In this document: positions 1-64,000 of the stretch, in pieces
Layout of the letters: every line of letters starts with the position of its first letter
Position numbering within the stretch: position 1 is the stretch's first letter
Assembly: GCF_949628265.1 (NCBI RefSeq)
Contig: NC_088787.1
Location: 2,408,501 to 2,472,500, forward strand
DNA: 64,000 nucleotides
Direction of reading: 5' to 3'
Origin: Cloeon dipterum
Lineage: Eukaryota; Arthropoda; Insecta; Ephemeroptera; Baetidae
Notes under the pieces: generated by a model
Database searches by the model: none
Told to the model about the DNA's origin: nothing
The model's input: the letters and a program-made list of their open reading frames with translations, nothing else
Made by a program: the position numbers and the translations under genes

Positions 1-360
1 CAAGCGCAGAGAAAATTGCATAGCGAGAGGAAATATAATCCGCCTTTCATTTCAGCTTCAACACGAAATTTGATTTTTAAACAAATTGAGAAAATGGCTT
101 TCTACCGCACAGCAATGTCAGGCTGGCTGTTTAATTTTTATTATCATACGTAATGCAAGCATGAAATTATTATATTAAATAAAAAGGGAAAAAAATTACC
201 GCTCTCTTTACAAAAATTTTAATTTGATAAAGCTCTATCTTTCCGAAAAAAATGGAAGCAAATTGTCATTTTTTTTAGAATGCGTGCGGCAGAAGGCAGA
301 ACGCTCTAGAAATTCTTGCAAGCTTTTATTAGAAAATTAATAATTGAAGAGGATTTTTAA
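1..360. other. Array spacer (promoter-distal segment)
   Basis: No gene is visible. The sequence resembles the spacer found upstream of exon 0 in other array units, for example 14280-14620. Both share the stretch around 'aaaattgcata', the 'gaaaatggct/gaaaatgact' stretch, the 'gtaatgcaagcatga' stretch and the closing 'aggatttttaa' before a 'gaccatc' motif. By position it should lie upstream of another yellow-like gene to the left of the window. Confidence 0.5.
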
Positions 361-544
361 GATGACCATCCCCCAGTGGCCATCCACGTTGCCACCACGA
401 AACCTCGTCCGTGGATTTTACGTGGATGAATTCCACGAACCTATTTTGCCATTTTTTGTAGTGCACTCGTTTGGAAATACTTTCCCTTTCGATATTTGAC
501 CATTTTTGAGCAGATTTAGTTTGAATTTTTGGGTTTTTAGGATA

Positions 545-1160
545 AAATTAACGTTCGTGGAACTCACGTGGATGATCCCCAATTTCCCAAATTGAGTTTT
601 TGAAGCTCTTTTTGTGCCTAAATTATCGGTAAATGAATTAATTGCTCCTCTAAAGCTATTTAATTTAATTTTATTTTAATTTTTTGTAAATTTTACTTCG
701 TGGAAGGGTCTCCGTGGATGCTCCGTGGATGTTCCACGGACGATCCACGGAACTCCGTGGATGCTCCGTGGAACTTACGTGGATGATCCCCAATTTCCAC
801 AAATCGTGTTTTTCATTACTCTTTTGTGTCTAAATTATCAGTAAATGAATTTGAAGTGCTCATCCAAAACTATTTTAGTTGATTTTTGTAAATTTTGTTA
901 AATTTCCCATCGTGGAAAATTTTTCGTGGATGCTCCGTGGAAATAACTCACGTGGATGATCCCCAATTTCCCAAAATCATGTGTTTATAACCAATATATG
1001 TGTCTGAATAATCGGTGAATGAATTAGGTGCTTCTCCAAAACTATTTTATTTGATTTTTCTTTAAAATTTTGTGTAATTTCACTTCGTGGAAAGGTCTAC
1101 GTGGATGCTCCGTGGATGATCCGCGAATGATCCACGGAACTCTCTTAACGCAAAAATGAA
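545..1160. repeat. Tandem repeat of about 170-225 bp units inside the TIR element
   Basis: Three successive units begin with 'gtggatgatccccaatttcc' (near 550, 780 and 950). Each continues through an AT-rich stretch containing 'tgtgtctaaattatc' or 'aaactatttta', then a 'cgtggaaaggtctccgtggatgctccgtgg' type block. The GTGGAT/CCACGGA words recur many times on both strands. A matching CCACGTGG-rich block lies near the other end of the element (3360-3600). Confidence 0.7.
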
Positions 1161-1648
1161 AAATAGCATGTATTTGAAGCAAATTGTTCAGTTCATGAGC
1201 TGCCCCTTTTCGCTTTTTTAAATTCATTAGTCATGTCATTCTTGTTTAAATTTCTAAATTTTGGAAATTGGTTAAAAGTGTCCGTGGAGTTTTCGTGGAT
1301 GAATCCCCGGACACTTGAAAAATTTTTGGTTCGTTGGTATTTCCTATAGGTACGTTAAATTGTTAGTATTATTTAATATACCATCATCAAAGTTAATTGC
1401 TAGCTCAGAAAACTCAATATTTCCAAATATATTCCGAAATCTACACTCGCCACCTCGCCAGAATAGGCGCAGCCGTGATTTAAACTTTTGAAAAGCGCGC
1501 GCTCTCTTACTGGCCGCAGCAAGCCAATGAGCGCTGCCGCTTGCCTGTTGCTGCTGTTTGTTGACAGACGACCGCGACTACTACCCTACCGCGAGCGCGC
1601 GAGCCGAGCGCAACGAAAAAGCCGTTGGACGACGCCGCCGCGTAATTA

Positions 1649-2391
1649 ATGTCAGTTTTCGGCCACAATTTCGCCACTAAGTCGGCCAGCAATGTTCTTA
1701 AGTCGATGATTGCTGTGAAATCCGAATCCTGTTCAACCCTTCCAGCAAAGATGCCGCAAATCAAAGGTATATAAGGACTTGGAATTATTTGTTTGTTACA
1801 TCAATGTTCTCGCCGCTGTTTAAAAGTTGAACTACATAAATATAGTTAGCTCAGTTGGTTTTAAGCCAATTTGTTCCGTTGTAATTAATTATCTGGCCGT
1901 GTTTTTTGCAGACCTGTGCCAGAGGCTGACTTTTTGTGTGACAACAATGCAACTCGAGCAAGCTGTGTCCTGAAACTTTGCGATCCCCACACACTATGTA
2001 TCTAATTATTGAAAGGATGTCTGGTTTGCAGCTGAAGTGCAAGATCAAAACAAGCTAACAGGTACACCGACATTAAAATTATCATTTTACATAATATATT
2101 TATAATCATCCTCTCTATGTCTGTGTCTGTAGGCTTGTATACTCTGGCTGTGGCAGATCCGGCCGAGGATGTCAAGACGTCAAGACACAGTCATGGATGG
2201 GAAAAGCTTCCAGCACGTTGGTTTCCAGCCTGCACTGAACTTATGCTGCATTTCTAGGTAAGCAGTTAATTTTTTTGCGCAATAATGAACATGAATACTA
2301 ACAATTTTAACTTATTTTTCAGTCTTAAGTCTGCTGGTGCTATTTATGACTCGGATGGAATCGACGCGACTCCGGAGCTCAATGATGAATA
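1649..2391 (+). other. Possible small spliced transcription unit carried by the TIR element
   Basis: A GC-rich stretch (about 1450-1640) is followed by an ATG at 1649 and an open frame of 39 codons to a donor after 1766 (AAAG|GTATATAAG). Downstream are acceptor-like sites near 1910 (TTTTTTGCAG), 2031 (TTTGCAG), 2132 and 2322 and donor-like sites near 2061 and 2258. Joining the first two blocks gives a stop after about 20 further codons, so if it is transcribed the product is very short or non-coding. I recognise no domain. It could be host sequence captured by the element. Confidence 0.25.
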
Positions 2392-2550
2392 GCTTACATA
2401 ATTATGTGACAGGACTTCTGATTGCTGGACCACAACTTTGACGAAGATTGAGTGGTTCATGTGTAATTTTGTTTTTAAGTGAGGCTATTTTTTAGCTAAA
2501 TTGTTATATGTTATGTATAGAGAATTCATTTTAAGGCTAATATCTATTGC

Positions 2551-2635
2551 ATACACATACCTGTGTTCACTGTAATGTTAGTATTAAAATTAAATTAAAT
2601 TCCAAACATTATTTTAGTGAATACAGGTATGTGTG
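2551..2635. repeat. Hairpin (inverted repeat)
   Basis: CACATACCTGTGTTCACT and, about 45 bases later, AGTGAATACAGGTATGTG form an 18-bp stem with one mismatch. The right arm is followed closely by AATAAA. It lies inside the TIR element. Confidence 0.6.
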
Positions 2636-2769
2636 CAATAAATTTATGTTTAAGCTGACATTCATTCATTGAATTTTCTTTGCCAGAAACGTTTAGGCAG
2701 CTGGAAATTTTAAATTAAATATTTTTGATAGCCATTATAGGATTTAAATTTGCCATTATTGTAAGCCTT

Positions 2770-3005
2770 TAGTGTTCGAAGTCGGCATAGCCGTACATAC
2801 TTCCAATTTAAATTCCCATCAACTGAGGTCAAGGATTTAATCATGCTAATGTATTTTATGGGTTTTAAATAATTTATTTTGATTCCGAGAACCAAAATCA
2901 GTTCAGCCAATCTCCGTAGAAACATGGAAATAATATTTTTTTCAAATCTGACGTTTCGAAGGTGATTGGCTAGACTGACTTTTGCTTTTAGTACATCAAA
3001 TCAAA
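2770..3005. repeat. Degenerate copy of foldback family F1
   Basis: It holds diverged versions of F1 core words: 'ctttagtgttcgaagtcgg', 'gagaaccaaaatcagttcagccaat' and 'ctccgtagaaacatgg', followed by the inverted 'cgaaggtgattggctagactga'. It matches the middle of the full copies at 12217 and 37018. Confidence 0.5.
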
Positions 3006-3811
3006 TCAATTAAAGGGTTTAAAGGGAGCGGTAAGATCGTGTGTCTTTATTTTCTCTGGAAGTGCATTAAAATCAAAAGTAACAACAGGCACCATTTTTC
3101 GGGAGCATTATTACACTAAGGGGTTTTCGAAGCTTGTGAATGTTAAAATTTTTAGCTTTTTTAATTAATTGTCTTCTCTTTTTTCTCATAACTTTATGGA
3201 CACTATACTGTAAATTGATAAAATTCTCTATACTGATCTATTGTTACTGTTCATGACTGTGTCATCTTTTGTAATCGAAATTGTATAAGTAATAAATAAA
3301 AATTTTAAAATTCAAATGAATGAATTTCATTTGCGATATTATTACCTAGTAAAATGAAACACGATCCACGAAAAATCCCCAGCGATTCCACGTAGCCGTT
3401 CCACGGGGAATCTCCATAGATCATCCCCGTGGAATCTTCATAGACTATCCCCGTGGAATCTTCATAGATCATCCACGTGGATACCACGTATTTCGGGCGG
3501 ACAATTTCTACGGGGAATCCACGTGGATGGTCCACGTGGTTTCCACGTGGGATCCGTGGATCATCCACGTAGGATCCCCGTGGAGTCCACGTGGAATGGC
3601 CACTGGGGTCATGTCTAGATTAAAAAAAAGATTATAGATAAGAAAAACCAACATGGTTTAATTAATAAATATCTAGGGAATAATGCAATATATTTTTTTA
3701 TTCATCTCGAAAAATTAATACAAAATAAGGATTTTTATGTTAAAAAACCATAAAGCGTTATAATCATCTCTATTTTCTTTTTTAATTAACCCACACTTAA
3801 AATAGAACAAA

Positions 3812-5719
3812 TTAGAAAAATGTTTGTTGTCCAGGAAAACTAAGCTGTCCATCGAAATGTGCCTGAAAGAGGTTTGCATTCTTCTCATCCTCAGGGTCAG
3901 CCACGCAATGCAATGAAAAGTGCTCCAGGGTTTTATCCACCTGTGGATGTGCTGAATAAATTCGATCTTGCGCCGACAGCAGCCTTGAGTAGTTTATGCC
4001 TAGTCTTATTCTCAGCCTCAATTTCAATTCTCTGCGTCACCCATAAAGTGTCATTCGTGTCCAAGGCAAAAGTAAATGGCCAATAAGCATCCAGTTCCCC
4101 AACCTAAAATAGAAACCAGAGATTTTTTTATATTGTTAGCCAGACACAGCATAAATTGTCGGCAATAAAAAAGGAGACTTTTACTTAATACTTTAAATAA
4201 ATTTTCCAATTTGTACGCCAGAGCTAAAATTTTAATTCTTAATGGAATTTTTACCTCGTGGAATCGCTGTTCCCGAAAGGGCTCCGAAATATTCCATTTG
4301 GAGGCGTAACTCTGTTCGGTAAAGGCGGCAAACAAGACGTTGGCACCGTCGATTACCATTCTGTAGGGGCTTCCAGTCCATTCGCCGACTAATTTCACAG
4401 AAATGCTTCCAACGCCTTCATTCTTCAGCACAGACACAGACACTGAATGCAGTTCTTTGGATTCGAATCCTCTAAGGTACAACTGCCTCGCTTCCCTGTT
4501 GGTAGAGAGGGCCAAGGATTCCCATTTTCTGCCTGGTGTTTTAACCGACCAGGATTTGTCCAATTTCCGGCTGTAAACGACGATGTGCTCAAAGGAAAGG
4601 TCCGTGATGTACGCAAGGGAATCTTCTGGCGTTTTGTCCAGCGCAATATCACGCAGGTACCTATTAGAAAATGAATGAGAGACGACTGCGTCCGGGAACT
4701 GGTGCACGCGCTCGATTGTATCGTTGTTGAGAAGGTCGAATATCCAAAGTTTTCCTGGACATTGGCTGCCACCATCATCAAGCACCCACAACCGACCATC
4801 AGAGTCCGTGTCAATACCGTAGGCCCTCTGAATAGTGTCGCATTTGTCTTTTTTCTGGCAAAAGAGAAATAAAAACAGTTACTATTTGTAAAAGCAGACT
4901 ATTACCCAGCAATAAATTGGATATCCTTCAGAATATCCAGATGATATACAGCCTGCTTTGATAGGGAAGATATCCAATTTCTTGCTGGGTTTTGATTTGT
5001 TTATTAATTAATCGAAATTTAGCAATACATTCTAAAAGCAAGGAAATTATTTAAATAATTTTTGGACTGAATGATCTCTGCCTTTTTTCAATTTTAGTGC
5101 GAGACTACAAAAGTTAAAAAAAGCTCATTTCCTAATTTTTCTACTGTTTATAATCTTTCACTGAAATAAAATAAGGAAAAATCGGGAAGAAATATGCTGT
5201 TATTATTGACTAAAATGATATTTTTACTAAAAAACTCAAGGGACTAAAGGTTCAAAGTCTCGAGTAGTAATTTAAGAATTCATCTAACATTTTTTAGACG
5301 TCAACTGTAAAAAAATTATTTGTATTAAAGGCGAGTTTGTTTCTTGTCAAATTTTCCCAATTTATTCTTTTATTAGAAGCTCAAAACAAGTTTTTGAATT
5401 AAGAGTCTTACATGTAATTCCCAGGTTGGGAAAGGAGCAAGTTTTGGAGGTGCAGTCGACGAGCCACTCGTTGGCAGCCACACCAAAGTGGCGGGAATTC
5501 CAGAAGCCAAAGGCTTAGAAACAGCCTTTCTCCATAAACAGCCATGAATGAAGGAACAACATTTTCCGGCCTGTATTCATTTTTAATCTGTCCATTTGAA
5601 GTATCCGCTTCTGATGGCCAGATGAAATCGAATTTGTCCCACTGGTAGACGGTTGTGAAGTTGATGGCGTTTGCCACGCACAGGCCAAACAAAAAGATGG
5701 CAGAAAATAACGGAGACAT
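3812..5719 (-). pseudogene. Yellow/MRJP-like gene 1, frameshifted and deleted
   Basis: Exon A (5412-5719) encodes a signal peptide (MSPLFSAIFLFGLCVANA) and the VYQWDKFDFIWPS motif. After GERLFLSL only 8 bases, instead of the usual 12, precede the GIPATLVW block, so the rest of the exon is read in the wrong frame and stops at the splice donor. Exon B (4255-4854, 200 codons) and exon C (3941-4103) are otherwise open and MRJP-like (WVLDDGG, CPGKLWIFDLL, KWNISEPFREQR). Intron 3 and most of exon D are missing: 5' intron sequence runs directly into the old transmembrane-exon sequence near 3920, and an in-frame stop falls at 3933-3935. Exon 0 at 8449-8504 still looks intact. It is probably a pseudogene unless the frameshift is a sequencing error. 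Confidence 0.8.
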
Positions 5720-6877
5720 TGTCTTCGAGCTGAAAGCAAAAGAAATAAAAAATTAAAACCTTTTACTATAACTATATTAGTACCAAAATCAGGCCCGGAC
5801 TGGTAATCGGGCGCACCGGGCGAAACCCCGGTGGGCCGCGGCCCAAGTGGGCCGCCCGGACCGCCCACGCCCAATAATGCCAAGTTTTGACTGTCAAGTG
5901 GCCCGCGTTTGTGGCTGTCGCGGCCCATATTTTTTAGTGGCTTTTCCGTGGTGGGACTGGGGCTGGAGGCAACACAAGTTCTAACAATTCAATTCTTTGG
6001 TTTTGCTAAAATAATTCCAAAAATAAAGGAAAAAATTAAAAAAAAATCGAAAAATAAAGTTAATACTTTCGTTACGCTTGTTGCATACCCAGCGGCCCAC
6101 CGCTTTGACCGTTCGCGGCCCGCTCCTCATTAAATTCAATTTATCATATTTCTGTTGAGAAATGAGTAAACGGGAAAACCAATGTCATCAAAGCCATCAT
6201 TTTTCCGTCTTTCCATATACTGGAAATGAAATTAAACTGAGAGCTTGATCAGACACTGGGAATCGGCGGCCCCCACTTCAAGAGTGTAAAATTCACTTTG
6301 CGTGTTTGAAACTAGCGGAAACTGTTGAATGCATTATTTGGACTTCATTTTTATTAAATTTTTATGAGAATAGGCCAACAAACGGCCAAATTAAGTATCT
6401 GAAGCTTCTTTTTGCATTTTCGAATTTTTAACCGGCGGCTGGCGTGCCTGGTGAGCTAAATCCAACGCGGCTGGCCGAGATTTTGGTAGTCCGGCTGATG
6501 TGAGTGCTCTAGTATACATTTCTATTTTTATTTGGAATTCGAATATTTAAAAAATTCAAGAAAAAATTGATGTCCTACTTATTTGAACAAAAGGTAAAGT
6601 AGAGGTTAGATTAATCTGGCATAAATTTGATGGAAAATATTTATTGCTCTGAATAAACGTCTGGCAAGAGTGAATCTTGAGCAACACACCTAGATTTTAG
6701 CAACGCAACCTTACTCAAATATAAGATTTTTCCAAATTAAGGCCAGAATAGGTCGATTATTGATGTATTTAACGTCACTTCATTCATTTCATCTATACAC
6801 TACGCACTAAAATACGTTTAATCTGTGTAATAAAAAATCGGTTGAAATTAAAGGCAACTTTCTCGGTGAATAGCTAG

Positions 6878-7022
6878 TAGCTGTTTAATTTTCCGAATTT
6901 CTACAGAAATATCCTGCTCAACTAATTTTGGCGACTAGTTTGTAGCCCTAATTCATGAGCTTCCTGTCACGTCCTGAGCAGGACAATATTTCTGTAGAAA
7001 TACGGAAAAATGAACAGCTCGC
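6878..7022. repeat. Small foldback within the hAT element
   Basis: 'agctgtttaattttccgaa', 'tttctacagaaatatcctgctca' is mirrored by 'tgagcaggacaatatttctgtagaaa', 'tacggaaaaatgaacagct'. The arms are about 45 bp around a loop of about 50 bp. Confidence 0.7.
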
Positions 7023-7045
7023 TATCCTCCGAAGAAGCTGCCTTT

Positions 7046-7486
7046 AATTGACCAGTTGTCTAAATCCTCAGTGTTCGAAGCCGCCAACAGATGGCGCCAC
7101 CGTATACTTTCGTAATTAATTTAATTTGTAGGCATTTCCGCTGCGATTTCAGACTAAATCCTGGCATTGTGCATTCTTCACTTAATATGCTTTCTTTTAA
7201 CGTGCTGAAAACCAAAATCGGTTTAGCTTTAGCCAATCGTCGGAGAAACGTGAAAAACTTTTTGTTTTAATTATAAAATATCAACGTTTCTACGGTGAAT
7301 GGCTCAACTGATTTTGGGTTTTCAGCAAGTCAAAAGAAAGCATATTAAGTGAGGAATGCACAGTGGCAGGATTGAGTCTGAAATCACAGCGGAAATGCTT
7401 TAAAATTAAATTTTTTTTACGAAAGTATACGGTGGCGCCATCTGTTGGTGGCTTCAAACACTTAGGATTTATGCAACTAGTGAATT
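7046..7486. repeat. Foldback element, family F1 (diverged copy)
   Basis: The left arm starts 'aattgaccagttgtctaaat' and contains 'ccgccaacagatggcgccacc'. The right arm mirrors it ('ggtggcgccatctgttggtgg', 'atgcaactagtgaatt'). It belongs to the same family as 12217-12650 and 37018-37450, but is more diverged and nested in the hAT element. Confidence 0.75.
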
Positions 7487-8448
7487 TAAAAAAATATAAA
7501 AATTCGGGGGGGGGGGGTAGTGGGCCGCGGTGGTTTGGTGGGCCGCGAAAATGAACAGTCCCCGGTAGAAAATCTGGCGCCAGTCCGGGCCTGACCAAAA
7601 TATATGCGTGATTTTCAATAGAATTTTTTTTACCATTATTTGCTTATACTCTGATAATTATTCTAGGATAGTCTCAGTGCCTTCAAGACCGTAAAAAGCA
7701 ACAACTATTATGTTTCCCTAATGCGCGTGCCGTGGCGACTTTATAGGTGCTTTCAATCTGTTCCAAAGTGCAATAAAAATCAAGGCTTTTGCTCGCATCC
7801 CAAAAGGGAAATTGTTCGTTGGTTAAAAGAGCAACCCTGAATAACGCACACACGGAATTGGACTTATTTTTTAAACAATTCAACGGACTTATGGATTTCA
7901 ACTCACAAGGTCTCATTTTAATTGTGTCGCCGAGCCATTTTCTTTATTGGGTTTGAACCGCAAAAAGTGTCAAATTTTGATTAAAGTAACTAAAAGGTTG
8001 CAAACGCTCTTTTTGGCGTCAGTGTTGATTTTCGCGTTATTTCTGCTGGCTTATGATTGTTTTTTCCAATTTTTGTTGTCACGATTGTTCAAGAGAACGA
8101 AAGCATAAAAATCCCCGCTTTTGGACGATAAAAGCCGCTCGATTTGCTCGTCCTCTTCGCGCGCGTTATCGCTTATCCAGTGAACTTTGACTCGTTTCTC
8201 AAGGTCGCTGAATTCAATGAAAATATATCACGAATAAATAAATTAATTCCAAATTGAATCAATTAATGTATCCATTTCTTTTCTATTATAACAATTCCTT
8301 TTAGTTAAGTCTCAGGGAATATATTTATGTACAAAATTATTCAGCGGTTGAAATAATTTGGCTTTGAACTGGGCTGGATTTTTAATTTTCAACACAAATC
8401 AAAAGCATATTCGAAGTTTCAATAAAACAAGCAAATATGAATCTTTAC

Positions 8449-8592
8449 CTTAAATGCAGAAAAAATCGCTCCCAATTTTTAGCTATGCCTAGACAGTAGA
8501 CACTGCCTTGTCGACGTTGAGACAGCATCTAAATAGCGCTTTTATGCTTTTGATAACTCGTCTGGTTGGGTTGGAGGCTGGAAATGACGTCA
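8449..8592 (-). promoter_or_regulatory. Promoter and untranslated exon 0 of gene 1
   Basis: Read on the minus strand: a perfect CRE palindrome TGACGTCA (8585-8592), a TATA-like TATTTAG (8529-8535), and an initiator-like CAGTG with its A at 8504, 31 bp after the first T of TATTTAG. A donor AAG|GTAAAGA follows exon 0, which ends at 8449. The same arrangement recurs in front of most array genes, which is why I read it as the start site. Confidence 0.6.
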
Positions 8593-9461
8593 TTTTGCGT
8601 GATAATTTTTTTAGGCGAGACTCGCAAGAGTGCTCAGACTGACGATCTCAATAAATATTTTAATTGGTTGGAGGTTTTAGTTCTGAGATAACTATTACTA
8701 ACCGAAAATTAGTTTTGGCATATTTCAGTGTGTTTTAGAGAGATAACTCTGTCGTCACGGCGTTGTCATTTTTGGTGTTTTTTCCTTCTTTGTAGCACCA
8801 GCCGCTAAAGCAATTCTCGGACGGATGCGAAAAAATTATTTATTCATCATCCAGGTATAATTTCATTAATGATTTGGATTCCGTGAATGGAAAAATTATT
8901 CTCTTTTCGCTATCCGAGTCAAAAAATTTTTAAAGATTCATTACTGCCGAGGGTTTTTTATCGGTGAATGGAGCGAACAGAGCATTTTGTGGTCGGGCAT
9001 TCGCTGGAGTAAAAATAAATTATTCGGGAAAGAAGGTCTAAGAAGAAGAATCATGAATAATATCTGAAAATTCAGATCTATTTAAAAAAAAAATTAATCT
9101 GTGTTCTTTGTCCTTAAAAAATTTAATATTTTTAAAAATGAAGCAGAGCGATATTCTCGAAAAATTAATTATTAAAAAGGATTTTTGAACATTACCATCA
9201 TATGTATAGGTTTAAAAAGGATTAGATAAGTAAAACCAACACAGTTTTATTGCATAGGGAATAATGCAACACATAATTTTTATTTACTTTGTTGAAAAAG
9301 GCGATAAAATATTATAAAGAAATCTATGTCTTTTTAATTAACCCAGAATAAAATTGCAACACACTTTATTTTATATTAGAAAACCATTGGCTGTCCAGGA
9401 AACGCGCAGTAGTCCATCGAAATGTGCCTGAAAGAGGTTTGCATTCTGCCCATCCTCAGGG
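8593..9461. other. Spacer between gene 2 3' end and gene 1 promoter
   Basis: No gene. It contains promoter-distal sequence shared with other units ('ctgagataactattactaaccgaaaattagtt'), the 'aaaggatttttgaacattaccatcat' junction segment, and the gene 2 3' flank with a minus-strand AATAAA at 9365-9370. The stretch 9400-9461 is out-of-frame leftover of the old transmembrane exon of gene 2. Confidence 0.5.
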
Positions 9462-11089
9462 TCAGCCACGCAAAGGTAAGTCTGCAAAAGGATCAGGAAC
9501 GGGAGAGAGATTAGACTCGGCATAACCCAGAAAAAGAGTATTTGAAATAAGAGGTCTCGGCCAAGCCGCCGGTGTAAAAAGGGTCAAATTTTAAAAGGAG
9601 TCTTCAGGCCCTCTTAAGCACTATCAAACTAAACGTTTAAAATACTGTCAGTCGCTGGTGAAATTGGCCAGCTGCTGCCTTTATTAAATAATATCATTTA
9701 ACTGGTGTGAGTTTAGACCGCGACTTTTGGGCAAAATTTATTAAACAAGTTCCGATTTTATAAGCAAGAGAGATTCCCAAAATTTCATCTCACATCTAGA
9801 GTTTTATTTACCCGTGGGCGTGCCGAATAGGTACGATCCTGCGCCGACTGCAGCCTTGAGTAGTTTATGCCTAGCCTTAGACCAATCCTCAGTTTCATTT
9901 CTCTCCGTCATCCATAAAGTGCCGTTCGTGTCCAAGGCAAAAGTAAACGGCCTACCAGATTCCAGATCTCCGACCTAAAAGAGCGCAGTGAATTGATATT
10001 ATTAGCCTAATAGCGCATGAATTGTCGGGAATAAAAGGAGGAGTTAAAGGGAGTTTAACCTCGTGTAACCTCTGCTCACGAAAGGGCTCCGAAATATTCG
10101 ATTTGGATAGGTAATCCTTGTATGAAGAGGCGGCATACAAGACATTGGCGCTGTCGAATAGCATTCTGTAAGGGTTTCCAGTCCACTCGCCGATTAATTT
10201 GACAGCAGCGCTTCCGTCTTCTTTCTTCAGCTCAGACACAGACACCGAGTACATTTCTTTGGATTTAAATCTTCCCAGGTACAACTGTCTCGCTTCCCTG
10301 TTAGCAGAGAGGGCCAAGGAATACCATTTTCTGCCTGGTGTTTTAACTGTCCAGGATTTGTCCGTTTTACGGCTGTAAACTACGATGTTCTCAGACATGG
10401 CGTCTGTGATGTACGCAAGGTAGTCGTCTGGCGTTTTGTCCAGCACTATATCATGCAGCCACCCTTTTGAATATGAATGAGAGAAGACTTTGTCCGGGAA
10501 TTGGTGAACGCGCTCGGTTGTGTCGTTGTTGACCAGGTCGAATATCCAAATTTTGCTCGGACATTTGCTGTTTCCTTGATCAACCACCCACAACCGACCA
10601 TCAGGGTCCGTTTCCATTCCATTGGCCACCTGAATAGAATTGCAGTTGTCTTTTTTCTGGGAAGAAAAATACAAACAGTTATTTTTATAAATGCAGACTA
10701 TTATCCAGCAAGAAATTGGATATTAGACGCTATATATTAGAAGCTGAAAACGGGTTTTAATTTCGGAGACTTACATGAAATTCCCAGGTTGGGAAAGGAG
10801 CAAGTTTTGGAGATGCAGTCGCCGAGCCACTCGTTGGCAGCCACACCAGAGTGGCGGGAATTCCGGGACTTGTATCGTCAAGGCTTAGAAAGAGCCTTCC
10901 TTCATAAGCAGCCAAGAATCGAATTTCAACCTCCAATGGATTGAAATTTTGTTTCATCTGTCCGATTGAGCTTTCCGGTCCTGACGGCCAGACGAAATCG
11001 AATTTATCCCATTCGTAGACGGTTGTGAAGTTGACGGCGTTGGCCACGCACAGGCCAAGCAAAAATATGGCAGCAAAGAACGGAGACAT
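9462..11089 (-). CDS. Yellow/MRJP-like gene 2, secreted form (364 aa)
   Basis: The exons on the minus strand are A 10775-11089, B 10060-10656, C 9812-9974 and D 9462-9481. All junctions are GT/AG and the phases agree (0, 0, 1). Exon A gives a signal peptide (MSPFFAAIFLLGLCVANA), VYEWDKFDFVWPSG and GIPATLVWLPTSG. Exon B starts KKDNCNSIQVANGMETD and carries LWVVDQGN, CPSKIWIFDL, DIVLDKTPDDYLAYITDA, VVYSRKTDKSW and KSNISEPFREQR. Exon C has RPFTFALDTNGTLWMTER. These are the conserved blocks of the yellow/MRJP beta-propeller. Exon D adds only D-L-P-L-R-G before a stop. The old membrane exon follows in another frame, so the product should be secreted. Its specific role is unknown. Confidence 0.85.
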
Positions 11090-11400
11090 TGTCTTTGAGC
11101 TGAAAGCAAAAATTATAAATCAAATTGATTGCCACCTAAAACGATAGAACCGATAGTTATTCTCGTGATGATTAGGAGTAAAATGTTTTTCGTTAAAATT
11201 ATTTGAAAATATCCTTCATTCATTTTAGCACTGAGTGGAGGTAAAACAGCAGAATTCTCCAATATATAAAAATTACGAGTGTCTATAGCACCGCTTGGCA
11301 CTGCGGGCCACTGACCGTCGAGAGAATCGCGTCGGCTCGCGAGGTCATGGGGCGCGACCTGGCGAGAATTGGTGGATGTACAAAATTTGGCCGTGCACCC

Positions 11401-11545
11401 TCAAGTGTGCTCGAAAAAAAGCATAAAAAACGGCTCGGGAGCGGAGGTCAGGTCGGATACCCTGAAAAAGGTCGTCAGGGTACGGCAGGTTGAAGCGTAG
11501 ACCGAGACGTATCCAACGATGGTTCGTGGTCGACGATTTTGACGA
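11401..11545 (-). repeat. Dispersed repeat R1
   Basis: It contains the hairpin TACCCTGA...TCAGGGTA with a short T-rich loop, plus 'gaccacgaacc' and 'gtctcggtctacgc' words. It is shared with 11745-11880, 13830-14065, 17150-17280 and 42540-42790. It lies in the 5' intron of gene 2. Confidence 0.7.
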
Positions 11546-11744
11546 AAATAAATTCTTATACTTCGTGCGTCGATCAATTTGTACCAAAAACGCGAAAGGA
11601 GCCTTAAAAAAATCATTTTGTGCGGTATTTAATTTATCTATTGAGCTCCACTGCGCGTGCGCAGCTGCCAAACGCTCCGCTAAACGTGCGCCGCCCCGTC
11701 GTTAGGAAAAAATATAAATATTATACGCCAACTCTGCTCGAAAA

Positions 11745-11880
11745 AGAACAAAAAACACGCCTCTGAAGCGATCTCAGGTCGAGATACCCTGAAAAAGGTC
11801 GTCAGGGTATTGCCCATGAAAGCCGAGCCTGAGACCTATCTGATGAGGGGTCGTGGTCGAGGGTAGCTCCAGCGGTCGAA
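11745..11880 (-). repeat. Dispersed repeat R1, second copy
   Basis: It has the same hairpin ('ataccctgaaaaaggtc', 'gtcagggtat') and the 'gggtcgtggtcgagggtag' end. It is more diverged than the copy at 11401 and lies 200 bp from it in the same orientation. Confidence 0.6.
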
Positions 11881-12216
11881 ATTTGCGGAATTATAAACCG
11901 GCGGTGGCCAACTCAAAAACCCGAAAAAATTTAATTTTGATTTTTCTATGGGATATAAAAATCCGGCGATGGGAACCTATCTCCGCGGGTCGCCCAGACA
12001 TAATGGATAAAATGCCAGCACGCGCACCGTATTATAAGTAAAGTAAGGAAAAAATAAACCGACGAGCCTTTGAGTAATAGCGAAATGCTCGATGGCTCTG
12101 CCTTCATTAATTTTAGCCTTTTAAAAACTGGTTTTCCGACCAGAAAATACTGGAAATAATTTTTTTTAATGCGCAGTCAGCGTTCTAAAACTCCCCTTAA
12201 AAAATGTGTGTTCTTT

Positions 12217-12650
12217 AATTCACCAGTTGCATAAACCCTTAGTGATCGAAGTCGCCAACAGATGGCGCCACCGTAGACTTTCGATTTTAAGGCACTTCCG
12301 CTGCGATTTCAGACTCAATCTAGCTACCGTGCATTCTTCAATTAATTTGCTATTTTTTGACGTGCTGAAAACCAAAATCGGTTCAGCCAATCGCCGTAGA
12401 ATCGTGAAAAACTATTTTTTGAAATAAAAAAATCTTTTCCAACGTTTCTACGGCGAACGGCTGAACCGATTTTGGTTTTCAGCACGTCAAAAAAAGCAAA
12501 TTAATTAAAAAAAAATAAAGTAGCTAGATTGAGTCTGAAATCGCAGCGGAAATGCCTTACAACCGCTTAAAACAAATTTTTTTAGAAAGTCTGTGGTTGC
12601 GCCATCTGTTGGCGGCTTCAATAACTAAGGGTTTATGCAACTGGTCAATT
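12217..12650. mobile_element. Foldback MITE, family F1 (full length)
   Basis: This 434-bp element is almost entirely an inverted repeat. The left arm is 'aattcaccagttgcataaa...' and the right arm '...tttatgcaactggtcaatt', with 'ccaacagatggcgcc' near each end and a centre around 'ctattttttgaaataaaaaaatc'. It is almost identical to 37018-37450. No coding capacity. It lies in the 5' intron of gene 2. Confidence 0.85.
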
Positions 12651-13491
12651 CGTTATTGATGATTTTCACGTTAAATTTGTTTCCATTTTTGTCGACTTGA
12701 TTGCGTAAGAGAACGAAAGCAAAAAATCCGCGCTGTGCTGGAACGATAAAGGCGCTCGATCTGCACGTCCTGTTCGCCGCGTTATCGTTGCCACCGTGAA
12801 CTTAAACCCGACTCGGACGCTAACTCCAATGAAAATAAATCACGAGGAAATTAATTGGAGCAGTTTTCGAGTCCAGAAAAATAAAAAAAACCGTAGGAAA
12901 CAGGGTTCACCAGTGGAGCAATGCGCAAAAAATGCATCACTGGTTTTTTGCGCAAAATAAACAGCTGTTTTGGAATTTTCCTCATTCTTTTTAATTTAAC
13001 CCGAAAAAAATCAATTTTTGATATTTCGGAAAATTACGTTGAGAGTTAAATTTTTCAGTCTCTTGGTGGAACTAGTGGCTCTTATACTGATTTTGCGGAT
13101 TTTGAAAAATCCCTATTTTTGGCCATCAATCGTGAGAATTTTTTATTTTCTATAAAAGAATGCATATGTTTTGGAAAATGCGCAAAATTGCAGAAAAACC
13201 CGCAAAAAAGGTTTTTTGCAATGCAGTGGGTTTTTTTTCGGAAAAATCCTGCTAGGAAAGACCTCCTTAGATTTAACCGGAGCAACATCTCAAATTTTCA
13301 CGGTCAACATTTAATCAATCGATCATCCTTACTAACAATTCAATCTCAGAAAATCTTTATTTAAAAAAATAAATATTGGTCAAAAATAATTTCAGTGCGG
13401 GAATAAATAAATTTAATTTTGAACTAAGCTGGATCTTTAAATTTTAACACATATCAAAAGCATAGATTATAACACGAAACGTTTTCTTTAC

Positions 13492-13625
13492 CTTGAATGC
13501 AGCAAATATCGGCCCCAATTTTCAGCTGAGCCGACGCTCTGCCTTGTCGAGGTGGAGAGAGCATCTAAATTGCGCATTTAATTTTGATATCTCGTCGATC
13601 GGGTTGGAGGTCGGAAATGACGTCA
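13492..13625 (-). promoter_or_regulatory. Promoter and exon 0 of gene 2
   Basis: The minus strand has TGACGTCA at 13618-13625, a conserved GATATCAAAAT/ATTTAG region, and exon 0 ending at 13492 with a CAAG|GTAAAGAAA donor. The initiator CAGTG is changed here (CAGAG), so the start is less certain than in other copies. The intron to coding exon A is 2.4 kb. Confidence 0.5.
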
Positions 13626-14932
13626 TTTCGCGTGATGATTTTTTTGGGCGACGAGAGAGTCGCAAATGAATTGCTCGCCAGGCGTTCTCAATAAATATGA
13701 CAATTGGTTGGAGGTTTTAGCTCTGAGATAACTATTATTAACCGAAAATTAGTGCAAGATTTTCCTGAGAGTTTTTTCACTCGTGCGCGCGAGCATCTCA
13801 GAGCTCACTCGTGAAAATGGTTTTATTTTTATTAAAATTCAGTCGTGTGTCCGATCATCGACCACGAACCCTCATCGGACAGGTCCCGGTCTGCGCTTCG
13901 ACCTGCCATACCCTGACAACCTTTTTCAGGGTACCCCGACCTAAAATCCTCCACGTAGCCGATTTTTTATTATTTTTTTCCAGCAATTTCAAGAACATTT
14001 GGCAATACGTGGTCACGATTTGAGACCTTTCCCTTCACTGACCTTCCTCAGGTCTCGTGACTTGACATTTGAAAGCGGACTTTGGATCAAAGAGGTGGTC
14101 CATGAAAGGAAAAATTACTATTTTTTCGCTGTCATGAATAATTTTAATGTTTAAAATTAAGTCAAGGGTTTTTATCGGTGAATGGAGCCAGCATTGCATG
14201 TGCGCTTATCTTCACAGCAAAAATTCTGCCTCGCAGATAATATCAGTGGAGTTGTTGAAAATGTACGCAACCGGATCGACACAAGCGCCGATCAAATTGC
14301 ATAACAAGAATCTTTACATTTCAGCATCGACACGAAAATTGATTTTTAACAATAATTTGAGAAAATGACTAGCAATGTCAAGCTGGCTGTTTAATTTTAA
14401 ATGAAAATCGTAATGCAAGCATGACATTAATGTATTAAATAAAGGGAAACAAAATTACCGCTTTGTTTACAAACATTTTATTTTGATGAAGCTTCATCTT
14501 TCCGAGAAAATTGCGAACGACCGTCAAAATAAAATTTAAGCATGCGCGCTGCACGACGCTAAAGAAATTCTTGCAAGCCTTTAGTAGAAATTTAATTATT
14601 GAAAAGAATTTTTGAACATTTTACCATCATCTGTATAGATTTAAAAAAGGACTAGATAAGAAAAACAAATACAGTTTTATTATATAGGGGATAATGCAAA
14701 ACATATTTTTATTTACCTTGAATCATTCTTACAAATAAAAGATTATTATGTTGAAAAATGCGATAAACCATTAACCGTTATAAGCAAATCTATGTATTTT
14801 TAATTAACCCAAAATTAAAATGCAACACACTCTATATTTTATATAGAAAATTATCCGGGAAAATGGACATTTCCGCACGGTTATCCATCGATATGTGCCT
14901 GAAAGAGGTTTGCATTCTTCCCGATTTCAGGT
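13626..14932. other. Spacer between gene 3 and gene 2, with an R1 copy
   Basis: No gene. Repeat R1 is in plus orientation at about 13830-14065. Then follow array spacer (14260-14620) and the gene 3 3' flank. The open stretch around 14832-14932 is the relic of the membrane exon (AWLNLKSGRMQTSF, MDNRAEMSIFPDN) in a frame that splicing from exon C does not reach. Confidence 0.5.
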
Positions 14933-16668
14933 TCAGCCACGCAGTGACAAGTCTGCAAAAGGATGAGGAACGGGAGAGAGATTGAACTTTGTGGGCGGGG
15001 CTGCGTCTTTCCAATAAGTTTACTCTGGGGACTCAGATTGATAAAGAAGACTCCGAGTAGATTCTGCGCTTCTCCAGTTGTTAAAGAGGGAGGAGGGGTA
15101 GATTCTACACGAAGGGATGATGTGGATGATTCTGTCGTGATTTGCTGCTGTCCTGAGGTCTCAGCAAGGGTCGTTAGAACTGCAAAATAAGCGTGTTATT
15201 CTCGCAACGGAAAGTGCTCTCTAGAGTTTTATTTACCAGCGGATGTGCTGAATAAATTCGATCTTTTGCTGACTGCAGCCTTGAGCAGTTTATGCCTAAT
15301 CGCACTCACAGATTGATTTCTCTGCGTCATCCAGAAAGTGCCGTTCGTGTCCAAGGCAAAAGTAAACGGCCAAAAAGCACGACCAACCTAAAAGAGTGAA
15401 GTGATTTGATATTGTTAGACTGGCGTAAAGCTTACAAATTGACGGGAACAAAAGGAGCCTTTTAATATTTTTATTTTTAGGGGAACTTTTACCTCGTGTA
15501 ATCGCTGCTCATGAAATGGCTGCGAAATATTCCATTTGGAGATGTGTTCCCAGCTGTAAAAGGCGGTATACATGACATTGGCGCTGTCGATCAACATTCT
15601 GTAAGGTTGATGAGTCCATTCTCCGATGAATTTGACAGCAGCGCTGCCGCCTTCATTCTTCAGCTCAGAAAGAGACACCGAGTACAGTTCTTTGGAACCA
15701 TATCTTCCAAGGTACAACTGTTTCGCTTCCGTGTTAGTGGAGACGGCCAAGGATTCCCATTTTCTCCTTGGTGTTTTAATTGACCAAGATTTGTCCGTTT
15801 TTCGACTATAAACTACGATGTTCTCGGATTTAGCGTCTGTGATGTACGCAATGTAGTCGTCTGGTGTTTTCTCCAGCACTATTTCCCTCAGCTCCCTTCG
15901 AATATACGAATTAGAGACGACTGTGTCCGGGAACTGGTGCACGCGCTCGGTTGTGTCGTGGTTGAGAAGGTTGAATATCCAAATTTTGCCTGGACATTTC
16001 TTGTTACCGTCATCAAGCACCCACAACCGACCATCAGTGTCCGTTTTCATTCCTTTGGCCGCTTGAATAAAATCGCAGTTGTCTTTTTTCTGGAAAGAGA
16101 AATAAAATCAGACTTTTTATTAATTAATCGAAATTTAGCAAATTAAGTGACGCTCTTCACTTTCAAAAATTTAAAATATTTTCTGGACTGAATGATCTCT
16201 ATGCCTTTTGTCTCGTTCAGTACGAGAGTCCATAAAAGTTAAGAGAAAAAGTCATTTTCAGTATAATTTGGCGTTGAACGACCCAGAAACTTCAAATTTC
16301 CCAATTTGTTTTAATAGAGGCTCAAAAAGGTTTTTTATTCAGATTTAGAGACTTACATGTAAATGCCAGGATGGAAAAGGAGCAAGCTTTGGAGGTGAGG
16401 TCGAGTTGCCGCTCGTTGGCAGCCACACCAAAGTGGCGGGAATTCCGGAATACGTATCAAGGCTTAGAAACAGCCTTTCTCCAAAAACAGCCATGTATGA
16501 AAGATAAACATTGCCTGGCTTGTATTCATCTTTGATTTGTCCGATTGAAGTGTCCGCTCCTGATGGCCAGACGAAATCGAATTTGTCCCACTCGTAGACG
16601 GTTGAGAAATTGACGGCGTTGGCCAGGCACAGGCCAAGCAAAAAGATGGCTGCTAAGAACGGAGACAT
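14933..16668 (-). CDS. Yellow/MRJP-like gene 3, secreted form (359 aa)
   Basis: The exons are A 16357-16668, B 15493-16089, C 15237-15387 and D 14933-14952. I chose the ATG at 16668 because an acceptor TTTCAG lies 10 bases upstream, ruling out reading further 5'. Exon A has a signal peptide (MSPFLAAIFLLGLCLANA) and VYEWDKFDFVWPSGADTS. Exon B has LWVLDDGNKKCPGKIWIF, LEKTPDDYIAYITDAKSE, RKWESLAVS and KWNISQPFHEQR. Exon C is 12 bases shorter at its start than in most copies. Exon D adds D-L-S-L-R-G and a stop, as in genes 2 and 4, so the product is predicted to be secreted. The AATAAA of the retained-intron form is at 15228-15233. Confidence 0.85.
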
Positions 16669-17149
16669 TGTCTTCAAGCTGAAAGCAAAATCAAAACCGT
16701 ATAAAAACTCGATTCAGCACCGATATATTTATTCGTGATGATCGCAATTATTAAAATAATTCGATAAAATCCTTTGTTTATTTTAGCACTCTAATTAAAA
16801 CAGCGGGGGTCAAATGTGCGATTAAATTGGTTTCCACTGCGCGGATCCAACATGGCGTCTGAATGTGGGAAACAAAAAAGCTCTCTTCATGGGATTGCCG
16901 TACGAGTGTCAAGAGTTTGTTTTTACGATCCAAACGACACAATTAAGTACAAGTAATGCAAATTACGTCAAAATTTTTACCAAAACTTGGATCTTTTCGC
17001 GCATTTTCACGTGACCGTTTTATCGTGTCATACTCCACCGGACGCCACATCTGCGCGTCGCATGAATCTGGACCCCGCTGAATTAAAAGACTGATAGCGG
17101 AGGTAAAAATAGCAAAATTATGCTCAAAATGCTCCAATTTGCTGAAAAA

Positions 17150-17285
17150 CCATAAAAAACGGCTCGGGAGCGGAGGTCAGGTCGGATAACCTGAAAAAGG
17201 TCATCAGGGTAGGACAGTTTGAAGCGTAGACCGAGACGTATCCAACGAGGGTTCGTGGTCTATGATCGGACGAGCGGTTGAATTT
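17150..17285 (-). repeat. Dispersed repeat R1
   Basis: It is a close relative of the copy at 11401, sharing 'aaaaacggctcgggagcgga', 'ggtcaggtcggataacctga' and 'gacgtatccaacgagggttc'. It is in the 5' intron of gene 3. The 'ttttgacaaaaataaa...' sequence that follows also matches the 11540 region, so the shared segment is longer than the hairpin core. Confidence 0.65.
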
Positions 17286-17869
17286 TGACAAAAATAAAAC
17301 CTAATTTTCGTGTCGATAAATTTGTATCGAAAAAGCGAAAAACGAGCATTAAAAAAATGACTGTGCAATATTTAATTGATCTATTGGGATCCACTGCCCG
17401 CGCGCAGCTTCCGAACGCTCCGCACGTCGTTAAGAAAAAATCGCGAAAACCAAAAAAAAAATCAATTTTTGCCGACTCGATCGTGTAAGAAAACGAAAGC
17501 ATAAATATCCCCGCTGTGTGACGATAAGGCGCTCTTTTTGTACATCCTGTTCGCGTAATCGCTTCCCCAGTTCGCTTGCTCCCGTTTCTCCGGTTCGCTC
17601 AATCCAATGAAAATAAAAAATTAAGGATTGGCCGAGCATTTTGTGACCAGATAAATTAATAATAAAAAAACGCGTATAGGAAACGCTTCGTCTCCACACC
17701 TCCAGATTTCTGTCTGTTGAATCTCAGAAAATCTTTACTAAATTATAAATCAATGGTAAAATAGCATTTTATTTTTAATTTAGCTGGATTCTTAATATTT
17801 AACACAGACCAAAAGCAACGATGTGGATGAGTAGCAAATAATCAGACCAGCACGAAACGATTTCTTTAC

Positions 17870-17996
17870 CTTAAATGCAGCAAAAATGGCCCCTAAGTGT
17901 CAGCTGAGCCAGCCTGTCGAGGTTGAGAGAGCGTCTAAAATGTGCTTTTACTTTTGATAACTCGTCGGGTTGGGTGAGAGGTCGGAAATGACATCA
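17870..17996 (-). promoter_or_regulatory. Promoter and exon 0 of gene 3
   Basis: Exon 0 ends at 17870 with AAG|GTAAAGAAA. A CRE-like TGATGTCA (written TGACATCA on the plus strand, 17989-17996) and the 'aactcgtcgggttggg' block match other copies. Sequence near the expected initiator is shortened. Confidence 0.5.
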
Positions 17997-18635
17997 TTTC
18001 GCGTGATAATTTTTAGAGGCGAGAGTCGCAAAAGTGATCAGACTGAAGTTCTTAATAAACATAATTTATAAATAGATATGTTAATTTGCTAATTTTTTTT
18101 TTTTACCAAAAATTAGTTCAGCCTATTGTAAGCTTTTCCTGAGAGTTTTTACTCAGGGCTATCTCCAGCCCTGGTGTAAAATTTAAAAAAAATAGCACTC
18201 AAGTTCGACGAAAAATATATCTGGTATCATTTTAAGACCAAATAAAACCCGATATAATCAAATTTCTAGGAGGTTTTAAATATTAATTAAATTATTAAAG
18301 TTATTAGAAAATTGACTGTTCGAAAAGGATTTTTTAACATGACCATCAATCAACTCTCGTTTAAAAAAAGGATAAAATAAAGAAAAACGAAGCGTTTATT
18401 TTGGGGAATATATGCAATGTATATTTTTATTTGCCATGAATTAATTGTACGAATAAAAGATTATTATGTTGAAAAAGGTGATAAACCATATAGCGCTAAG
18501 TTCTGTTATTTTTAATTATCCCACAACTAAATTGCAACACACACTATTTTTTATATTGGTCTCAGTAAAAGACTGTTTGCTCTCCGGGAAATGGAATGTG
18601 CCTGGAAGAGGTCTGCTTTCTTCTTATCCTCAGGG
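17997..18635. other. Spacer between gene 4 and gene 3
   Basis: No gene. It carries the array spacer junction ('aaaaggattttttaacatgaccatcaatc' near 18335) and then the 3' flank of gene 4. Sequence at 18560-18635 is out-of-frame relic of the membrane exon. Confidence 0.45.
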
Positions 18636-21127
18636 TCAGCCACGCAATGACAAGTCTGCAAAAGGATCAGATAAGAGAGAGAGAAAGAGAGATTACATTC
18701 GTTTTTGGCGGTGTTTTGCCCGAAGAAATGGATTCTGTGGCCTCGAATTCATAAAGAGGACTCCAAATGATATAATTTGTAATCAATAAATTAAAGTTTA
18801 AATGAATATTTGTTCTGAAGATGGCCGACTTAGAGACATTTTCCGACTGAAAAAAAAACAATATTTTCTTAAGCCTGTCATGGGTGTTGATGTTGATCAA
18901 ATCAAATACGACGAGTAACTAACATTCAAAGAATTGGAATTTTATATGGATTTCCGGGCAAAAGAATTTTTATTGAAAATGTAAAATTGATAGATTGAGT
19001 TTTTTTTCAACAACGTTCTAATAAAATCAAGAGAGATTCCGAAGATCTCAGGATTTTTGACAAAACATGCTATTACGTTTAAAGGACGGGACAAATATTG
19101 CAATATTTATCTACATAAAAACATAATTAATCAAGATAAAATATGGCTTTTAGTTATTCCTTTTTGTCCATCTCTAATCGGACTGAAATAATTGAAAAAA
19201 GAAAAAGATTTGTGATTGATATTTCTAAGTTTATAAAAGGCAAATTAAAAATAAAATGAATGTGGTATAAATTTGTAGCATCATTCTCTAGCAGTTGGAT
19301 TTAATTTACCTGTGGACGTGCCGAATTGATACGATCTTGCACCGACTGCAGCCATGAGTAGTTTATGCCTCGGCTTAGTCCAATCCCCAGTATCATTTCT
19401 CTCTGTCATCCAGAAAATTCCGTTCGTGTCCAAGGCAAAAGTAAATGGCCAATCAGTATCCTGTTCTCCAACCTAAAAGTGTGCAGATATTGTTAACCTG
19501 AAAAAGCATGAAAAAGTTGGGGACATAAGGAAAGTTTGATATTTCAATTTTAAAGTCAAAAAACAGGGTTCGCCAATTGTTTCAATGCGTAAAATGCAGG
19601 CGACCATATGTTAGAAATTATGATACAAAAATATTCATTGTATAAAAACATTTCTCTTCCTTTCGCAGCATATTCAAAAATTTAACATTTGGTGGGCGGA
19701 ACCAAAATTTCAAATTTTAATTGGAAATATTTACCTCATGAATACGTTGTTCACGAAAAGGCTCCGAAATATTCCATTTGCAGAGATAATTCTGGTTGAA
19801 AAAGGCGGCATACAAGACGTTGGAGCTGTCGATTAACATTCTGTAAGGTTGGTACGACCATTCGCCGATTAACTTCACAGCAGCGCTTCGACCTTCATTC
19901 TTCAGCTCACAATCAGTGACAGACGCTGAATACAGTTCTTTGTAACCAGATTTTCCAAGGTACAGTTGTCTCTCTTCCCTGATAGGAGAGAGGGCCAAGG
20001 ACACCCATTTTCTCCCTGGTGTTTTAACCAACCAGGATTTGTTCGTTTTTCGGCTGTAAACGATGATATTCTCAGACTTAGAGTCCACGAGATATGCAAG
20101 ATTATCGTCTGGCGTTTTGTCGAGCACGATATCACGCAGGGACCTTTTATCAAATGAAGGAGAGACGACTGCGTCCGGGAATTGGTGGACGCGCACGGTT
20201 GTGTCGTTGTTGAGCAGGTTGAAAATCCAAATTTTGCTTGAACAATTTCTGCTACCTTGATCAAGCACCCACAACCGACCATCACGGTCCGTTTCCATTC
20301 CTTTGGCCGCCTGAATAGAATCGCAGTTGTCCTTTTTCTTGAAAGAGGAATATAAACAATTACTATTTGCAAGCAGATTAGTATATAGATTTTATTTATT
20401 AATCAATCGAACTTTAAAGATAAATTCTAAAAGCGGCATGAAAAATTAATTGTAACTACTTTCAAAAATTTAAAATCGTTTTATTTTTTGCGCTGAATGA
20501 TGTCTGCTTTTTGTCTCGTTCAGTACAAAACTCCAAAAGTTAAAAGAGAAACTCGTTTTCTAATTTTTCCAGCTGTGTATACTAAAATAAAAAAACAAAA
20601 AATTGGGTTAAAAATATTAGAATTTGCTGTTATTCAGTAAAATTTTATTTTTATTAAAAAAAACTCTAAGGAGTGAATCATCAAAATCTCGAGTTTGCCT
20701 CCAAAACGCAGTAATTTGAGAATTTATCCGACATTTTAGAACATTTTTTATTAATTGCGAGTTTATTTCTTTCATTTTTGCATTATTTTCTTTGCTGTTA
20801 TTTTTTTCATACTTCAAAGAGACTTACGTGTAATTCCCAGGATGGGAAAGGAGCTAGCTTCGGAGGTGCAGTCGACGTGCCGCTAATTGGGAACCACACC
20901 AAAGTGGCGGGAATTCCGCGAAACGGTTCAAGGCTTAGAAACAACCTTTCTTCAAAAACAGCCATGTATTCAAAATAAACATTCCATTTAATCTGTTCAT
21001 TTGAAGTGTTCACTCCTGATGGCCAGACGAAATCGTATTTGTCCCACTCGTAGACGGTTGTGAAGTTGATGGCGTTTGCCAGGCACAGGCCGAGCAAAAG
21101 CAGGATGGCAGAAAATAACGGAGACAT
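18636..21127 (-). CDS. Yellow/MRJP-like gene 4, secreted form (361 aa)
   Basis: The exons are A 20828-21127, B 19735-20337, C 19310-19472 and D 18636-18655, all with consistent phases. The exon B acceptor is TTTCAAG, unlike the CCAG of most copies. Exon A (signal MSPLFSAILLLLGLCLANA, YEWDKYDFVWPSG) is 4 codons shorter than usual. Exon B has LWVLDQGSRNCSSKIWIF, RDIVLDKTPDDNLAYLVDS, VYSRKTNKSWLVKTPGRKW and CKWNISEPFREQR. Exon C has WPFTFALDTNGIFWMTER. Exon D gives D-L-S-L-R-G then stop, so a secreted MRJP protein is predicted. Unlike the others, intron C does not give an immediate stop if it is retained. Confidence 0.85.
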
Positions 21128-21234
21128 ATATTGTCTTCGAGCTGAAAGCAAAAAGAAATCAAATTGAAAAACGTAAATAAAACATATATTTCATCACTTC
21201 CCCCCCCCCCCTAATTTGTTGGTAAGAAAAGTGT

Positions 21235-21360
21235 TGCCAAGGCCAGCAGGATTGACTCTGATATTATTGCGGTTGAAATGCCTTTAGCCTTTATATAAGA
21301 ATTTGTAATCGAGTTTACGGTGGTGCCATCTGTTGGCTGCTTCAAACATTAAGGGCTCAT
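21235..21360. repeat. Partial foldback F1 copy (right arm)
   Basis: 'aggattgactctgatattattgcggttgaaatgcct' and 'ggtggtgccatctgttggctgcttcaaacattaaggg' match the right arm of F1 at 12500-12650. The left arm is absent. Confidence 0.5.
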
Positions 21361-21844
21361 GAAATTTTTGTCGACTCGAATGTGTAAGCGAACGAAAGCA
21401 TAAATATCCGCGCGCTGAGGGACGCGATAAGGCGCTCGATCAGCACGTCCCGTTCGCGTTATCGCTGCCACAGTGAACTTGCACTTGTTTTTCATGGTCG
21501 CTCAATCCAAAGTAAATATCACGACAAATAAACTGAAGTAACTTACAATTAGCCGAGCAGATTTTGTGTCCAGAAATTAAAAAAAAATACGTCTCCACTC
21601 CTCCTTCAGATTTAACAGAAGCAATATCTCATTTTTCAAGCTCAAAATTGAATATATTAATTAATTTCTCTTTTACTCCTATCTGTAAATCTCTAAAAAT
21701 CTTTTTAAATAAAAAAACCAATGGTAAAAAAAATAATTCGATTTTGCTCTGAAATGAAAATGAGCTGAATTTTCCATTTTTAACCCCATTGAAAAGCATA
21801 GATGAGTTGCAATAAAAGAGACCAACATGAAACGTTTTCTTTAC

Positions 21845-21962
21845 CTTAAATTCAGCAAAAATGGCCCCCAAATGTCAGCTGAGCCAGCCTTGTCGAGGTT
21901 GAGACAGCGTCTAAAATGCGCTTTTTTATAACTCGTCGGGTTGGAGGTCGGAAATGACATAA
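21845..21962 (-). promoter_or_regulatory. Promoter/exon 0-like block, proximal copy, gene 4
   Basis: The exon 0 donor AAG|GTAAAGAAA falls at 21845. The CRE position reads TGACATAA on the plus strand (21955-21962), so the palindrome is degraded. A better preserved second block lies 0.8 kb further upstream (22660-22790). Confidence 0.45.
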
Positions 21963-22659
21963 TTTCGCGTGATAATTTTTAGAGGCGACAGCTCTGACTG
22001 ACGTTCTAAATAAACGTCATGTCTAAATAAATCTGACAATTGGCTGGAATTTTTAGTCTCTTAACCAAAAATTAGTTCGGCCTATTAATAAGATTTTCCT
22101 GAGTTTTTTTACTTTTGCGAGCATTTCAGGTCTCGATTTGCCCATTTTCGGTATTAGCGGGCATCTCTACTGGACCTAGAAACTCGGGATTCGGACATTT
22201 TCACGGTACCCTGGCCAGAAATCCTCTAATTTATTTTTAAAAATAAAGAGATATTCACGAAAGTCGCAATTCCAGCCTCCAGTGCTGCCCGTGATTTTCA
22301 CTGCCATGTGCACTTATCTTCACAATAGAATTCCTGCCTCGCAAATCACCACTGCAGTTGAAAATGTGTGCAACCGGCTCGTCAAAAGCGCAAAGCAAAT
22401 TGCATAACGAGAGGAAATATACAGCGTCGTTAATTTCAGCTTGACCATCATAATAAAAATTGAATTGAAACACGCTTTCGGTCCTGTCTGTTTTATCTCT
22501 GTAAATCTTTGTTTAAAAATAGATTGAATTGTCAAAAGAAAATAAATATAATTTTCTCCAGAAATGAGCTGAATTTTTAATTTTTCATTAATGATAAGAA
22601 AAATATGAAGCAGAGATGAGTTGTAATGGGAAGAGGCCAACGCGAAACGTTTTCTCTAC

Positions 22660-22790
22660 CTTAAATGCAGCAAACATCGCCCCCTACTTGTCCTCTGAGC
22701 CAAGACACTGCCTAGTCGAGGGTGAGAGAGCGTCTAAATAGCGCTTTTACTTTTGTTAACTCGTCGAGTTCGAGGTCGGGAATGACGTCA
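22660..22790 (-). promoter_or_regulatory. Promoter/exon 0-like block, distal copy, gene 4
   Basis: TGACGTCA is intact (22783-22790). TATTTAG (22734-22740) is 31 bp from the A of CAGTG (22709), and exon 0 ends at 22660 with AAG|GTAGAGAAA. Either this is the working start of gene 4 or it is the surviving promoter of a lost array gene. Confidence 0.55.
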
Positions 22791-23576
22791 TTTCGCGTGG
22801 TAATTTTTAGTCACAAATAATGTCATTGGACTGACGTTATAAACTGACGAAATTAACATCACGTCTAAATAAATATCTTAATTCGCTGGAGTTTAGTATT
22901 TTGGCCTAAAAAATATCTGATTCAAGGCATTTTCGTGTGCATTGCAAAATTTAAATAAACGCTTCGCCGCGCGTGCAGATGCCAATGCAGCATTTGCAAG
23001 TGCGACAGAGGGAGTGTTTGATAAAGCACTCGCGGTGGTTTTCGTTGTTCTTAGTGAGCTGCTCTGACGGGTACAAAAGTTAATAAATTCTCCAACTTCT
23101 AGATAATTTCATTACAAAATTAGCTCACGTAAAATTGATATATTTTCGCTGGTCGAGTCATGAATTATTTTTACTCTTTAATTACGGAATGGTTTTCATC
23201 GGCCAGAAGAGCGTTTTGCGCGTGCTTTGAACTCTCAACCTTGTGTGGTCGCGGGCGTTCGCGGGAGCGAAATTCGAAAATTTGAAAAGAGCAATACAAG
23301 AAAAATCAAGAATTAGAATTAAAAATTTACATTTATTTTAATTTCTTCGAAAAAATTGATGATTCGTTCTGTGTTCCACGATAACTTTAAATACATCTAT
23401 AAAGATCTATTTGGATTCTATAACTAACTATATTTTAATTTTACATCAAAACAATATTACTAGAAGAAAAGATTATTTGATTGAAAAGCAAAAAAAATAA
23501 ACTTGATATTCCATTTCTAATGTATATTTAAATTGATTATTTATTAAAATAAAACAAACATTAATTTATATTAGTC
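22791..23576. other. Spacer between gene 5 and gene 4 promoters
   Basis: No gene. It contains promoter-distal words shared with 46890-47380 ('ttcgccgcgcgtgcagat', 'ggttttcatcggccagaagagcgttttg', 'tggtcgcgggcgttcgc'), so it is array spacer, followed by the gene 5 3' flank. Confidence 0.5.
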
Positions 23577-25621
23577 TCATAGTCCCTGTTGTCCGTGAAA
23601 AACGTACATTTCCCGTTCATGATCCGTCGGAGTCTGCCTCGCAGAGATCTGCATTCTTCTCAATCTCAGGGTCAGCCACGCAATGACAATGACGGACAAG
23701 ACCAAGCAACACACGAGCAAAGAAACCAAAATTGTGACCAAAGACTGACTTTTGCGGTAATCTTCTGCAAGACCAGCATATCCACCGCTTGATTCGTTTG
23801 AATTCAGATCCTTTCGGGGGGTTCCAGTCTTTCCTGTCGGTGTTTCCAAGCTTTTCACGACTTCCGTAGTCTCTCCATTCACGTGAGTTGTAGACAAGGT
23901 TGCGAGGGGAGGGGCAGACGAGTCCTGGCGGCTGGAAGCCGTGGTAAAAATCTGAGCTGGATATTCTGTAGGAATAATGGTCTCAGAAACAGGAATCCGC
24001 GAAGACGTGGTCACTGATGTTGTTCCTTGTGCTTGAGGCGTAGTCAAGGCTGCAAAAGGAACAAGAACGGGAGAGAGAGATTAGACTCTGTTGGTCGTTG
24101 TTGGGTCTATTTCTCGAAGAAAAGCACTAAATTTCATCCTAGATAGATAGAACAATTGGATTTTATTTACCTGTAGACGCGCTGACTGCAGCCTCGAGTA
24201 GTTTATGCCTTTTGACATTGATAATAGTTTCATTTCGCTCCGTCATCCATAAATTGCCGTTCGTGTCCAAGGAAAAAGTAAATGGATATTCAACACCCAG
24301 TTCTCCGACCTAAATGAGTGCAGTTATTTAATTATTAGCCTCAAAAATCAACTATTAAATCGTGAGGAAAAATAATTCAAGTATTAAAGTCAAACTAATG
24401 CCACATAAAAACATTATTTTAACTTTTGTGTGCGGCATAATTAAAATTTCCTATTTTTCCGCATTTAATCGCAATTTATGAATAGATATATATTACCTCA
24501 TAAAATCGCTGTTCAAGAAAGGGCTCTGAAATATTCCATTTGGAGACGTAACTCTGTTCGGTAAAGACGGCATACATGACGTTGGCACTGTCGATTAGCA
24601 TTCTGTAAGGTTTTCCATTCCATTCGCCGATGAATTTCACAGCAGCGCTCCCGCCTTCATTCTTCAGCTCAGAAACAGACACTGAGTACAGTTCATTGGA
24701 ACCATATCTTGCAAGGTACAACTGTCTCGCTTCCCTGTTAGCAGAGAGGGCCAAGCAATACCATTTTCTCCCTGTTGTTTTAACTAACCAAGATTTGTCC
24801 AATTTTCTGCTGTAAACGACGATGTGCTCGTGCTCAAAGGAAAGGTCCAAGATGTACGCAAGGGAATCGTCTGGAGTTTGGTCAATCACGATATCACGCA
24901 GGTCCCTTTTATAAGATATATGAGAGACGACTGAATCTGGGAACTGGTGCACGTGCTCGGTTTTGTCATTGTTGAGAAGGTCGAATATCCAAATTTTGCC
25001 CTGACATTTCTTGCTTCCGTCATCAAGCACCCACAACCGTCCATCGGTGTCAGTTTCCATACCTTTGGCCCACTGGATAGAATCGCAGTTGTTTTTTTTC
25101 TGGCAGGAGAAATAAAAACAGTTACTATTAATTTATGCAAACTATTATATCGATTTTTTTATTAATTAATCGATATTAAGTGATAAAAATTCTAAAAGCA
25201 GCAAGAAGGAAATTAATTATTTTATTTCACGTCAAATTTTCCCAATTTATTCTAATGAATGGTAGCTTAAATTAGCATTTTAATTCCTTCAGATTTCAGA
25301 GAGACGTACGTGTAAATGCCAGGAAGGGAAAGGAGCAAGCTTTGCAGGTACAGCCGAAGTCCCACTCGTTGGCAGCCACACCAACGTGGCGTCAATTCCG
25401 GGTTGCGTTTCAAGGCTGAGAAACAGCCTTTCTCCAAAAACAGCCATGTAATCAAGATAGACTTTCGATGATTTAAAATTCTGCTTGTTCTGTCCGTTTG
25501 AACTGTCCGCTCCCGATGGCCAGATGAAATCAAATTGAGCCCACTCGTAGACGGTTGTGAAGTTGAAGGCGTTGGCCAGGCAAAGGCCAAGCAAAAAGAT
25601 GGCAGAAAATAACGGAGACAT
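23577..25621 (-). CDS. Yellow/MRJP-like gene 5, membrane-anchored (508 aa)
   Basis: The exons are A 25310-25621, B 24497-25099, C 24171-24309 and D 23577-24049. The signal peptide is MSPLFSAIFLLGLCLANA, and the MRJP blocks (LWVLDDGSKKCQGKIWIF, DIVIDQTPDDSLAYILDL, KWYCLALSANREARQLYL, KWNISEPFLEQRFYE, YPFTFSLDTNGNLWMTER) cover residues about 18-350. Exon D opens ALTTPQAQGTTSVTTSS, a Ser/Thr-rich stalk of about 90 residues. Next come AEDYRKSQS and one hydrophobic helix (about 456-480, LLVCCLVLSVIVIAW) with basic residues after it (LRLRRMQ), then a short tail of about 28 residues. This predicts a type I membrane protein with an extracellular propeller. The donor after exon C overlaps AATAAA (24162-24167). 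Part of exon A is nearly identical to gene 11. Confidence 0.87.
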
Positions 25622-26216
25622 TGCACTTGAGCTGAAAAAAAAAATCAAATTGAAAACCGTATATAAACTCGTTTTAGCAGAGATATTTTTGCGCGGTGGT
25701 CTATTCAAAAACATTTGCTAAACTATACATTCATTCATTCTATAGTATACATATATACAACTTTGTTACCTTGCATAAAGCACCAAAAAATGGGAAAACA
25801 TTTTTCATATAAATAATTCAAATTGGTAAATATCATTTTTCTAAAATAAATACTCAAATTCATTGACGATTTGAATCAATATTACTAAAATTCAGGAGGT
25901 TCTCTTTTGTTTATGGATTGAGATCGCATTTTTTAACATTTTAGGAGGCTTTTGATACAATTTTATTGATTTAATTGTGTTGAGAGTTGAGAGAGAACGG
26001 AATTATTAAAAAAATCCCCACTGTGTGACGATAAGGTGCTCAATTTGTACATCCTGTTCGCGTTATCGTTTCCACAGTGTGTATGTGCTTGTGCCCGTTT
26101 CTCCTGTTTGCTCAATCCTATATGAAAAGATGAATAAAAAACTGAAGAATTATAGATTATTATATGTGGATGAGATTCAGTAAAACAGAGGCCAACATGA
26201 AACATTTTCTTTATAC

Positions 26217-26340
26217 CTTAAATGCTGCGAAAATGTCCCCCAACTGTCAGCTAAGCCGAGACACTGCCTTGTCGACGTTGAGAGAGCGTCTAAATAGCGC
26301 TTTTTTGATAACTCGTCGGGTTGGATGTCGGAAATGACAA
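26217..26340 (-). promoter_or_regulatory. Promoter and exon 0 of gene 5
   Basis: TATTTAG (26290-26296) is 31 bp from the A of CAGTG (26265). Exon 0 is 49 bp and ends at 26217 with AAG|GTATAAAG. The CRE has decayed to TGACAA on the plus strand (26335-26340). Confidence 0.55.
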
Positions 26341-27460
26341 ACCGCATCATTTCACGTGATATTTTTTTGAGTCGCAAAAGAAATGCCCGGCCGGACGTTC
26401 TTAGTTAGTAAACATCCTGTTCAAAACACGCGTTAATTGGCTGTTTTCAGTCCTGAGATATTTCTTACCCAACAAATACAACTGGCGGGAGGGCAAAAAT
26501 AAATTTAAAAAAAGAGAAATATTAAATTATTTATATGAATGGGATCACTAAAATGCTAAATAATTGCTTAAATTCAAGTTATCACTCCCCGAGAAGACTT
26601 TAGATTTTTCCGTCGCATCTAACGACTCTTTTAATCGATTCCGCCGCCTCGACGGACCCTAAGGGCAGACGCGAATCGCCTGTTGACAAAATTTGAAAAT
26701 AAACTACAGTAATAATTGCTTGTTTCCTCAAAAAAATTATCTTCACGTCCAGAGTGCTGTGCCATCCCATTATTTTCACTGCCGAGTGGGCGTCTGCTTC
26801 CGGGTATTTTTCAAAGCACAAATCCTGCCTCGCAAATCACCAGAGTTGTTGAAAATATATGCAACCGGCTCGACACAAGCGTAAAGCAGGTTGCCTAGCG
26901 AGATGTGCAAGCTCTATGTTAATAAATTATATTTTGTAAAAAAAGAAATGCTCGCAGAATATATTGTGTTAAAAATGGAAACAATAAAATTACCTCTCTG
27001 TTCAATTAAATTTTATTTTGCCTGCATTGTAATGAATTTTATGAGCTATATCTTTCTGACAAAGTTTCCAACAAGTGTGAAAATTATTTTTTATCGGCCT
27101 TGCTAACTTGCGGTTAATAAGAACAAGGAATTTTCGCAAGCTTAATATGAAATATTTATTATTTTGAACATGCATGGCCATCATCTTTAGACTTGTAAAT
27201 TAATTGGATTAGATAAGAAAAACCAACAGTTTATAGTTACGGAATATGCAATATATTTATTCATCTCCAAAAATTCTTACAAATAATCCTGTAATATGAA
27301 AAATCATGTATAGCGATAATTATTTATTAAAATGCATAACTCTTTATTTAATATTAGTCTCAGAGGACAGCTGTTTGATGAGAGATTAAATGAATATTAA
27401 TGCAAAATAAATTAAATATATTATAGTTAACCACTAAAGCAGAGAAGAGGGCGTAGTGTT
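26341..27460. other. Spacer between gene 6 and gene 5
   Basis: No gene. It holds array spacer ('ttcttagttagtaaacatcctgttc', 'atgcaaccggctcgacacaagcg', 'catggccatcatctttag') and the 3' flank of gene 6. The pieces recur near 34940, 35380, 50130 and 54090. Confidence 0.5.
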
Positions 27461-29911
27461 TCAATTTTCGGGCCCGACGACGTCATCGTACACTGGTTCA
27501 TTCGGGAAAACAGACATTTCTACGTGATTTTCCATCGCAATCTGCCTAAAACTGTTTTTAATTCTTCTCAACCTGAGGATCAGCCACAAAATGACAGTGC
27601 CGCACAAGACCAAGCAACACACACGCAAACAAATCGCAATTGTGCTCAAAGACGGACCTTCTGCAAGACCAGCAAAACCAACGCTTGTTTCGTTAGATTC
27701 CAGAGCCGATCGGAGAGTTCCAATCTTGCCTGTTGCCGTTTGCAAGGTTTTCACGACTTCCGTAGTCTTTCCATTCTCGGAAGTCGTAGACAAGGTTGTG
27801 AGCGAAGGGGCAGACGAGTTCTGGCTGGAAGATGTGGTAGGAATCGGCCGAGTTGGTTCTTCTGTAGGAATCCTAGAAGACGCGGTCACAGATGTTGTTC
27901 CTTGTGCTTGAGGCGTAGTCACGGCTGCGAAAGGATCAGAAACGGAAGATAGATAAAACTAGATAAGAACTGAATTAATCAATAAAATATGGCTTTTAAA
28001 AGTCTTAATGGCAAAATAAAATTCAATATTAAAAACAAAAATTAGCATTTTAAAGTTTTTAGACAAATGTAAAAGTTAATGTGGGGTCAGAAAAAATGTA
28101 TCATACTATCTTCGCGTTGGAAAATGCACTTTGATTTTATTTACCTGTGGATGTAGACATGCTGAATTGATACGATCTTACGCCAACTGCAGCCTTGAGC
28201 AGTTTATGCCTATTCCCACTCACAGATTGATTTCTCTCCGTCATCCAGAAAGTGCCGTTCGTGTCCATAGCAAATGTAAATGGCCAATGAGCGTCCAGTT
28301 TTCCGACCTATAAAAGAGTGCAGTAATTTGAGAGTGTTAACCTGCGATTAATATTCGGGAAGAAATTTTTTTTATACTTTATATTTTCTAGCAAATTGAA
28401 GGTAATGCCGTGTTTTTTTCTAATTAAAATTTGACCGTGTGAGACAACCCCTTTTTTACCACACGCGGAAAAGGCAACCATTAAGAAATATATCGTTTCA
28501 TAAACGAACCTATTCCATGTATATTTTTCTTTAATTTAAAGATTGTGTAAATTTTTAACACTATGGATGGGCAGAAATTATAAAATTCCTATTTTTCCAC
28601 ACAGTCAATTTATGCATAGATATATTTTACCTCGTAAAATCGCTGCTCACGAAAGGGCTCTGAAATATTCCATTTGGAGACGTAATTCTTGCTCCAAAAG
28701 GCGGCATACATGACATTGGAACCGTCGATTAACATTCTGTAAGGTTGATGAGTCCATTTCCCGATGAATTTCACAGTAGCGTTTCCGCCTTCATTCTTCA
28801 GCTCAGACACAGACACAGAATACAGTTCTGTGAATTCAACTCTTGTAAGGTACAACTGTCTCGCTTCGCTGTTAGGAGAGAGGGCCAAGGAATACCATTT
28901 TTTGCCCGGTGTTTTAACTGACCAGGATTTGTCCATTTTTCTGTTGTAAACTATGATGTGCTCAGACCATACGTCCGTGATGTACGCAAGGTAATCTTCT
29001 GGCGTTTTTTCAAGCACTATATCAAGGAGCCACCTTTTACTAAATAAATGAGAGGTCACTGTATCCGGGAAGTGGTGAACGTGCTCGATTGTGTCGTTCT
29101 TGAGCAGGTTGAATATCCAAATTTTGCTTGAACATTGGCTGCTACCGTCATCAACCACCCAAAACCGACCATCAGGGTCCACTGCGATTCCTGTGGCCAC
29201 CTGAATAGAGTCGCAGTCTTTTTCCTGACAAGAGATATACATACGGTTACTAACTTAAATAAAATAAACCAATTGATCCCTTAATGAATCGAACTTTTAC
29301 AATAAATTCTATAAAAGCAGTTTATTTTTAAAAATCAATTTAATTAATTAACATAACACATAACGCATATGATAATTTCAAAGGATTTTTTTGCTGAATG
29401 ATCATTATAAGCTATTTGCCAGATCAGTACAAGAACCGATAAAATAGAGTAATTTGATATTTTTTCGGGCTGCATTTTAGACTTTATAGATGTGAGACTG
29501 ATAAAATAATTTCTATGAAATGAGTTGATTTCACGTCAAATATCCCCAATTTATTTTAATAGAGGCTTCAAACGGATTTTTAATTCAGAGACTTACGTGT
29601 AAATGCCAGAAAGGAAAAGGAGCAAACTTTGGAGGCGCAGTCGACGTGCCGCTCGTTGGCAGCCACACCAGTGAGGCGGGAATTCCGAAATTTACCATAT
29701 CCAAGCTTAGAAACAGCCTTTCTCCAAAGACAGCCGTATTGGCAGGATGGAAATTACTTTGTTTAAAATTTTGTTTCATCTGTCCAATTGAACTGTCCGC
29801 TCCTAATGGCCAGATGAAATCGACTTTGTCCCACTCGTAGACGGTTGTGAAGTTGATGGCGTTGGCAAGGAAAAGGCCGAGCAAAAAGAAGGCGGCAACG
29901 AACGGAGACAT
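27461..29911 (-). CDS. Yellow/MRJP-like gene 6, membrane-anchored, tail truncated (511 aa)
   Basis: The exons are A 29597-29911, B 28631-29224, C 28145-28307 and D 27461-27924. Exon A has a signal peptide (MSPFVAAFFLLGLFLANA) and VYEWDKVDFIWPLG. Exon B starts EKDCDSIQVATG and has VVDDGSSQCSSKIWIF, TPEDYLAYITDVWSE and KWNISEPFREQRFYE. Exon C has WPFTFAMDTNGTFWMTER. Exon D has a Ser/Thr-rich stalk (AVTTPQAQGTTSVTASS...) and a hydrophobic helix (STIAICLRVCCLVLCGTVI) that unusually contains an Arg. The tail ends just after the first tyrosine motif, PVYDDVVGPEN, where longer family members continue with NSNEEARPENP. AATAAA overlaps the exon C donor (28136-28141). No CRE-type exon 0 is recognisable upstream. 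Confidence 0.86.
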
Positions 29912-30654
29912 TGTGTTCCAGCTGAAAGCATAATAAACGTTTTCCGTCAATAATATTTGTTAAAATCCTTCATTCATGCATTCTAATGGAGCCTCAGTGC
30001 AACAAAAATCCAATAATTAAAAGACTGAGTGGAAATAAAAGTTGCAAAATATAAAAATTATACACTGACCTTTCGAGGAATAGCCGCGGTGTGAACGAGA
30101 GCAAAGGCGCACAGCGAAATGCTGAATGGCTTTTCCTGCTTTAACTCGAGCCTTTTTAATCAGCCAACGCAGAGCTTTTTCTCGCGCTTTATCTCGACCT
30201 TGATAAGTCGCACAACGCACCAACAAAAACGGGCGACGAAGCAAAATAACATTTTCCAATAAATAATTAAAATTGGTAAATATTGCGCATTAGAAATAAC
30301 TAGTCAATTGCTTTCTGAATATATTTGAATCTATCTCAAAATCTAGCTCTTAAAATATTTTCAAAATCTTAGGAAACATATTTTACCTAGCTCTTTTTAC
30401 AACAGTTTAAAACAGTCGCTCTCGCTGGCCAAAAACATTTTTCATCGGTACCAATGGGAAGCCGAAGATTTGAACTTTAACATAAACGAAATAATAAATA
30501 GATTTTTGGAAAAAAAAACGAATACATTTCACGTTCTTTCCGGCTGATTGGTTGCTGGTCGTTCGCCCGCATCAAGCGACGTTAAGTAACACTTTACGCT
30601 AAAAGTGTTTCTTCGATTTTACTATTATTACAAACTTTTCAAAGCCAGCGTTGA

Positions 30655-30870
30655 TATATAATCAGAGAAATTCAAGTGTGTTTCAGTTGGTTAGGAGCCG
30701 GATATTTGATTTCGATAAAGGGGCTGACGTATGTAGAACCACAGCCTGCCTCGAAGTGAGCTCGTACAAGGAAAAATTCGACCACAATCCAAGCTCAAAA
30801 TCGATAAAAATCCTTATTTAGGTGTGCAGCAATTTAACTTCACGCCACTTCTATGCGCGTTCAAAAATTC
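30655..30870 (-). repeat. Repeat R3, possible divergent promoter module
   Basis: It shares 'gccggatatttgatttcgataaagg', 'ctgacgt', 'gcctgcctcgaa' and 'tcgataaaaatcctta' with 40725-40930, and is more distantly related to 41850-42010 and 55590-55770. On the minus strand all four have ACGTCA, then a C-rich patch, then ATCGAAA. It lies upstream of gene 6. Confidence 0.5.
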
Positions 30871-31044
30871 ATTGTCTCGGACTCCGTGTGAATCCGTGTA
30901 TAGGTGTGGTTCTTAAAATATTCTATCATTTTTATGGAAAAATATTGAAAAATTAAATCCTGGGCTCAAGCCACAAGAATTTCAAAAAGGATGCACACCG
31001 TTCGAGTCGTCTGAACCCGCCCTAAATAGCAACCAATATTTTTT

Positions 31045-31150
31045 TGACTAAAAAGTCCAGCGCGACGAAGGTTTTTGCCCGCCAAAACAATATAAATGCG
31101 AGAAGAGCGTGCACATGCATCAGAGTTGGCTGGATCTGACAAAGAATTAG
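31045..31150. repeat. Fragment of foldback family F2
   Basis: 'gcgcgacgaaggtttttgcccgccaaaacaatataaatgcg' followed by 'agttggctggatctgacaaagaatta' matches one arm and the centre of the F2 copies at 59101, 62106 and 63003. Confidence 0.6.
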
Positions 31151-31343
31151 ATAAATAAATGGATTAGATAAGAAAAACCAACAGATTAATAAGGGAAAAT
31201 GCCGAAAATGCAATAAATATATTTTTATTTACGTCAAAATATTTCTACAAATAAATGATTTTATTAAAAAAGCTAGAAAAACCGTAGGTATCATATTTAT
31301 AAAAACCCTATATATTTATTAAAATACAGCGCATAATTTTATA

Positions 31344-33740
31344 TTACTCTCGGTGTTTTGCTTCCGGGAAAACGTACATTTCGCAATTATTTTCCATCGG
31401 AATGCGCCTCATTGAGGTTTCCATTCTTCTGATCCTAAGGGTCAACCACACGATGACAGAGCCACTCAAGACCACGAAAAACACGAGCAACCAAATCAGA
31501 ATTGTCACCAAAGACTGACTTTTGCGGTAATCTTCAGCAAAACAAGCACAACCTCCGCTTGTTTCGTTCGAATTCAAATCCTTTCGGGGAGTTCCAGTCT
31601 TTCCTGTTGACGTTTCGAAGCTTTTTTCGACTTCCGCAGTCTTTCCATTCACGTAAATCGTAGGCAAGGTTGTGAGGGGAGGGGAAGACGAGTGCTGGCG
31701 GGTAGAAGCCGTGGTAAAAATCCGCCGATTTTGGTCTTCTGTAGGAATCCTAGAATTAGGAATCCGAGAAGTAGTTCCTTGTGCTTTAGGCGTAGTCAAC
31801 GCTGCGAAAAGATTAGACAATGATCAAATACAAACACGGAATTAGTATCGATGCCTTTTCCTACTGCCCTCTCAACTGAAGGTCGTTAATTTTAATTCAT
31901 TATTGATGCGTGTTCAAAGTTTAACGCACCGAGATTAATTTTTTTATCAAGTAGGAGTAGTCGTCGCCAAGTGTTTTTGTATGTCGATATTAATCGATAA
32001 ATATCGTCTGAAAAAATATTGATGGGGTTGATTACAGCAACGCAACCTTGAGAGAAAATGGCAACGCTGGGCATAAAGGCTAGCATTGTACAGTGTTTCA
32101 AAGTCGAGCTAAAAAAACAGTGCCGTTATCCGCCCCCAAAACTATTTATCGCATTATCCTCTCATTCGAAAGTACACTAGGATTTTAATTACCTGTAGAA
32201 GCACTGATTTGATACGATCTTGCGCCGACTGCAGCTTTGAGTAGTTTAAACCTATTCCCACTCCTGGTTACATTTCTCTCCGTCATCCATAAATTGTCGT
32301 TCGTGTCCAAGGCAAAAGTAAACGGTCGATAAGCACCAAGTGTTCCGACCTAAAAGAGTGCAGTGATTTGATATTGTTAGCCTGACAAAGCACAAATATT
32401 TAAAAATATACGGAGAAGATTATTATTTAATTTGTTGGTTTATTTTGTAGGATGTTAACTTCTACTATTGCAATTCGACCCTTGAGTTGCAACAATTGTA
32501 AAAATGTGCGTTAAAGCCAATCATGTTAATATCGTGTTTGAAGATAAACCAAATTCCGTATAAAATATTTACTTTATTTGTTGCATATTTAAAAATTCTA
32601 ATCATTTATCAAGCAGAATGTAAATTTATTGCCAGGAATGTTTACCTCATGAAATCGCTGCTCACGAAAGGGTTCTGAAATATTCCATTTGGAGAGATAA
32701 TTCCGGTTGAAAAAGGCGGCATACAAGACATTGCCACTGTCGATTACCATTCTGTAAAGGTTATATTCAGTCCATCTGCCGATTAATTTAACAGTAGCGC
32801 TTCCGCCTTCATTCTCCAGCTCAGAAACAGACACCGAATACAGTTCATTGGAACCATATCTTCCAAGATACAACTGTCTCGCTTCCCTGTTAGCAGAGAG
32901 GGCCAAGGAATACCATTTTCTCCCTGGTGTTATAATTGACCAGGATTTGTCAGATTTTCGGTTATAAACTACAATACACTCAGATTCGGAGTTCGTGATG
33001 TACGCAAGGTAATCGTCTGGCATTTTGTCCAGCACTATATCAAGAAGAAATCTTTCATTAAACAAATGAGAGACGACTAAGGGCGGGAACTGGTGAACAT
33101 GCTCGGTTTTGTCGTTTTTGACCAGGTTGAATACCCAAATTTTGCTTGGACAATTGTTGCTTCCTTGATCAAGCACCCACAACAGTCCATCGGTGTCAGT
33201 TTCCATTCCTCTGGCCCACTGAATAGAATCGCAATTGTCTTTTTTCTGGCAAGAGACAAAAAACAGTTATAGAATATATCCAATTAACCATTTAACGAAT
33301 TAAAATTTTGATTATTTTAAAAGCGATTGTATGTGCTGAATTAACTTAATCTATTTTCTCGTTCAGTACAAGATTCGAAAGGTTTATTCATTTAGAAGCC
33401 CAAAACAAATTTTCATTCAGAGACTTACGTGTAAATTCCAGGATGGAAAAGGAGCAAGTTTTGGAGGTGCAGTCGACGTGCCCCTCTTTGGCAGCCAAAC
33501 CAAAGTGGCGGGAATTCCAGATTCCACATTAAGGCTTAAAAAAAGCCTTTCTCCAAAAACAGCCATATATTGTAGTTCAACCTCCTTTGGATTAAAATTT
33601 TGGTCAATCTGTCCATTTGAACTGTCCGCTCCTGAAGGCCAGATGAAATCGAATAGATCCCACTCGTAGACGGTTGTGAAGTTGACGGCGTTGGCAAGGG
33701 AAAGGCCAAGCAAAAAGATGGCAGCAAAGAACGGAGACAT
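31344..33740 (-). CDS. Yellow/MRJP-like gene 7, membrane-anchored (508 aa)
   Basis: The exons are A 33429-33740, B 32646-33245, C 32193-32349 and D 31344-31801. The signal peptide is MSPFFAAIFLLGLSLANA. MRJP blocks include VYEWDLFDFIWPSGADSS, LWVLDQGSNNCPSKIWVF, DIVLDKMPDDYLAYITNS, KWNISEPFREQRFHE and YRPFTFALDTNDNLWMTER. Exon D gives a stalk (ALTTPKAQGTTSRIP...) of about 85 residues, AEDYRKSQS, a helix at about 455-476 (LVTILIWLLVFFVVLSGSV) and a short tail ending MENNCEMYVFPEAKHRE. A type I membrane protein is predicted. If intron C is retained, the frame stops after two codons (G-N-stop). The introns and 5' part are close to gene 10. Confidence 0.87.
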
Positions 33741-34766
33741 TCTGCTCGAGCTGAAAACAAAAATAAAAAAATTCCTATATAAAAACTTATTTTAGCTCCG
33801 ATAATTGTATTCGTGATGACGTTTTCCGTTAAAATTATTTGATAAAACCATTTATTCATTCAAGTTATGTCTCTGAGAATTAAAATTGTAATAATTAAAA
33901 GATTTAGAAGAGCTAAAAACAGCAAAGACCTGAAAAATATAAAATTTTGCTCTGCTGAACTGTTGAGGAATAGCCGGAGTGAACGAGAGCAAAGGCACGG
34001 AGTGAAATATGCTTGTTTAATTCGAGCCGTTGAAAAACTGCCGGAATTTTCATGCAGCGAAATCGGAATTTAAATAGGAAATAGCCATGATTTTCAGTAC
34101 AAGTGCAGGGTTGAAAAAACATATAAAAAATCGTTTCCTTAATTGATTAATTTTGAACTGATGCAGATGAAAATTCATTTAATTTAAAGCAGCTAACATT
34201 GCAACGCTCCTTCAAATTTTTTGCCCTTTAATTCATTTGGTGATGCTTTTCAAATTATTTATTTGGATAAAATTTATTAAATTTTTGTTGACTTGAATGT
34301 TTAAGAGAAAGAAAGTAAAAAAACACAGCTGTGTGACGATAAGGCGCTCGATTTGCACATCCTGTTCGCGTTATCGCTTCCCCGGTGCGCTTCCACCCGT
34401 TTCTCCTGTTCGCACAATCCAATGAAATTATTAATTAAAAGTAAAAAGCCAAGCAGTTTTTGAGTCCAGAAAATTAACGTAGGGAATTATGCTTCGTCTC
34501 CACACCTTTAGATATATAACCGAAGATATATCTTAATTTTTCGCTCTCAAAATTAAATCAATTATACTGAATCCATTTCTTACAGTCCTGTCTGTTTAAT
34601 CTCAAGATAATCTTCATTTAAAAAAATTTTGAATGGTTAAAAAATAATTTCAGTGCTTAATTAAATAGAATTTTAATTTGAACAAATATATTCTTAATTT
34701 TTATCACAAATCAAAAGCAGAGATGAGTTGTAATAGGAAGAGACCAACACGAAACGTTTTCTTTAC

Positions 34767-34890
34767 CTTAAATGCTGCAAAAATGGCCCCCAAGTGTCAT
34801 CGGAGCCAAGACACTGCCTATTCGAGGGTGAGAGAGCGTCTAAATTGCGATTTTGTTTTTGTTAACCCGTCGGGTTGGGGTCGGAAATTT
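34767..34890 (-). promoter_or_regulatory. Promoter and exon 0 of gene 7
   Basis: CAGTG has its A at 34815, 31 bp from a TATA-like AATTTAG (34840-34846). Exon 0 is 49 bp and ends at 34767 with AAG|GTAAAGAAA. The CRE site is lost ('tcggaaatttcaaacc'). Confidence 0.5.
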
Positions 34891-36054
34891 CAAACCGCAT
34901 CACTTCACGTGATATTTTTTTGAGTCGCAAAAGAAGTGCACCGCCGGACGTTCTTAGTTAGTAAACATCCTGTTTAAACACATGCAAATCGGCTGTTTTA
35001 ATTATCCTGCGAGATCTCTTACCCGAACTTCTACTGTTTTTCTCCCAAGCTGTTTCCATTTGGAGTCGAAATAAATTGTTGTGGACAAAAATGCCAAGTT
35101 TTTAAAAAGAAGAAGCGCGAATATAAAAATTATTAGAAAATCATATTTAATTTTGTTATATAATTTGATGGATGTGGAATGCTTCTTGTGTATTTTACAA
35201 TAAAATAATGTACATACATTGAAAAATCGATGAGACACTCTTTTAAGACGCAATTCCTGCCTTCTTCACGTCCAGTAGTGCTGCCTCGAGGTTTTCACTG
35301 CCATGTGCGCTTATCTTCGCAGCAAAAATTCTGCCTCGCAGATAATTATATCAGTATAGAGTCGTTGAAAATGTATGCAACCGGATCGACACAAGCGCGG
35401 AACAAGTTGCATAATCAAAGAAAATATTCAGCGCCTTTCATTTTGCGGCTTGACCATTAAAAATGAAATTCATAATCAAATTAAATGGCAACATTAGAGA
35501 AATGTCTGTTCAACACAAGCAGTTTTTGCTTAACTTTAATTGTCAAACGAGATGCTCACACGATATACTATGTTAAAAATGCAAACAATTATCAATTATA
35601 TATCCTCTGACTTTTTAATTAAATTTTATATTGCCTGAAATGTTGTAAATCATTCTTTCTCTCCGAAAAAAATTGCTAGAAAGAAAGAAAATTATTTTTA
35701 ACGGCCTGCTTGCGAACTTGCCATTACTAAGAACGAATTTTTGCCGGCTAGATAAGAAATGTATAATTTAGAAGGAGTATTCAACATGGCCATCATCTCT
35801 AGTCTTGTAAATGGATTAGATGAGAAAAACCAACAGTTTATAGTTAGGGAATATGCAATATATTTATTTATCTCCAATATTCATACAAATAAAAGATTAT
35901 AATATCATGTTTCAAAAGACGGAAAACCATAATATAAAGCGTTAGGTTCATCTGTTGAGTTACTTTATTTTATATTACTCTCAGAAGACAACTATTTGCT
36001 GAGATAAAACAAATTAAATTATAATGACCACTAAAAAGCCGAGTTTCGCCACTT
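34891..36054. other. Spacer between gene 8 and gene 7
   Basis: No gene. It holds array spacer with 'ttcttagttagtaaacatcctgtt' (34950), 'atgcaaccggatcgacacaagcgc' (35378) and 'catggccatcatctctagtc' (35787), then the 3' flank of gene 8 with a minus-strand AATAAA near 35960. Confidence 0.5.
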
Positions 36055-39000
36055 CTAGGGCAACACCTTAAGATACTGCACCGACTCTGTTGGCTTACGT
36101 CCCGAATTTTTGTTCCGTGACGGTCCAGAAGAGGGCCCTGGTCCGACGTCATCGTAAATATTTTCCTGCTCCGTTGAACCTACTTCGTCATACACCGGTT
36201 CTGATGGTTTTCCCGCTTTGGCGTTTCCCATCAGATGCAAAGGTACCTCGTAGGGCTCAGGAGAAGGGTTCCTGGCACTGGCGTAATCGGAGTGAGCCGA
36301 GGTCATAGGTTCAGGGTCAACCTCAGAGTAAAGCGGTTCGGCTGGATTCTCAGGTCTGGCTTCTTCGTTTGAATTTTCGGGCCCAACGTCGTCGTACACT
36401 GCGTTGTCTGGGAAAACGGACATTTCTGCACGATTATTGTCCATCGAAATCTGCTTCAAAGAGGTTTGAATTCTCCTCATCTTCAGTGTCAACCACGCAA
36501 TGACAATGCCAAACAAGACTAAGCAACTGAAGCAACACACGAACAAACAAATCACAATTGTGTTCAAAGACTGACTTTTGCGGTAATCTTCTACAGGACC
36601 ATGAAAATCTCCACTGGTTTCGTTTGATTTCAGAGCCGGTTGAGGAGTTCCAGCTTTTTCTGTTTTCGCGACTTCCGTAGTCTCTCCATTCACGAAAACT
36701 TGAGGCGTAGTCAAGGCTGCGAAATAATCAGGAATAAAAGAGTTATATTAGACTTCGTGGGCAACTGCAAAAGTATTAAAAATTGTAAATAATAAATTGA
36801 AATTTAAAAATTTTAACAAATAACTTAATAAATTTAAAATGAAATCAACACATTATGTTTTATGGGTGATCGACTTACAGATAGATTTATTTATTGCTAC
36901 AGTAAAGTACTACAATAAAGCAAAATTCTATTTTCTGACAGAAAAACGGACAAAAATTTTTTAAACCTGTCAAAGGTGATGGAAAAAATATTGCAATATT
37001 TAGCCAAATAACAACTGAATTGACCAGTTGCATAAACCCTAAGTGTTCGAAGCCGCCAACAGATGGCGCCACCATAGACTTTCGATTTTAAGGCACTTCC
37101 ACTGCGATTTCAGACTCAATCTAGCTACTGTGCATTCTTCAATTAATTTGCTATTTTTGACGTGCTGAAAACCAAAATCGGTTCAGCCAATCGCCGTAGA
37201 ATCGTGAAAAACTATTTTTTGAAATAAAAAAATCTTTTCCAACGTTTCTACGGCGAATGGCTGAACCGATTTTGGTTTTCAGCACGTCAAAAACAAGAAA
37301 ATTAATTAAAAAAAGCAAAATAGCTAGATTGAGTCTGAAATCGCAGCGGAAATGCCTTAAAACCGCTTAAAACAAAATTTTTAAAAAAGTCTGTGGTTGC
37401 GCTCTCTGTTGGCGGCTTTAATAACTAAGGGTTTATACAACTGGTCAATTAATCGAAAAAATTTATTATAAGTTTCTCTTGTCCTTCTCTTAATGAAAAA
37501 ATTTAATTAAATATATTTAAAGATTAAAAATATATGATATTCGATATTTTCACGTATTTAGAAAAATTTGAATTAATTTCATGAAGTAAAACACAAAAAT
37601 GTATAGTATTACCCTTTCATTGCAAAATACACTTGGATTTTATTTACCTGTGGTTGTGCCGAATTGATACGATCTCTCGCCGACTGCAGCCCTGAGTAGT
37701 TTATAGCTAGGCTTATCCCAACCCTTACTTTCATTTCGCTCTGTCGACCATAAAGTGCCGTTCGTGTCCAATGCAAAAGAAAATGGCCAAAAAGCATGCA
37801 GTCTTCTGACCTATATAGAGGGCAGTAATTTGAAATTGTTAGGATAACAAATACGATAAAAAATATTTCGTTTGCTACATGCTATAACCATGTTCCATAT
37901 AAGAACATTTTTGTTAACTTGCAGATTTTTTTAAATTTTTTTATTTCATGGGCATTTCTTATTTTTCCTCCCAATCGATTTTTACGCAGGGGAATATATT
38001 TACCTCATGAAATCGCTGCTCACGAAAGGGCTGCGAAATATTCCATTTGGAGAGGTAACTCTGTTCGTAAAAGGCGGCATGCAAAACACCGGCACTGTCG
38101 ATTAGCATTCTGTAAGGTTTGCCACTCAATTCGCCGATGAATTTCAGTGCAGCGCTTCCACCTTCTGTCCTCAACTCAGACACAGACAATGAATACAGTT
38201 CTTTGGTACCATTTCGTGTAAGGTACAATTGCAGTCTCGCTCCCGTGTTTGGAGAGAGGGCCAAGGACACCCATTTTCTGCCTGGTGTTTTGACTGACCA
38301 GGAATCGTCCGAATTACGGCTGTAGACGATGATGTGCTCAGATCTTGAGTCCGTGATGTACGCAAGGTAATCGTCTGGGGTTTTGTCCAGCACGATATCA
38401 CACAGGTCCCTTTTTTCATATGAATTAGAGATGACTGTGTCCGGGAATTGGTGAACGCTCTCGGTTGTGTCGTTGAGCAGGTTGAATATCGAAATTTTGC
38501 TTAAACAATTTCTGCTACCTTGATCAACCACCCACAACCGACCATCAGGGTCAATTTCCAATCCTTTTGCCTCCTGAATAGAATCGCAGTTGTCTTCTTT
38601 CTTGAAAGAGGAATATAAACAGTTACTATTTGCATGCAGAATAACCAGAAATTTATGTTTTAAACAAATTTAATATTTTTTGCGATGAATTCTAAAATTT
38701 TATTTTTATAAGAATCGAAAAATTGAATAACTTGTGACCGTGATAATTTCATAAAAGAAAAACATTATTATGCTGAATAATGATTATCTATTTGCTAGTT
38801 AAGTACAACAGCCCAAAATTAAGAAGATTAAAGCTTAAAAGATTAATTTCAACAGTGTATTATTTTGCAGAGAACATCACTGAAATAAATTTAGAAAATA
38901 CGGGGAGAAAAGTATTTTGAAGTAAAATATGGTTCCATTTGGAACATGCAGAAAGAATAAAATTAGACTAAATAAGGCTCCGAGACTTCCCTCGGGAATT

Positions 39001-39414
39001 TTTTGCGTGTATTCTATAGTACTATGAAAAAATGCAGTAATTTGAGAATTCGTCCGACTCCATGTTAGACTTTAGACGTGACTTTAATAAATATTTCTAC
39101 TAAATAAGTAGGTTCCACGTCAAATTTTATTTCGACAGAAGCTCAAAAAATATTTTCATTCAAAGACTTACATGCCAATTCCACAATGGAAAAGGTCGAA
39201 GCTTTGGAGATGCAGTCGACGTGTCGTTCGTCGGCAGCCACACCAGTGTGGCGGGAATTTCGGAATACGTATCAAGACTTAAAAACAGCCTTTCTCCAAA
39301 AACAGCCATGTATTGAAAAATTATTAATTTATTGTCCCACTCGTAGACAGTCGTAAAGTTGATGGCGTTGGCCATGAGACATAGACTATGCAATAAGATG
39401 GCTGCAATGAACAT
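36055..39414 (-). CDS. Yellow/MRJP-like gene 8, membrane protein with tyrosine-rich tail (554 aa)
   Basis: The exons are A 39172-39414, B 38004-38600, C 37648-37810 and D 36055-36716. Exon A has a signal peptide (MFIAAILLHSLCLMANA) but carries an in-frame loss of about 23 codons: VYEWDN runs straight into KLIIFQYMAVFGERL, so the otherwise conserved FDFxWPSG segment is missing. Exons B and C are complete (LWVVDQGSRNCLSKISIF, KTPDDYLAYITDSRSE, KWNISQPFREQRFHE, WPFSFALDTNGTLWSTER). Exon D has a shorter stalk, EDYRKSQS, a helix at about 385-409 (CLVLFGIVIAWL) and a cytoplasmic tail of about 140 residues. The tail's tyrosines are in AVYDDV, PLYSEV, SDYASA, EPYEV, PVYDEV, NIYDDV and VQYLKV. The acidic YxxV motifs resemble phosphotyrosine/SH2 sites, and VQYLKV fits the ITIM pattern. 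The AATAAA overlapping the exon C donor is at 37639-37644. Confidence 0.86.
37018..37450. mobile_element. Foldback MITE, family F1 (full length)
   Basis: This 433-bp inverted repeat is nearly identical to 12217-12650. Its arms begin and end 'aattgaccagttgcataaac' / 'gtttatacaactggtcaatt'. It lies in intron C-D of gene 8, between exon D (36716) and exon C (37648). Confidence 0.85.
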
Positions 39415-40724
39415 TGCGTTCGAGCTGAAAACAAAAAATATGAAATTTAAATCCGTTTATAAACATGTTTTAGTACCGATATTGATACATGCGTGACAGT
39501 CTAAAGAAACATGATGTCTATATCATTAAAAACATTTAAAAAATTATGTTTTATTCATTTGAGAATAGTCTCTGTGAATTAAAAAAATAAAAGGCTGAAT
39601 ATACCAAAATTATACACTGACCTTTTGAGGAACAACCGCGGAGCGAACGTAAGCAAAGGCGAAGAGGGAAATGCTGAATGGCTTTTCCTGCTTCAGCTCG
39701 AGCCTTTTTAACCAAACAACGCGGAACTTTTTCTCACGCTTTATCTCGACTTTGATAACTCGCACAACGCACTGAAAAATGCAACCGGGCACAAATTATT
39801 TTCCCAGAAAAAATTAAAATAGGTAAATATTTTGTTTTAAAAATAACAAACGAATCAATGCTTTCTATGTATTTTTTAATTCTGGAGCTCTTTTGTTAAA
39901 ACTGATTGACCTCATAAAATTGTTTCAAAATTCTGCACTTTTTTCCCTAAATTGTTGATCACTAAATGGTTGCCACATTCTTTTTAAGAAACATTTAAAT
40001 GAAGCAGTGCTTTATTTTTTGGAATATTCATTCAATTTCATCCAGAGATAATCTTATTTCTGTGATTTGATAGCAAACCAGTTCGTTGTTCGCAGGATTT
40101 ACACATTGTCACCTCAAGAGAGCAGTTAAAAAAACTTTCAGCGGTTTTGTAATGAAATATATTTCACTTGATAGTAAAAAATGACAAGGGCTGCAACGAT
40201 GGTAAATTGACGAAAAAAAATTTAGCATTAGAAAGAAGCGCGAATTGCTGAAGAAAAAAAAAAGAGAAGTTGATATCTTTAATTTTTATCAAGTGCCGAA
40301 ATCGACAGCCAGCTGCAAACTGCCAAATTTAGAGAAAAAACCAGTCGAACTGCACTCAAATTACTTCGAAATTAACAGAAAATGCAGAAGCAGAAGAGGA
40401 AAATACGATTCAGAGAAACGAATTTCCATTTATTTTTTTCTCCATTGAAGCATGCAGGCGTTTTTGTTTAAGAGCAAAATCCTCGACCACGTGGCTCAAC
40501 CACGCCCCCCAAAGGAAGAAAGTGAGAAAAAATAGCGTAAAGATGCGCACTTTTTTGCTACTTTTGCTTTTCTGGATTTTTAATGAAAAACAAGCTTTAA
40601 ACAATAGCTGTGAGTTTTTAGGAGTTCCCAAATATCCTTCAAAAATCTCCTTTTATCTTTTTTCTACATTTTCAAGCCATTTTTTCTCCAATTTTATTGC
40701 GACTAACTTTTCACAGCCAAGTGT

Positions 40725-40930
40725 TGCGATAATCAGAGAAAATCTATTGCGTTTCAATTTGAAGCCGGATATTTGATTTCGATAAAGGACTGACGTTCGT
40801 AAGACCACTGCCTGCCTCGAAATAGGCACGTACAAGGAAGAAATTTGACCACAATGCAAACTCACAATCGATAAAAATCCTTAGCTGTGCAACAAGTTAA
40901 CTTCACGCAATTTCAACGAGCGTACAAAAA
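40725..40930 (-). repeat. Repeat R3, second copy
   Basis: It is closely similar to 30655-30870 ('gccggatatttgatttcgataaagg', 'cactgcctgcctcgaa', 'gttaacttcacgca'). It lies upstream of gene 8. Confidence 0.5.
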
Positions 40931-41749
40931 TTCAAATATGAAATTTATTGTCTTTTTGATGCCGTGTAGCTTTGGATCAAATTGTAAAGAAAAACAGACA
41001 TTTTCTCCAGCAGCTTTGGAGCTAATATGAAAAGGAGAACACAAGAATGAATGAAATTTATTCAATTTTGTTTACTGACAGGTACGAAAACGCTGTGTGA
41101 CGATAAAGGCGCTCGATTTGTACGTCCTAGTTGTTCGTGTTATCGCTTCCCCAGTGCGCTTGCACCCGTTTCTCCTATTCAAAACATGAATAATAAAAGA
41201 ATACTCTGATGAAATAGCCGAGCAGTTTGCATTCGGAAAAATTAAAAATAAATGCAGCATAACCCGCATCTCATTCAGATTTTCCCGAAGCAAAATTGAT
41301 GGATAAAATATTGAAAAATTAAATCCTGGACTTGAGCCACAAGAATTTCAAAAAATTCACACCGTTTGAGCCGTCTGAAAGCAAAAAGTCCGCCGCCCCA
41401 CCATAGGGTCCGGATTTCGAGTTGGTTTCCGCAGGTTTAATTAACTTTTTTATTGCTAAATCAATCAGCCCATTTCGAAGCTGCGCAGTAACCTTGTGCG
41501 CCCCTTAAGCATGCGCAGTATGTTCAGATCGCTTCTTCGTCTCACAGGGAGGCCAAAACTCATCACTGCGCATGCGTGACTCAATTTAAAACCTTCTGCG
41601 CAGTCGCAATTTCCACGAGGGGCTGAGTTGGGATCTGTGTTGGTTCCCGAAGGTCACAAGTCAAAATGGAGGCCAATTAGGAGACAGTTCAACGGGCAAT
41701 CAGGAGCGTCGAAAAAGAGGCGTGCTGACCTATTAATAATTTCATTCCC

Positions 41750-42030
41750 GCATATTTTGCTACATTCCTAAAAGATTTGAATGGAATAAAAACTAAAATT
41801 TTAGATAGAGGTAAGACAAAAATGCGCAGCAACTTTCTACTTTTAATCAGAAATTGTTCGCCAGATGTTGACCGCAAAAACGTCAGAGCAAACTATTTTC
41901 AACTTCAAGCAGGATATTAACTTTCGATAAGAGGTTTGACGTAGGTAAAACCGCATTGACGCACAGCCTATACGAAGTCATAGCACGTACAGGGAAAATC
42001 CAAGCTCAAAAACGGGCTGAAAGATTAAAA
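41750..42030 (-). repeat. Repeat R3-long, pairing with 55510-55790
   Basis: It shares 'atgcgcagcaactttctact', 'ccagatgttgaccgcaaaaa', 'cgtcagagcaaactatttt' and 'caagcaggatattaactttcgat' with 55545-55665, continuing through the R3 core. It is therefore an older duplicate of the sequence next to the remnant of gene 12. Confidence 0.55.
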
Positions 42031-42539
42031 CTGAAAAAATTGTTTAGGTAATTTTATGAGAAAGTTTTATCATCTTGTTACTGTCCAATATTATCCTTTT
42101 GACAGAAGTGGAAATTTAATTTTACGTTTTTCCTAATTTTCTTCATTTTTTCCTCTAATTTTTAAAATGGCTCTTGGGCCATTGCGAAATTTATCTGGGA
42201 TAATTTTAAGCCTAATTTTTTGAAAAAAAAAATAAACACATTTTAGCCGGATATGCCACTTAGCAATCTGAGCTACGCATTACCGCATTACTTACAATCA
42301 GATCCATTTTTGAGAAAGTTTTATCATAATTATGTTTGTACTAAGAATATCACGTGAAATCGAAAATTCGCGTTTTTTTCCGAACGGGGACCCATATAAG
42401 GGGTGCCTTTAGGCACAGTTCCAACGCCAGTCTGGAAACTGAATTTGAGATTTTTCTTGCCGATAAAAAAATATAAAAATATTTTTTTGCAATAATCGAT
42501 CGGCTATAATTATAATTCAATTGCGTAAATGGTTTAATT

Positions 42540-42790
42540 TTTGTTAAAATTCAGTCGCGTCTCCGATCCTCGACCACGAACCCTCATTGGACACGTCTCG
42601 GTCTGTTCTTCGACCTGGCATACCCTGACGACCTTTTCTGGGTACCCCGACCTAAAATCCTCCACGAGGCCGATTTTTGTCAGCAATTTCAAGCACATTT
42701 GGCGATACTTGACCATTATTTGTGACCCTGGCCTTTCACCGACCTTCCTCAGGTCACGCGACCTGAGATACTATAATGTTACTTTGCGGT
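42540..42790 (+). repeat. Dispersed repeat R1
   Basis: 'cctcgaccacgaaccctcattgg', 'ataccctgacgacctttt' and 'aaaatcctccacgaggccga' match 13840-14060 closely, including the following 'gaccttcctcaggtc'. It is in plus orientation. Confidence 0.7.
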
Positions 42791-43528
42791 GTTGCCGTAG
42801 CCACACCTTGACTGACCCTAACAATAATGGCAGGCGCGAGGCCCCGTCGACCAAGCAGGCGCCAGCTTCTTGTATTAATTTCAAAAATTCAAGAGAATTA
42901 TTTCCTTACCTCTATGGTTCTGTGTGTTTTAGAGAGGCAATAACTGTTCTCACGGCGTTGTGTCATAGCCATAAGGCACATAAGGTATGACTTTAAAAAA
43001 GTAAATTTAAAGAATTTAAATTATCTGACGCACACCAAAATCAAGCTTGCTGTTGAATTTTAAATATTAAACGTAATGCATCAATAAGGGGAAACAAAAT
43101 TACCTTTTGTTTATTTTATAAAAATATTTTATTTTTGTTTGCAGTCTTGTAAATTCTAAAAGCTCAATCTTTCCGAGAAATTTGCCAGCAATTATCAAAA
43201 TAATTTTAAGAACGCGCGGCAGAACGCTCAAGAAATTCTTTTAAGCTCTTATTAGAAAGTTAATAATTAAAAAGGATTTTTAAACATGATCATCATCTCC
43301 CGATTTAAAAATGGATGAGATAAGAAAAACGAACAGTGTATTAAGTGTATGAAATGTAATTATTCATATTTATATTTAACTCGAGAAACACAAATTAATA
43401 AAAGATTATTCTGGTAAAAAAGACGATAAACCATAGATAGCGCTACGTTCGTCTATTTTTCATCTCTCTATCATATTTTTAACTCACCCACAAGTAAATA
43501 GCAAAACACAATTTATTTTACAATATTC

Positions 43529-45651
43529 TCAGTCGGTAGAAGACTGTTTGCTGCCCAGGAAAACGAGGTTGTCCATCGAAATGTGCCTCGAAGAGGTTTG
43601 CATTCTTCTCATCTTCAGGGTCAGCCACGCAATTAAAGTTCCGCTCAAAACCAAGCAACACACGAGCAACCAAACCAAAATTGTGTTGAACGAAAAGGCG
43701 GTGGCTTGAGGCGTAGTTAAGGCTGCGAAAGATTCAGGAACGGGAGAATGATTAGACTTTGTTGGAGGTCTTTGGTATTCCCAAGAAATTTACTCAATGA
43801 AATAAAAAAAACCTCTTTAAATTTCCTTGAATTTAATACTTAAGACTTTTTGGGCAAAACAGTAAACGCTGCAATTTTAATTGAAAATATCTAAAATTGA
43901 TATGAGTTTCCATCCAACAAAAGGTCCAACCATGAGCAACAGAAAAACTTCAAACTCAAAATTTTATCGTATTTCTCTCGCAGTTGGATTCTATTTACCT
44001 GTGGACGTGCAGAATATATACGATTTTGCGCCGACTTCAGCCTTGAGTAGTTTATGCCTAGGCTTTCTCCAACCCTCAGATAAATTTCGCTCCATCATCC
44101 AGAAAGAGCCGTTCGCGTCCAAGTCAAAAGTAAATGGCCAATGAGTATGACCCATTCCTTCGGCCTAAAAGGGTGCATAGTGATTTGATGTTATTAGCCT
44201 GACAAAGAATAAAATTCCGGGAATATAAGGAGTTTTATGCTAAAAACTTGATCCATATAAAAATATTTTTATTTTAGAAATTTGTGCATCATTCTGGAAG
44301 AATTTAAACAGGTAAACGCTAAGCAATACCTCATACAACCGCTGCTCACGAAAGGGCTCTGAAATATTCCATTTGGTGAGGTATGTCTTGAGGGCAAAGG
44401 CGGCATACAAGACATTGGAGCAGTCGATTAACATTCTACAGGGTGATTTAGTCCAATTGCCGATGAATTTGACAGCAGCGCTTCCGCCTTCATTCTTCAG
44501 CTCTGACACAGACACTGAGTACATTTCTTCGGAAAAAGCTCTTCCAAGGTACAACTGTCTCGGTTCCTTGATAGGAGACAGGGCCAAGGAAATCCAACGT
44601 CTCCCTGGGGTTTCAACTGACCAGGATTTGTCCAATTTTCGGCTGTAGACTATGATTTTTTCAGACTCAGAGACCGTGATGTACGCGAGGTAATCGTCTG
44701 GCGTTTTGTCAAGCACGATATCATTCAGCCACCTATCATCATTTGAATGAGAGATGACTGAGTGCGGGAACTGGTGAACGCGCTCGGTTTTGTCGTTCTT
44801 GAGAAGGTTGAATATCCAAAGTTTGCCCGGACAGTTGCTGTTACCTTCATCAAGCACCCACAACAGACCATCAGTGTCCGTTTCCATACCTGAAGCCCTC
44901 TGTATAGTGTCACACATGTCTTCATTCTGTTAAGAGAAACATGTTTTCAGCAGAATATTTAATCAAGGTTTTAACGAATCAAAATGATGGGATTAATTCT
45001 AAAACCAAGTTTTCTAAACACACATTGATGACATTGAACATTCATTAAAATATATAATAAGGAGATATTCTGGGAGAGAAAATACCACATTTGTTGTTTT
45101 CAGCTAAAACTTTGTTACATTATTCTGAATTAATCAGTGAAATATAGGTTCTGAGTCTTATTAAGTGTGTGCTTTACAAATATTTTGCGTGAATAGTCTT
45201 AAACTCGGAGAAATTTGAGATGTTCGAAAATTAAAATATTATGTTTAGAAAATGAGTTAATTTCTCGTCAAGTTTTCTCATTGTCAGTTTATTCCAATTA
45301 ATGCTCAAATCAACTTTCCATTCAGAGACTTACATGTAAATGCCAGGATGGGAAAAAAGCAAGCTTTGGAGGTGTAGCAGTCGAAATGCCGTTCGTTGGC
45401 AGCCACATCAGTGATGCGGGAATTCCAGAATACCTATTATCAAGGCTTAGAAACAGCCTTTCCTCAAAAACAGCCATGTATTGAGGAAAAACATCCACCG
45501 CCCTGCGCTCATCTTTAATCTGTCTGTTTGAAGTGTCCGCTCCTGAAGGCCAGATGATATCGAATTTATCCCACTCGTAGACGGTTGAGAAGTTCAAGGC
45601 GTTGGTCAGGCAAAGGCCAAGCAGAAAGATGGCTTCAACGAAGGAAGACAT
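43529..45651 (-). CDS. Yellow/MRJP-like gene 9, membrane-anchored without stalk (424 aa)
   Basis: The exons are A 45334-45651, B 44330-44926, C 43999-44164 and D 43529-43722. The signal peptide is MSSFVEAIFLLGLCLTNA. MRJP blocks include VYEWDKFDIIWPSGADTS, LWVLDEGNSNCPGKLWIF, DIVLDKTPDDYLAYITVS, KWNISEPFREQRLYE and WPFTFDLDANGSFWMMER. Exon C begins AEGMGHTH rather than VG. Exon D is only 65 codons: ALTTPQATAF joins directly to the helix (NTILVWLLVCCLVLSGTLI), then AWLTLKMRRMQTSSRHISM and a 14-residue end. The Ser/Thr stalk and tyrosine tail are therefore both absent. The short exon D lacks an ATG and could be missed by ORF callers, but its acceptor, phase and homology are clear. Confidence 0.86.
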
Positions 45652-45899
45652 TGTGCTCGAGCTGAAATCAAATTTAAACCCGATTTTAAAACAAATTTCA
45701 TCACTGCACTTTTTCCTTTGAACCTTTTGCGAAAATTTTGAGTCCTCTCAGAGTCGTCGTCGGAGTGCCCGTACCGATTAACATTTAGAGTATTTGAACC
45801 CTAATACCCCTAGACTCGCAAAAGAAACGAGAATTGCGTTATAATTTTGCTAAAAAAAACACAAAAAATAAAGTTATCATCAATGATATTTATCTTGCG

Positions 45900-46165
45900 C
45901 AGAGCCGCAGATATTATGAAGAGCAGAAAATCCAACGTAGTATCGTGAAAAGCTATTATTATTATATAAAATATTTTCCAACGTCCCTACGGTGAATAGC
46001 TGGACTGATTTTGGTTGACAGCACGTCAAAAAAATGTTAAGTGAAGAATAATGCACAGTGACAGGATTGAGTCTTAAATCACAGCGGAAATGACTTTAAA
46101 TTAAATTTTTTACAAAGTATATGGTGGCGCCATCTCTTGGATGCTTCGAACCCTAAGTTGCTATG
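45900..46165. repeat. Partial foldback F1 copy
   Basis: It has the centre and right arm of F1 ('ccaacgtccctacggtgaatagctgg', 'gacagcacgtcaaaa', 'ggtggcgccatctcttgg', 'ctaagttgctatgcaatt'). The left arm is missing. It lies in the 5' intron of gene 9. Confidence 0.6.
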
Positions 46166-46676
46166 CAATTATTTTTGTTGACTCGTTTGTGTAAGAGAAC
46201 GAAAGAACAAAAATCCCCGCTGATGAACGATAAGGCGCTCGATTTGTGCGTCGTGTTCGCGTTTTATCGCTTCCACAGTGAACTTGGACCCGTGTCTCAT
46301 GTTCGCTCAATCCAATGAAAATATATCGTGAATAAATAAATTCAAATATCATAGCCGGGCAGGTTTTGAGTCCAGAAAAATTAAAGAAAAAACACGTAGG
46401 AAAGCTTCGTTTCCACACCTGCCGAAGAAATAATAATTATCTCAAATTTTCACTGTCAAAATTAAATCAATTAAATAAATCCATTCCTTTTCTTAATAAT
46501 TCGATCGTGTCTGTTCAAGTTTAGAAAATCTTAATTTAAAAAATATTTAATGATCAAAGATAATTTCTGCGCGCAAATGAATAAAATTTTATTTTGAACG
46601 GGTGAATTTTTTTAATTTTTAACTCAAATCAAAAGCATAGAGGAATTGTTGCAATAAAACGAAATGTTTTCTTTAC

Positions 46677-46807
46677 CTCAAATGCAGGAAAAATCGCCCC
46701 AACTTTCAGCTGAGCCGAGACACAGTCTTGTTGACGTTGAGAGAGCATCTAAATTGCGCTTTTACTATTGATAACTCGTCGGGTTGGAGGTCGGAAAAAT
46801 GACGTCA
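46677..46807 (-). promoter_or_regulatory. Promoter and exon 0 of gene 9
   Basis: TGACGTCA is intact (46800-46807). The 'taactcgtcgggttggaggtcgg' block is conserved. Exon 0 ends at 46677 with GAG|GTAAAGAAA. The initiator has changed to CTGTG, so the exact start is uncertain. Confidence 0.5.
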
Positions 46808-47626
46808 TGATTTCGCATGATAATTTTTTGAGTCGCAAAAGGGCTCCAATCGACTTTCTTAATAAAAGCATCGTGTCTAAATAAATCTGTTAATTAATCT
46901 CTTAATTCGGCCTGAAATATCTGATTCAGGCATTTTCGTGCGCTTAGAAAAATTAAAATAAATGTTTGACAACTTTTCTGCTTCGCCGCGCGTGCAGATA
47001 AACTGCTGGGGGCACTGCGTTGTTAAAGCCAAAGCCAAGTGCGATACAGAGAGCGTTAGATATCAACTCGCGGCTATTTTCCTCGTTCGTAGTGGCCGCG
47101 AAAGTAGAGCGGGTACGAAAAATTACGAAAATTATTTTATATTTGCTGGTCGAATAATGAATTATTTTTACTATTTAATTTTACTGAAAGGTTTCATCGG
47201 CCAGAAGAGCGTTTTGGCGCGTGATTTTCACTGTCTCCTTGTGTGGTCGGGCGTTCGCTGGAGTAAAAATAAATTTGCAAGGACAAAACATGATGCAATT
47301 TTTAAAAGAGCAGTACAAGAGTCACGAATGAGAATTAAAAATTCAGATTTATTTTGATTTATTAGTAAAAATACACATAGATGATTTCTCCTATGTTCCA
47401 TGATTCCTTGGAAAAATCCATCATCTCTACACAAAGTCTTATAAATGGATTAGCTAAGAAAAACCAACAGTTTATTTCGGGAAAATGCAATTAATATATT
47501 TTTATTTACGTCAAAATATTTCTTCAAACAATAAAAGATTATTTTATAAGAAAGCTAGAAGAACCAAAGCCATCGTATTTATATTTATTCATAAAAATGC
47601 AACACAGATTATTTTATTGTATACTC
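46808..47626. other. Spacer between gene 10 and gene 9
   Basis: No gene. It holds promoter-distal sequence shared with 22930-23290 ('cttcgccgcgcgtgcagat', 'aagtgcgatacagagagcg', 'catcggccagaagagcgtttt'), then the gene 10 3' flank. Confidence 0.5.
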
Positions 47627-49217
47627 TCAGTGTTTTGTTTCCAGGAGAGCGTTCGTTTCCCCTTTATTTTCCATCGGAATCTGCCTCAAAGAGGTTGCCA
47701 TTCTTTTCATTTTCAGGATCATCCAGAAGATGACAGAGCCACTCAAGCCCACGAAAACCACGAGCAACCAAATCAGAATTATGACCAAAGAGTGACTTTT
47801 GCGGTAATCTTCCGCAAGATTAGCACAATCTCCGCTAGCTTCCACATCCGGTCGGAGAGTTCCAGTCCGTAGTTTGTGCTTAGTCTTACTCCCAGAGGAA
47901 TTTCGCTCCGTCATCCAAAAACTACCGCTCGTGTCCAAGGCAAAAGTAAATGGCCAACCAGCATTCAGTCTTCCGACCTGAAAAAGTGCAGTGATTTGAT
48001 TTTGTTAGCCTGACAACTGATTAAGCATAAATTGTCGAAAAAATTTAAGGAGAGGAAAGATGAAATAAATTTTTCAGGCAGGGGGAAAAATCTTTAAAAT
48101 AAATTTGATTTTTTTTTACCTCATGAAATCGTTGCTCACGAAAGGGCTCCGAAATATTCCACTTGGAGAGGTAATTCTGGTTTGTAAAGGCGGCATACAT
48201 GACGTTGGCACTGTCGATTACCATTCTGTAAAGGTTATGTTCCGCCCAATTGCCGATGAATTTCACAGAAATGCTTCCAACGCCTTCATTCTTCAGCTCA
48301 GACACAGACACTGAATACGTTTCATTCCAACCATATCTTCCAAGGTACAGTTGTCTCGCTTCCCTGTTGGGATAGAGGGCCAAGGAATACCAACGCATCC
48401 CTGGTGTTTTAACTGTCCAGGATTTGTCCAATTTTCTGCTGTAAACGATGATGTGCTCAGACAAAAGGTCCGTGATGTACGCAAGGTAATCGCCTGGCGT
48501 TTTGTCAAGCACGATATCAAGGAGCAATCTTTCATCAAATGAATTAGAGACGACTTTGTCCGGGAACTGGTGAACATGCTCGGTTTTGTCGTTTTTGACC
48601 AGGTTGAATATCCAAATTTTGCTTGGACAGTTGCTGCTTCCTTGATCAAGAACCCACAACCGTCCATCAGTGTCCGTTTCCAATCCATTGGCCCACTGAA
48701 TAGAATCGCAGTTGTCTTTTTTCTGGCAAGAGACAAAAAACAGTCATAGAATATATCCAATTAATCATTTAACGAATTAAAATTTTGATAATTTTTAAAG
48801 CGATGGTATGTGCTGAATTAACTTAAGCTATTTTCTCGTTCAGTACAAGATTCGATCAGTTTATTCATTTAGAAGCCCAAAACGAATTTTCATTCAGAGA
48901 CATACGTGTAAATTCCAGGATGGAAAAGGAGAAAGCTTTGGAGGTGCAGTCGAAGTTCCACTCGTTGGCAGCCACACCAGTGTGGCGGGAATTCCCGTAT
49001 TTGAACCAAGGCTTAGAAATAGCCTTTCTCCAAAGACAGCCATGTAGACAAGATGGACATTTCTTTGTTTAAAATTTCGTTTAATCTCTTCAATGGCACT
49101 GTCCGCTCCTGATGGCCAGACGAAATCGAATTCGTCCCACTCGTAGACGGTTGAGAAATTGACGGCGTTTGCCAGGCACATGCCAAGCAAAAAGATGGTG
49201 GCAACAAACACAGACAT
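47627..49217 (-). CDS. Yellow/MRJP-like gene 10, membrane-anchored with fused exon C/D (421 aa)
   Basis: The exons are A 48906-49217, B 48120-48722 and a single C/D exon 47627-47977. The signal peptide is MSVFVATIFLLGMCLANA. MRJP blocks include VYEWDEFDFVWPSGADSA, LWVLDQGSSNCPSKIWIF, DIVLDKTPGDYLAYITDL and KWNISEPFREQRFHE. In the last exon, WPFTFALDTSGSFWMTER runs through SKTKHKL and passes in frame directly into RTGTLRPDVEASGDCANL, the distal stalk seen in other copies, then AEDYRKSHS and the helix (IILIWLLVVFVGLSGSVIF). Intron C, the end of exon C (LLKAAVGARSY...) and most of the stalk were thus removed without breaking the frame. The tail is short, ending ETNALLETKH. Confidence 0.87.
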
Positions 49218-49924
49218 TATGTTCGAGCTGAAAGCAAAGGAAAATCAAATTGAAAACCGTCTGAAAACATTTTGGCAAGAGTAAAATACGTTTTCCGGTA
49301 AAGCTATTTTATTCATTCAAGCAAAGTCTCTGTGCATTAAAATTAAATCTCGGTGGAGCTAAAAACAGCAAAGACCTGAAAAATATAAAAATTATGCTTT
49401 GCTGAACTGTTGAGGAATATCCGGAGTGAACGAGAGCAAAGGCACTTTTGATAAAATTTATTACATTTTTGTTGACTTGCTCGTGTAAGAGAACGAATGA
49501 ATAATAAAAATCCCCGCTGTGTGACGATAAAGGCGCTCTTTATGTACATCCTGTTCGCGTTATCGCTTCCCCGGTGCACACCGTTTCTCGTTTTATCCAA
49601 TGAAAAGATGAGTAAAAAGTGAAAAATAATAGTTTTTGAGTCCAGAATATTAATAAAAACACACACATGAATCGTTTCATATCCACACCTGCTTCAGATT
49701 TAATTTTACACTCCTAAAATCAAATCAATAAATGAATCCATTTCTAACCGTCCTGTCTGTTCAATCTCAGAAACTCTTTATTAAAAAAAATATGTAAAGA
49801 ATGGTGGAAAAATTTTCAGTGTGTGAATAAATAGAATTTTATTTTGAACCGAGCTGGATACTTAATTTAAAACACAAATCAAATTAGTTGCAATAGAAGA
49901 GATTAACACGAAACGTTTTCTCTA

Positions 49925-50060
49925 CCTTAAATGCAGCAAAAATCGCCCCAACCTTCAGCTGAGCGCCGCCGAGACACTGCCTAGTCGACGTAGAGAGAGC
50001 GTCTAAAAGTCCAAATAGCGCATTTACTTTTGATAACTCGTCGAGTTGGAGGTCGGAAGT
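49925..50060 (-). promoter_or_regulatory. Promoter and exon 0 of gene 10
   Basis: CAGTG has its A at 49977 and exon 0 (53 bp) ends at 49925 with AAG|GTAGAGAAA. A small insertion splits the TATA-like region ('gcgtctaaaagtccaaatagcgc') and the CRE is lost ('ggtcggaagtgaaaaaccc'). Confidence 0.45.
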
Positions 50061-50782
50061 GAAAAACCCGAAAAACCGCATCATTTCACGTGATATTTTT
50101 TGAGTCGCGAAAGAAGTGCAAGGCAGGACGTTCTTAGTTAGAAAACATCCTGTTGAAAAAACATGTAAATTGGCTGTTTTTAATCCTGGGATATCCCTTA
50201 ACGCAACAAATATAACTGGCGGGAGGCGAGAAATAAATTAAAAAGGAGAAATTGTTATTTATTTAAATAAATGGGAACGCAGGATATTGTGTTAAAAATT
50301 GAAATTGTCTGTTTATTTAAATTTAATTTTGTCTGCTATGTCATAAATTCTAAGCTCTAATATTTTTTCGAGAAAAATGCGAGCAATATCGTCAAAATAA
50401 TTTTTTACGGTCTTGTAAATCTCAATTCTAAGACTGGTGCAGAACGCTCATGAAATTATTGCATGTTCTATATTAGGAAATTTATTATTTAGAAGGAGTA
50501 TTTAACATGATCTTCATCTCTAGACTTTAAATGGATTAGATAAGAAAAATCAACAGCTTAGGTTAGGAAATATGCTATATATTTATTGATCTCCAAAAAT
50601 TCTTACAAATAATAAATTATATCCTATTTAAAAGGATGAAAAACCATATATAGCGAAATGTTGAACTATGTATTTAATAAAATGCAAAACACTTGATTTT
50701 ATATAGGTGTCAGTAGACTTACACTGTTTGCTGAGAGATTATTATAACAATGTGAGAAATAAAATAAATATTAAGTAGACCA
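50061..50782. other. Spacer between gene 11 and gene 10
   Basis: No gene. It is array spacer with 'ttcttagttagaaaacatcctgtt', 'acatgatcttcatctctagac' and the 3' flank of gene 11. Confidence 0.5.
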
Positions 50783-53229
50783 CTAAAGCCGAGTTTCGCC
50801 ACTGTTAGGTAACACCTCAAGATACTGCAACGACTCTCTTGGTGGTCTAAACGCGATTCCTGGTCCAACGTCATCGTAATTATTTTCCGGCTCCGTAGAA
50901 CCAACTTCGTCATACACCGGCTCCGATGGTTTTCCCACGTTGGTGTTTCCCAGACGCAAAGGTTCTTCGTAGAGCACAGGAGAAGGCGTCCTGCCGCTGG
51001 CGTAATCCGAGGTCAAAGGCTCAGGGCCAACTTCAGCGTACAGCGATTCGTCAGGATTCTCAGGCCTGGCCGCTTCGGAATTTTCGGGTTCGACGCCGTC
51101 GTACACTTGGTCGTCTGGGAAAAGGGACATTTCTGCATGATTGTCCATCGAAATCTGCTTCAAAGAGGTTTGCATTCTTCTCATTCTCAGGGTCAGCCAC
51201 GCAATGACAGCGCCGCTCAAGACCAAGCAACTGACGCAACAAACGAACAACCAAATCAGAATTGTGACCAAAGACTGACTTTTGCGGTAATCTTCAGCAA
51301 CACCACCGCAAATTTCATTTGATTCCACAGCCGGTTGGCCAGTTCCAGTCTTGCTTGTCGGCGTTTGCAAGCTTTTTTCGACTTCCCTAGTCTTTCCATT
51401 CACGTCAGTTGTAGACGAGGTTGCGAGGGGAAGGGCAGATGAGTGCTGGCTAGAAGCTGTGGTTGAAATCTGCTGAGATATAGGAATACTCATCTCGGTC
51501 TTAAAAACAGGAATCCGACGAGGAGACGTGGTCACTGAAGTTGTTCCTTGTGCTGGAGGCGTTGTCAAGGCTGCGGGAGGAACAAGATCAGGGGAAAGAT
51601 TAGACTCTGTGGGCGGTGATGGGTCGTATTATGAGGTAATTTATTGTATTATCCTCTCATTCGAAAGTACACTTGGATTTTAATTACCTGTGGATGTGCT
51701 GAATAAATATGATCTTGCGCCGACTGCAGCCTTGAGTAGTTTATGCCTAGTCTTACTCCCAGTGGCATTTCGCTCCGACATCCATAAATTGCCGTTCGGG
51801 TCCAAGGTAAAAGTAAATGGCCAACTAGCACCAAGTATACCGTCCTAAAAGAGCGCAGTGATTTGATATTGTTAGCCTAACAACGCTCAAATAGTCAGAT
51901 AAACAAGGAGAGGATGAATATTTTATTTTGAAGGATATTATAGAGAGGGAAATTTACCCTGTAAAATGTGCGTTAATGGATAGCATGTTAATATCTTTTT
52001 TTAAGCCAAACCCATTCCATATAAATCAGTTTCTTAATGCTCTGCAGTTTAAAAAAATATTTTTCACACAAAAAGGAAATTTATTGCATGGAGTTTTACC
52101 TCATAAAATCGCTGCTCACGAAAGGGCTCAGAAATATTCCATTTGGAGAGGTAATTCCGGTTGAATAAGGCGGCATACAAGACATTGGCACTGTCGATTA
52201 ACATTCTGTAAGGTTCGTCATTCCATTCACCGATTAATTTGACAGCAGCGCTTCCGCCTCCGTTCTTCAGCTCAGACACAGACATTGAGTACAGTTCTTT
52301 GGATTGAAATCTCCTTAGGTACAACTGTCTCGCTTCCCTGTTAGCGGAGAGGGCCAAGGAATACCAACTTATCCCTGGTGTTTTAACTGTCCAGGATTTG
52401 TCCATGTTTCGGCTGTACACCGCAATTTGCTCAGAATTATAATCCGTGATGTACGCTAGATCATCGTCTTGTGTTTTGTCGAGCACGATATCAAACAATT
52501 GCCTTACATTAGAATCGATTAAGTGCGGGAATTGGTGAACGCGCTCGATTATGTCGTTGTTGGGAAGGTTAAATATCCAAAGTTTGCTTGGACATTTCTC
52601 GCTACCGTTATCAAGCACCCACAACCGACCATCAGGGTCCGTTTCCACACCTTTTGCCGACTGAATAGAATCACAGTTGTCTTTTTCCTGGCAAAGATAG
52701 GAAAAGAAATAACAGTTAATAGTTAAGCATAATATCTTTTATTAATCTCTTAAAAATATCAAAATTGTGTGATTACTTCTAAGATGCGTTTGATAATTTC
52801 AAAAGAAAAGTGCTTTATATGTGCTGAATCGCATCTTTAGCTATTTGCTCGTTCAGTTCAAGAATCGAAAAGTTTGTTCTTTTAGAAGCACAAAACAATT
52901 TTTCATTCAGGACTTACGTGTAAATTCCAGGATGGAAAAGGAGCAAGCTTTGGAGGTGCAGTCGACGAGCCGCTCGTTGGCAGCCACACCAACGTGGCGT
53001 CAATTCCGGATTGCGTTTCAAGGCTGAGAAACAGCCTTTCTCCAAAAACAGCCATGTAATCAAGATAGACTTTCGATGATTTAAAATTCTGCTTGTTCTG
53101 TCCGTTTGAAGTGTCCGCTTCTGATGGCCAGATGAAATCGAATTCATCCCACTCGTAGACGGTTGTGAAGTTGATGCCGTTGGCAAGGGAAAGGCCAAGC
53201 AAAAAGATGGCAGCAAAGAACGGAGACAT
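50783..53229 (-). CDS. Yellow/MRJP-like gene 11, membrane protein with long tyrosine-rich tail (614 aa)
   Basis: The exons are A 52918-53229, B 52100-52687, C 51688-51844 and D 50783-51570. The signal peptide is MSPFFAAIFLLGLSLANG. MRJP blocks include VYEWDEFDFIWPSEADTS, LWVLDNGSEKCPSKLWIF, DIVLDKTQDDDLAYITDY, KWNISEPFREQRFYE and WPFTFTLDPNGNLWMSER. Exon D encodes a stalk of about 90 residues, AEDYRKSQS, a helix at about 453-478 (CCVSCLVLSGAVIAWL), RMRRMQTSLKQISMDN and a cytoplasmic tail of about 135 residues. Its tyrosines are in QVYDGV, SLYAEV, SDYASG, VLYEEP, PVYDEV, NYDDV and LQYLEV. The last fits an ITIM (LxYxxV) and the acidic ones resemble SH2-type sites. This is the most complete, receptor-like member. 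Partners are unknown. Confidence 0.88.
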
Positions 53230-53900
53230 TTGTGTTCCAGCTGAAAGCAAAAATTAAAAATCCGTTTAAAAACTCGTTTTAGCACCGATGTTTATTCGTG
53301 ATGATTAAGTGTAAAATACGTTTTCCGTTTATTCAATTCATTCAAGCAATGTCTCTGTGCATTGAAAATTGTAATAGTTAAAAGACTAAGTGGAGCTGTT
53401 GATGATTTTAAAATTACTTCTTTTGATTAAATTTAATACATTTTTGCTGTCTTGATTTTGTGTAACAGAAAGAAAGTATAAAAAACAGCGCTGTGTGACG
53501 ATAAGGCGCTCGATTTGTACATCCTGTTCGCGTTATCGCTTTCCCGGTGCACTTGTATGCATACACTCGTTTTTGCTGTACGCTCAATCCAATGAAAAGA
53601 TGAATAAAAAGTAAAAAAAAAAAATAATTAGCCAAACAGTTTTTGAGTCCACAAAAATTAAAAATATACACAGGAAACACCTCTTTCAGATTGAACCAAA
53701 TAAACAATATTTTTTACTTAAAAAATTAAATCGTTAAATAAATACATATTTTCTCTTACAGTTCTTTCTGCTTGACCTCAGAAAATATTTATTTAAAAAA
53801 TAATTAATAGTAAAAAATTATTTCAATTTGAGACAAATAAAAAGTAATGACGTGCTTGAGTTTCAATAAAACAGGCCAACACGAAAAACGTTTTCTTTAC

Positions 53901-54008
53901 CTTAAATGCAGCAAAAATCACCCCCAACATTCAGTTGAGCGCCGCCGAGACGCTGCCTTGTCGACGTTGACAGAGCATCTAAATAGCGCTTTTTACTTCT
54001 GATAACTC
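53901..54008 (-). promoter_or_regulatory. Promoter and exon 0 of gene 11
   Basis: TATTTAG (53979-53985) lies 31 bp from the A of CAGCG (53954). Exon 0 is 54 bp and ends at 53901 with AAG|GTAAAGAAA. The CRE and the GGGTTGGAGG block are deleted: 'aactcg' passes directly to 'tcggaaatgac'. Confidence 0.55.
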
Positions 54009-55217
54009 GTCGGAAATGACAAACCACATCATTTTGTGTGGTATTTTTTTGAGGCGAGATCCGCAAAAGAAAAATGCTTGGCCGGACGTTCTTAGTTAGT
54101 AAACATATTAAAAAAAACGTGTTAATTCACTGTTTTTAGTCCAAAGAAATAGACGTTTTAGTGAGAAATAACTTGAAAAGGAGAAATATTAATTTATTTA
54201 TATGAATGAGTTCGCTAATGCTAAATAATAAGACTTAAAAATTCAAGTTCTCACTTCCCGAGAAGATTTATTAAAAAAAAGGTGGGAGGGTGCAACGGTT
54301 GGAAGATTTTTTTTATGAAAAAAAAATCAGAATATTACTTTGGCTCAGTCTTTTTTGTAGTTTATTGAGATCCGTATCATTTGGACTGTAATATTACAGA
54401 ACGATAAATTAAATAAACACAATTTTACAGATAAACTGAAGGCACGGCGTCCTTAACTGTCAAAGCCAAGTGCGATATGGAGAGCGTCTTGATAACAACT
54501 CACTGCGGTTTTTCCTTCTTTGTGGCGGCAGCAGCGAAAGCAGTGCTCGGACGGGCACGAAAAAATTATTTCTTTATTTTATATAGATGATGCGATTGAC
54601 TCTATTTTCCTAAAACTAATAATTTTATCTTTAAAAAAAGATGAGAGCTATTCTTCTAGGCTGCAACTGCGTCCTCTTTCGCGTCAAAAGTGCTGTTCCG
54701 TGATTTTCACTGTCAAATGAGCGTCTGCTTCCGTCAAATCCTCAGGTTTTGTTGTTGAAAAAGTATGCAACCGGCTTTACACAAACGCCGAGAAAATTGC
54801 ATAACAAGAGGAAATAATAAATTTACTAATAATCGAAGTGCAAAATTAAGAAAATGTGTCTACGGCAAAATAATTTACCTATCTAACTGTAAAAAATGTA
54901 GTTTTGATTGCGGTCTTCAGAATTCTAAGCTTGAAATTGCCAAGAAAGTGCCCAAACTATTTTTTAAGGTCACAAATTGTAAGAATGAGTCAGAAATTTT
55001 TTTAAGCTTCATTGGAAAATTGATTATTGAGAAGTATATTGTTTTAATGACCCCCTCGACGCCAGATAAAAAAGCAACAGTTTGTTATTTTAGGAATATG
55101 CAATATATTTTTATTTAATAGATATAAGATTATTTCATTAAAAAAATCATAGCGTGTTTTGTTCAGCTTTGTCAATTTTTTTTTTAAGATAAACTTTTAA
55201 TTAAAATGTAACAAAAA
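54009..55217. other. Spacer upstream of gene 11
   Basis: No supported gene. It holds array spacer words ('ttcttagttagtaaacat', 'aagccaagtgcgatatgg', 'agtatgcaaccggctttacacaa') up to the remnant of gene 12. The open frame at 54765-55118 shows no recognised motif and overlaps spacer repeats. Confidence 0.45.
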
Positions 55218-55505
55218 TTATTTTTTATTATAGTTGGTGTTTCCCAGACGCAATGGTTCCTCGTAGATTTCAGGAGAAGGGTTCCTGGCACAGGCGTAAT
55301 CGTAGGGAACTGAGGTCAAAGACTCAGGGTCAACTTCCGCGTACAGTGGTTCGTCAGGATTCTCAGGTCTGGCCTCTTCGTTTGAATTTTCGGGTCCAAC
55401 GTCGTCGTACACTGCGTTGTCCACCGAAACGGACATTTCCGCACGATTGTCCATTGAAATCTGCGTCAACGGGGTTTGATTTCTTCTCATTCTTCTCATT
55501 CATAA
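55218..55505 (-). pseudogene. Remnant of gene 12: cytoplasmic-tail part of exon D
   Basis: On the minus strand the frame reads MRRNQTPLTQISMDNRAEM, then AVYDDVGPENSNEEARPENP, PLYAEVDPESLTS, YDYACARNPSP and IYEEPLRLGNTN before leaving homology (YNKK-stop). It matches the tails of genes 8 and 11 from just inside the membrane to about two thirds of the tail. There is no helix, stalk or propeller upstream: the 5' side runs into an R3-long repeat (55510-55790). The frame is still open, so it was lost fairly recently or is kept for another reason. It marks the right end of the array. Confidence 0.8.
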
Positions 55506-55509
55506 AAAT

Positions 55510-55790
55510 TTGACTGGAATGAAAATTAAAATTAAGGAGAAATGCGCAGTAACTTTTTACTTTCAACCGCAGGAACCTTGAAACAGAATTGGTCACCAGA
55601 TGTTGACCGCAAAAACGTCAGAACAAACTATTTTTAATTTCAAGCAGGAATTTAACTTTCGATTGGAGGTTGACGTATGCAAAACCGCAGTGACACATGC
55701 ACGCAGCCTGTTCGAAGTGAACACGCGTTCAAGGAAGAAATTCGACCACAATCCAAGCTAAAACGGGAGCAGTGATTAAACCGGTATTGA
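55510..55790 (-). repeat. Repeat R3-long
   Basis: It matches 41750-42030 across about 270 bp ('gatgttgaccgcaaaaacgtcag', 'tttcaagcaggaatttaactttcgat', 'gacgtatgcaaaaccgca'). It directly abuts the remnant of gene 12 and may have replaced its upstream part. Confidence 0.55.
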
Positions 55791-55944
55791 AAACCATAGC
55801 TGCAACTTTGCTGAGTATTGAAAAAAAAATGTTGGATGGTTAATTCATCTATATGTCCATAATACAATTAAAATTGCGTAGATTTTTGGGCATCGGCGGC
55901 GGCCAGCGGTTAAGTTTGCTAAATTACGCATTTCGTTATTTTTG

Positions 55945-56265
55945 TAACTCCAAATCTCAGGTTGTAACCGTCACAATTGCAAAAACTACCCACCATCGAA
56001 CTCGTCTCGACTTCCTCTGAGTAGCTAAAGGGTTTGGGGGTGTTTATTCTCCATCCCCAAGCTGTCATACCGCTTTAAAGATGCAACAGTGAGCCAGGAA
56101 CGGTAGTCGCTTTTTATCAAAATTGTGGCAACGGGGATGATAGGGGATGGGTGTATTCACCCCCTAAACATATCGGCTAGTCAGAAGAGATCAAGACGAG
56201 TCTAACGTGGGGTAGTTTTTGAAATTCTGATGGTTAGAACTCGAGATTTGGTGGTTCAAAGAACT
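55945..56265. mobile_element. Foldback element, family F3
   Basis: This inverted repeat is about 320 bp long. The left arm has 'ccaaatctcaggttgtaacc', 'caaaaactacccaccatcg', 'ctcgtctcgacttcctctga'. The right arm mirrors it with 'tcagaagagatcaagacgag', 'ggggtagtttttgaaattc', 'ggttagaactcgagatttgg'. The centre contains 'ccatccccaagc' and 'gggatgataggggatgggtg'. Only this copy is seen in the window. Confidence 0.65.
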
Positions 56266-59100
56266 CATAAAATTAAAAAAATAGAAATTATTCAAATTTC
56301 TATCGCGAATGTCTTCAATTTTTCTTAATTCAAATCGCCCGGATAAAAAAACAGTAAATAAATCGTCTTATAGGCGCAGGGAAAAGTGATTTGTTTCGCC
56401 GTTGGGAGAGCTTAAAACGCATACGCAGAAATAAATCTCTCTTTGCTCTGCTTCTTTTAATACTTTTCTCGGCGCGGTAATTTCACCTGGAGGAATAGAC
56501 AGCATCAATCGCTCAGCACTGCTCCAGCGGCCGAATCCAGACAAACGCCATCCATTTTTCACGAAAAACTGCTGCTGCGTGTCTCCGTCTCGCGTCTCGC
56601 AGCACCCGCAGCACGTGCACAACTTTCCAGACGAAAAACACAACACTCAAAGAGCGAGCAAAGACGAAAGACGAGACTTTGGCGCACAGGACCATGACAT
56701 ATTATCTGGAAATTCTAAATAATTGGTCCCTGTAAATAAATGTGGACATATTTTGCAATTAAAGTGGAATGATAGTGAATTTTTTCATTTTAAAAAATGA
56801 TAATACGCCTTCTTTTTTTATCAAAGGAAATTAATTGCTTCCAGGGTGAGAAAAAAATATGAAAGTTTAATCGTAAGAAGATAAAAAATATTACTTTTGA
56901 GTCTTGAAAGATTTTTTGATATTTCACAAATTGCAGATTTTCGAAAGGGGTGTGTGTTTGGCCTGAATAAAATTCAGCAGTTGGTAGTAGCCTGAAATAC
57001 TGGCTAAATTCAGAAAGCTTATTAATTTTCCAGTTTTTTGCCTATTGAGCAAATTCTTCTCAAATTTACCATTTTCGCACAAAATTCGTCTGAAAACTTC
57101 AACTGGCTGTTAGAGAACCTTTAAATTATTTAGGGAAAAATCAAAATACCCAAAACTAAAGTCAATATGATCGAAAATCCTCTCAGAATAATTATTTTTA
57201 ACATTTTAATATCGCTTTCATTAATCCGCTTTAAGCTGTTCAATTTTTAAACTCATTTCGGAATTTAAAAACGAACTTTCCTCTTTTAATTCTATTTGAA
57301 ATACAGAGATAAAAACACACGAAAAGCGTTTTATCGGCGGAAAAATGTGCGTTGTAAAAGGAAAAGCGCGCGTGACAAAATAAAATATTCTCCGTTAGAG
57401 CAGCCGGGGTGGAATTTGCACATCGAGCGGCCGTTTCATCCCTCTTTGGCCCGCAATCGCAAGTGCTAAGTACATTTTTGCCTCTCTATCTCTCTCAGCC
57501 AGTCTTTCGGGGTGCATTTGGATCCGTCAATTATTCAGCGGCGGAAAAGCTTGAGACTTGAGACGCGTGGGAAAAGAAAAAAGGGAAAGCGGCCGCCGCA
57601 GGCTCTGATGAAAAATGCAACGGAGTTTTCGCCGAGAGACGCGAGAAACCGACCGCAGCAGCAGCGAAAATAGCAAAATAACCGACGGCCGTAAACGCAG
57701 AGATGGAAAATAAGAGCTCCGATCGAATAAAAATAATGTAGCCACAGAGTATATAGACTCCCAATTCTCGCTCCATTTTTATTTGCCTATTTTCTGAGCC
57801 TTTTTTTAAAATAAAATGATTTTTTAAATGAAATTAAAACTGTTTAAAAAGTTAAAATAAAAAAAAATTAAATAAAAACACTCCTAAAATTAATAAATGG
57901 AGAAGTTCCAGGTTTGAAGCTGGAAAAAGGGGGCGTTCCCTAATTTAAAGGCATGTAAAATTTCCCCAAAAAATATTTTTAAACCGTAACTCTTGACTGG
58001 GTTGAGGTATCACCTTGAAATTTTCACTGCCCAACCTAGTTTTCCATCCTGAACAACTTTTTAATTTACAAACAATCCGCAGGTCGAAGGTCAAGGCCAC
58101 CTTTCGCGACCTTTTTTCGAAAATTCAAAATTAAGGGATGATAACCCCCTTTGATTTTTTCGGGGTCCACGGCTGAAATGTAGCCCATGAAATTCTGCAC
58201 AAGCACACCAAGTTTCAAAGGTGTAATTTTATTAGTTTTGCTGCAATTCCAATTTGAAAATTAAAGTACCTGTTTAACCGCGCATGCGCATTCGTAAAGT
58301 TTATTTTTTCACATTTCTTTTGCTTATAAACACTAAGAGGGCCTAGGGTGGGCCTATTAAGGTTTAAATAAATTTTCAGGGTCTGTCCCTGACGTGACCC
58401 TGAGATAAAAAATTTCGAAAATGTCCGATTTCATTAAACTCGGTGTCTCTTCATAGGTTTTCACTGCTTAAAAGCTCAAATAAAATGCAAAAACTGCAAA
58501 ATTACTTAATCCTGATTGGATATTAAAAAAGGTTACAATTTTAAAACCTTTAATTTATGAAAATATCCTTCTGTCATGCAAAAAAATTAATAAAAATAAT
58601 TTCTCAAGCGCCTGATAAGAAATCGAGGCAACCGGTGGAGTCCGAGAGTGGCGCGTGTTGCATTTGCGTTTGTCAGCGTCTAGATAGATTTCGATAGGAG
58701 AATATTATTATGCTGCCGAAGCGAAAAACAATGCACGCGCGTCAAGAGCGGATGCAGGCTCGCTTTGTTAGCTCACGAACGCCGTTCCCGAGATCGAATC
58801 CCTTGATGCCCTAAAATCAAGCCAGCGGCGCTCTCGAATGGCATGCTGCCCCTCGCGCTAGCCGACCGCAAACTTTCTCCCAACACAGTTTTGATACGCT
58901 TGATGTCGCAACGAAATTCGACGCCAGAAAGGAGATGTGAGAAAAAAAATTCAATACCGTTCGAGGGAAGGAGCTCGAATTATCGGAGTTTTCAACTGGA
59001 TTTAATTTTCATACACGTCAAAAAGCAAAAATTCGATAGATTCTCTCAAATTTCAGACCAAAAATCTGTAAATAAATAAAAATATTTAAATTTTCCCAAG
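56266..59100. other. Intergenic region without a supported gene
   Basis: Two GC-richer patches stand out in AT-rich DNA: about 56380-56700 and about 57390-57770 (containing 'gcggccgccgcagg' and 'cgcagcagcagcg'). Both have open frames on the minus strand with no recognisable domain. A TATATAG-like box lies at about 57747. They could be promoters or exons of an unseen gene, but I find no consistent splice structure. Confidence 0.35.
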
Positions 59101-59471
59101 TTTAACGAAGTTTCTGAGCACACCAATCGATTCCTGAAGGTCGAATTAGGTATAATTGATATTTTTTCCAAAGAAACAGTGCAACGCGACGTGCGAACTT
59201 TTTTCCCGCCAAAACAATATGAACGTATATTAGAGAAGTGCGCATGCGTCGGAGCTTGGTGGATGTGACAAAGAAGTCATTCGTACAGGCGGTCTCTCTG
59301 CAAGTGCTCAAACCAGCTCTGACGCATGCGCAAATCTCGCATTATACGTTCTTATTGTTTTGGCGGGAAAAAAGTTCACACGTCGCGCTGCACTTTTTTA
59401 ACGGAAAAAATATCAATTCTAACTAATTCGACCCTCAGGAATCGATTGGTGCGCTCAGAAACTTCGTCAAA
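59101..59471. mobile_element. Foldback MITE, family F2
   Basis: An inverted repeat with arms of about 150 bp. The left arm is 'acgaagtttctgagcacacc' ... 'cccgccaaaacaatatgaac' ... 'gcgcatgcgtc'. The right arm is 'gacgcatgcgc' ... 'ttgttttggcggg' ... 'ggtgcgctcagaaacttcgtc'. The unpaired centre contains 'gtacaggcggtctctctgca'. Its relatives lie at 62106, 63003 and 31045 (fragment). Confidence 0.85.
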
Positions 59472-59699
59472 GCAGTCGTTTTTCACATAGAATTTGATAA
59501 ACGTGTTTTATGACATAAAAACCTCCTAAATATACAAACAGTTTCAACGGTTCAAATCGATTGTTATTCGTTTCAACCCAAAAACAAAATGAAAACCGAT
59601 TTTTCCCCCTCAAAATTCATTATTTAATTCAAAAACATATTTTGAGATATTTCTGAAATCGATTTATCCTGAAAAAACTGCTTGAAAATAGATTTTTAG

Positions 59700-60060
59700 T
59701 CTGAGCGCGCGGTGTTAGTTGTTTACGTCGTGTGCATTTCCAGTTGCAAATGCGGCGTGTTTAATAAAGAGCGCGTGGGCCAATTTTCCGCAGCGTTTGT
59801 TGGCCTCTCTCTCGCGCTAATTATCTTGCTTCCTCCGTCGCGGTCCCAGGGGAGACTCTGGCGCAGGGACAAAGAGCAAAACTTATTTGTTTGCAGCGCT
59901 CGCAGCGAAAGAAGCTCTCGAGCACGCGCTAGCTGCTCTTCATTACGCGTTGGTTGTTTCCTCCTCTCAATCCGCGAGTATATACACGCCGGGGAATATA
60001 AAAGGAGACGCGCGTGCATGCAAACACGTTTTTTTGTGTAAACGATGCAAGATGAGGATT
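59700..60060 (+). promoter_or_regulatory. GC-rich block with TATA box, role unknown
   Basis: A GC-rich stretch ends with a strong TATA box (TATAAAAGG at 59997-60005) in plus orientation, followed 25-30 bases on by 'catgcaaacac'. It may be an upstream promoter for the BTB gene, or belong to an unrecognised transcript. No open frame with known motifs follows. Confidence 0.3.
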
Positions 60061-60372
60061 TTTAAAAAAGAGAAAACAATGTACTTGCATGTATAAAAGG
60101 AAAATTCATTAAGTTATTACAAAATGTCACAAACAGGCTGCTTTAAAATTAATAATAATAATTTTGTTAACAATTTAACCAAACGCTAAACTTAATAATT
60201 ATCATAACCAAAAACATCTCTAATTACTTAAAATAAGACATAAAGAATTGTTTTTAATTTCCTAAATCTAACAACAAATGAGCATTAAGAAAATAATATT
60301 CCTGCGGATTTCTCTTTGTAACCACTCATTATCAGAAGTCAATGTGGCGCTCGCTCATTATTTTCTTCACAC

Positions 60373-60450
60373 GTATAAAAGCCTCAAACAAGTCCAGCTA
60401 AACCACTTTCTAAACAGACACTGGCCCGGGATTTACAATTTTAGAGGTGA
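60373..60450 (+). promoter_or_regulatory. Probable promoter and untranslated exon of the BTB gene
   Basis: TATAAAAG begins at about 60375. About 30 bases later a possible start lies in 'ccagctaaaccac', and a strong donor GAG|GTGAGT follows at about 60447. The next acceptor (TTTGCTTCAG, ending 61234) is five bases before the BTB start codon. The intron between them carries the GGTCC-rich element. Confidence 0.45.
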
Positions 60451-60497
60451 GTGTATGTTTTCTATTTAAATATCGTTCGGGATGTCTGGAAAATATG

Positions 60498-61105
60498 AAA
60501 ATTTAGGTCTTACGCAACCGAAAAGGTTCCAAAAGTGTCAGAGGACTGGATTGGAACCAAAAAATGGGGTTCGGATGCGAATTCGGTCCCCAACTTGAGG
60601 TTTGGGACCGTTTACCTCTGTCTGGAACTGTTCGGTCCCACACTGAAGCAATTCCGGTTCCTCAAAGAATGATTTTGCTCGCCACTAACGATCATGCCAG
60701 GTTTTTAAATTAGATTTCGACTATTTCGAGGGCTATCGATCAGACAAAAACGAGGTTCTTTAGTTCAAGACCAAACGGTCCCGCGGAAGGAACGGAATTC
60801 CGGTTCCATCGTGGCATTTTTTGGTCTTACGTGGAACGGTTAATCGGTTCCACGATGGAGCGGGATGGTTTTGGATCTGATTAAAATTTTAGAACGGAAA
60901 CAGTCCATTTTGAAGGGACCATCCGGTCCATCGTAGTACCACGTAGGACCAAACAATTAAAATGCCCTACCAGTTATCATGAAAAAAAACCGAACCGGTT
61001 CCGCAAATTGTTTGGTCCTGCGTGGAACTATTTGGACGGTCCCTTTGAAAAAGGGACTGCTTACTCGGTTCCTTTTAAAATCTACGATTAAAGGACCAAA
61101 TTTTT
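60498..61105. repeat. Element dense in GGTCC/GGAACC motifs
   Basis: Words such as ggttcc, ggaacc, ggtccc and ggaccg recur more than twenty times on both strands in about 600 bp. The ends look like short inverted repeats: AAAATTTAGGTC at 60498 and GACCAAATTTTT at 61094-61105. No coding capacity. Its internal repetition of one short motif resembles the structure of the 361-3611 element. Confidence 0.5.
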
Positions 61106-61239
61106 CCGACTATGGGATCCCCTCACGCTGATTTTTCAACCCCTAATCCGGCCCCAACCAATTCACTGAAATCTCGGCAAAGTTAAAAACCAATTATTTA
61201 ATAGACGCATTTACTATTTCGCCCTTTGCTTCAGATACC

Positions 61240-63837
61240 ATGAAGTGCATGACCCTGAGAGAACTTGCCGAACACTTTTTTGTTGAAAATGAGGAGACGC
61301 CGAGTTGCACGGTGACCTTCATCGTTGGCGATGATGACGGAAATCTTGAGGTACGTAGTGTTCTATTTTATTTTTAAATGTTCAATTTAATAATTTAACT
61401 GTTTCGGAGCTTATTTTTCAGAAGTAAAAATAATAAATTAATGATGATTTTCAGGAGGTGGAAGCCTGCATGAATGTGCTTGCAGCAAACAGTGATTACT
61501 TCAATAATGTTTTTCTAAACGATGAATTCAAAACCGAAAACAGAAAAATACGGCTTCAACATGTGGAACCGGACGTTTTCAAGTTGATTGTCGAGTAAGT
61601 ATTCTTTCTAAAAATCGAATTAACGCATGTATAAAAATGAATTTCAAAAAGGTTCACCCATCTCGGCGGATGGTGCAAATCCACGGTGGACAACCTGGAT
61701 TTGTGTTTGCGTTTGGCTCGGGCGGCTGTGGATTTGTCCATCAACGATTTGATCACCGAGTGCGCCCGACTGTCCAAGGCGCTACTCTCCGTCTCCAATG
61801 AAAGGGATCTGTGGGACTACTTAAGTGCGAATTCGGACATCCCATTCTTCGTCCAGCAATGCCTTGAGGTCTGCATGATAATTTCTTATTTATCTCAAAT
61901 TCTGATAAATGCGTCTGTCCGCAGCTGATAGCCACGGAAGCCGAATTTTGGCTGAATGAACCATCTTTCTGCAAAGTTAGCGAGGATGTTGTCCAACTTT
62001 TCCTGCAGAGAGATGATTTGAACGTTTCTTCCGAAGTGACGCTTTTTCGGGCCTGTCGTCGCTACTCGAGAGGAAAAATGAGGTGGTTTGCTGTTAAACA
62101 ACAAATTTGACGACGTTTCTGAGCACAGCAATCGATTCCTGAGGGTCGAATTAGTTAGATTTGATATTTTTCCGTTAAAAAAGTGCAGCCTGATGTGCGA
62201 ACTTTTTTCCCGCCAAAACAATGTGATTGGGAGAAGTGCGCATGCGTCAGAGCTGGTTGGATCTGGCAAAGAATTCATTCGTACAGGTGGTCTCTCTGCA
62301 AAAGCTCAAACCAGCTCTGACGCATAAGCACTTCTCGCATTCATATTGTTTTGGCGGGAAAATCAGTTCGCACGTCGCGCTGCACTTTTTGGAGGGAAAA
62401 AGAATCAACTTTCTCTAATTCGACCCTCAGGAATCGATTGGTGTGCTCAGAAACTTCGTCAAAGACGGTTTTAAATTATTTTTATTATTTATTTAATCTT
62501 TCAGTGACGTTTTCAAGCGAGTTTGTCTACCACACCTTCGTTTGACGTTCGTAACCGAGGGCATGCTTAACAGCGACGAAGAAAAATCGTTCCTTACCGA
62601 ATGCAAGGCCCACACGAATGCGTATTCCAACGCCCCGGCCAGGCACCGTTACGCGAGGAATTTAAACCACACTCACTGGGAATTGACTTTAACTGAGTCC
62701 ACGTGGAGAAATACTATCACGATTGAGAAGGACAGCATCTTTAAACTGACGATTAAGGCCAAGAAACCGGTTTTCATAACTGGGTTCGATTTATTCACCG
62801 AGAGCGACGAGACCAAATCTTCGGCTACTGAAATGTGCACGAGGTAAGAAAATAATTGACGTTTAAGGTTTTTTCTGATAATTGGACCATCAAAAGAGCA
62901 CCACTAAATGTCCTGACCTTAATAGTAGCATTTTGAAAATCAGTTATTTCGGTTATTTCTATATGAGACCGTTTGTTGTTTATTTCATTAGTAAATCGAT
63001 TATTTACGAAGTTTCTGAGCCCACAAATCGATTTTTGAGGGTCGAATTAGGTAAGTTGGATGTTTTTTCTGACCAAAAAGTGTAGCGCGACGTGCGAACC
63101 TTTTTCCCGCCAAAACATTACGAACGTATTTGCGAGAACTGCGCATGCGTGACAGCTAGTTTGAGCACTTGCAGAGAGACCGGCAGTACGAATGACTTCA
63201 TTTTAAGATCCAACCAGCTCTAACGCATGCGCACTTCTCCCAATTATGTTCATAATATTTTGGCGGGAAACAAAATTCTTGGCTTTTTGGTTGGAAAATT
63301 TTCACTGTACATGATACGACCCTCAGGAATCGATTGGTGTGCTCAGAAACGTCGTCAAAGACAGTCTTTAAACTCTTTAAGATAAAATGAAATGTCTGTT
63401 ACAGTATGCGTGCCCCGAATGGAAAGTTCACGAAGTATTTAGATGCGTATTACACTGTAAAACACGCCGACGGCTCCAGTGGCGAAGAACAGAGCATCAG
63501 TCTGCCGGAATTGATGGAGCCGAAGAAGTTTGTGCGGATGAATGTGGTCGAACATCTGCCAGAAGGAGCAGAGATTTGCGTCAAGCTCGTGATCAGACGC
63601 GAAAGTCACTTCTTGCTATACGCCACCAGCAATGGTAGTGACACTCGAAATAATGACACATTTGACATCGAACGTGGCTACGAGAACTGTGCTTGTCCCA
63701 TGACAACAACGAGACTTGGAGTCCGTCTCGATGATTTTTCTCTGTTTAAAAGGATTTATTACGTTGAAGCGCAAAACCCTCTTCTTGAAATGTTGCGCGA
63801 TTGCCCCGATTATAAGCTCACCTTTCTTGGACAATAA
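61240..63837 (+). CDS. BTB-BACK domain protein (465 aa, six coding exons)
   Basis: The exons are 61240-61350, 61455-61594, 61652-61868, 61925-62082, 62505-62843 and 63405-63837. All junctions are GT/AG and the reading frame is continuous (1398 nt). Residues about 22-115 form a BTB/POZ domain (CTVTFIVGDDDG, VLAANSDYFNNVF, IRLQHVEPDVFKLIVEF, NLDLCLRLARAAVDL). Residues about 118-235 fit a BACK domain (FFVQQCLELIATEAEFWL, VVQLFLQRDDLNVSSEV, LFRACRRYSRG, LPHLRL). The remaining 220 residues (WELTLTESTWRN, PVFITGFDLFTES, YTVKHADGSSGEEQSI, HFLLYATSN) look like a beta-rich PHR-type module. BTB-BACK proteins often act as Cullin-3 substrate adaptors, which is an inference here. AATAAA occurs at 63885-63890. 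Confidence 0.85.
62106..62463. mobile_element. Foldback MITE F2 in intron 4 of the BTB gene
   Basis: A 358-bp inverted repeat. 'tttgacgacgtttctgagca', 'cagcaatcgattcctgagg' is mirrored by 'cctcaggaatcgattggtg', 'tgctcagaaacttcgtcaaa'. It fills most of the 422-bp intron (62083-62504). Confidence 0.85.
63003..63359. mobile_element. Foldback MITE F2 in intron 5 of the BTB gene
   Basis: A 357-bp inverted repeat of the same family with the same end words ('acgaagtttctgagcccaca' / 'gtgctcagaaacgtcgtcaa'). Its central segment is inverted relative to 62106 ('cttgcagagagaccggcagtac'). It is in the intron 62844-63404. Confidence 0.85.
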
Positions 63838-64000
63838 AACTTCGTAATTGGTATTAAAATGATATTCATTTTATTATAGAACACAATAAATATTTATGTT
63901 AAAAGAATGGACTTGAAGGAACGCGAAACTTTCAAAAAAGCGCGGCAATTTAAGCCATTACGTCAATTATTTGGTTGTTTTGAAGTGTGAGGAAAGGAGT
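63838..64000. other. 3' flank of the BTB gene
   Basis: It contains AATAAA at 63885-63890, about 50 bases after the stop codon, which is a plausible polyadenylation signal. Nothing else is recognisable to the window edge. Confidence 0.5.

Follow-up and report, generated by a model that had tools for sequence, protein, structure and literature searches.

The yellow/MRJP proteins described to date are secreted, number tens per genome at most, and serve as pigment, nutrition and salivary secreted proteins; tandem duplication of their genes is known in some lineages. Paired immune receptor families, such as the KIR-like families, comprise long-tailed, short-tailed and soluble members. Immunoglobulin mu is produced through a switch between membrane and secreted forms, and nephrin has an immunoglobulin ectodomain and is not known to belong to a large family.

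The window, a stretch of 64,000 nucleotides from Cloeon dipterum, contains an array of 11 tandem yellow/MRJP genes built from exons A–D. The array family shares with the yellow/MRJP family (Pfam PF03022) a signal peptide and a propeller that is homologous along most of the ectodomain's length. It differs in adding a predicted transmembrane (TM) helix, a stalk and a putative signalling tail, and in having at least 278 exon-B copies; the usual trait of secretion with no membrane helix is absent from seven of the 11 window genes. No report of a membrane-anchored yellow/MRJP protein was found in the literature searched, which included few subscription papers.

Gene models and propeller identity

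The eleven gene copies and one remnant proposed in the initial annotation were located as 11 sets of exons A, B and C and a tail-only remnant, all on the minus strand (Table 1). The matching exon phases it described were recovered as well, namely phase 0 at the A–B and B–C joins and phase 1 at C–D where joins were read. Genes are numbered g1–g11 from the right, so that g1–g7 correspond to genes 11–5 of the initial annotation. Exon A of g4 is 23 residues shorter than in neighbouring genes. Gene g11 is frameshifted and is probably broken, because its exon A changes frame midway.

Table 1 Features of the yellow/MRJP array (window positions; approximate values marked ~).
Feature	Span	Strand	Exons and landmarks	Product
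g1	50783..53229	minus	A 53229-52918, B 52687-52100, C 51844-51688, D 51570-50783	signal peptide, MRJP propeller, Ser/Thr stalk, TM helix, long tyrosine tail
g1 intron-3 donor	51679..51688	minus	overlaps in-frame stop and ATTAAA hexamer	
g2	47627..49217	minus	A 49217-48906, B 48722-48120, fused C+TM exon in open frame 48004-47630	propeller and helix in one exon, short tail
g3	43529..45651	minus	A 45651-45334, B ~44923-44330, C ~44161-44000, D ~43723-43532	TM helix, stalk nearly absent, short tail
g4	36055..39414	minus	A 39414-39172, B 38600-38004, C ~37801-37649, D 36717-36058	TM helix, long tyrosine tail
g5	31344..33740	minus	starts A 33740, B 33245, C 32346; D 31802 to stop near 31344	TM helix, short tail
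g6	27461..29911	minus	starts A 29911, B 29224, C 28304; D 27925-27464	TM helix with internal Arg, short tail with one YDDV
g7	23577..25621	minus	starts A 25621, B 25099, C 24306; D 24050 to stop near 23577	TM helix, short tail
g8	18556..21127	minus	exon D is acceptor and early stop; deletion junction near 18658	secreted
g9	14841..16668	minus	deletion junction as in g8, near 14955	secreted
g10	9412..11089	minus	deletion junction as in g8 and g9, near 9484	secreted
g11	3844..5719	minus	exon D remaining as short piece 3909-3844	no helix
Exon-D remnant	55221..55499	minus	located at 55493-55224; no propeller alongside	tail only, without helix

Spliced g1 scored 72.2 bits against Pfam MRJP, the sole Pfam family above cut-off in this protein, and a spliced subfamily-2 propeller scored 42.5 bits (cut-off 19.8 for both). 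Profile matches to solved structures comprised MRJP1 (7.3e-27), dopachrome conversion enzyme (2.5e-24) and the sand-fly protein LJM11 (3q6k; 3.3e-12). Judged from these profiles, the ectodomain is a yellow/MRJP beta-propeller related in sequence to the solved six-bladed members. All 10 window genes for which a start was modelled, a set without g11, begin with a hydrophobic, signal-peptide-like stretch as judged on the Kyte-Doolittle scale only.

The LJM11 match is also what would be expected of chemosensory or biogenic-amine receptors that kept an LJM11-type pocket for small ligands and signal through the tail. To our knowledge there is no single-pass, tyrosine-tailed odour receptor, and we consider this explanation distinctly improbable. 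Binding of serotonin by LJM11, as stated in one paper (PMC5094789), counts for it.

The membrane helix, its origin and its loss

A hydrophobic helix followed by basic residues, noted earlier in seven genes, was confirmed in seven of 11 (g1–g7), with K/R-rich residues after the helix. The best 19-residue Kyte-Doolittle means were 2.51–3.18, and the propeller maxima on the same scale were 0.79–1.56 (g11 scored without exon A). The helices of g1 and g2 were missed by the automatic filter and recovered by homology. A chance hydrophobic open frame (Kyte-Doolittle 2.52) sits downstream of secreted g10, so such a frame by itself is no proof of a helix. The helix is instead regarded as real on the grounds of homology among the D exons, their position and phase, and g2, where one continuous open frame holds both the final blade of the propeller and the helix. 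For every gene other than g2 the C–D splice is predicted from sequence. The predicted layout is a type I protein with a signal peptide, propeller, Ser/Thr-rich stalk, one TM helix and a basic inner side; the stalk is drifting (dN/dS 0.84, five sequences).

The multigene family suggested for the window extends far beyond it, with at least 278 exon-B places genome-wide, 251 of which lie toward the two ends of one chromosome, and 145 exon-D-like places, remnants included. The anchor is present in three subfamilies and in two single genes that branch deeply, and long tails are found on the deep branches L019, L032 and L034. The tree separates, with support of 98, the three subfamilies, L019 and L032 from L004, L074 and two ordinary yellow genes. 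The simplest history has a single gain of the anchor, at the root of the expanded clade. No helix was found in the examined stretch of the deep genes L015, L033 and L049, nor in that of L051 and L052 at the base of subfamily 1; the latter two retain weak stalk-like matches. The C4 relatives L074 and L075 were considered as stalked members, since a downstream Thr-rich stretch looked stalk-like, and were rejected. They were counted as secreted because the C exon read in L075 terminates at a stop (..AKSYLYDD*) and L074 is followed by an open frame that, judged by eye, resembles a C-type lectin. In viral contigs, 21 pattern matches included no relative. Cloeon dipterum is reported to have 191 odorant-binding proteins (PMC7250882); in this genome one weak match was obtained among 4 odorant-binding candidates and 5 odorant-receptor-type matches among 25, and further members of either family may lie concealed in short exons. 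Yellow genes are reported to have been lost from crustaceans, copepods excepted (PMC6678240).

Genes g8–g10 share one deletion that leaves the splice acceptor followed by an early stop, giving a secreted product, and the same junction occurs at 32 genome sites. Because the common deletion keeps the acceptor and recurs in this way, secretion at these sites, g8–g10 among them, was interpreted as secondary loss. The earlier proposal that secreted yellow proteins became a membrane multigene family is upheld as to the anchored family itself, but g8–g10 represent a later loss and not the original secreted state.

Tyrosine tails, selection and proposed function

Long-tailed members, represented in the window by g1 and g4 only, have a cytoplasmic tail of about 80–150 residues. 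The motif Yxx[VILP] occurs 5.5 times per tail in subfamily 1 (12 tails) and 6.0 times in subfamily 2 (15 tails), against means of 1.94 and 1.89 and maxima of 2.83 and 2.67, respectively, in shuffled tails. Motifs in these two large subfamilies include YDDV, YDEV, YAEV, YEVP and QYLK.LP. At least one Nck-type pattern (YD[DEQNG]V or YQDV) was found in 28 of 29 long tails, with 66 sites in total. The classical ITAM (Yxx[IL]x6-12Yxx[IL]) was found in none of the 29, a relaxed form allowing V in 23, and the ITIM pattern [SIVL]xYxx[ILV], as a pattern match alone, in 19. For exon D of subfamily 2, no Pfam family passed the cut-off, and none of the matches to PDB chains was better than E 0.65.

The motif pattern is that of candidate SH2 docking sites, comparable to those of nephrin. 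One nephrin study (PMC3237483) gives the Nck-binding tyrosines as YDEV, YDEV and YQDV, and states that these tail sites bind Nck once phosphorylated by the Src kinase Fyn. Nephrin-type adhesion receptors and the array family are alike in carrying multiple YDxV-type sites within the inner tail, and unlike in that the ectodomain here is MRJP rather than immunoglobulin.

Tyrosine columns were more conserved than other columns in subfamily 1 (P 0.003); in subfamily 2 conservation above the rest was not significant (P 0.17). Median dN/dS of the tails was 0.55 and 0.53, compared with approximately 0.5 (0.44–0.53) for exons A and B, and the tails are under constraint similar to that of the propeller. 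Positively selected codons (P<0.05) numbered 3 of 355 in subfamily 1 and 0 of 345 in subfamily 2, below chance expectation by a parsimony count, which is a weak method, while 64 and 87 codons, respectively, were under purifying selection. The site-wise test, weak as it is, does not favour an arms race. The windows that change faster correspond to g1 residues of about 151–165, 223–237 and 328–342.

These values also bear on a rather unlikely explanation, that the products are membrane-tethered structural or adhesion proteins whose propeller attaches to cuticle, mucus or matrix and whose tail connects to actin, with copy number reflecting dosage or tissue variety and not recognition of variable targets. 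In insects, yellow proteins have roles in the cuticle and in secreted layers, Nck-type motifs suit actin coupling, and purifying selection with no arms-race signal found fits such a role. Against this, at least 278 diverged copies with short-tailed and secreted classes, and five to six separate tyrosine motifs per long tail, exceed the needs of an anchor.

The family probably constitutes a large set of type I single-pass cell-surface receptors with soluble relatives, in which the propeller binds and the tail signals. This receptor reading gains weight because the tails carry tyrosine motifs, which the initial annotation did not include. The propeller would bind a ligand outside the cell, and clustering would lead a Src-type kinase to phosphorylate the tail. 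Candidate partners would then be an adaptor of the Nck/Dock type at YD(D/E/Q)V sites, one of the Crk type at YxxP sites, and either an SH2 phosphatase or an SH2 kinase at the C-terminal QYLK.LP site, whereby ligand binding would produce a response in actin or in uptake. Members with short tails would bind but send no tail signal, and the secreted ones, some of which derive from one ancestral deletion, may be soluble binders or decoys. The likeliest setting would be the recognition of variable external targets, in immunity or between cells, and a role in recognition or immunity is plausible.

The array family resembles KIR-like families in its single ectodomain type, its putative signalling, non-signalling and soluble classes and its tandem clusters. 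It differs in its unrelated fold, in the lack of a classical ITAM in all 29 tails and in showing no excess of positively selected codons. If the receptor reading is correct, propeller and signalling tail, in at least 278 copies, would represent a new route to a large animal receptor repertoire, outside the usual immunoglobulin, leucine-rich repeat and lectin folds. The passage from a secreted to a receptor family would become testable through outgroups with a secreted or GPI-like end, a gain of helix and tail that was most simply single, and repeated loss.

Exon-C donor, stop and poly(A)-type hexamer

The overlap of donor, stop and hexamer listed for g1 in Table 1 follows exon C in most subfamily-1 genes read, and the donor is weak. 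The hexamer stands at the start of intron 3 in 21 of 32 subfamily-1 genes, which may share it by descent, against 3 of 32 for intron 1 and 3 of 35 for intron 2; only one of 29 subfamily-2 genes has it. These subfamily-1 counts exclude L035 (C2:1402000, a subfamily-2 gene) and, for intron 3, g2, which has no third intron.

Read-through past exon C reaches a stop within three codons in 25 of 32 subfamily-1 genes, giving a secreted product without exon D. The same stops would fit an ordinary expansion of secreted yellow genes in which splicing never adds exon D and the D frames are remnants of a different gene. This explanation is highly improbable given the blade and helix in one open frame of g2, the exon-D-like frames, which follow the propeller exons in three subfamilies and are under constraint, and the 32 junction sites preserving a splice acceptor.

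The arrangement in most subfamily-1 genes read resembles, at the level of sequence only, the immunoglobulin mu switch: a weak donor, a stop and a poly(A)-type hexamer coincide directly behind the final secreted exon. The hexamer barely extends to subfamily 2. On the receptor reading, a more specific version is possible, if tentative: a recognition receptor system of about 300 genes, in which subfamily-1 genes would yield a membrane or a soluble form as a weak donor competes with an overlying poly(A) signal, in an immunoglobulin-like manner, and long-tailed, short-tailed and permanently secreted classes would descend from one tyrosine-tailed ancestor. Among subfamily-1 genes with an intact TM exon, 11 of 14 have the hexamer at the start of intron 3.

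Membrane helix and ectodomain of the array genes

The window, C2:2408501-2472500, was translated in six frames and one gene was resolved manually, giving exon A with a signal peptide followed by exons B, C and D, joined in phase 0 at A/B and B/C and in phase 1 at C/D. Use of its four exons as search queries identified 11 exon-A/B/C sets on the minus strand (g1–g11, numbered right to left) and one D-only remnant, with splice donors and acceptors close to the expected positions. The eleven copies plus a remnant described in the initial annotation were thereby borne out. Exon A of g11 changes frame midway, and this gene is therefore probably broken.

Spliced g1 scored 72.2 bits against Pfam MRJP (cut-off 19.8), and a structure-search profile built from seven spliced propellers matched the solved structures of MRJP1, dopachrome conversion enzyme and LJM11. 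The profile also hit designed "Pizza" propellers, through one short repeated motif.

A helix (Kyte-Doolittle 2.51–3.18) followed by basic residues is present in 7 of 11 genes (g1–g7), confirming the single helix with basic residues previously noted in the same seven genes under the reverse numbering (5–11). The Kyte-Doolittle maximum of the window propellers nowhere exceeds 1.56. In g2, the propeller end and helix lie within a single open frame, so that splicing to a separate exon is unnecessary there. A membrane-anchored yellow/MRJP architecture is well supported as a prediction from sequence. A long tail extends beyond the helix in g1 and g4, and the remaining helix genes (g2, g3, g5–g7) stop shortly after it. 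The short-tailed g6 carries an arginine within its membrane helix, a feature shared with the activating receptors of paired immune receptor families.

Coordinates of features in the window and at fetched loci (contigs C1–C5, same genome)
Feature	Location	Strand	Coordinates
Propeller end and helix, g2	Window	minus	48004-47630
Exon D with arginine-bearing helix, g6	Window	minus	27925-27464
~435 bp repeat, two copies	Window		12217-12650; 37018-37450
Tandem repeats	Window		556-1116; 3407-3481
Open frames adjoining array	Window	plus	61147-63834
Exon A, helix and long tail, L034	C2 near 1.393 Mb		L034:6545-7739
Exon A, helix and long tail, L036	C2 near 1.419 Mb		L036:1871-3065
Short-tailed gene, L035	C2		C2:1402000
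Single yellow relative, L004			L004:2680-2949
Lectin-like open frame, L078	C4		near 33.66 Mb

Family size, classes and history of the anchor

Exon-B searches with three queries, in which 150 of 371, 150 of 378 and 150 of 368 candidates were scored, merged into at least 278 places; from the third query, 35 of the 150 scored rows were entered, chosen by eye as new. Contig C2 (37.5 Mb) holds 240 of these at 0.34–5.36 Mb, 11 past 35 Mb and 1 elsewhere, while C1, C3, C4 and C5 together hold 26. In-exon stops were found in 2, 1 and 3 of the 150 scored rows (3 places altogether), in searches of a kind biased toward intact copies. Exon-D searches with three queries yielded 71 of 114 candidates, 112 of 149 and 17 of 24, and these merged into 145 places, remnants among them. 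Subfamily 1 also forms clusters on other chromosomes (L010–L014 and L017 on C1, L050–L053 on C5), and a helix was not found within their fetched stretches.

The class survey covered 45 fetched loci plus the window, with 66 genes anchored on exon B, 47 of which gave a complete automatic A-B-C model. Reading of the downstream frames gave 14 long-tailed genes (L020 being placed from an incomplete exon), 18 membrane-bound short-tailed genes and 34 in which the helix was not found, the last figure being a maximum, since the fetched sequence mostly stops ~2.6 kb past exon B. The short-tailed L035 has a stop inside exon B. At L034 and L036, no exon-B or C match lies between exon A and the helix exon, and the two exon-D translations are identical; each copy is, as read from its exons, a predicted gene without its propeller.

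In an exon-B protein tree, the long-tailed L019, L032 and L034 occupy deep branches, and so do L015, L033 and L049, whose fetched stretches showed no helix. A second tree places the third subfamily below these branches; the split of the three subfamilies, L019 and L032 from L074, L004 and two ordinary yellow genes received support of 98, with several other splits weak (36–64). L075, a close relative of L074, has a stop directly after exon C, and the final exon of the single yellow relative L004 ends hydrophobic without basic residues, reminiscent of a GPI-anchor signal. The deep long-tailed genes, the well-supported split and the L075 and L004 ends would most simply reflect a single gain of helix and tail before the expansion, with several later losses.

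A common deletion in g8, g9 and g10 joins the exon-D acceptor to the helix end, reading DL[SP]LRG-stop; its 27-base junction occurs at 32 genome sites at ≤3 mismatches, versus 0 for the reversed control. L010, L013, L014 and L017 on C1 also carry it. Downstream of a secreted yellow relative, L078 holds a Thr-rich stretch together with an open frame that looks C-type-lectin-like by eye.

Tyrosine-rich tails, selection and exchange

The tail sets comprised 12 tails from subfamily 1 (one cut at 88 residues, the others 129–147) and 15 from subfamily 2 (130–150 residues). From one fetch, 16 of 20 D regions were used (L057, L059 and L063 lacked a helix by the filter and L060 ends early); L016, L020 and the shortened tail of L038 were excluded. 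Yxx[VILP] averaged 5.5 and 6.0 per tail, where shuffling gave means of 1.94 and 1.89; the tails do not count as independent samples, with L021 and L022 sharing 94% identity. Of the two deep single genes, L019 has an 87-residue tail with 4 tyrosines and L032 an 82-residue tail with 5. In the third subfamily, the single gene read, L076, encodes a helix and a tail with one EPIYEEIKP. In subfamily 1, tyrosine columns show higher conservation than the rest (0.92 versus 0.75, P 0.003); the excess in subfamily 2 was not significant (0.85 versus 0.77, P 0.17). Pattern matching across 29 tails found Nck-type sites in 28, YxxP in 26, [QHL]YL[KEQ] at the C-terminal end in 28 and the classical ITAM in none. 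Subfamily-2 exon D gave nothing above the Pfam cut-off and a best E of 0.65 against PDB chains. The motifs argue strongly that the tails would signal.

In subfamily 1, exons A, B and C had median pairwise dN/dS of 0.49, 0.53 and 0.77; the subfamily-2 medians were 0.44, 0.45 and 0.60. Tail values were 0.55 and 0.53 for the two subfamilies, respectively. A site count gave excess replacement at 3 of 355 codons in subfamily 1 (21 genes) and 0 of 345 in subfamily 2 (24 genes). A recognition role, raised as a possibility in the initial annotation, is a guess: copy number and class structure speak for it, and this selection result weakens it. Exon A and upstream bases of g1 and g7 share 89.4% identity across 378 bp despite 70% identity of their exon-B proteins, which suggests that exon-sized pieces are exchanged.

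Exon-C donor region and neighbouring features

In 25 of 32 subfamily-1 genes, translation continued past exon C reaches a stop within 3 codons, and in 21 of 32 (11 of the 14 with an intact helix exon) the exon-C donor has AATAAA or ATTAAA within ~20 bases. Such a hexamer was found in 3/32 and 3/35 cases at the first two introns of subfamily 1, in 1/29 at the same donor in subfamily 2, and at 13.7% of 205 background GTAA sites on the window minus strand. None of the 32 subfamily-1 exon-C donors has the customary G at +5. Donor, stop and hexamer are the requirements of an immunoglobulin-like choice between membrane and secreted forms, and the region is a possible candidate for such a switch, but the copies are related by descent and the intron-2 donor is weak too. 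The poly(A)-type site may be unused.

The two copies of the ~435 bp repeat inside the array are 94.7% identical. The repeat is probably a dispersed element, because a similar translation occurs in locus L003 on C1. The tandem repeats, with units of ~212 and ~173 bp containing CGTGGATGCTCCGTGGA plus a 24-bp minisatellite, sit in frames open on both strands. One of the open frames adjoining the array matches a BACK (BTB/kelch-type) domain.
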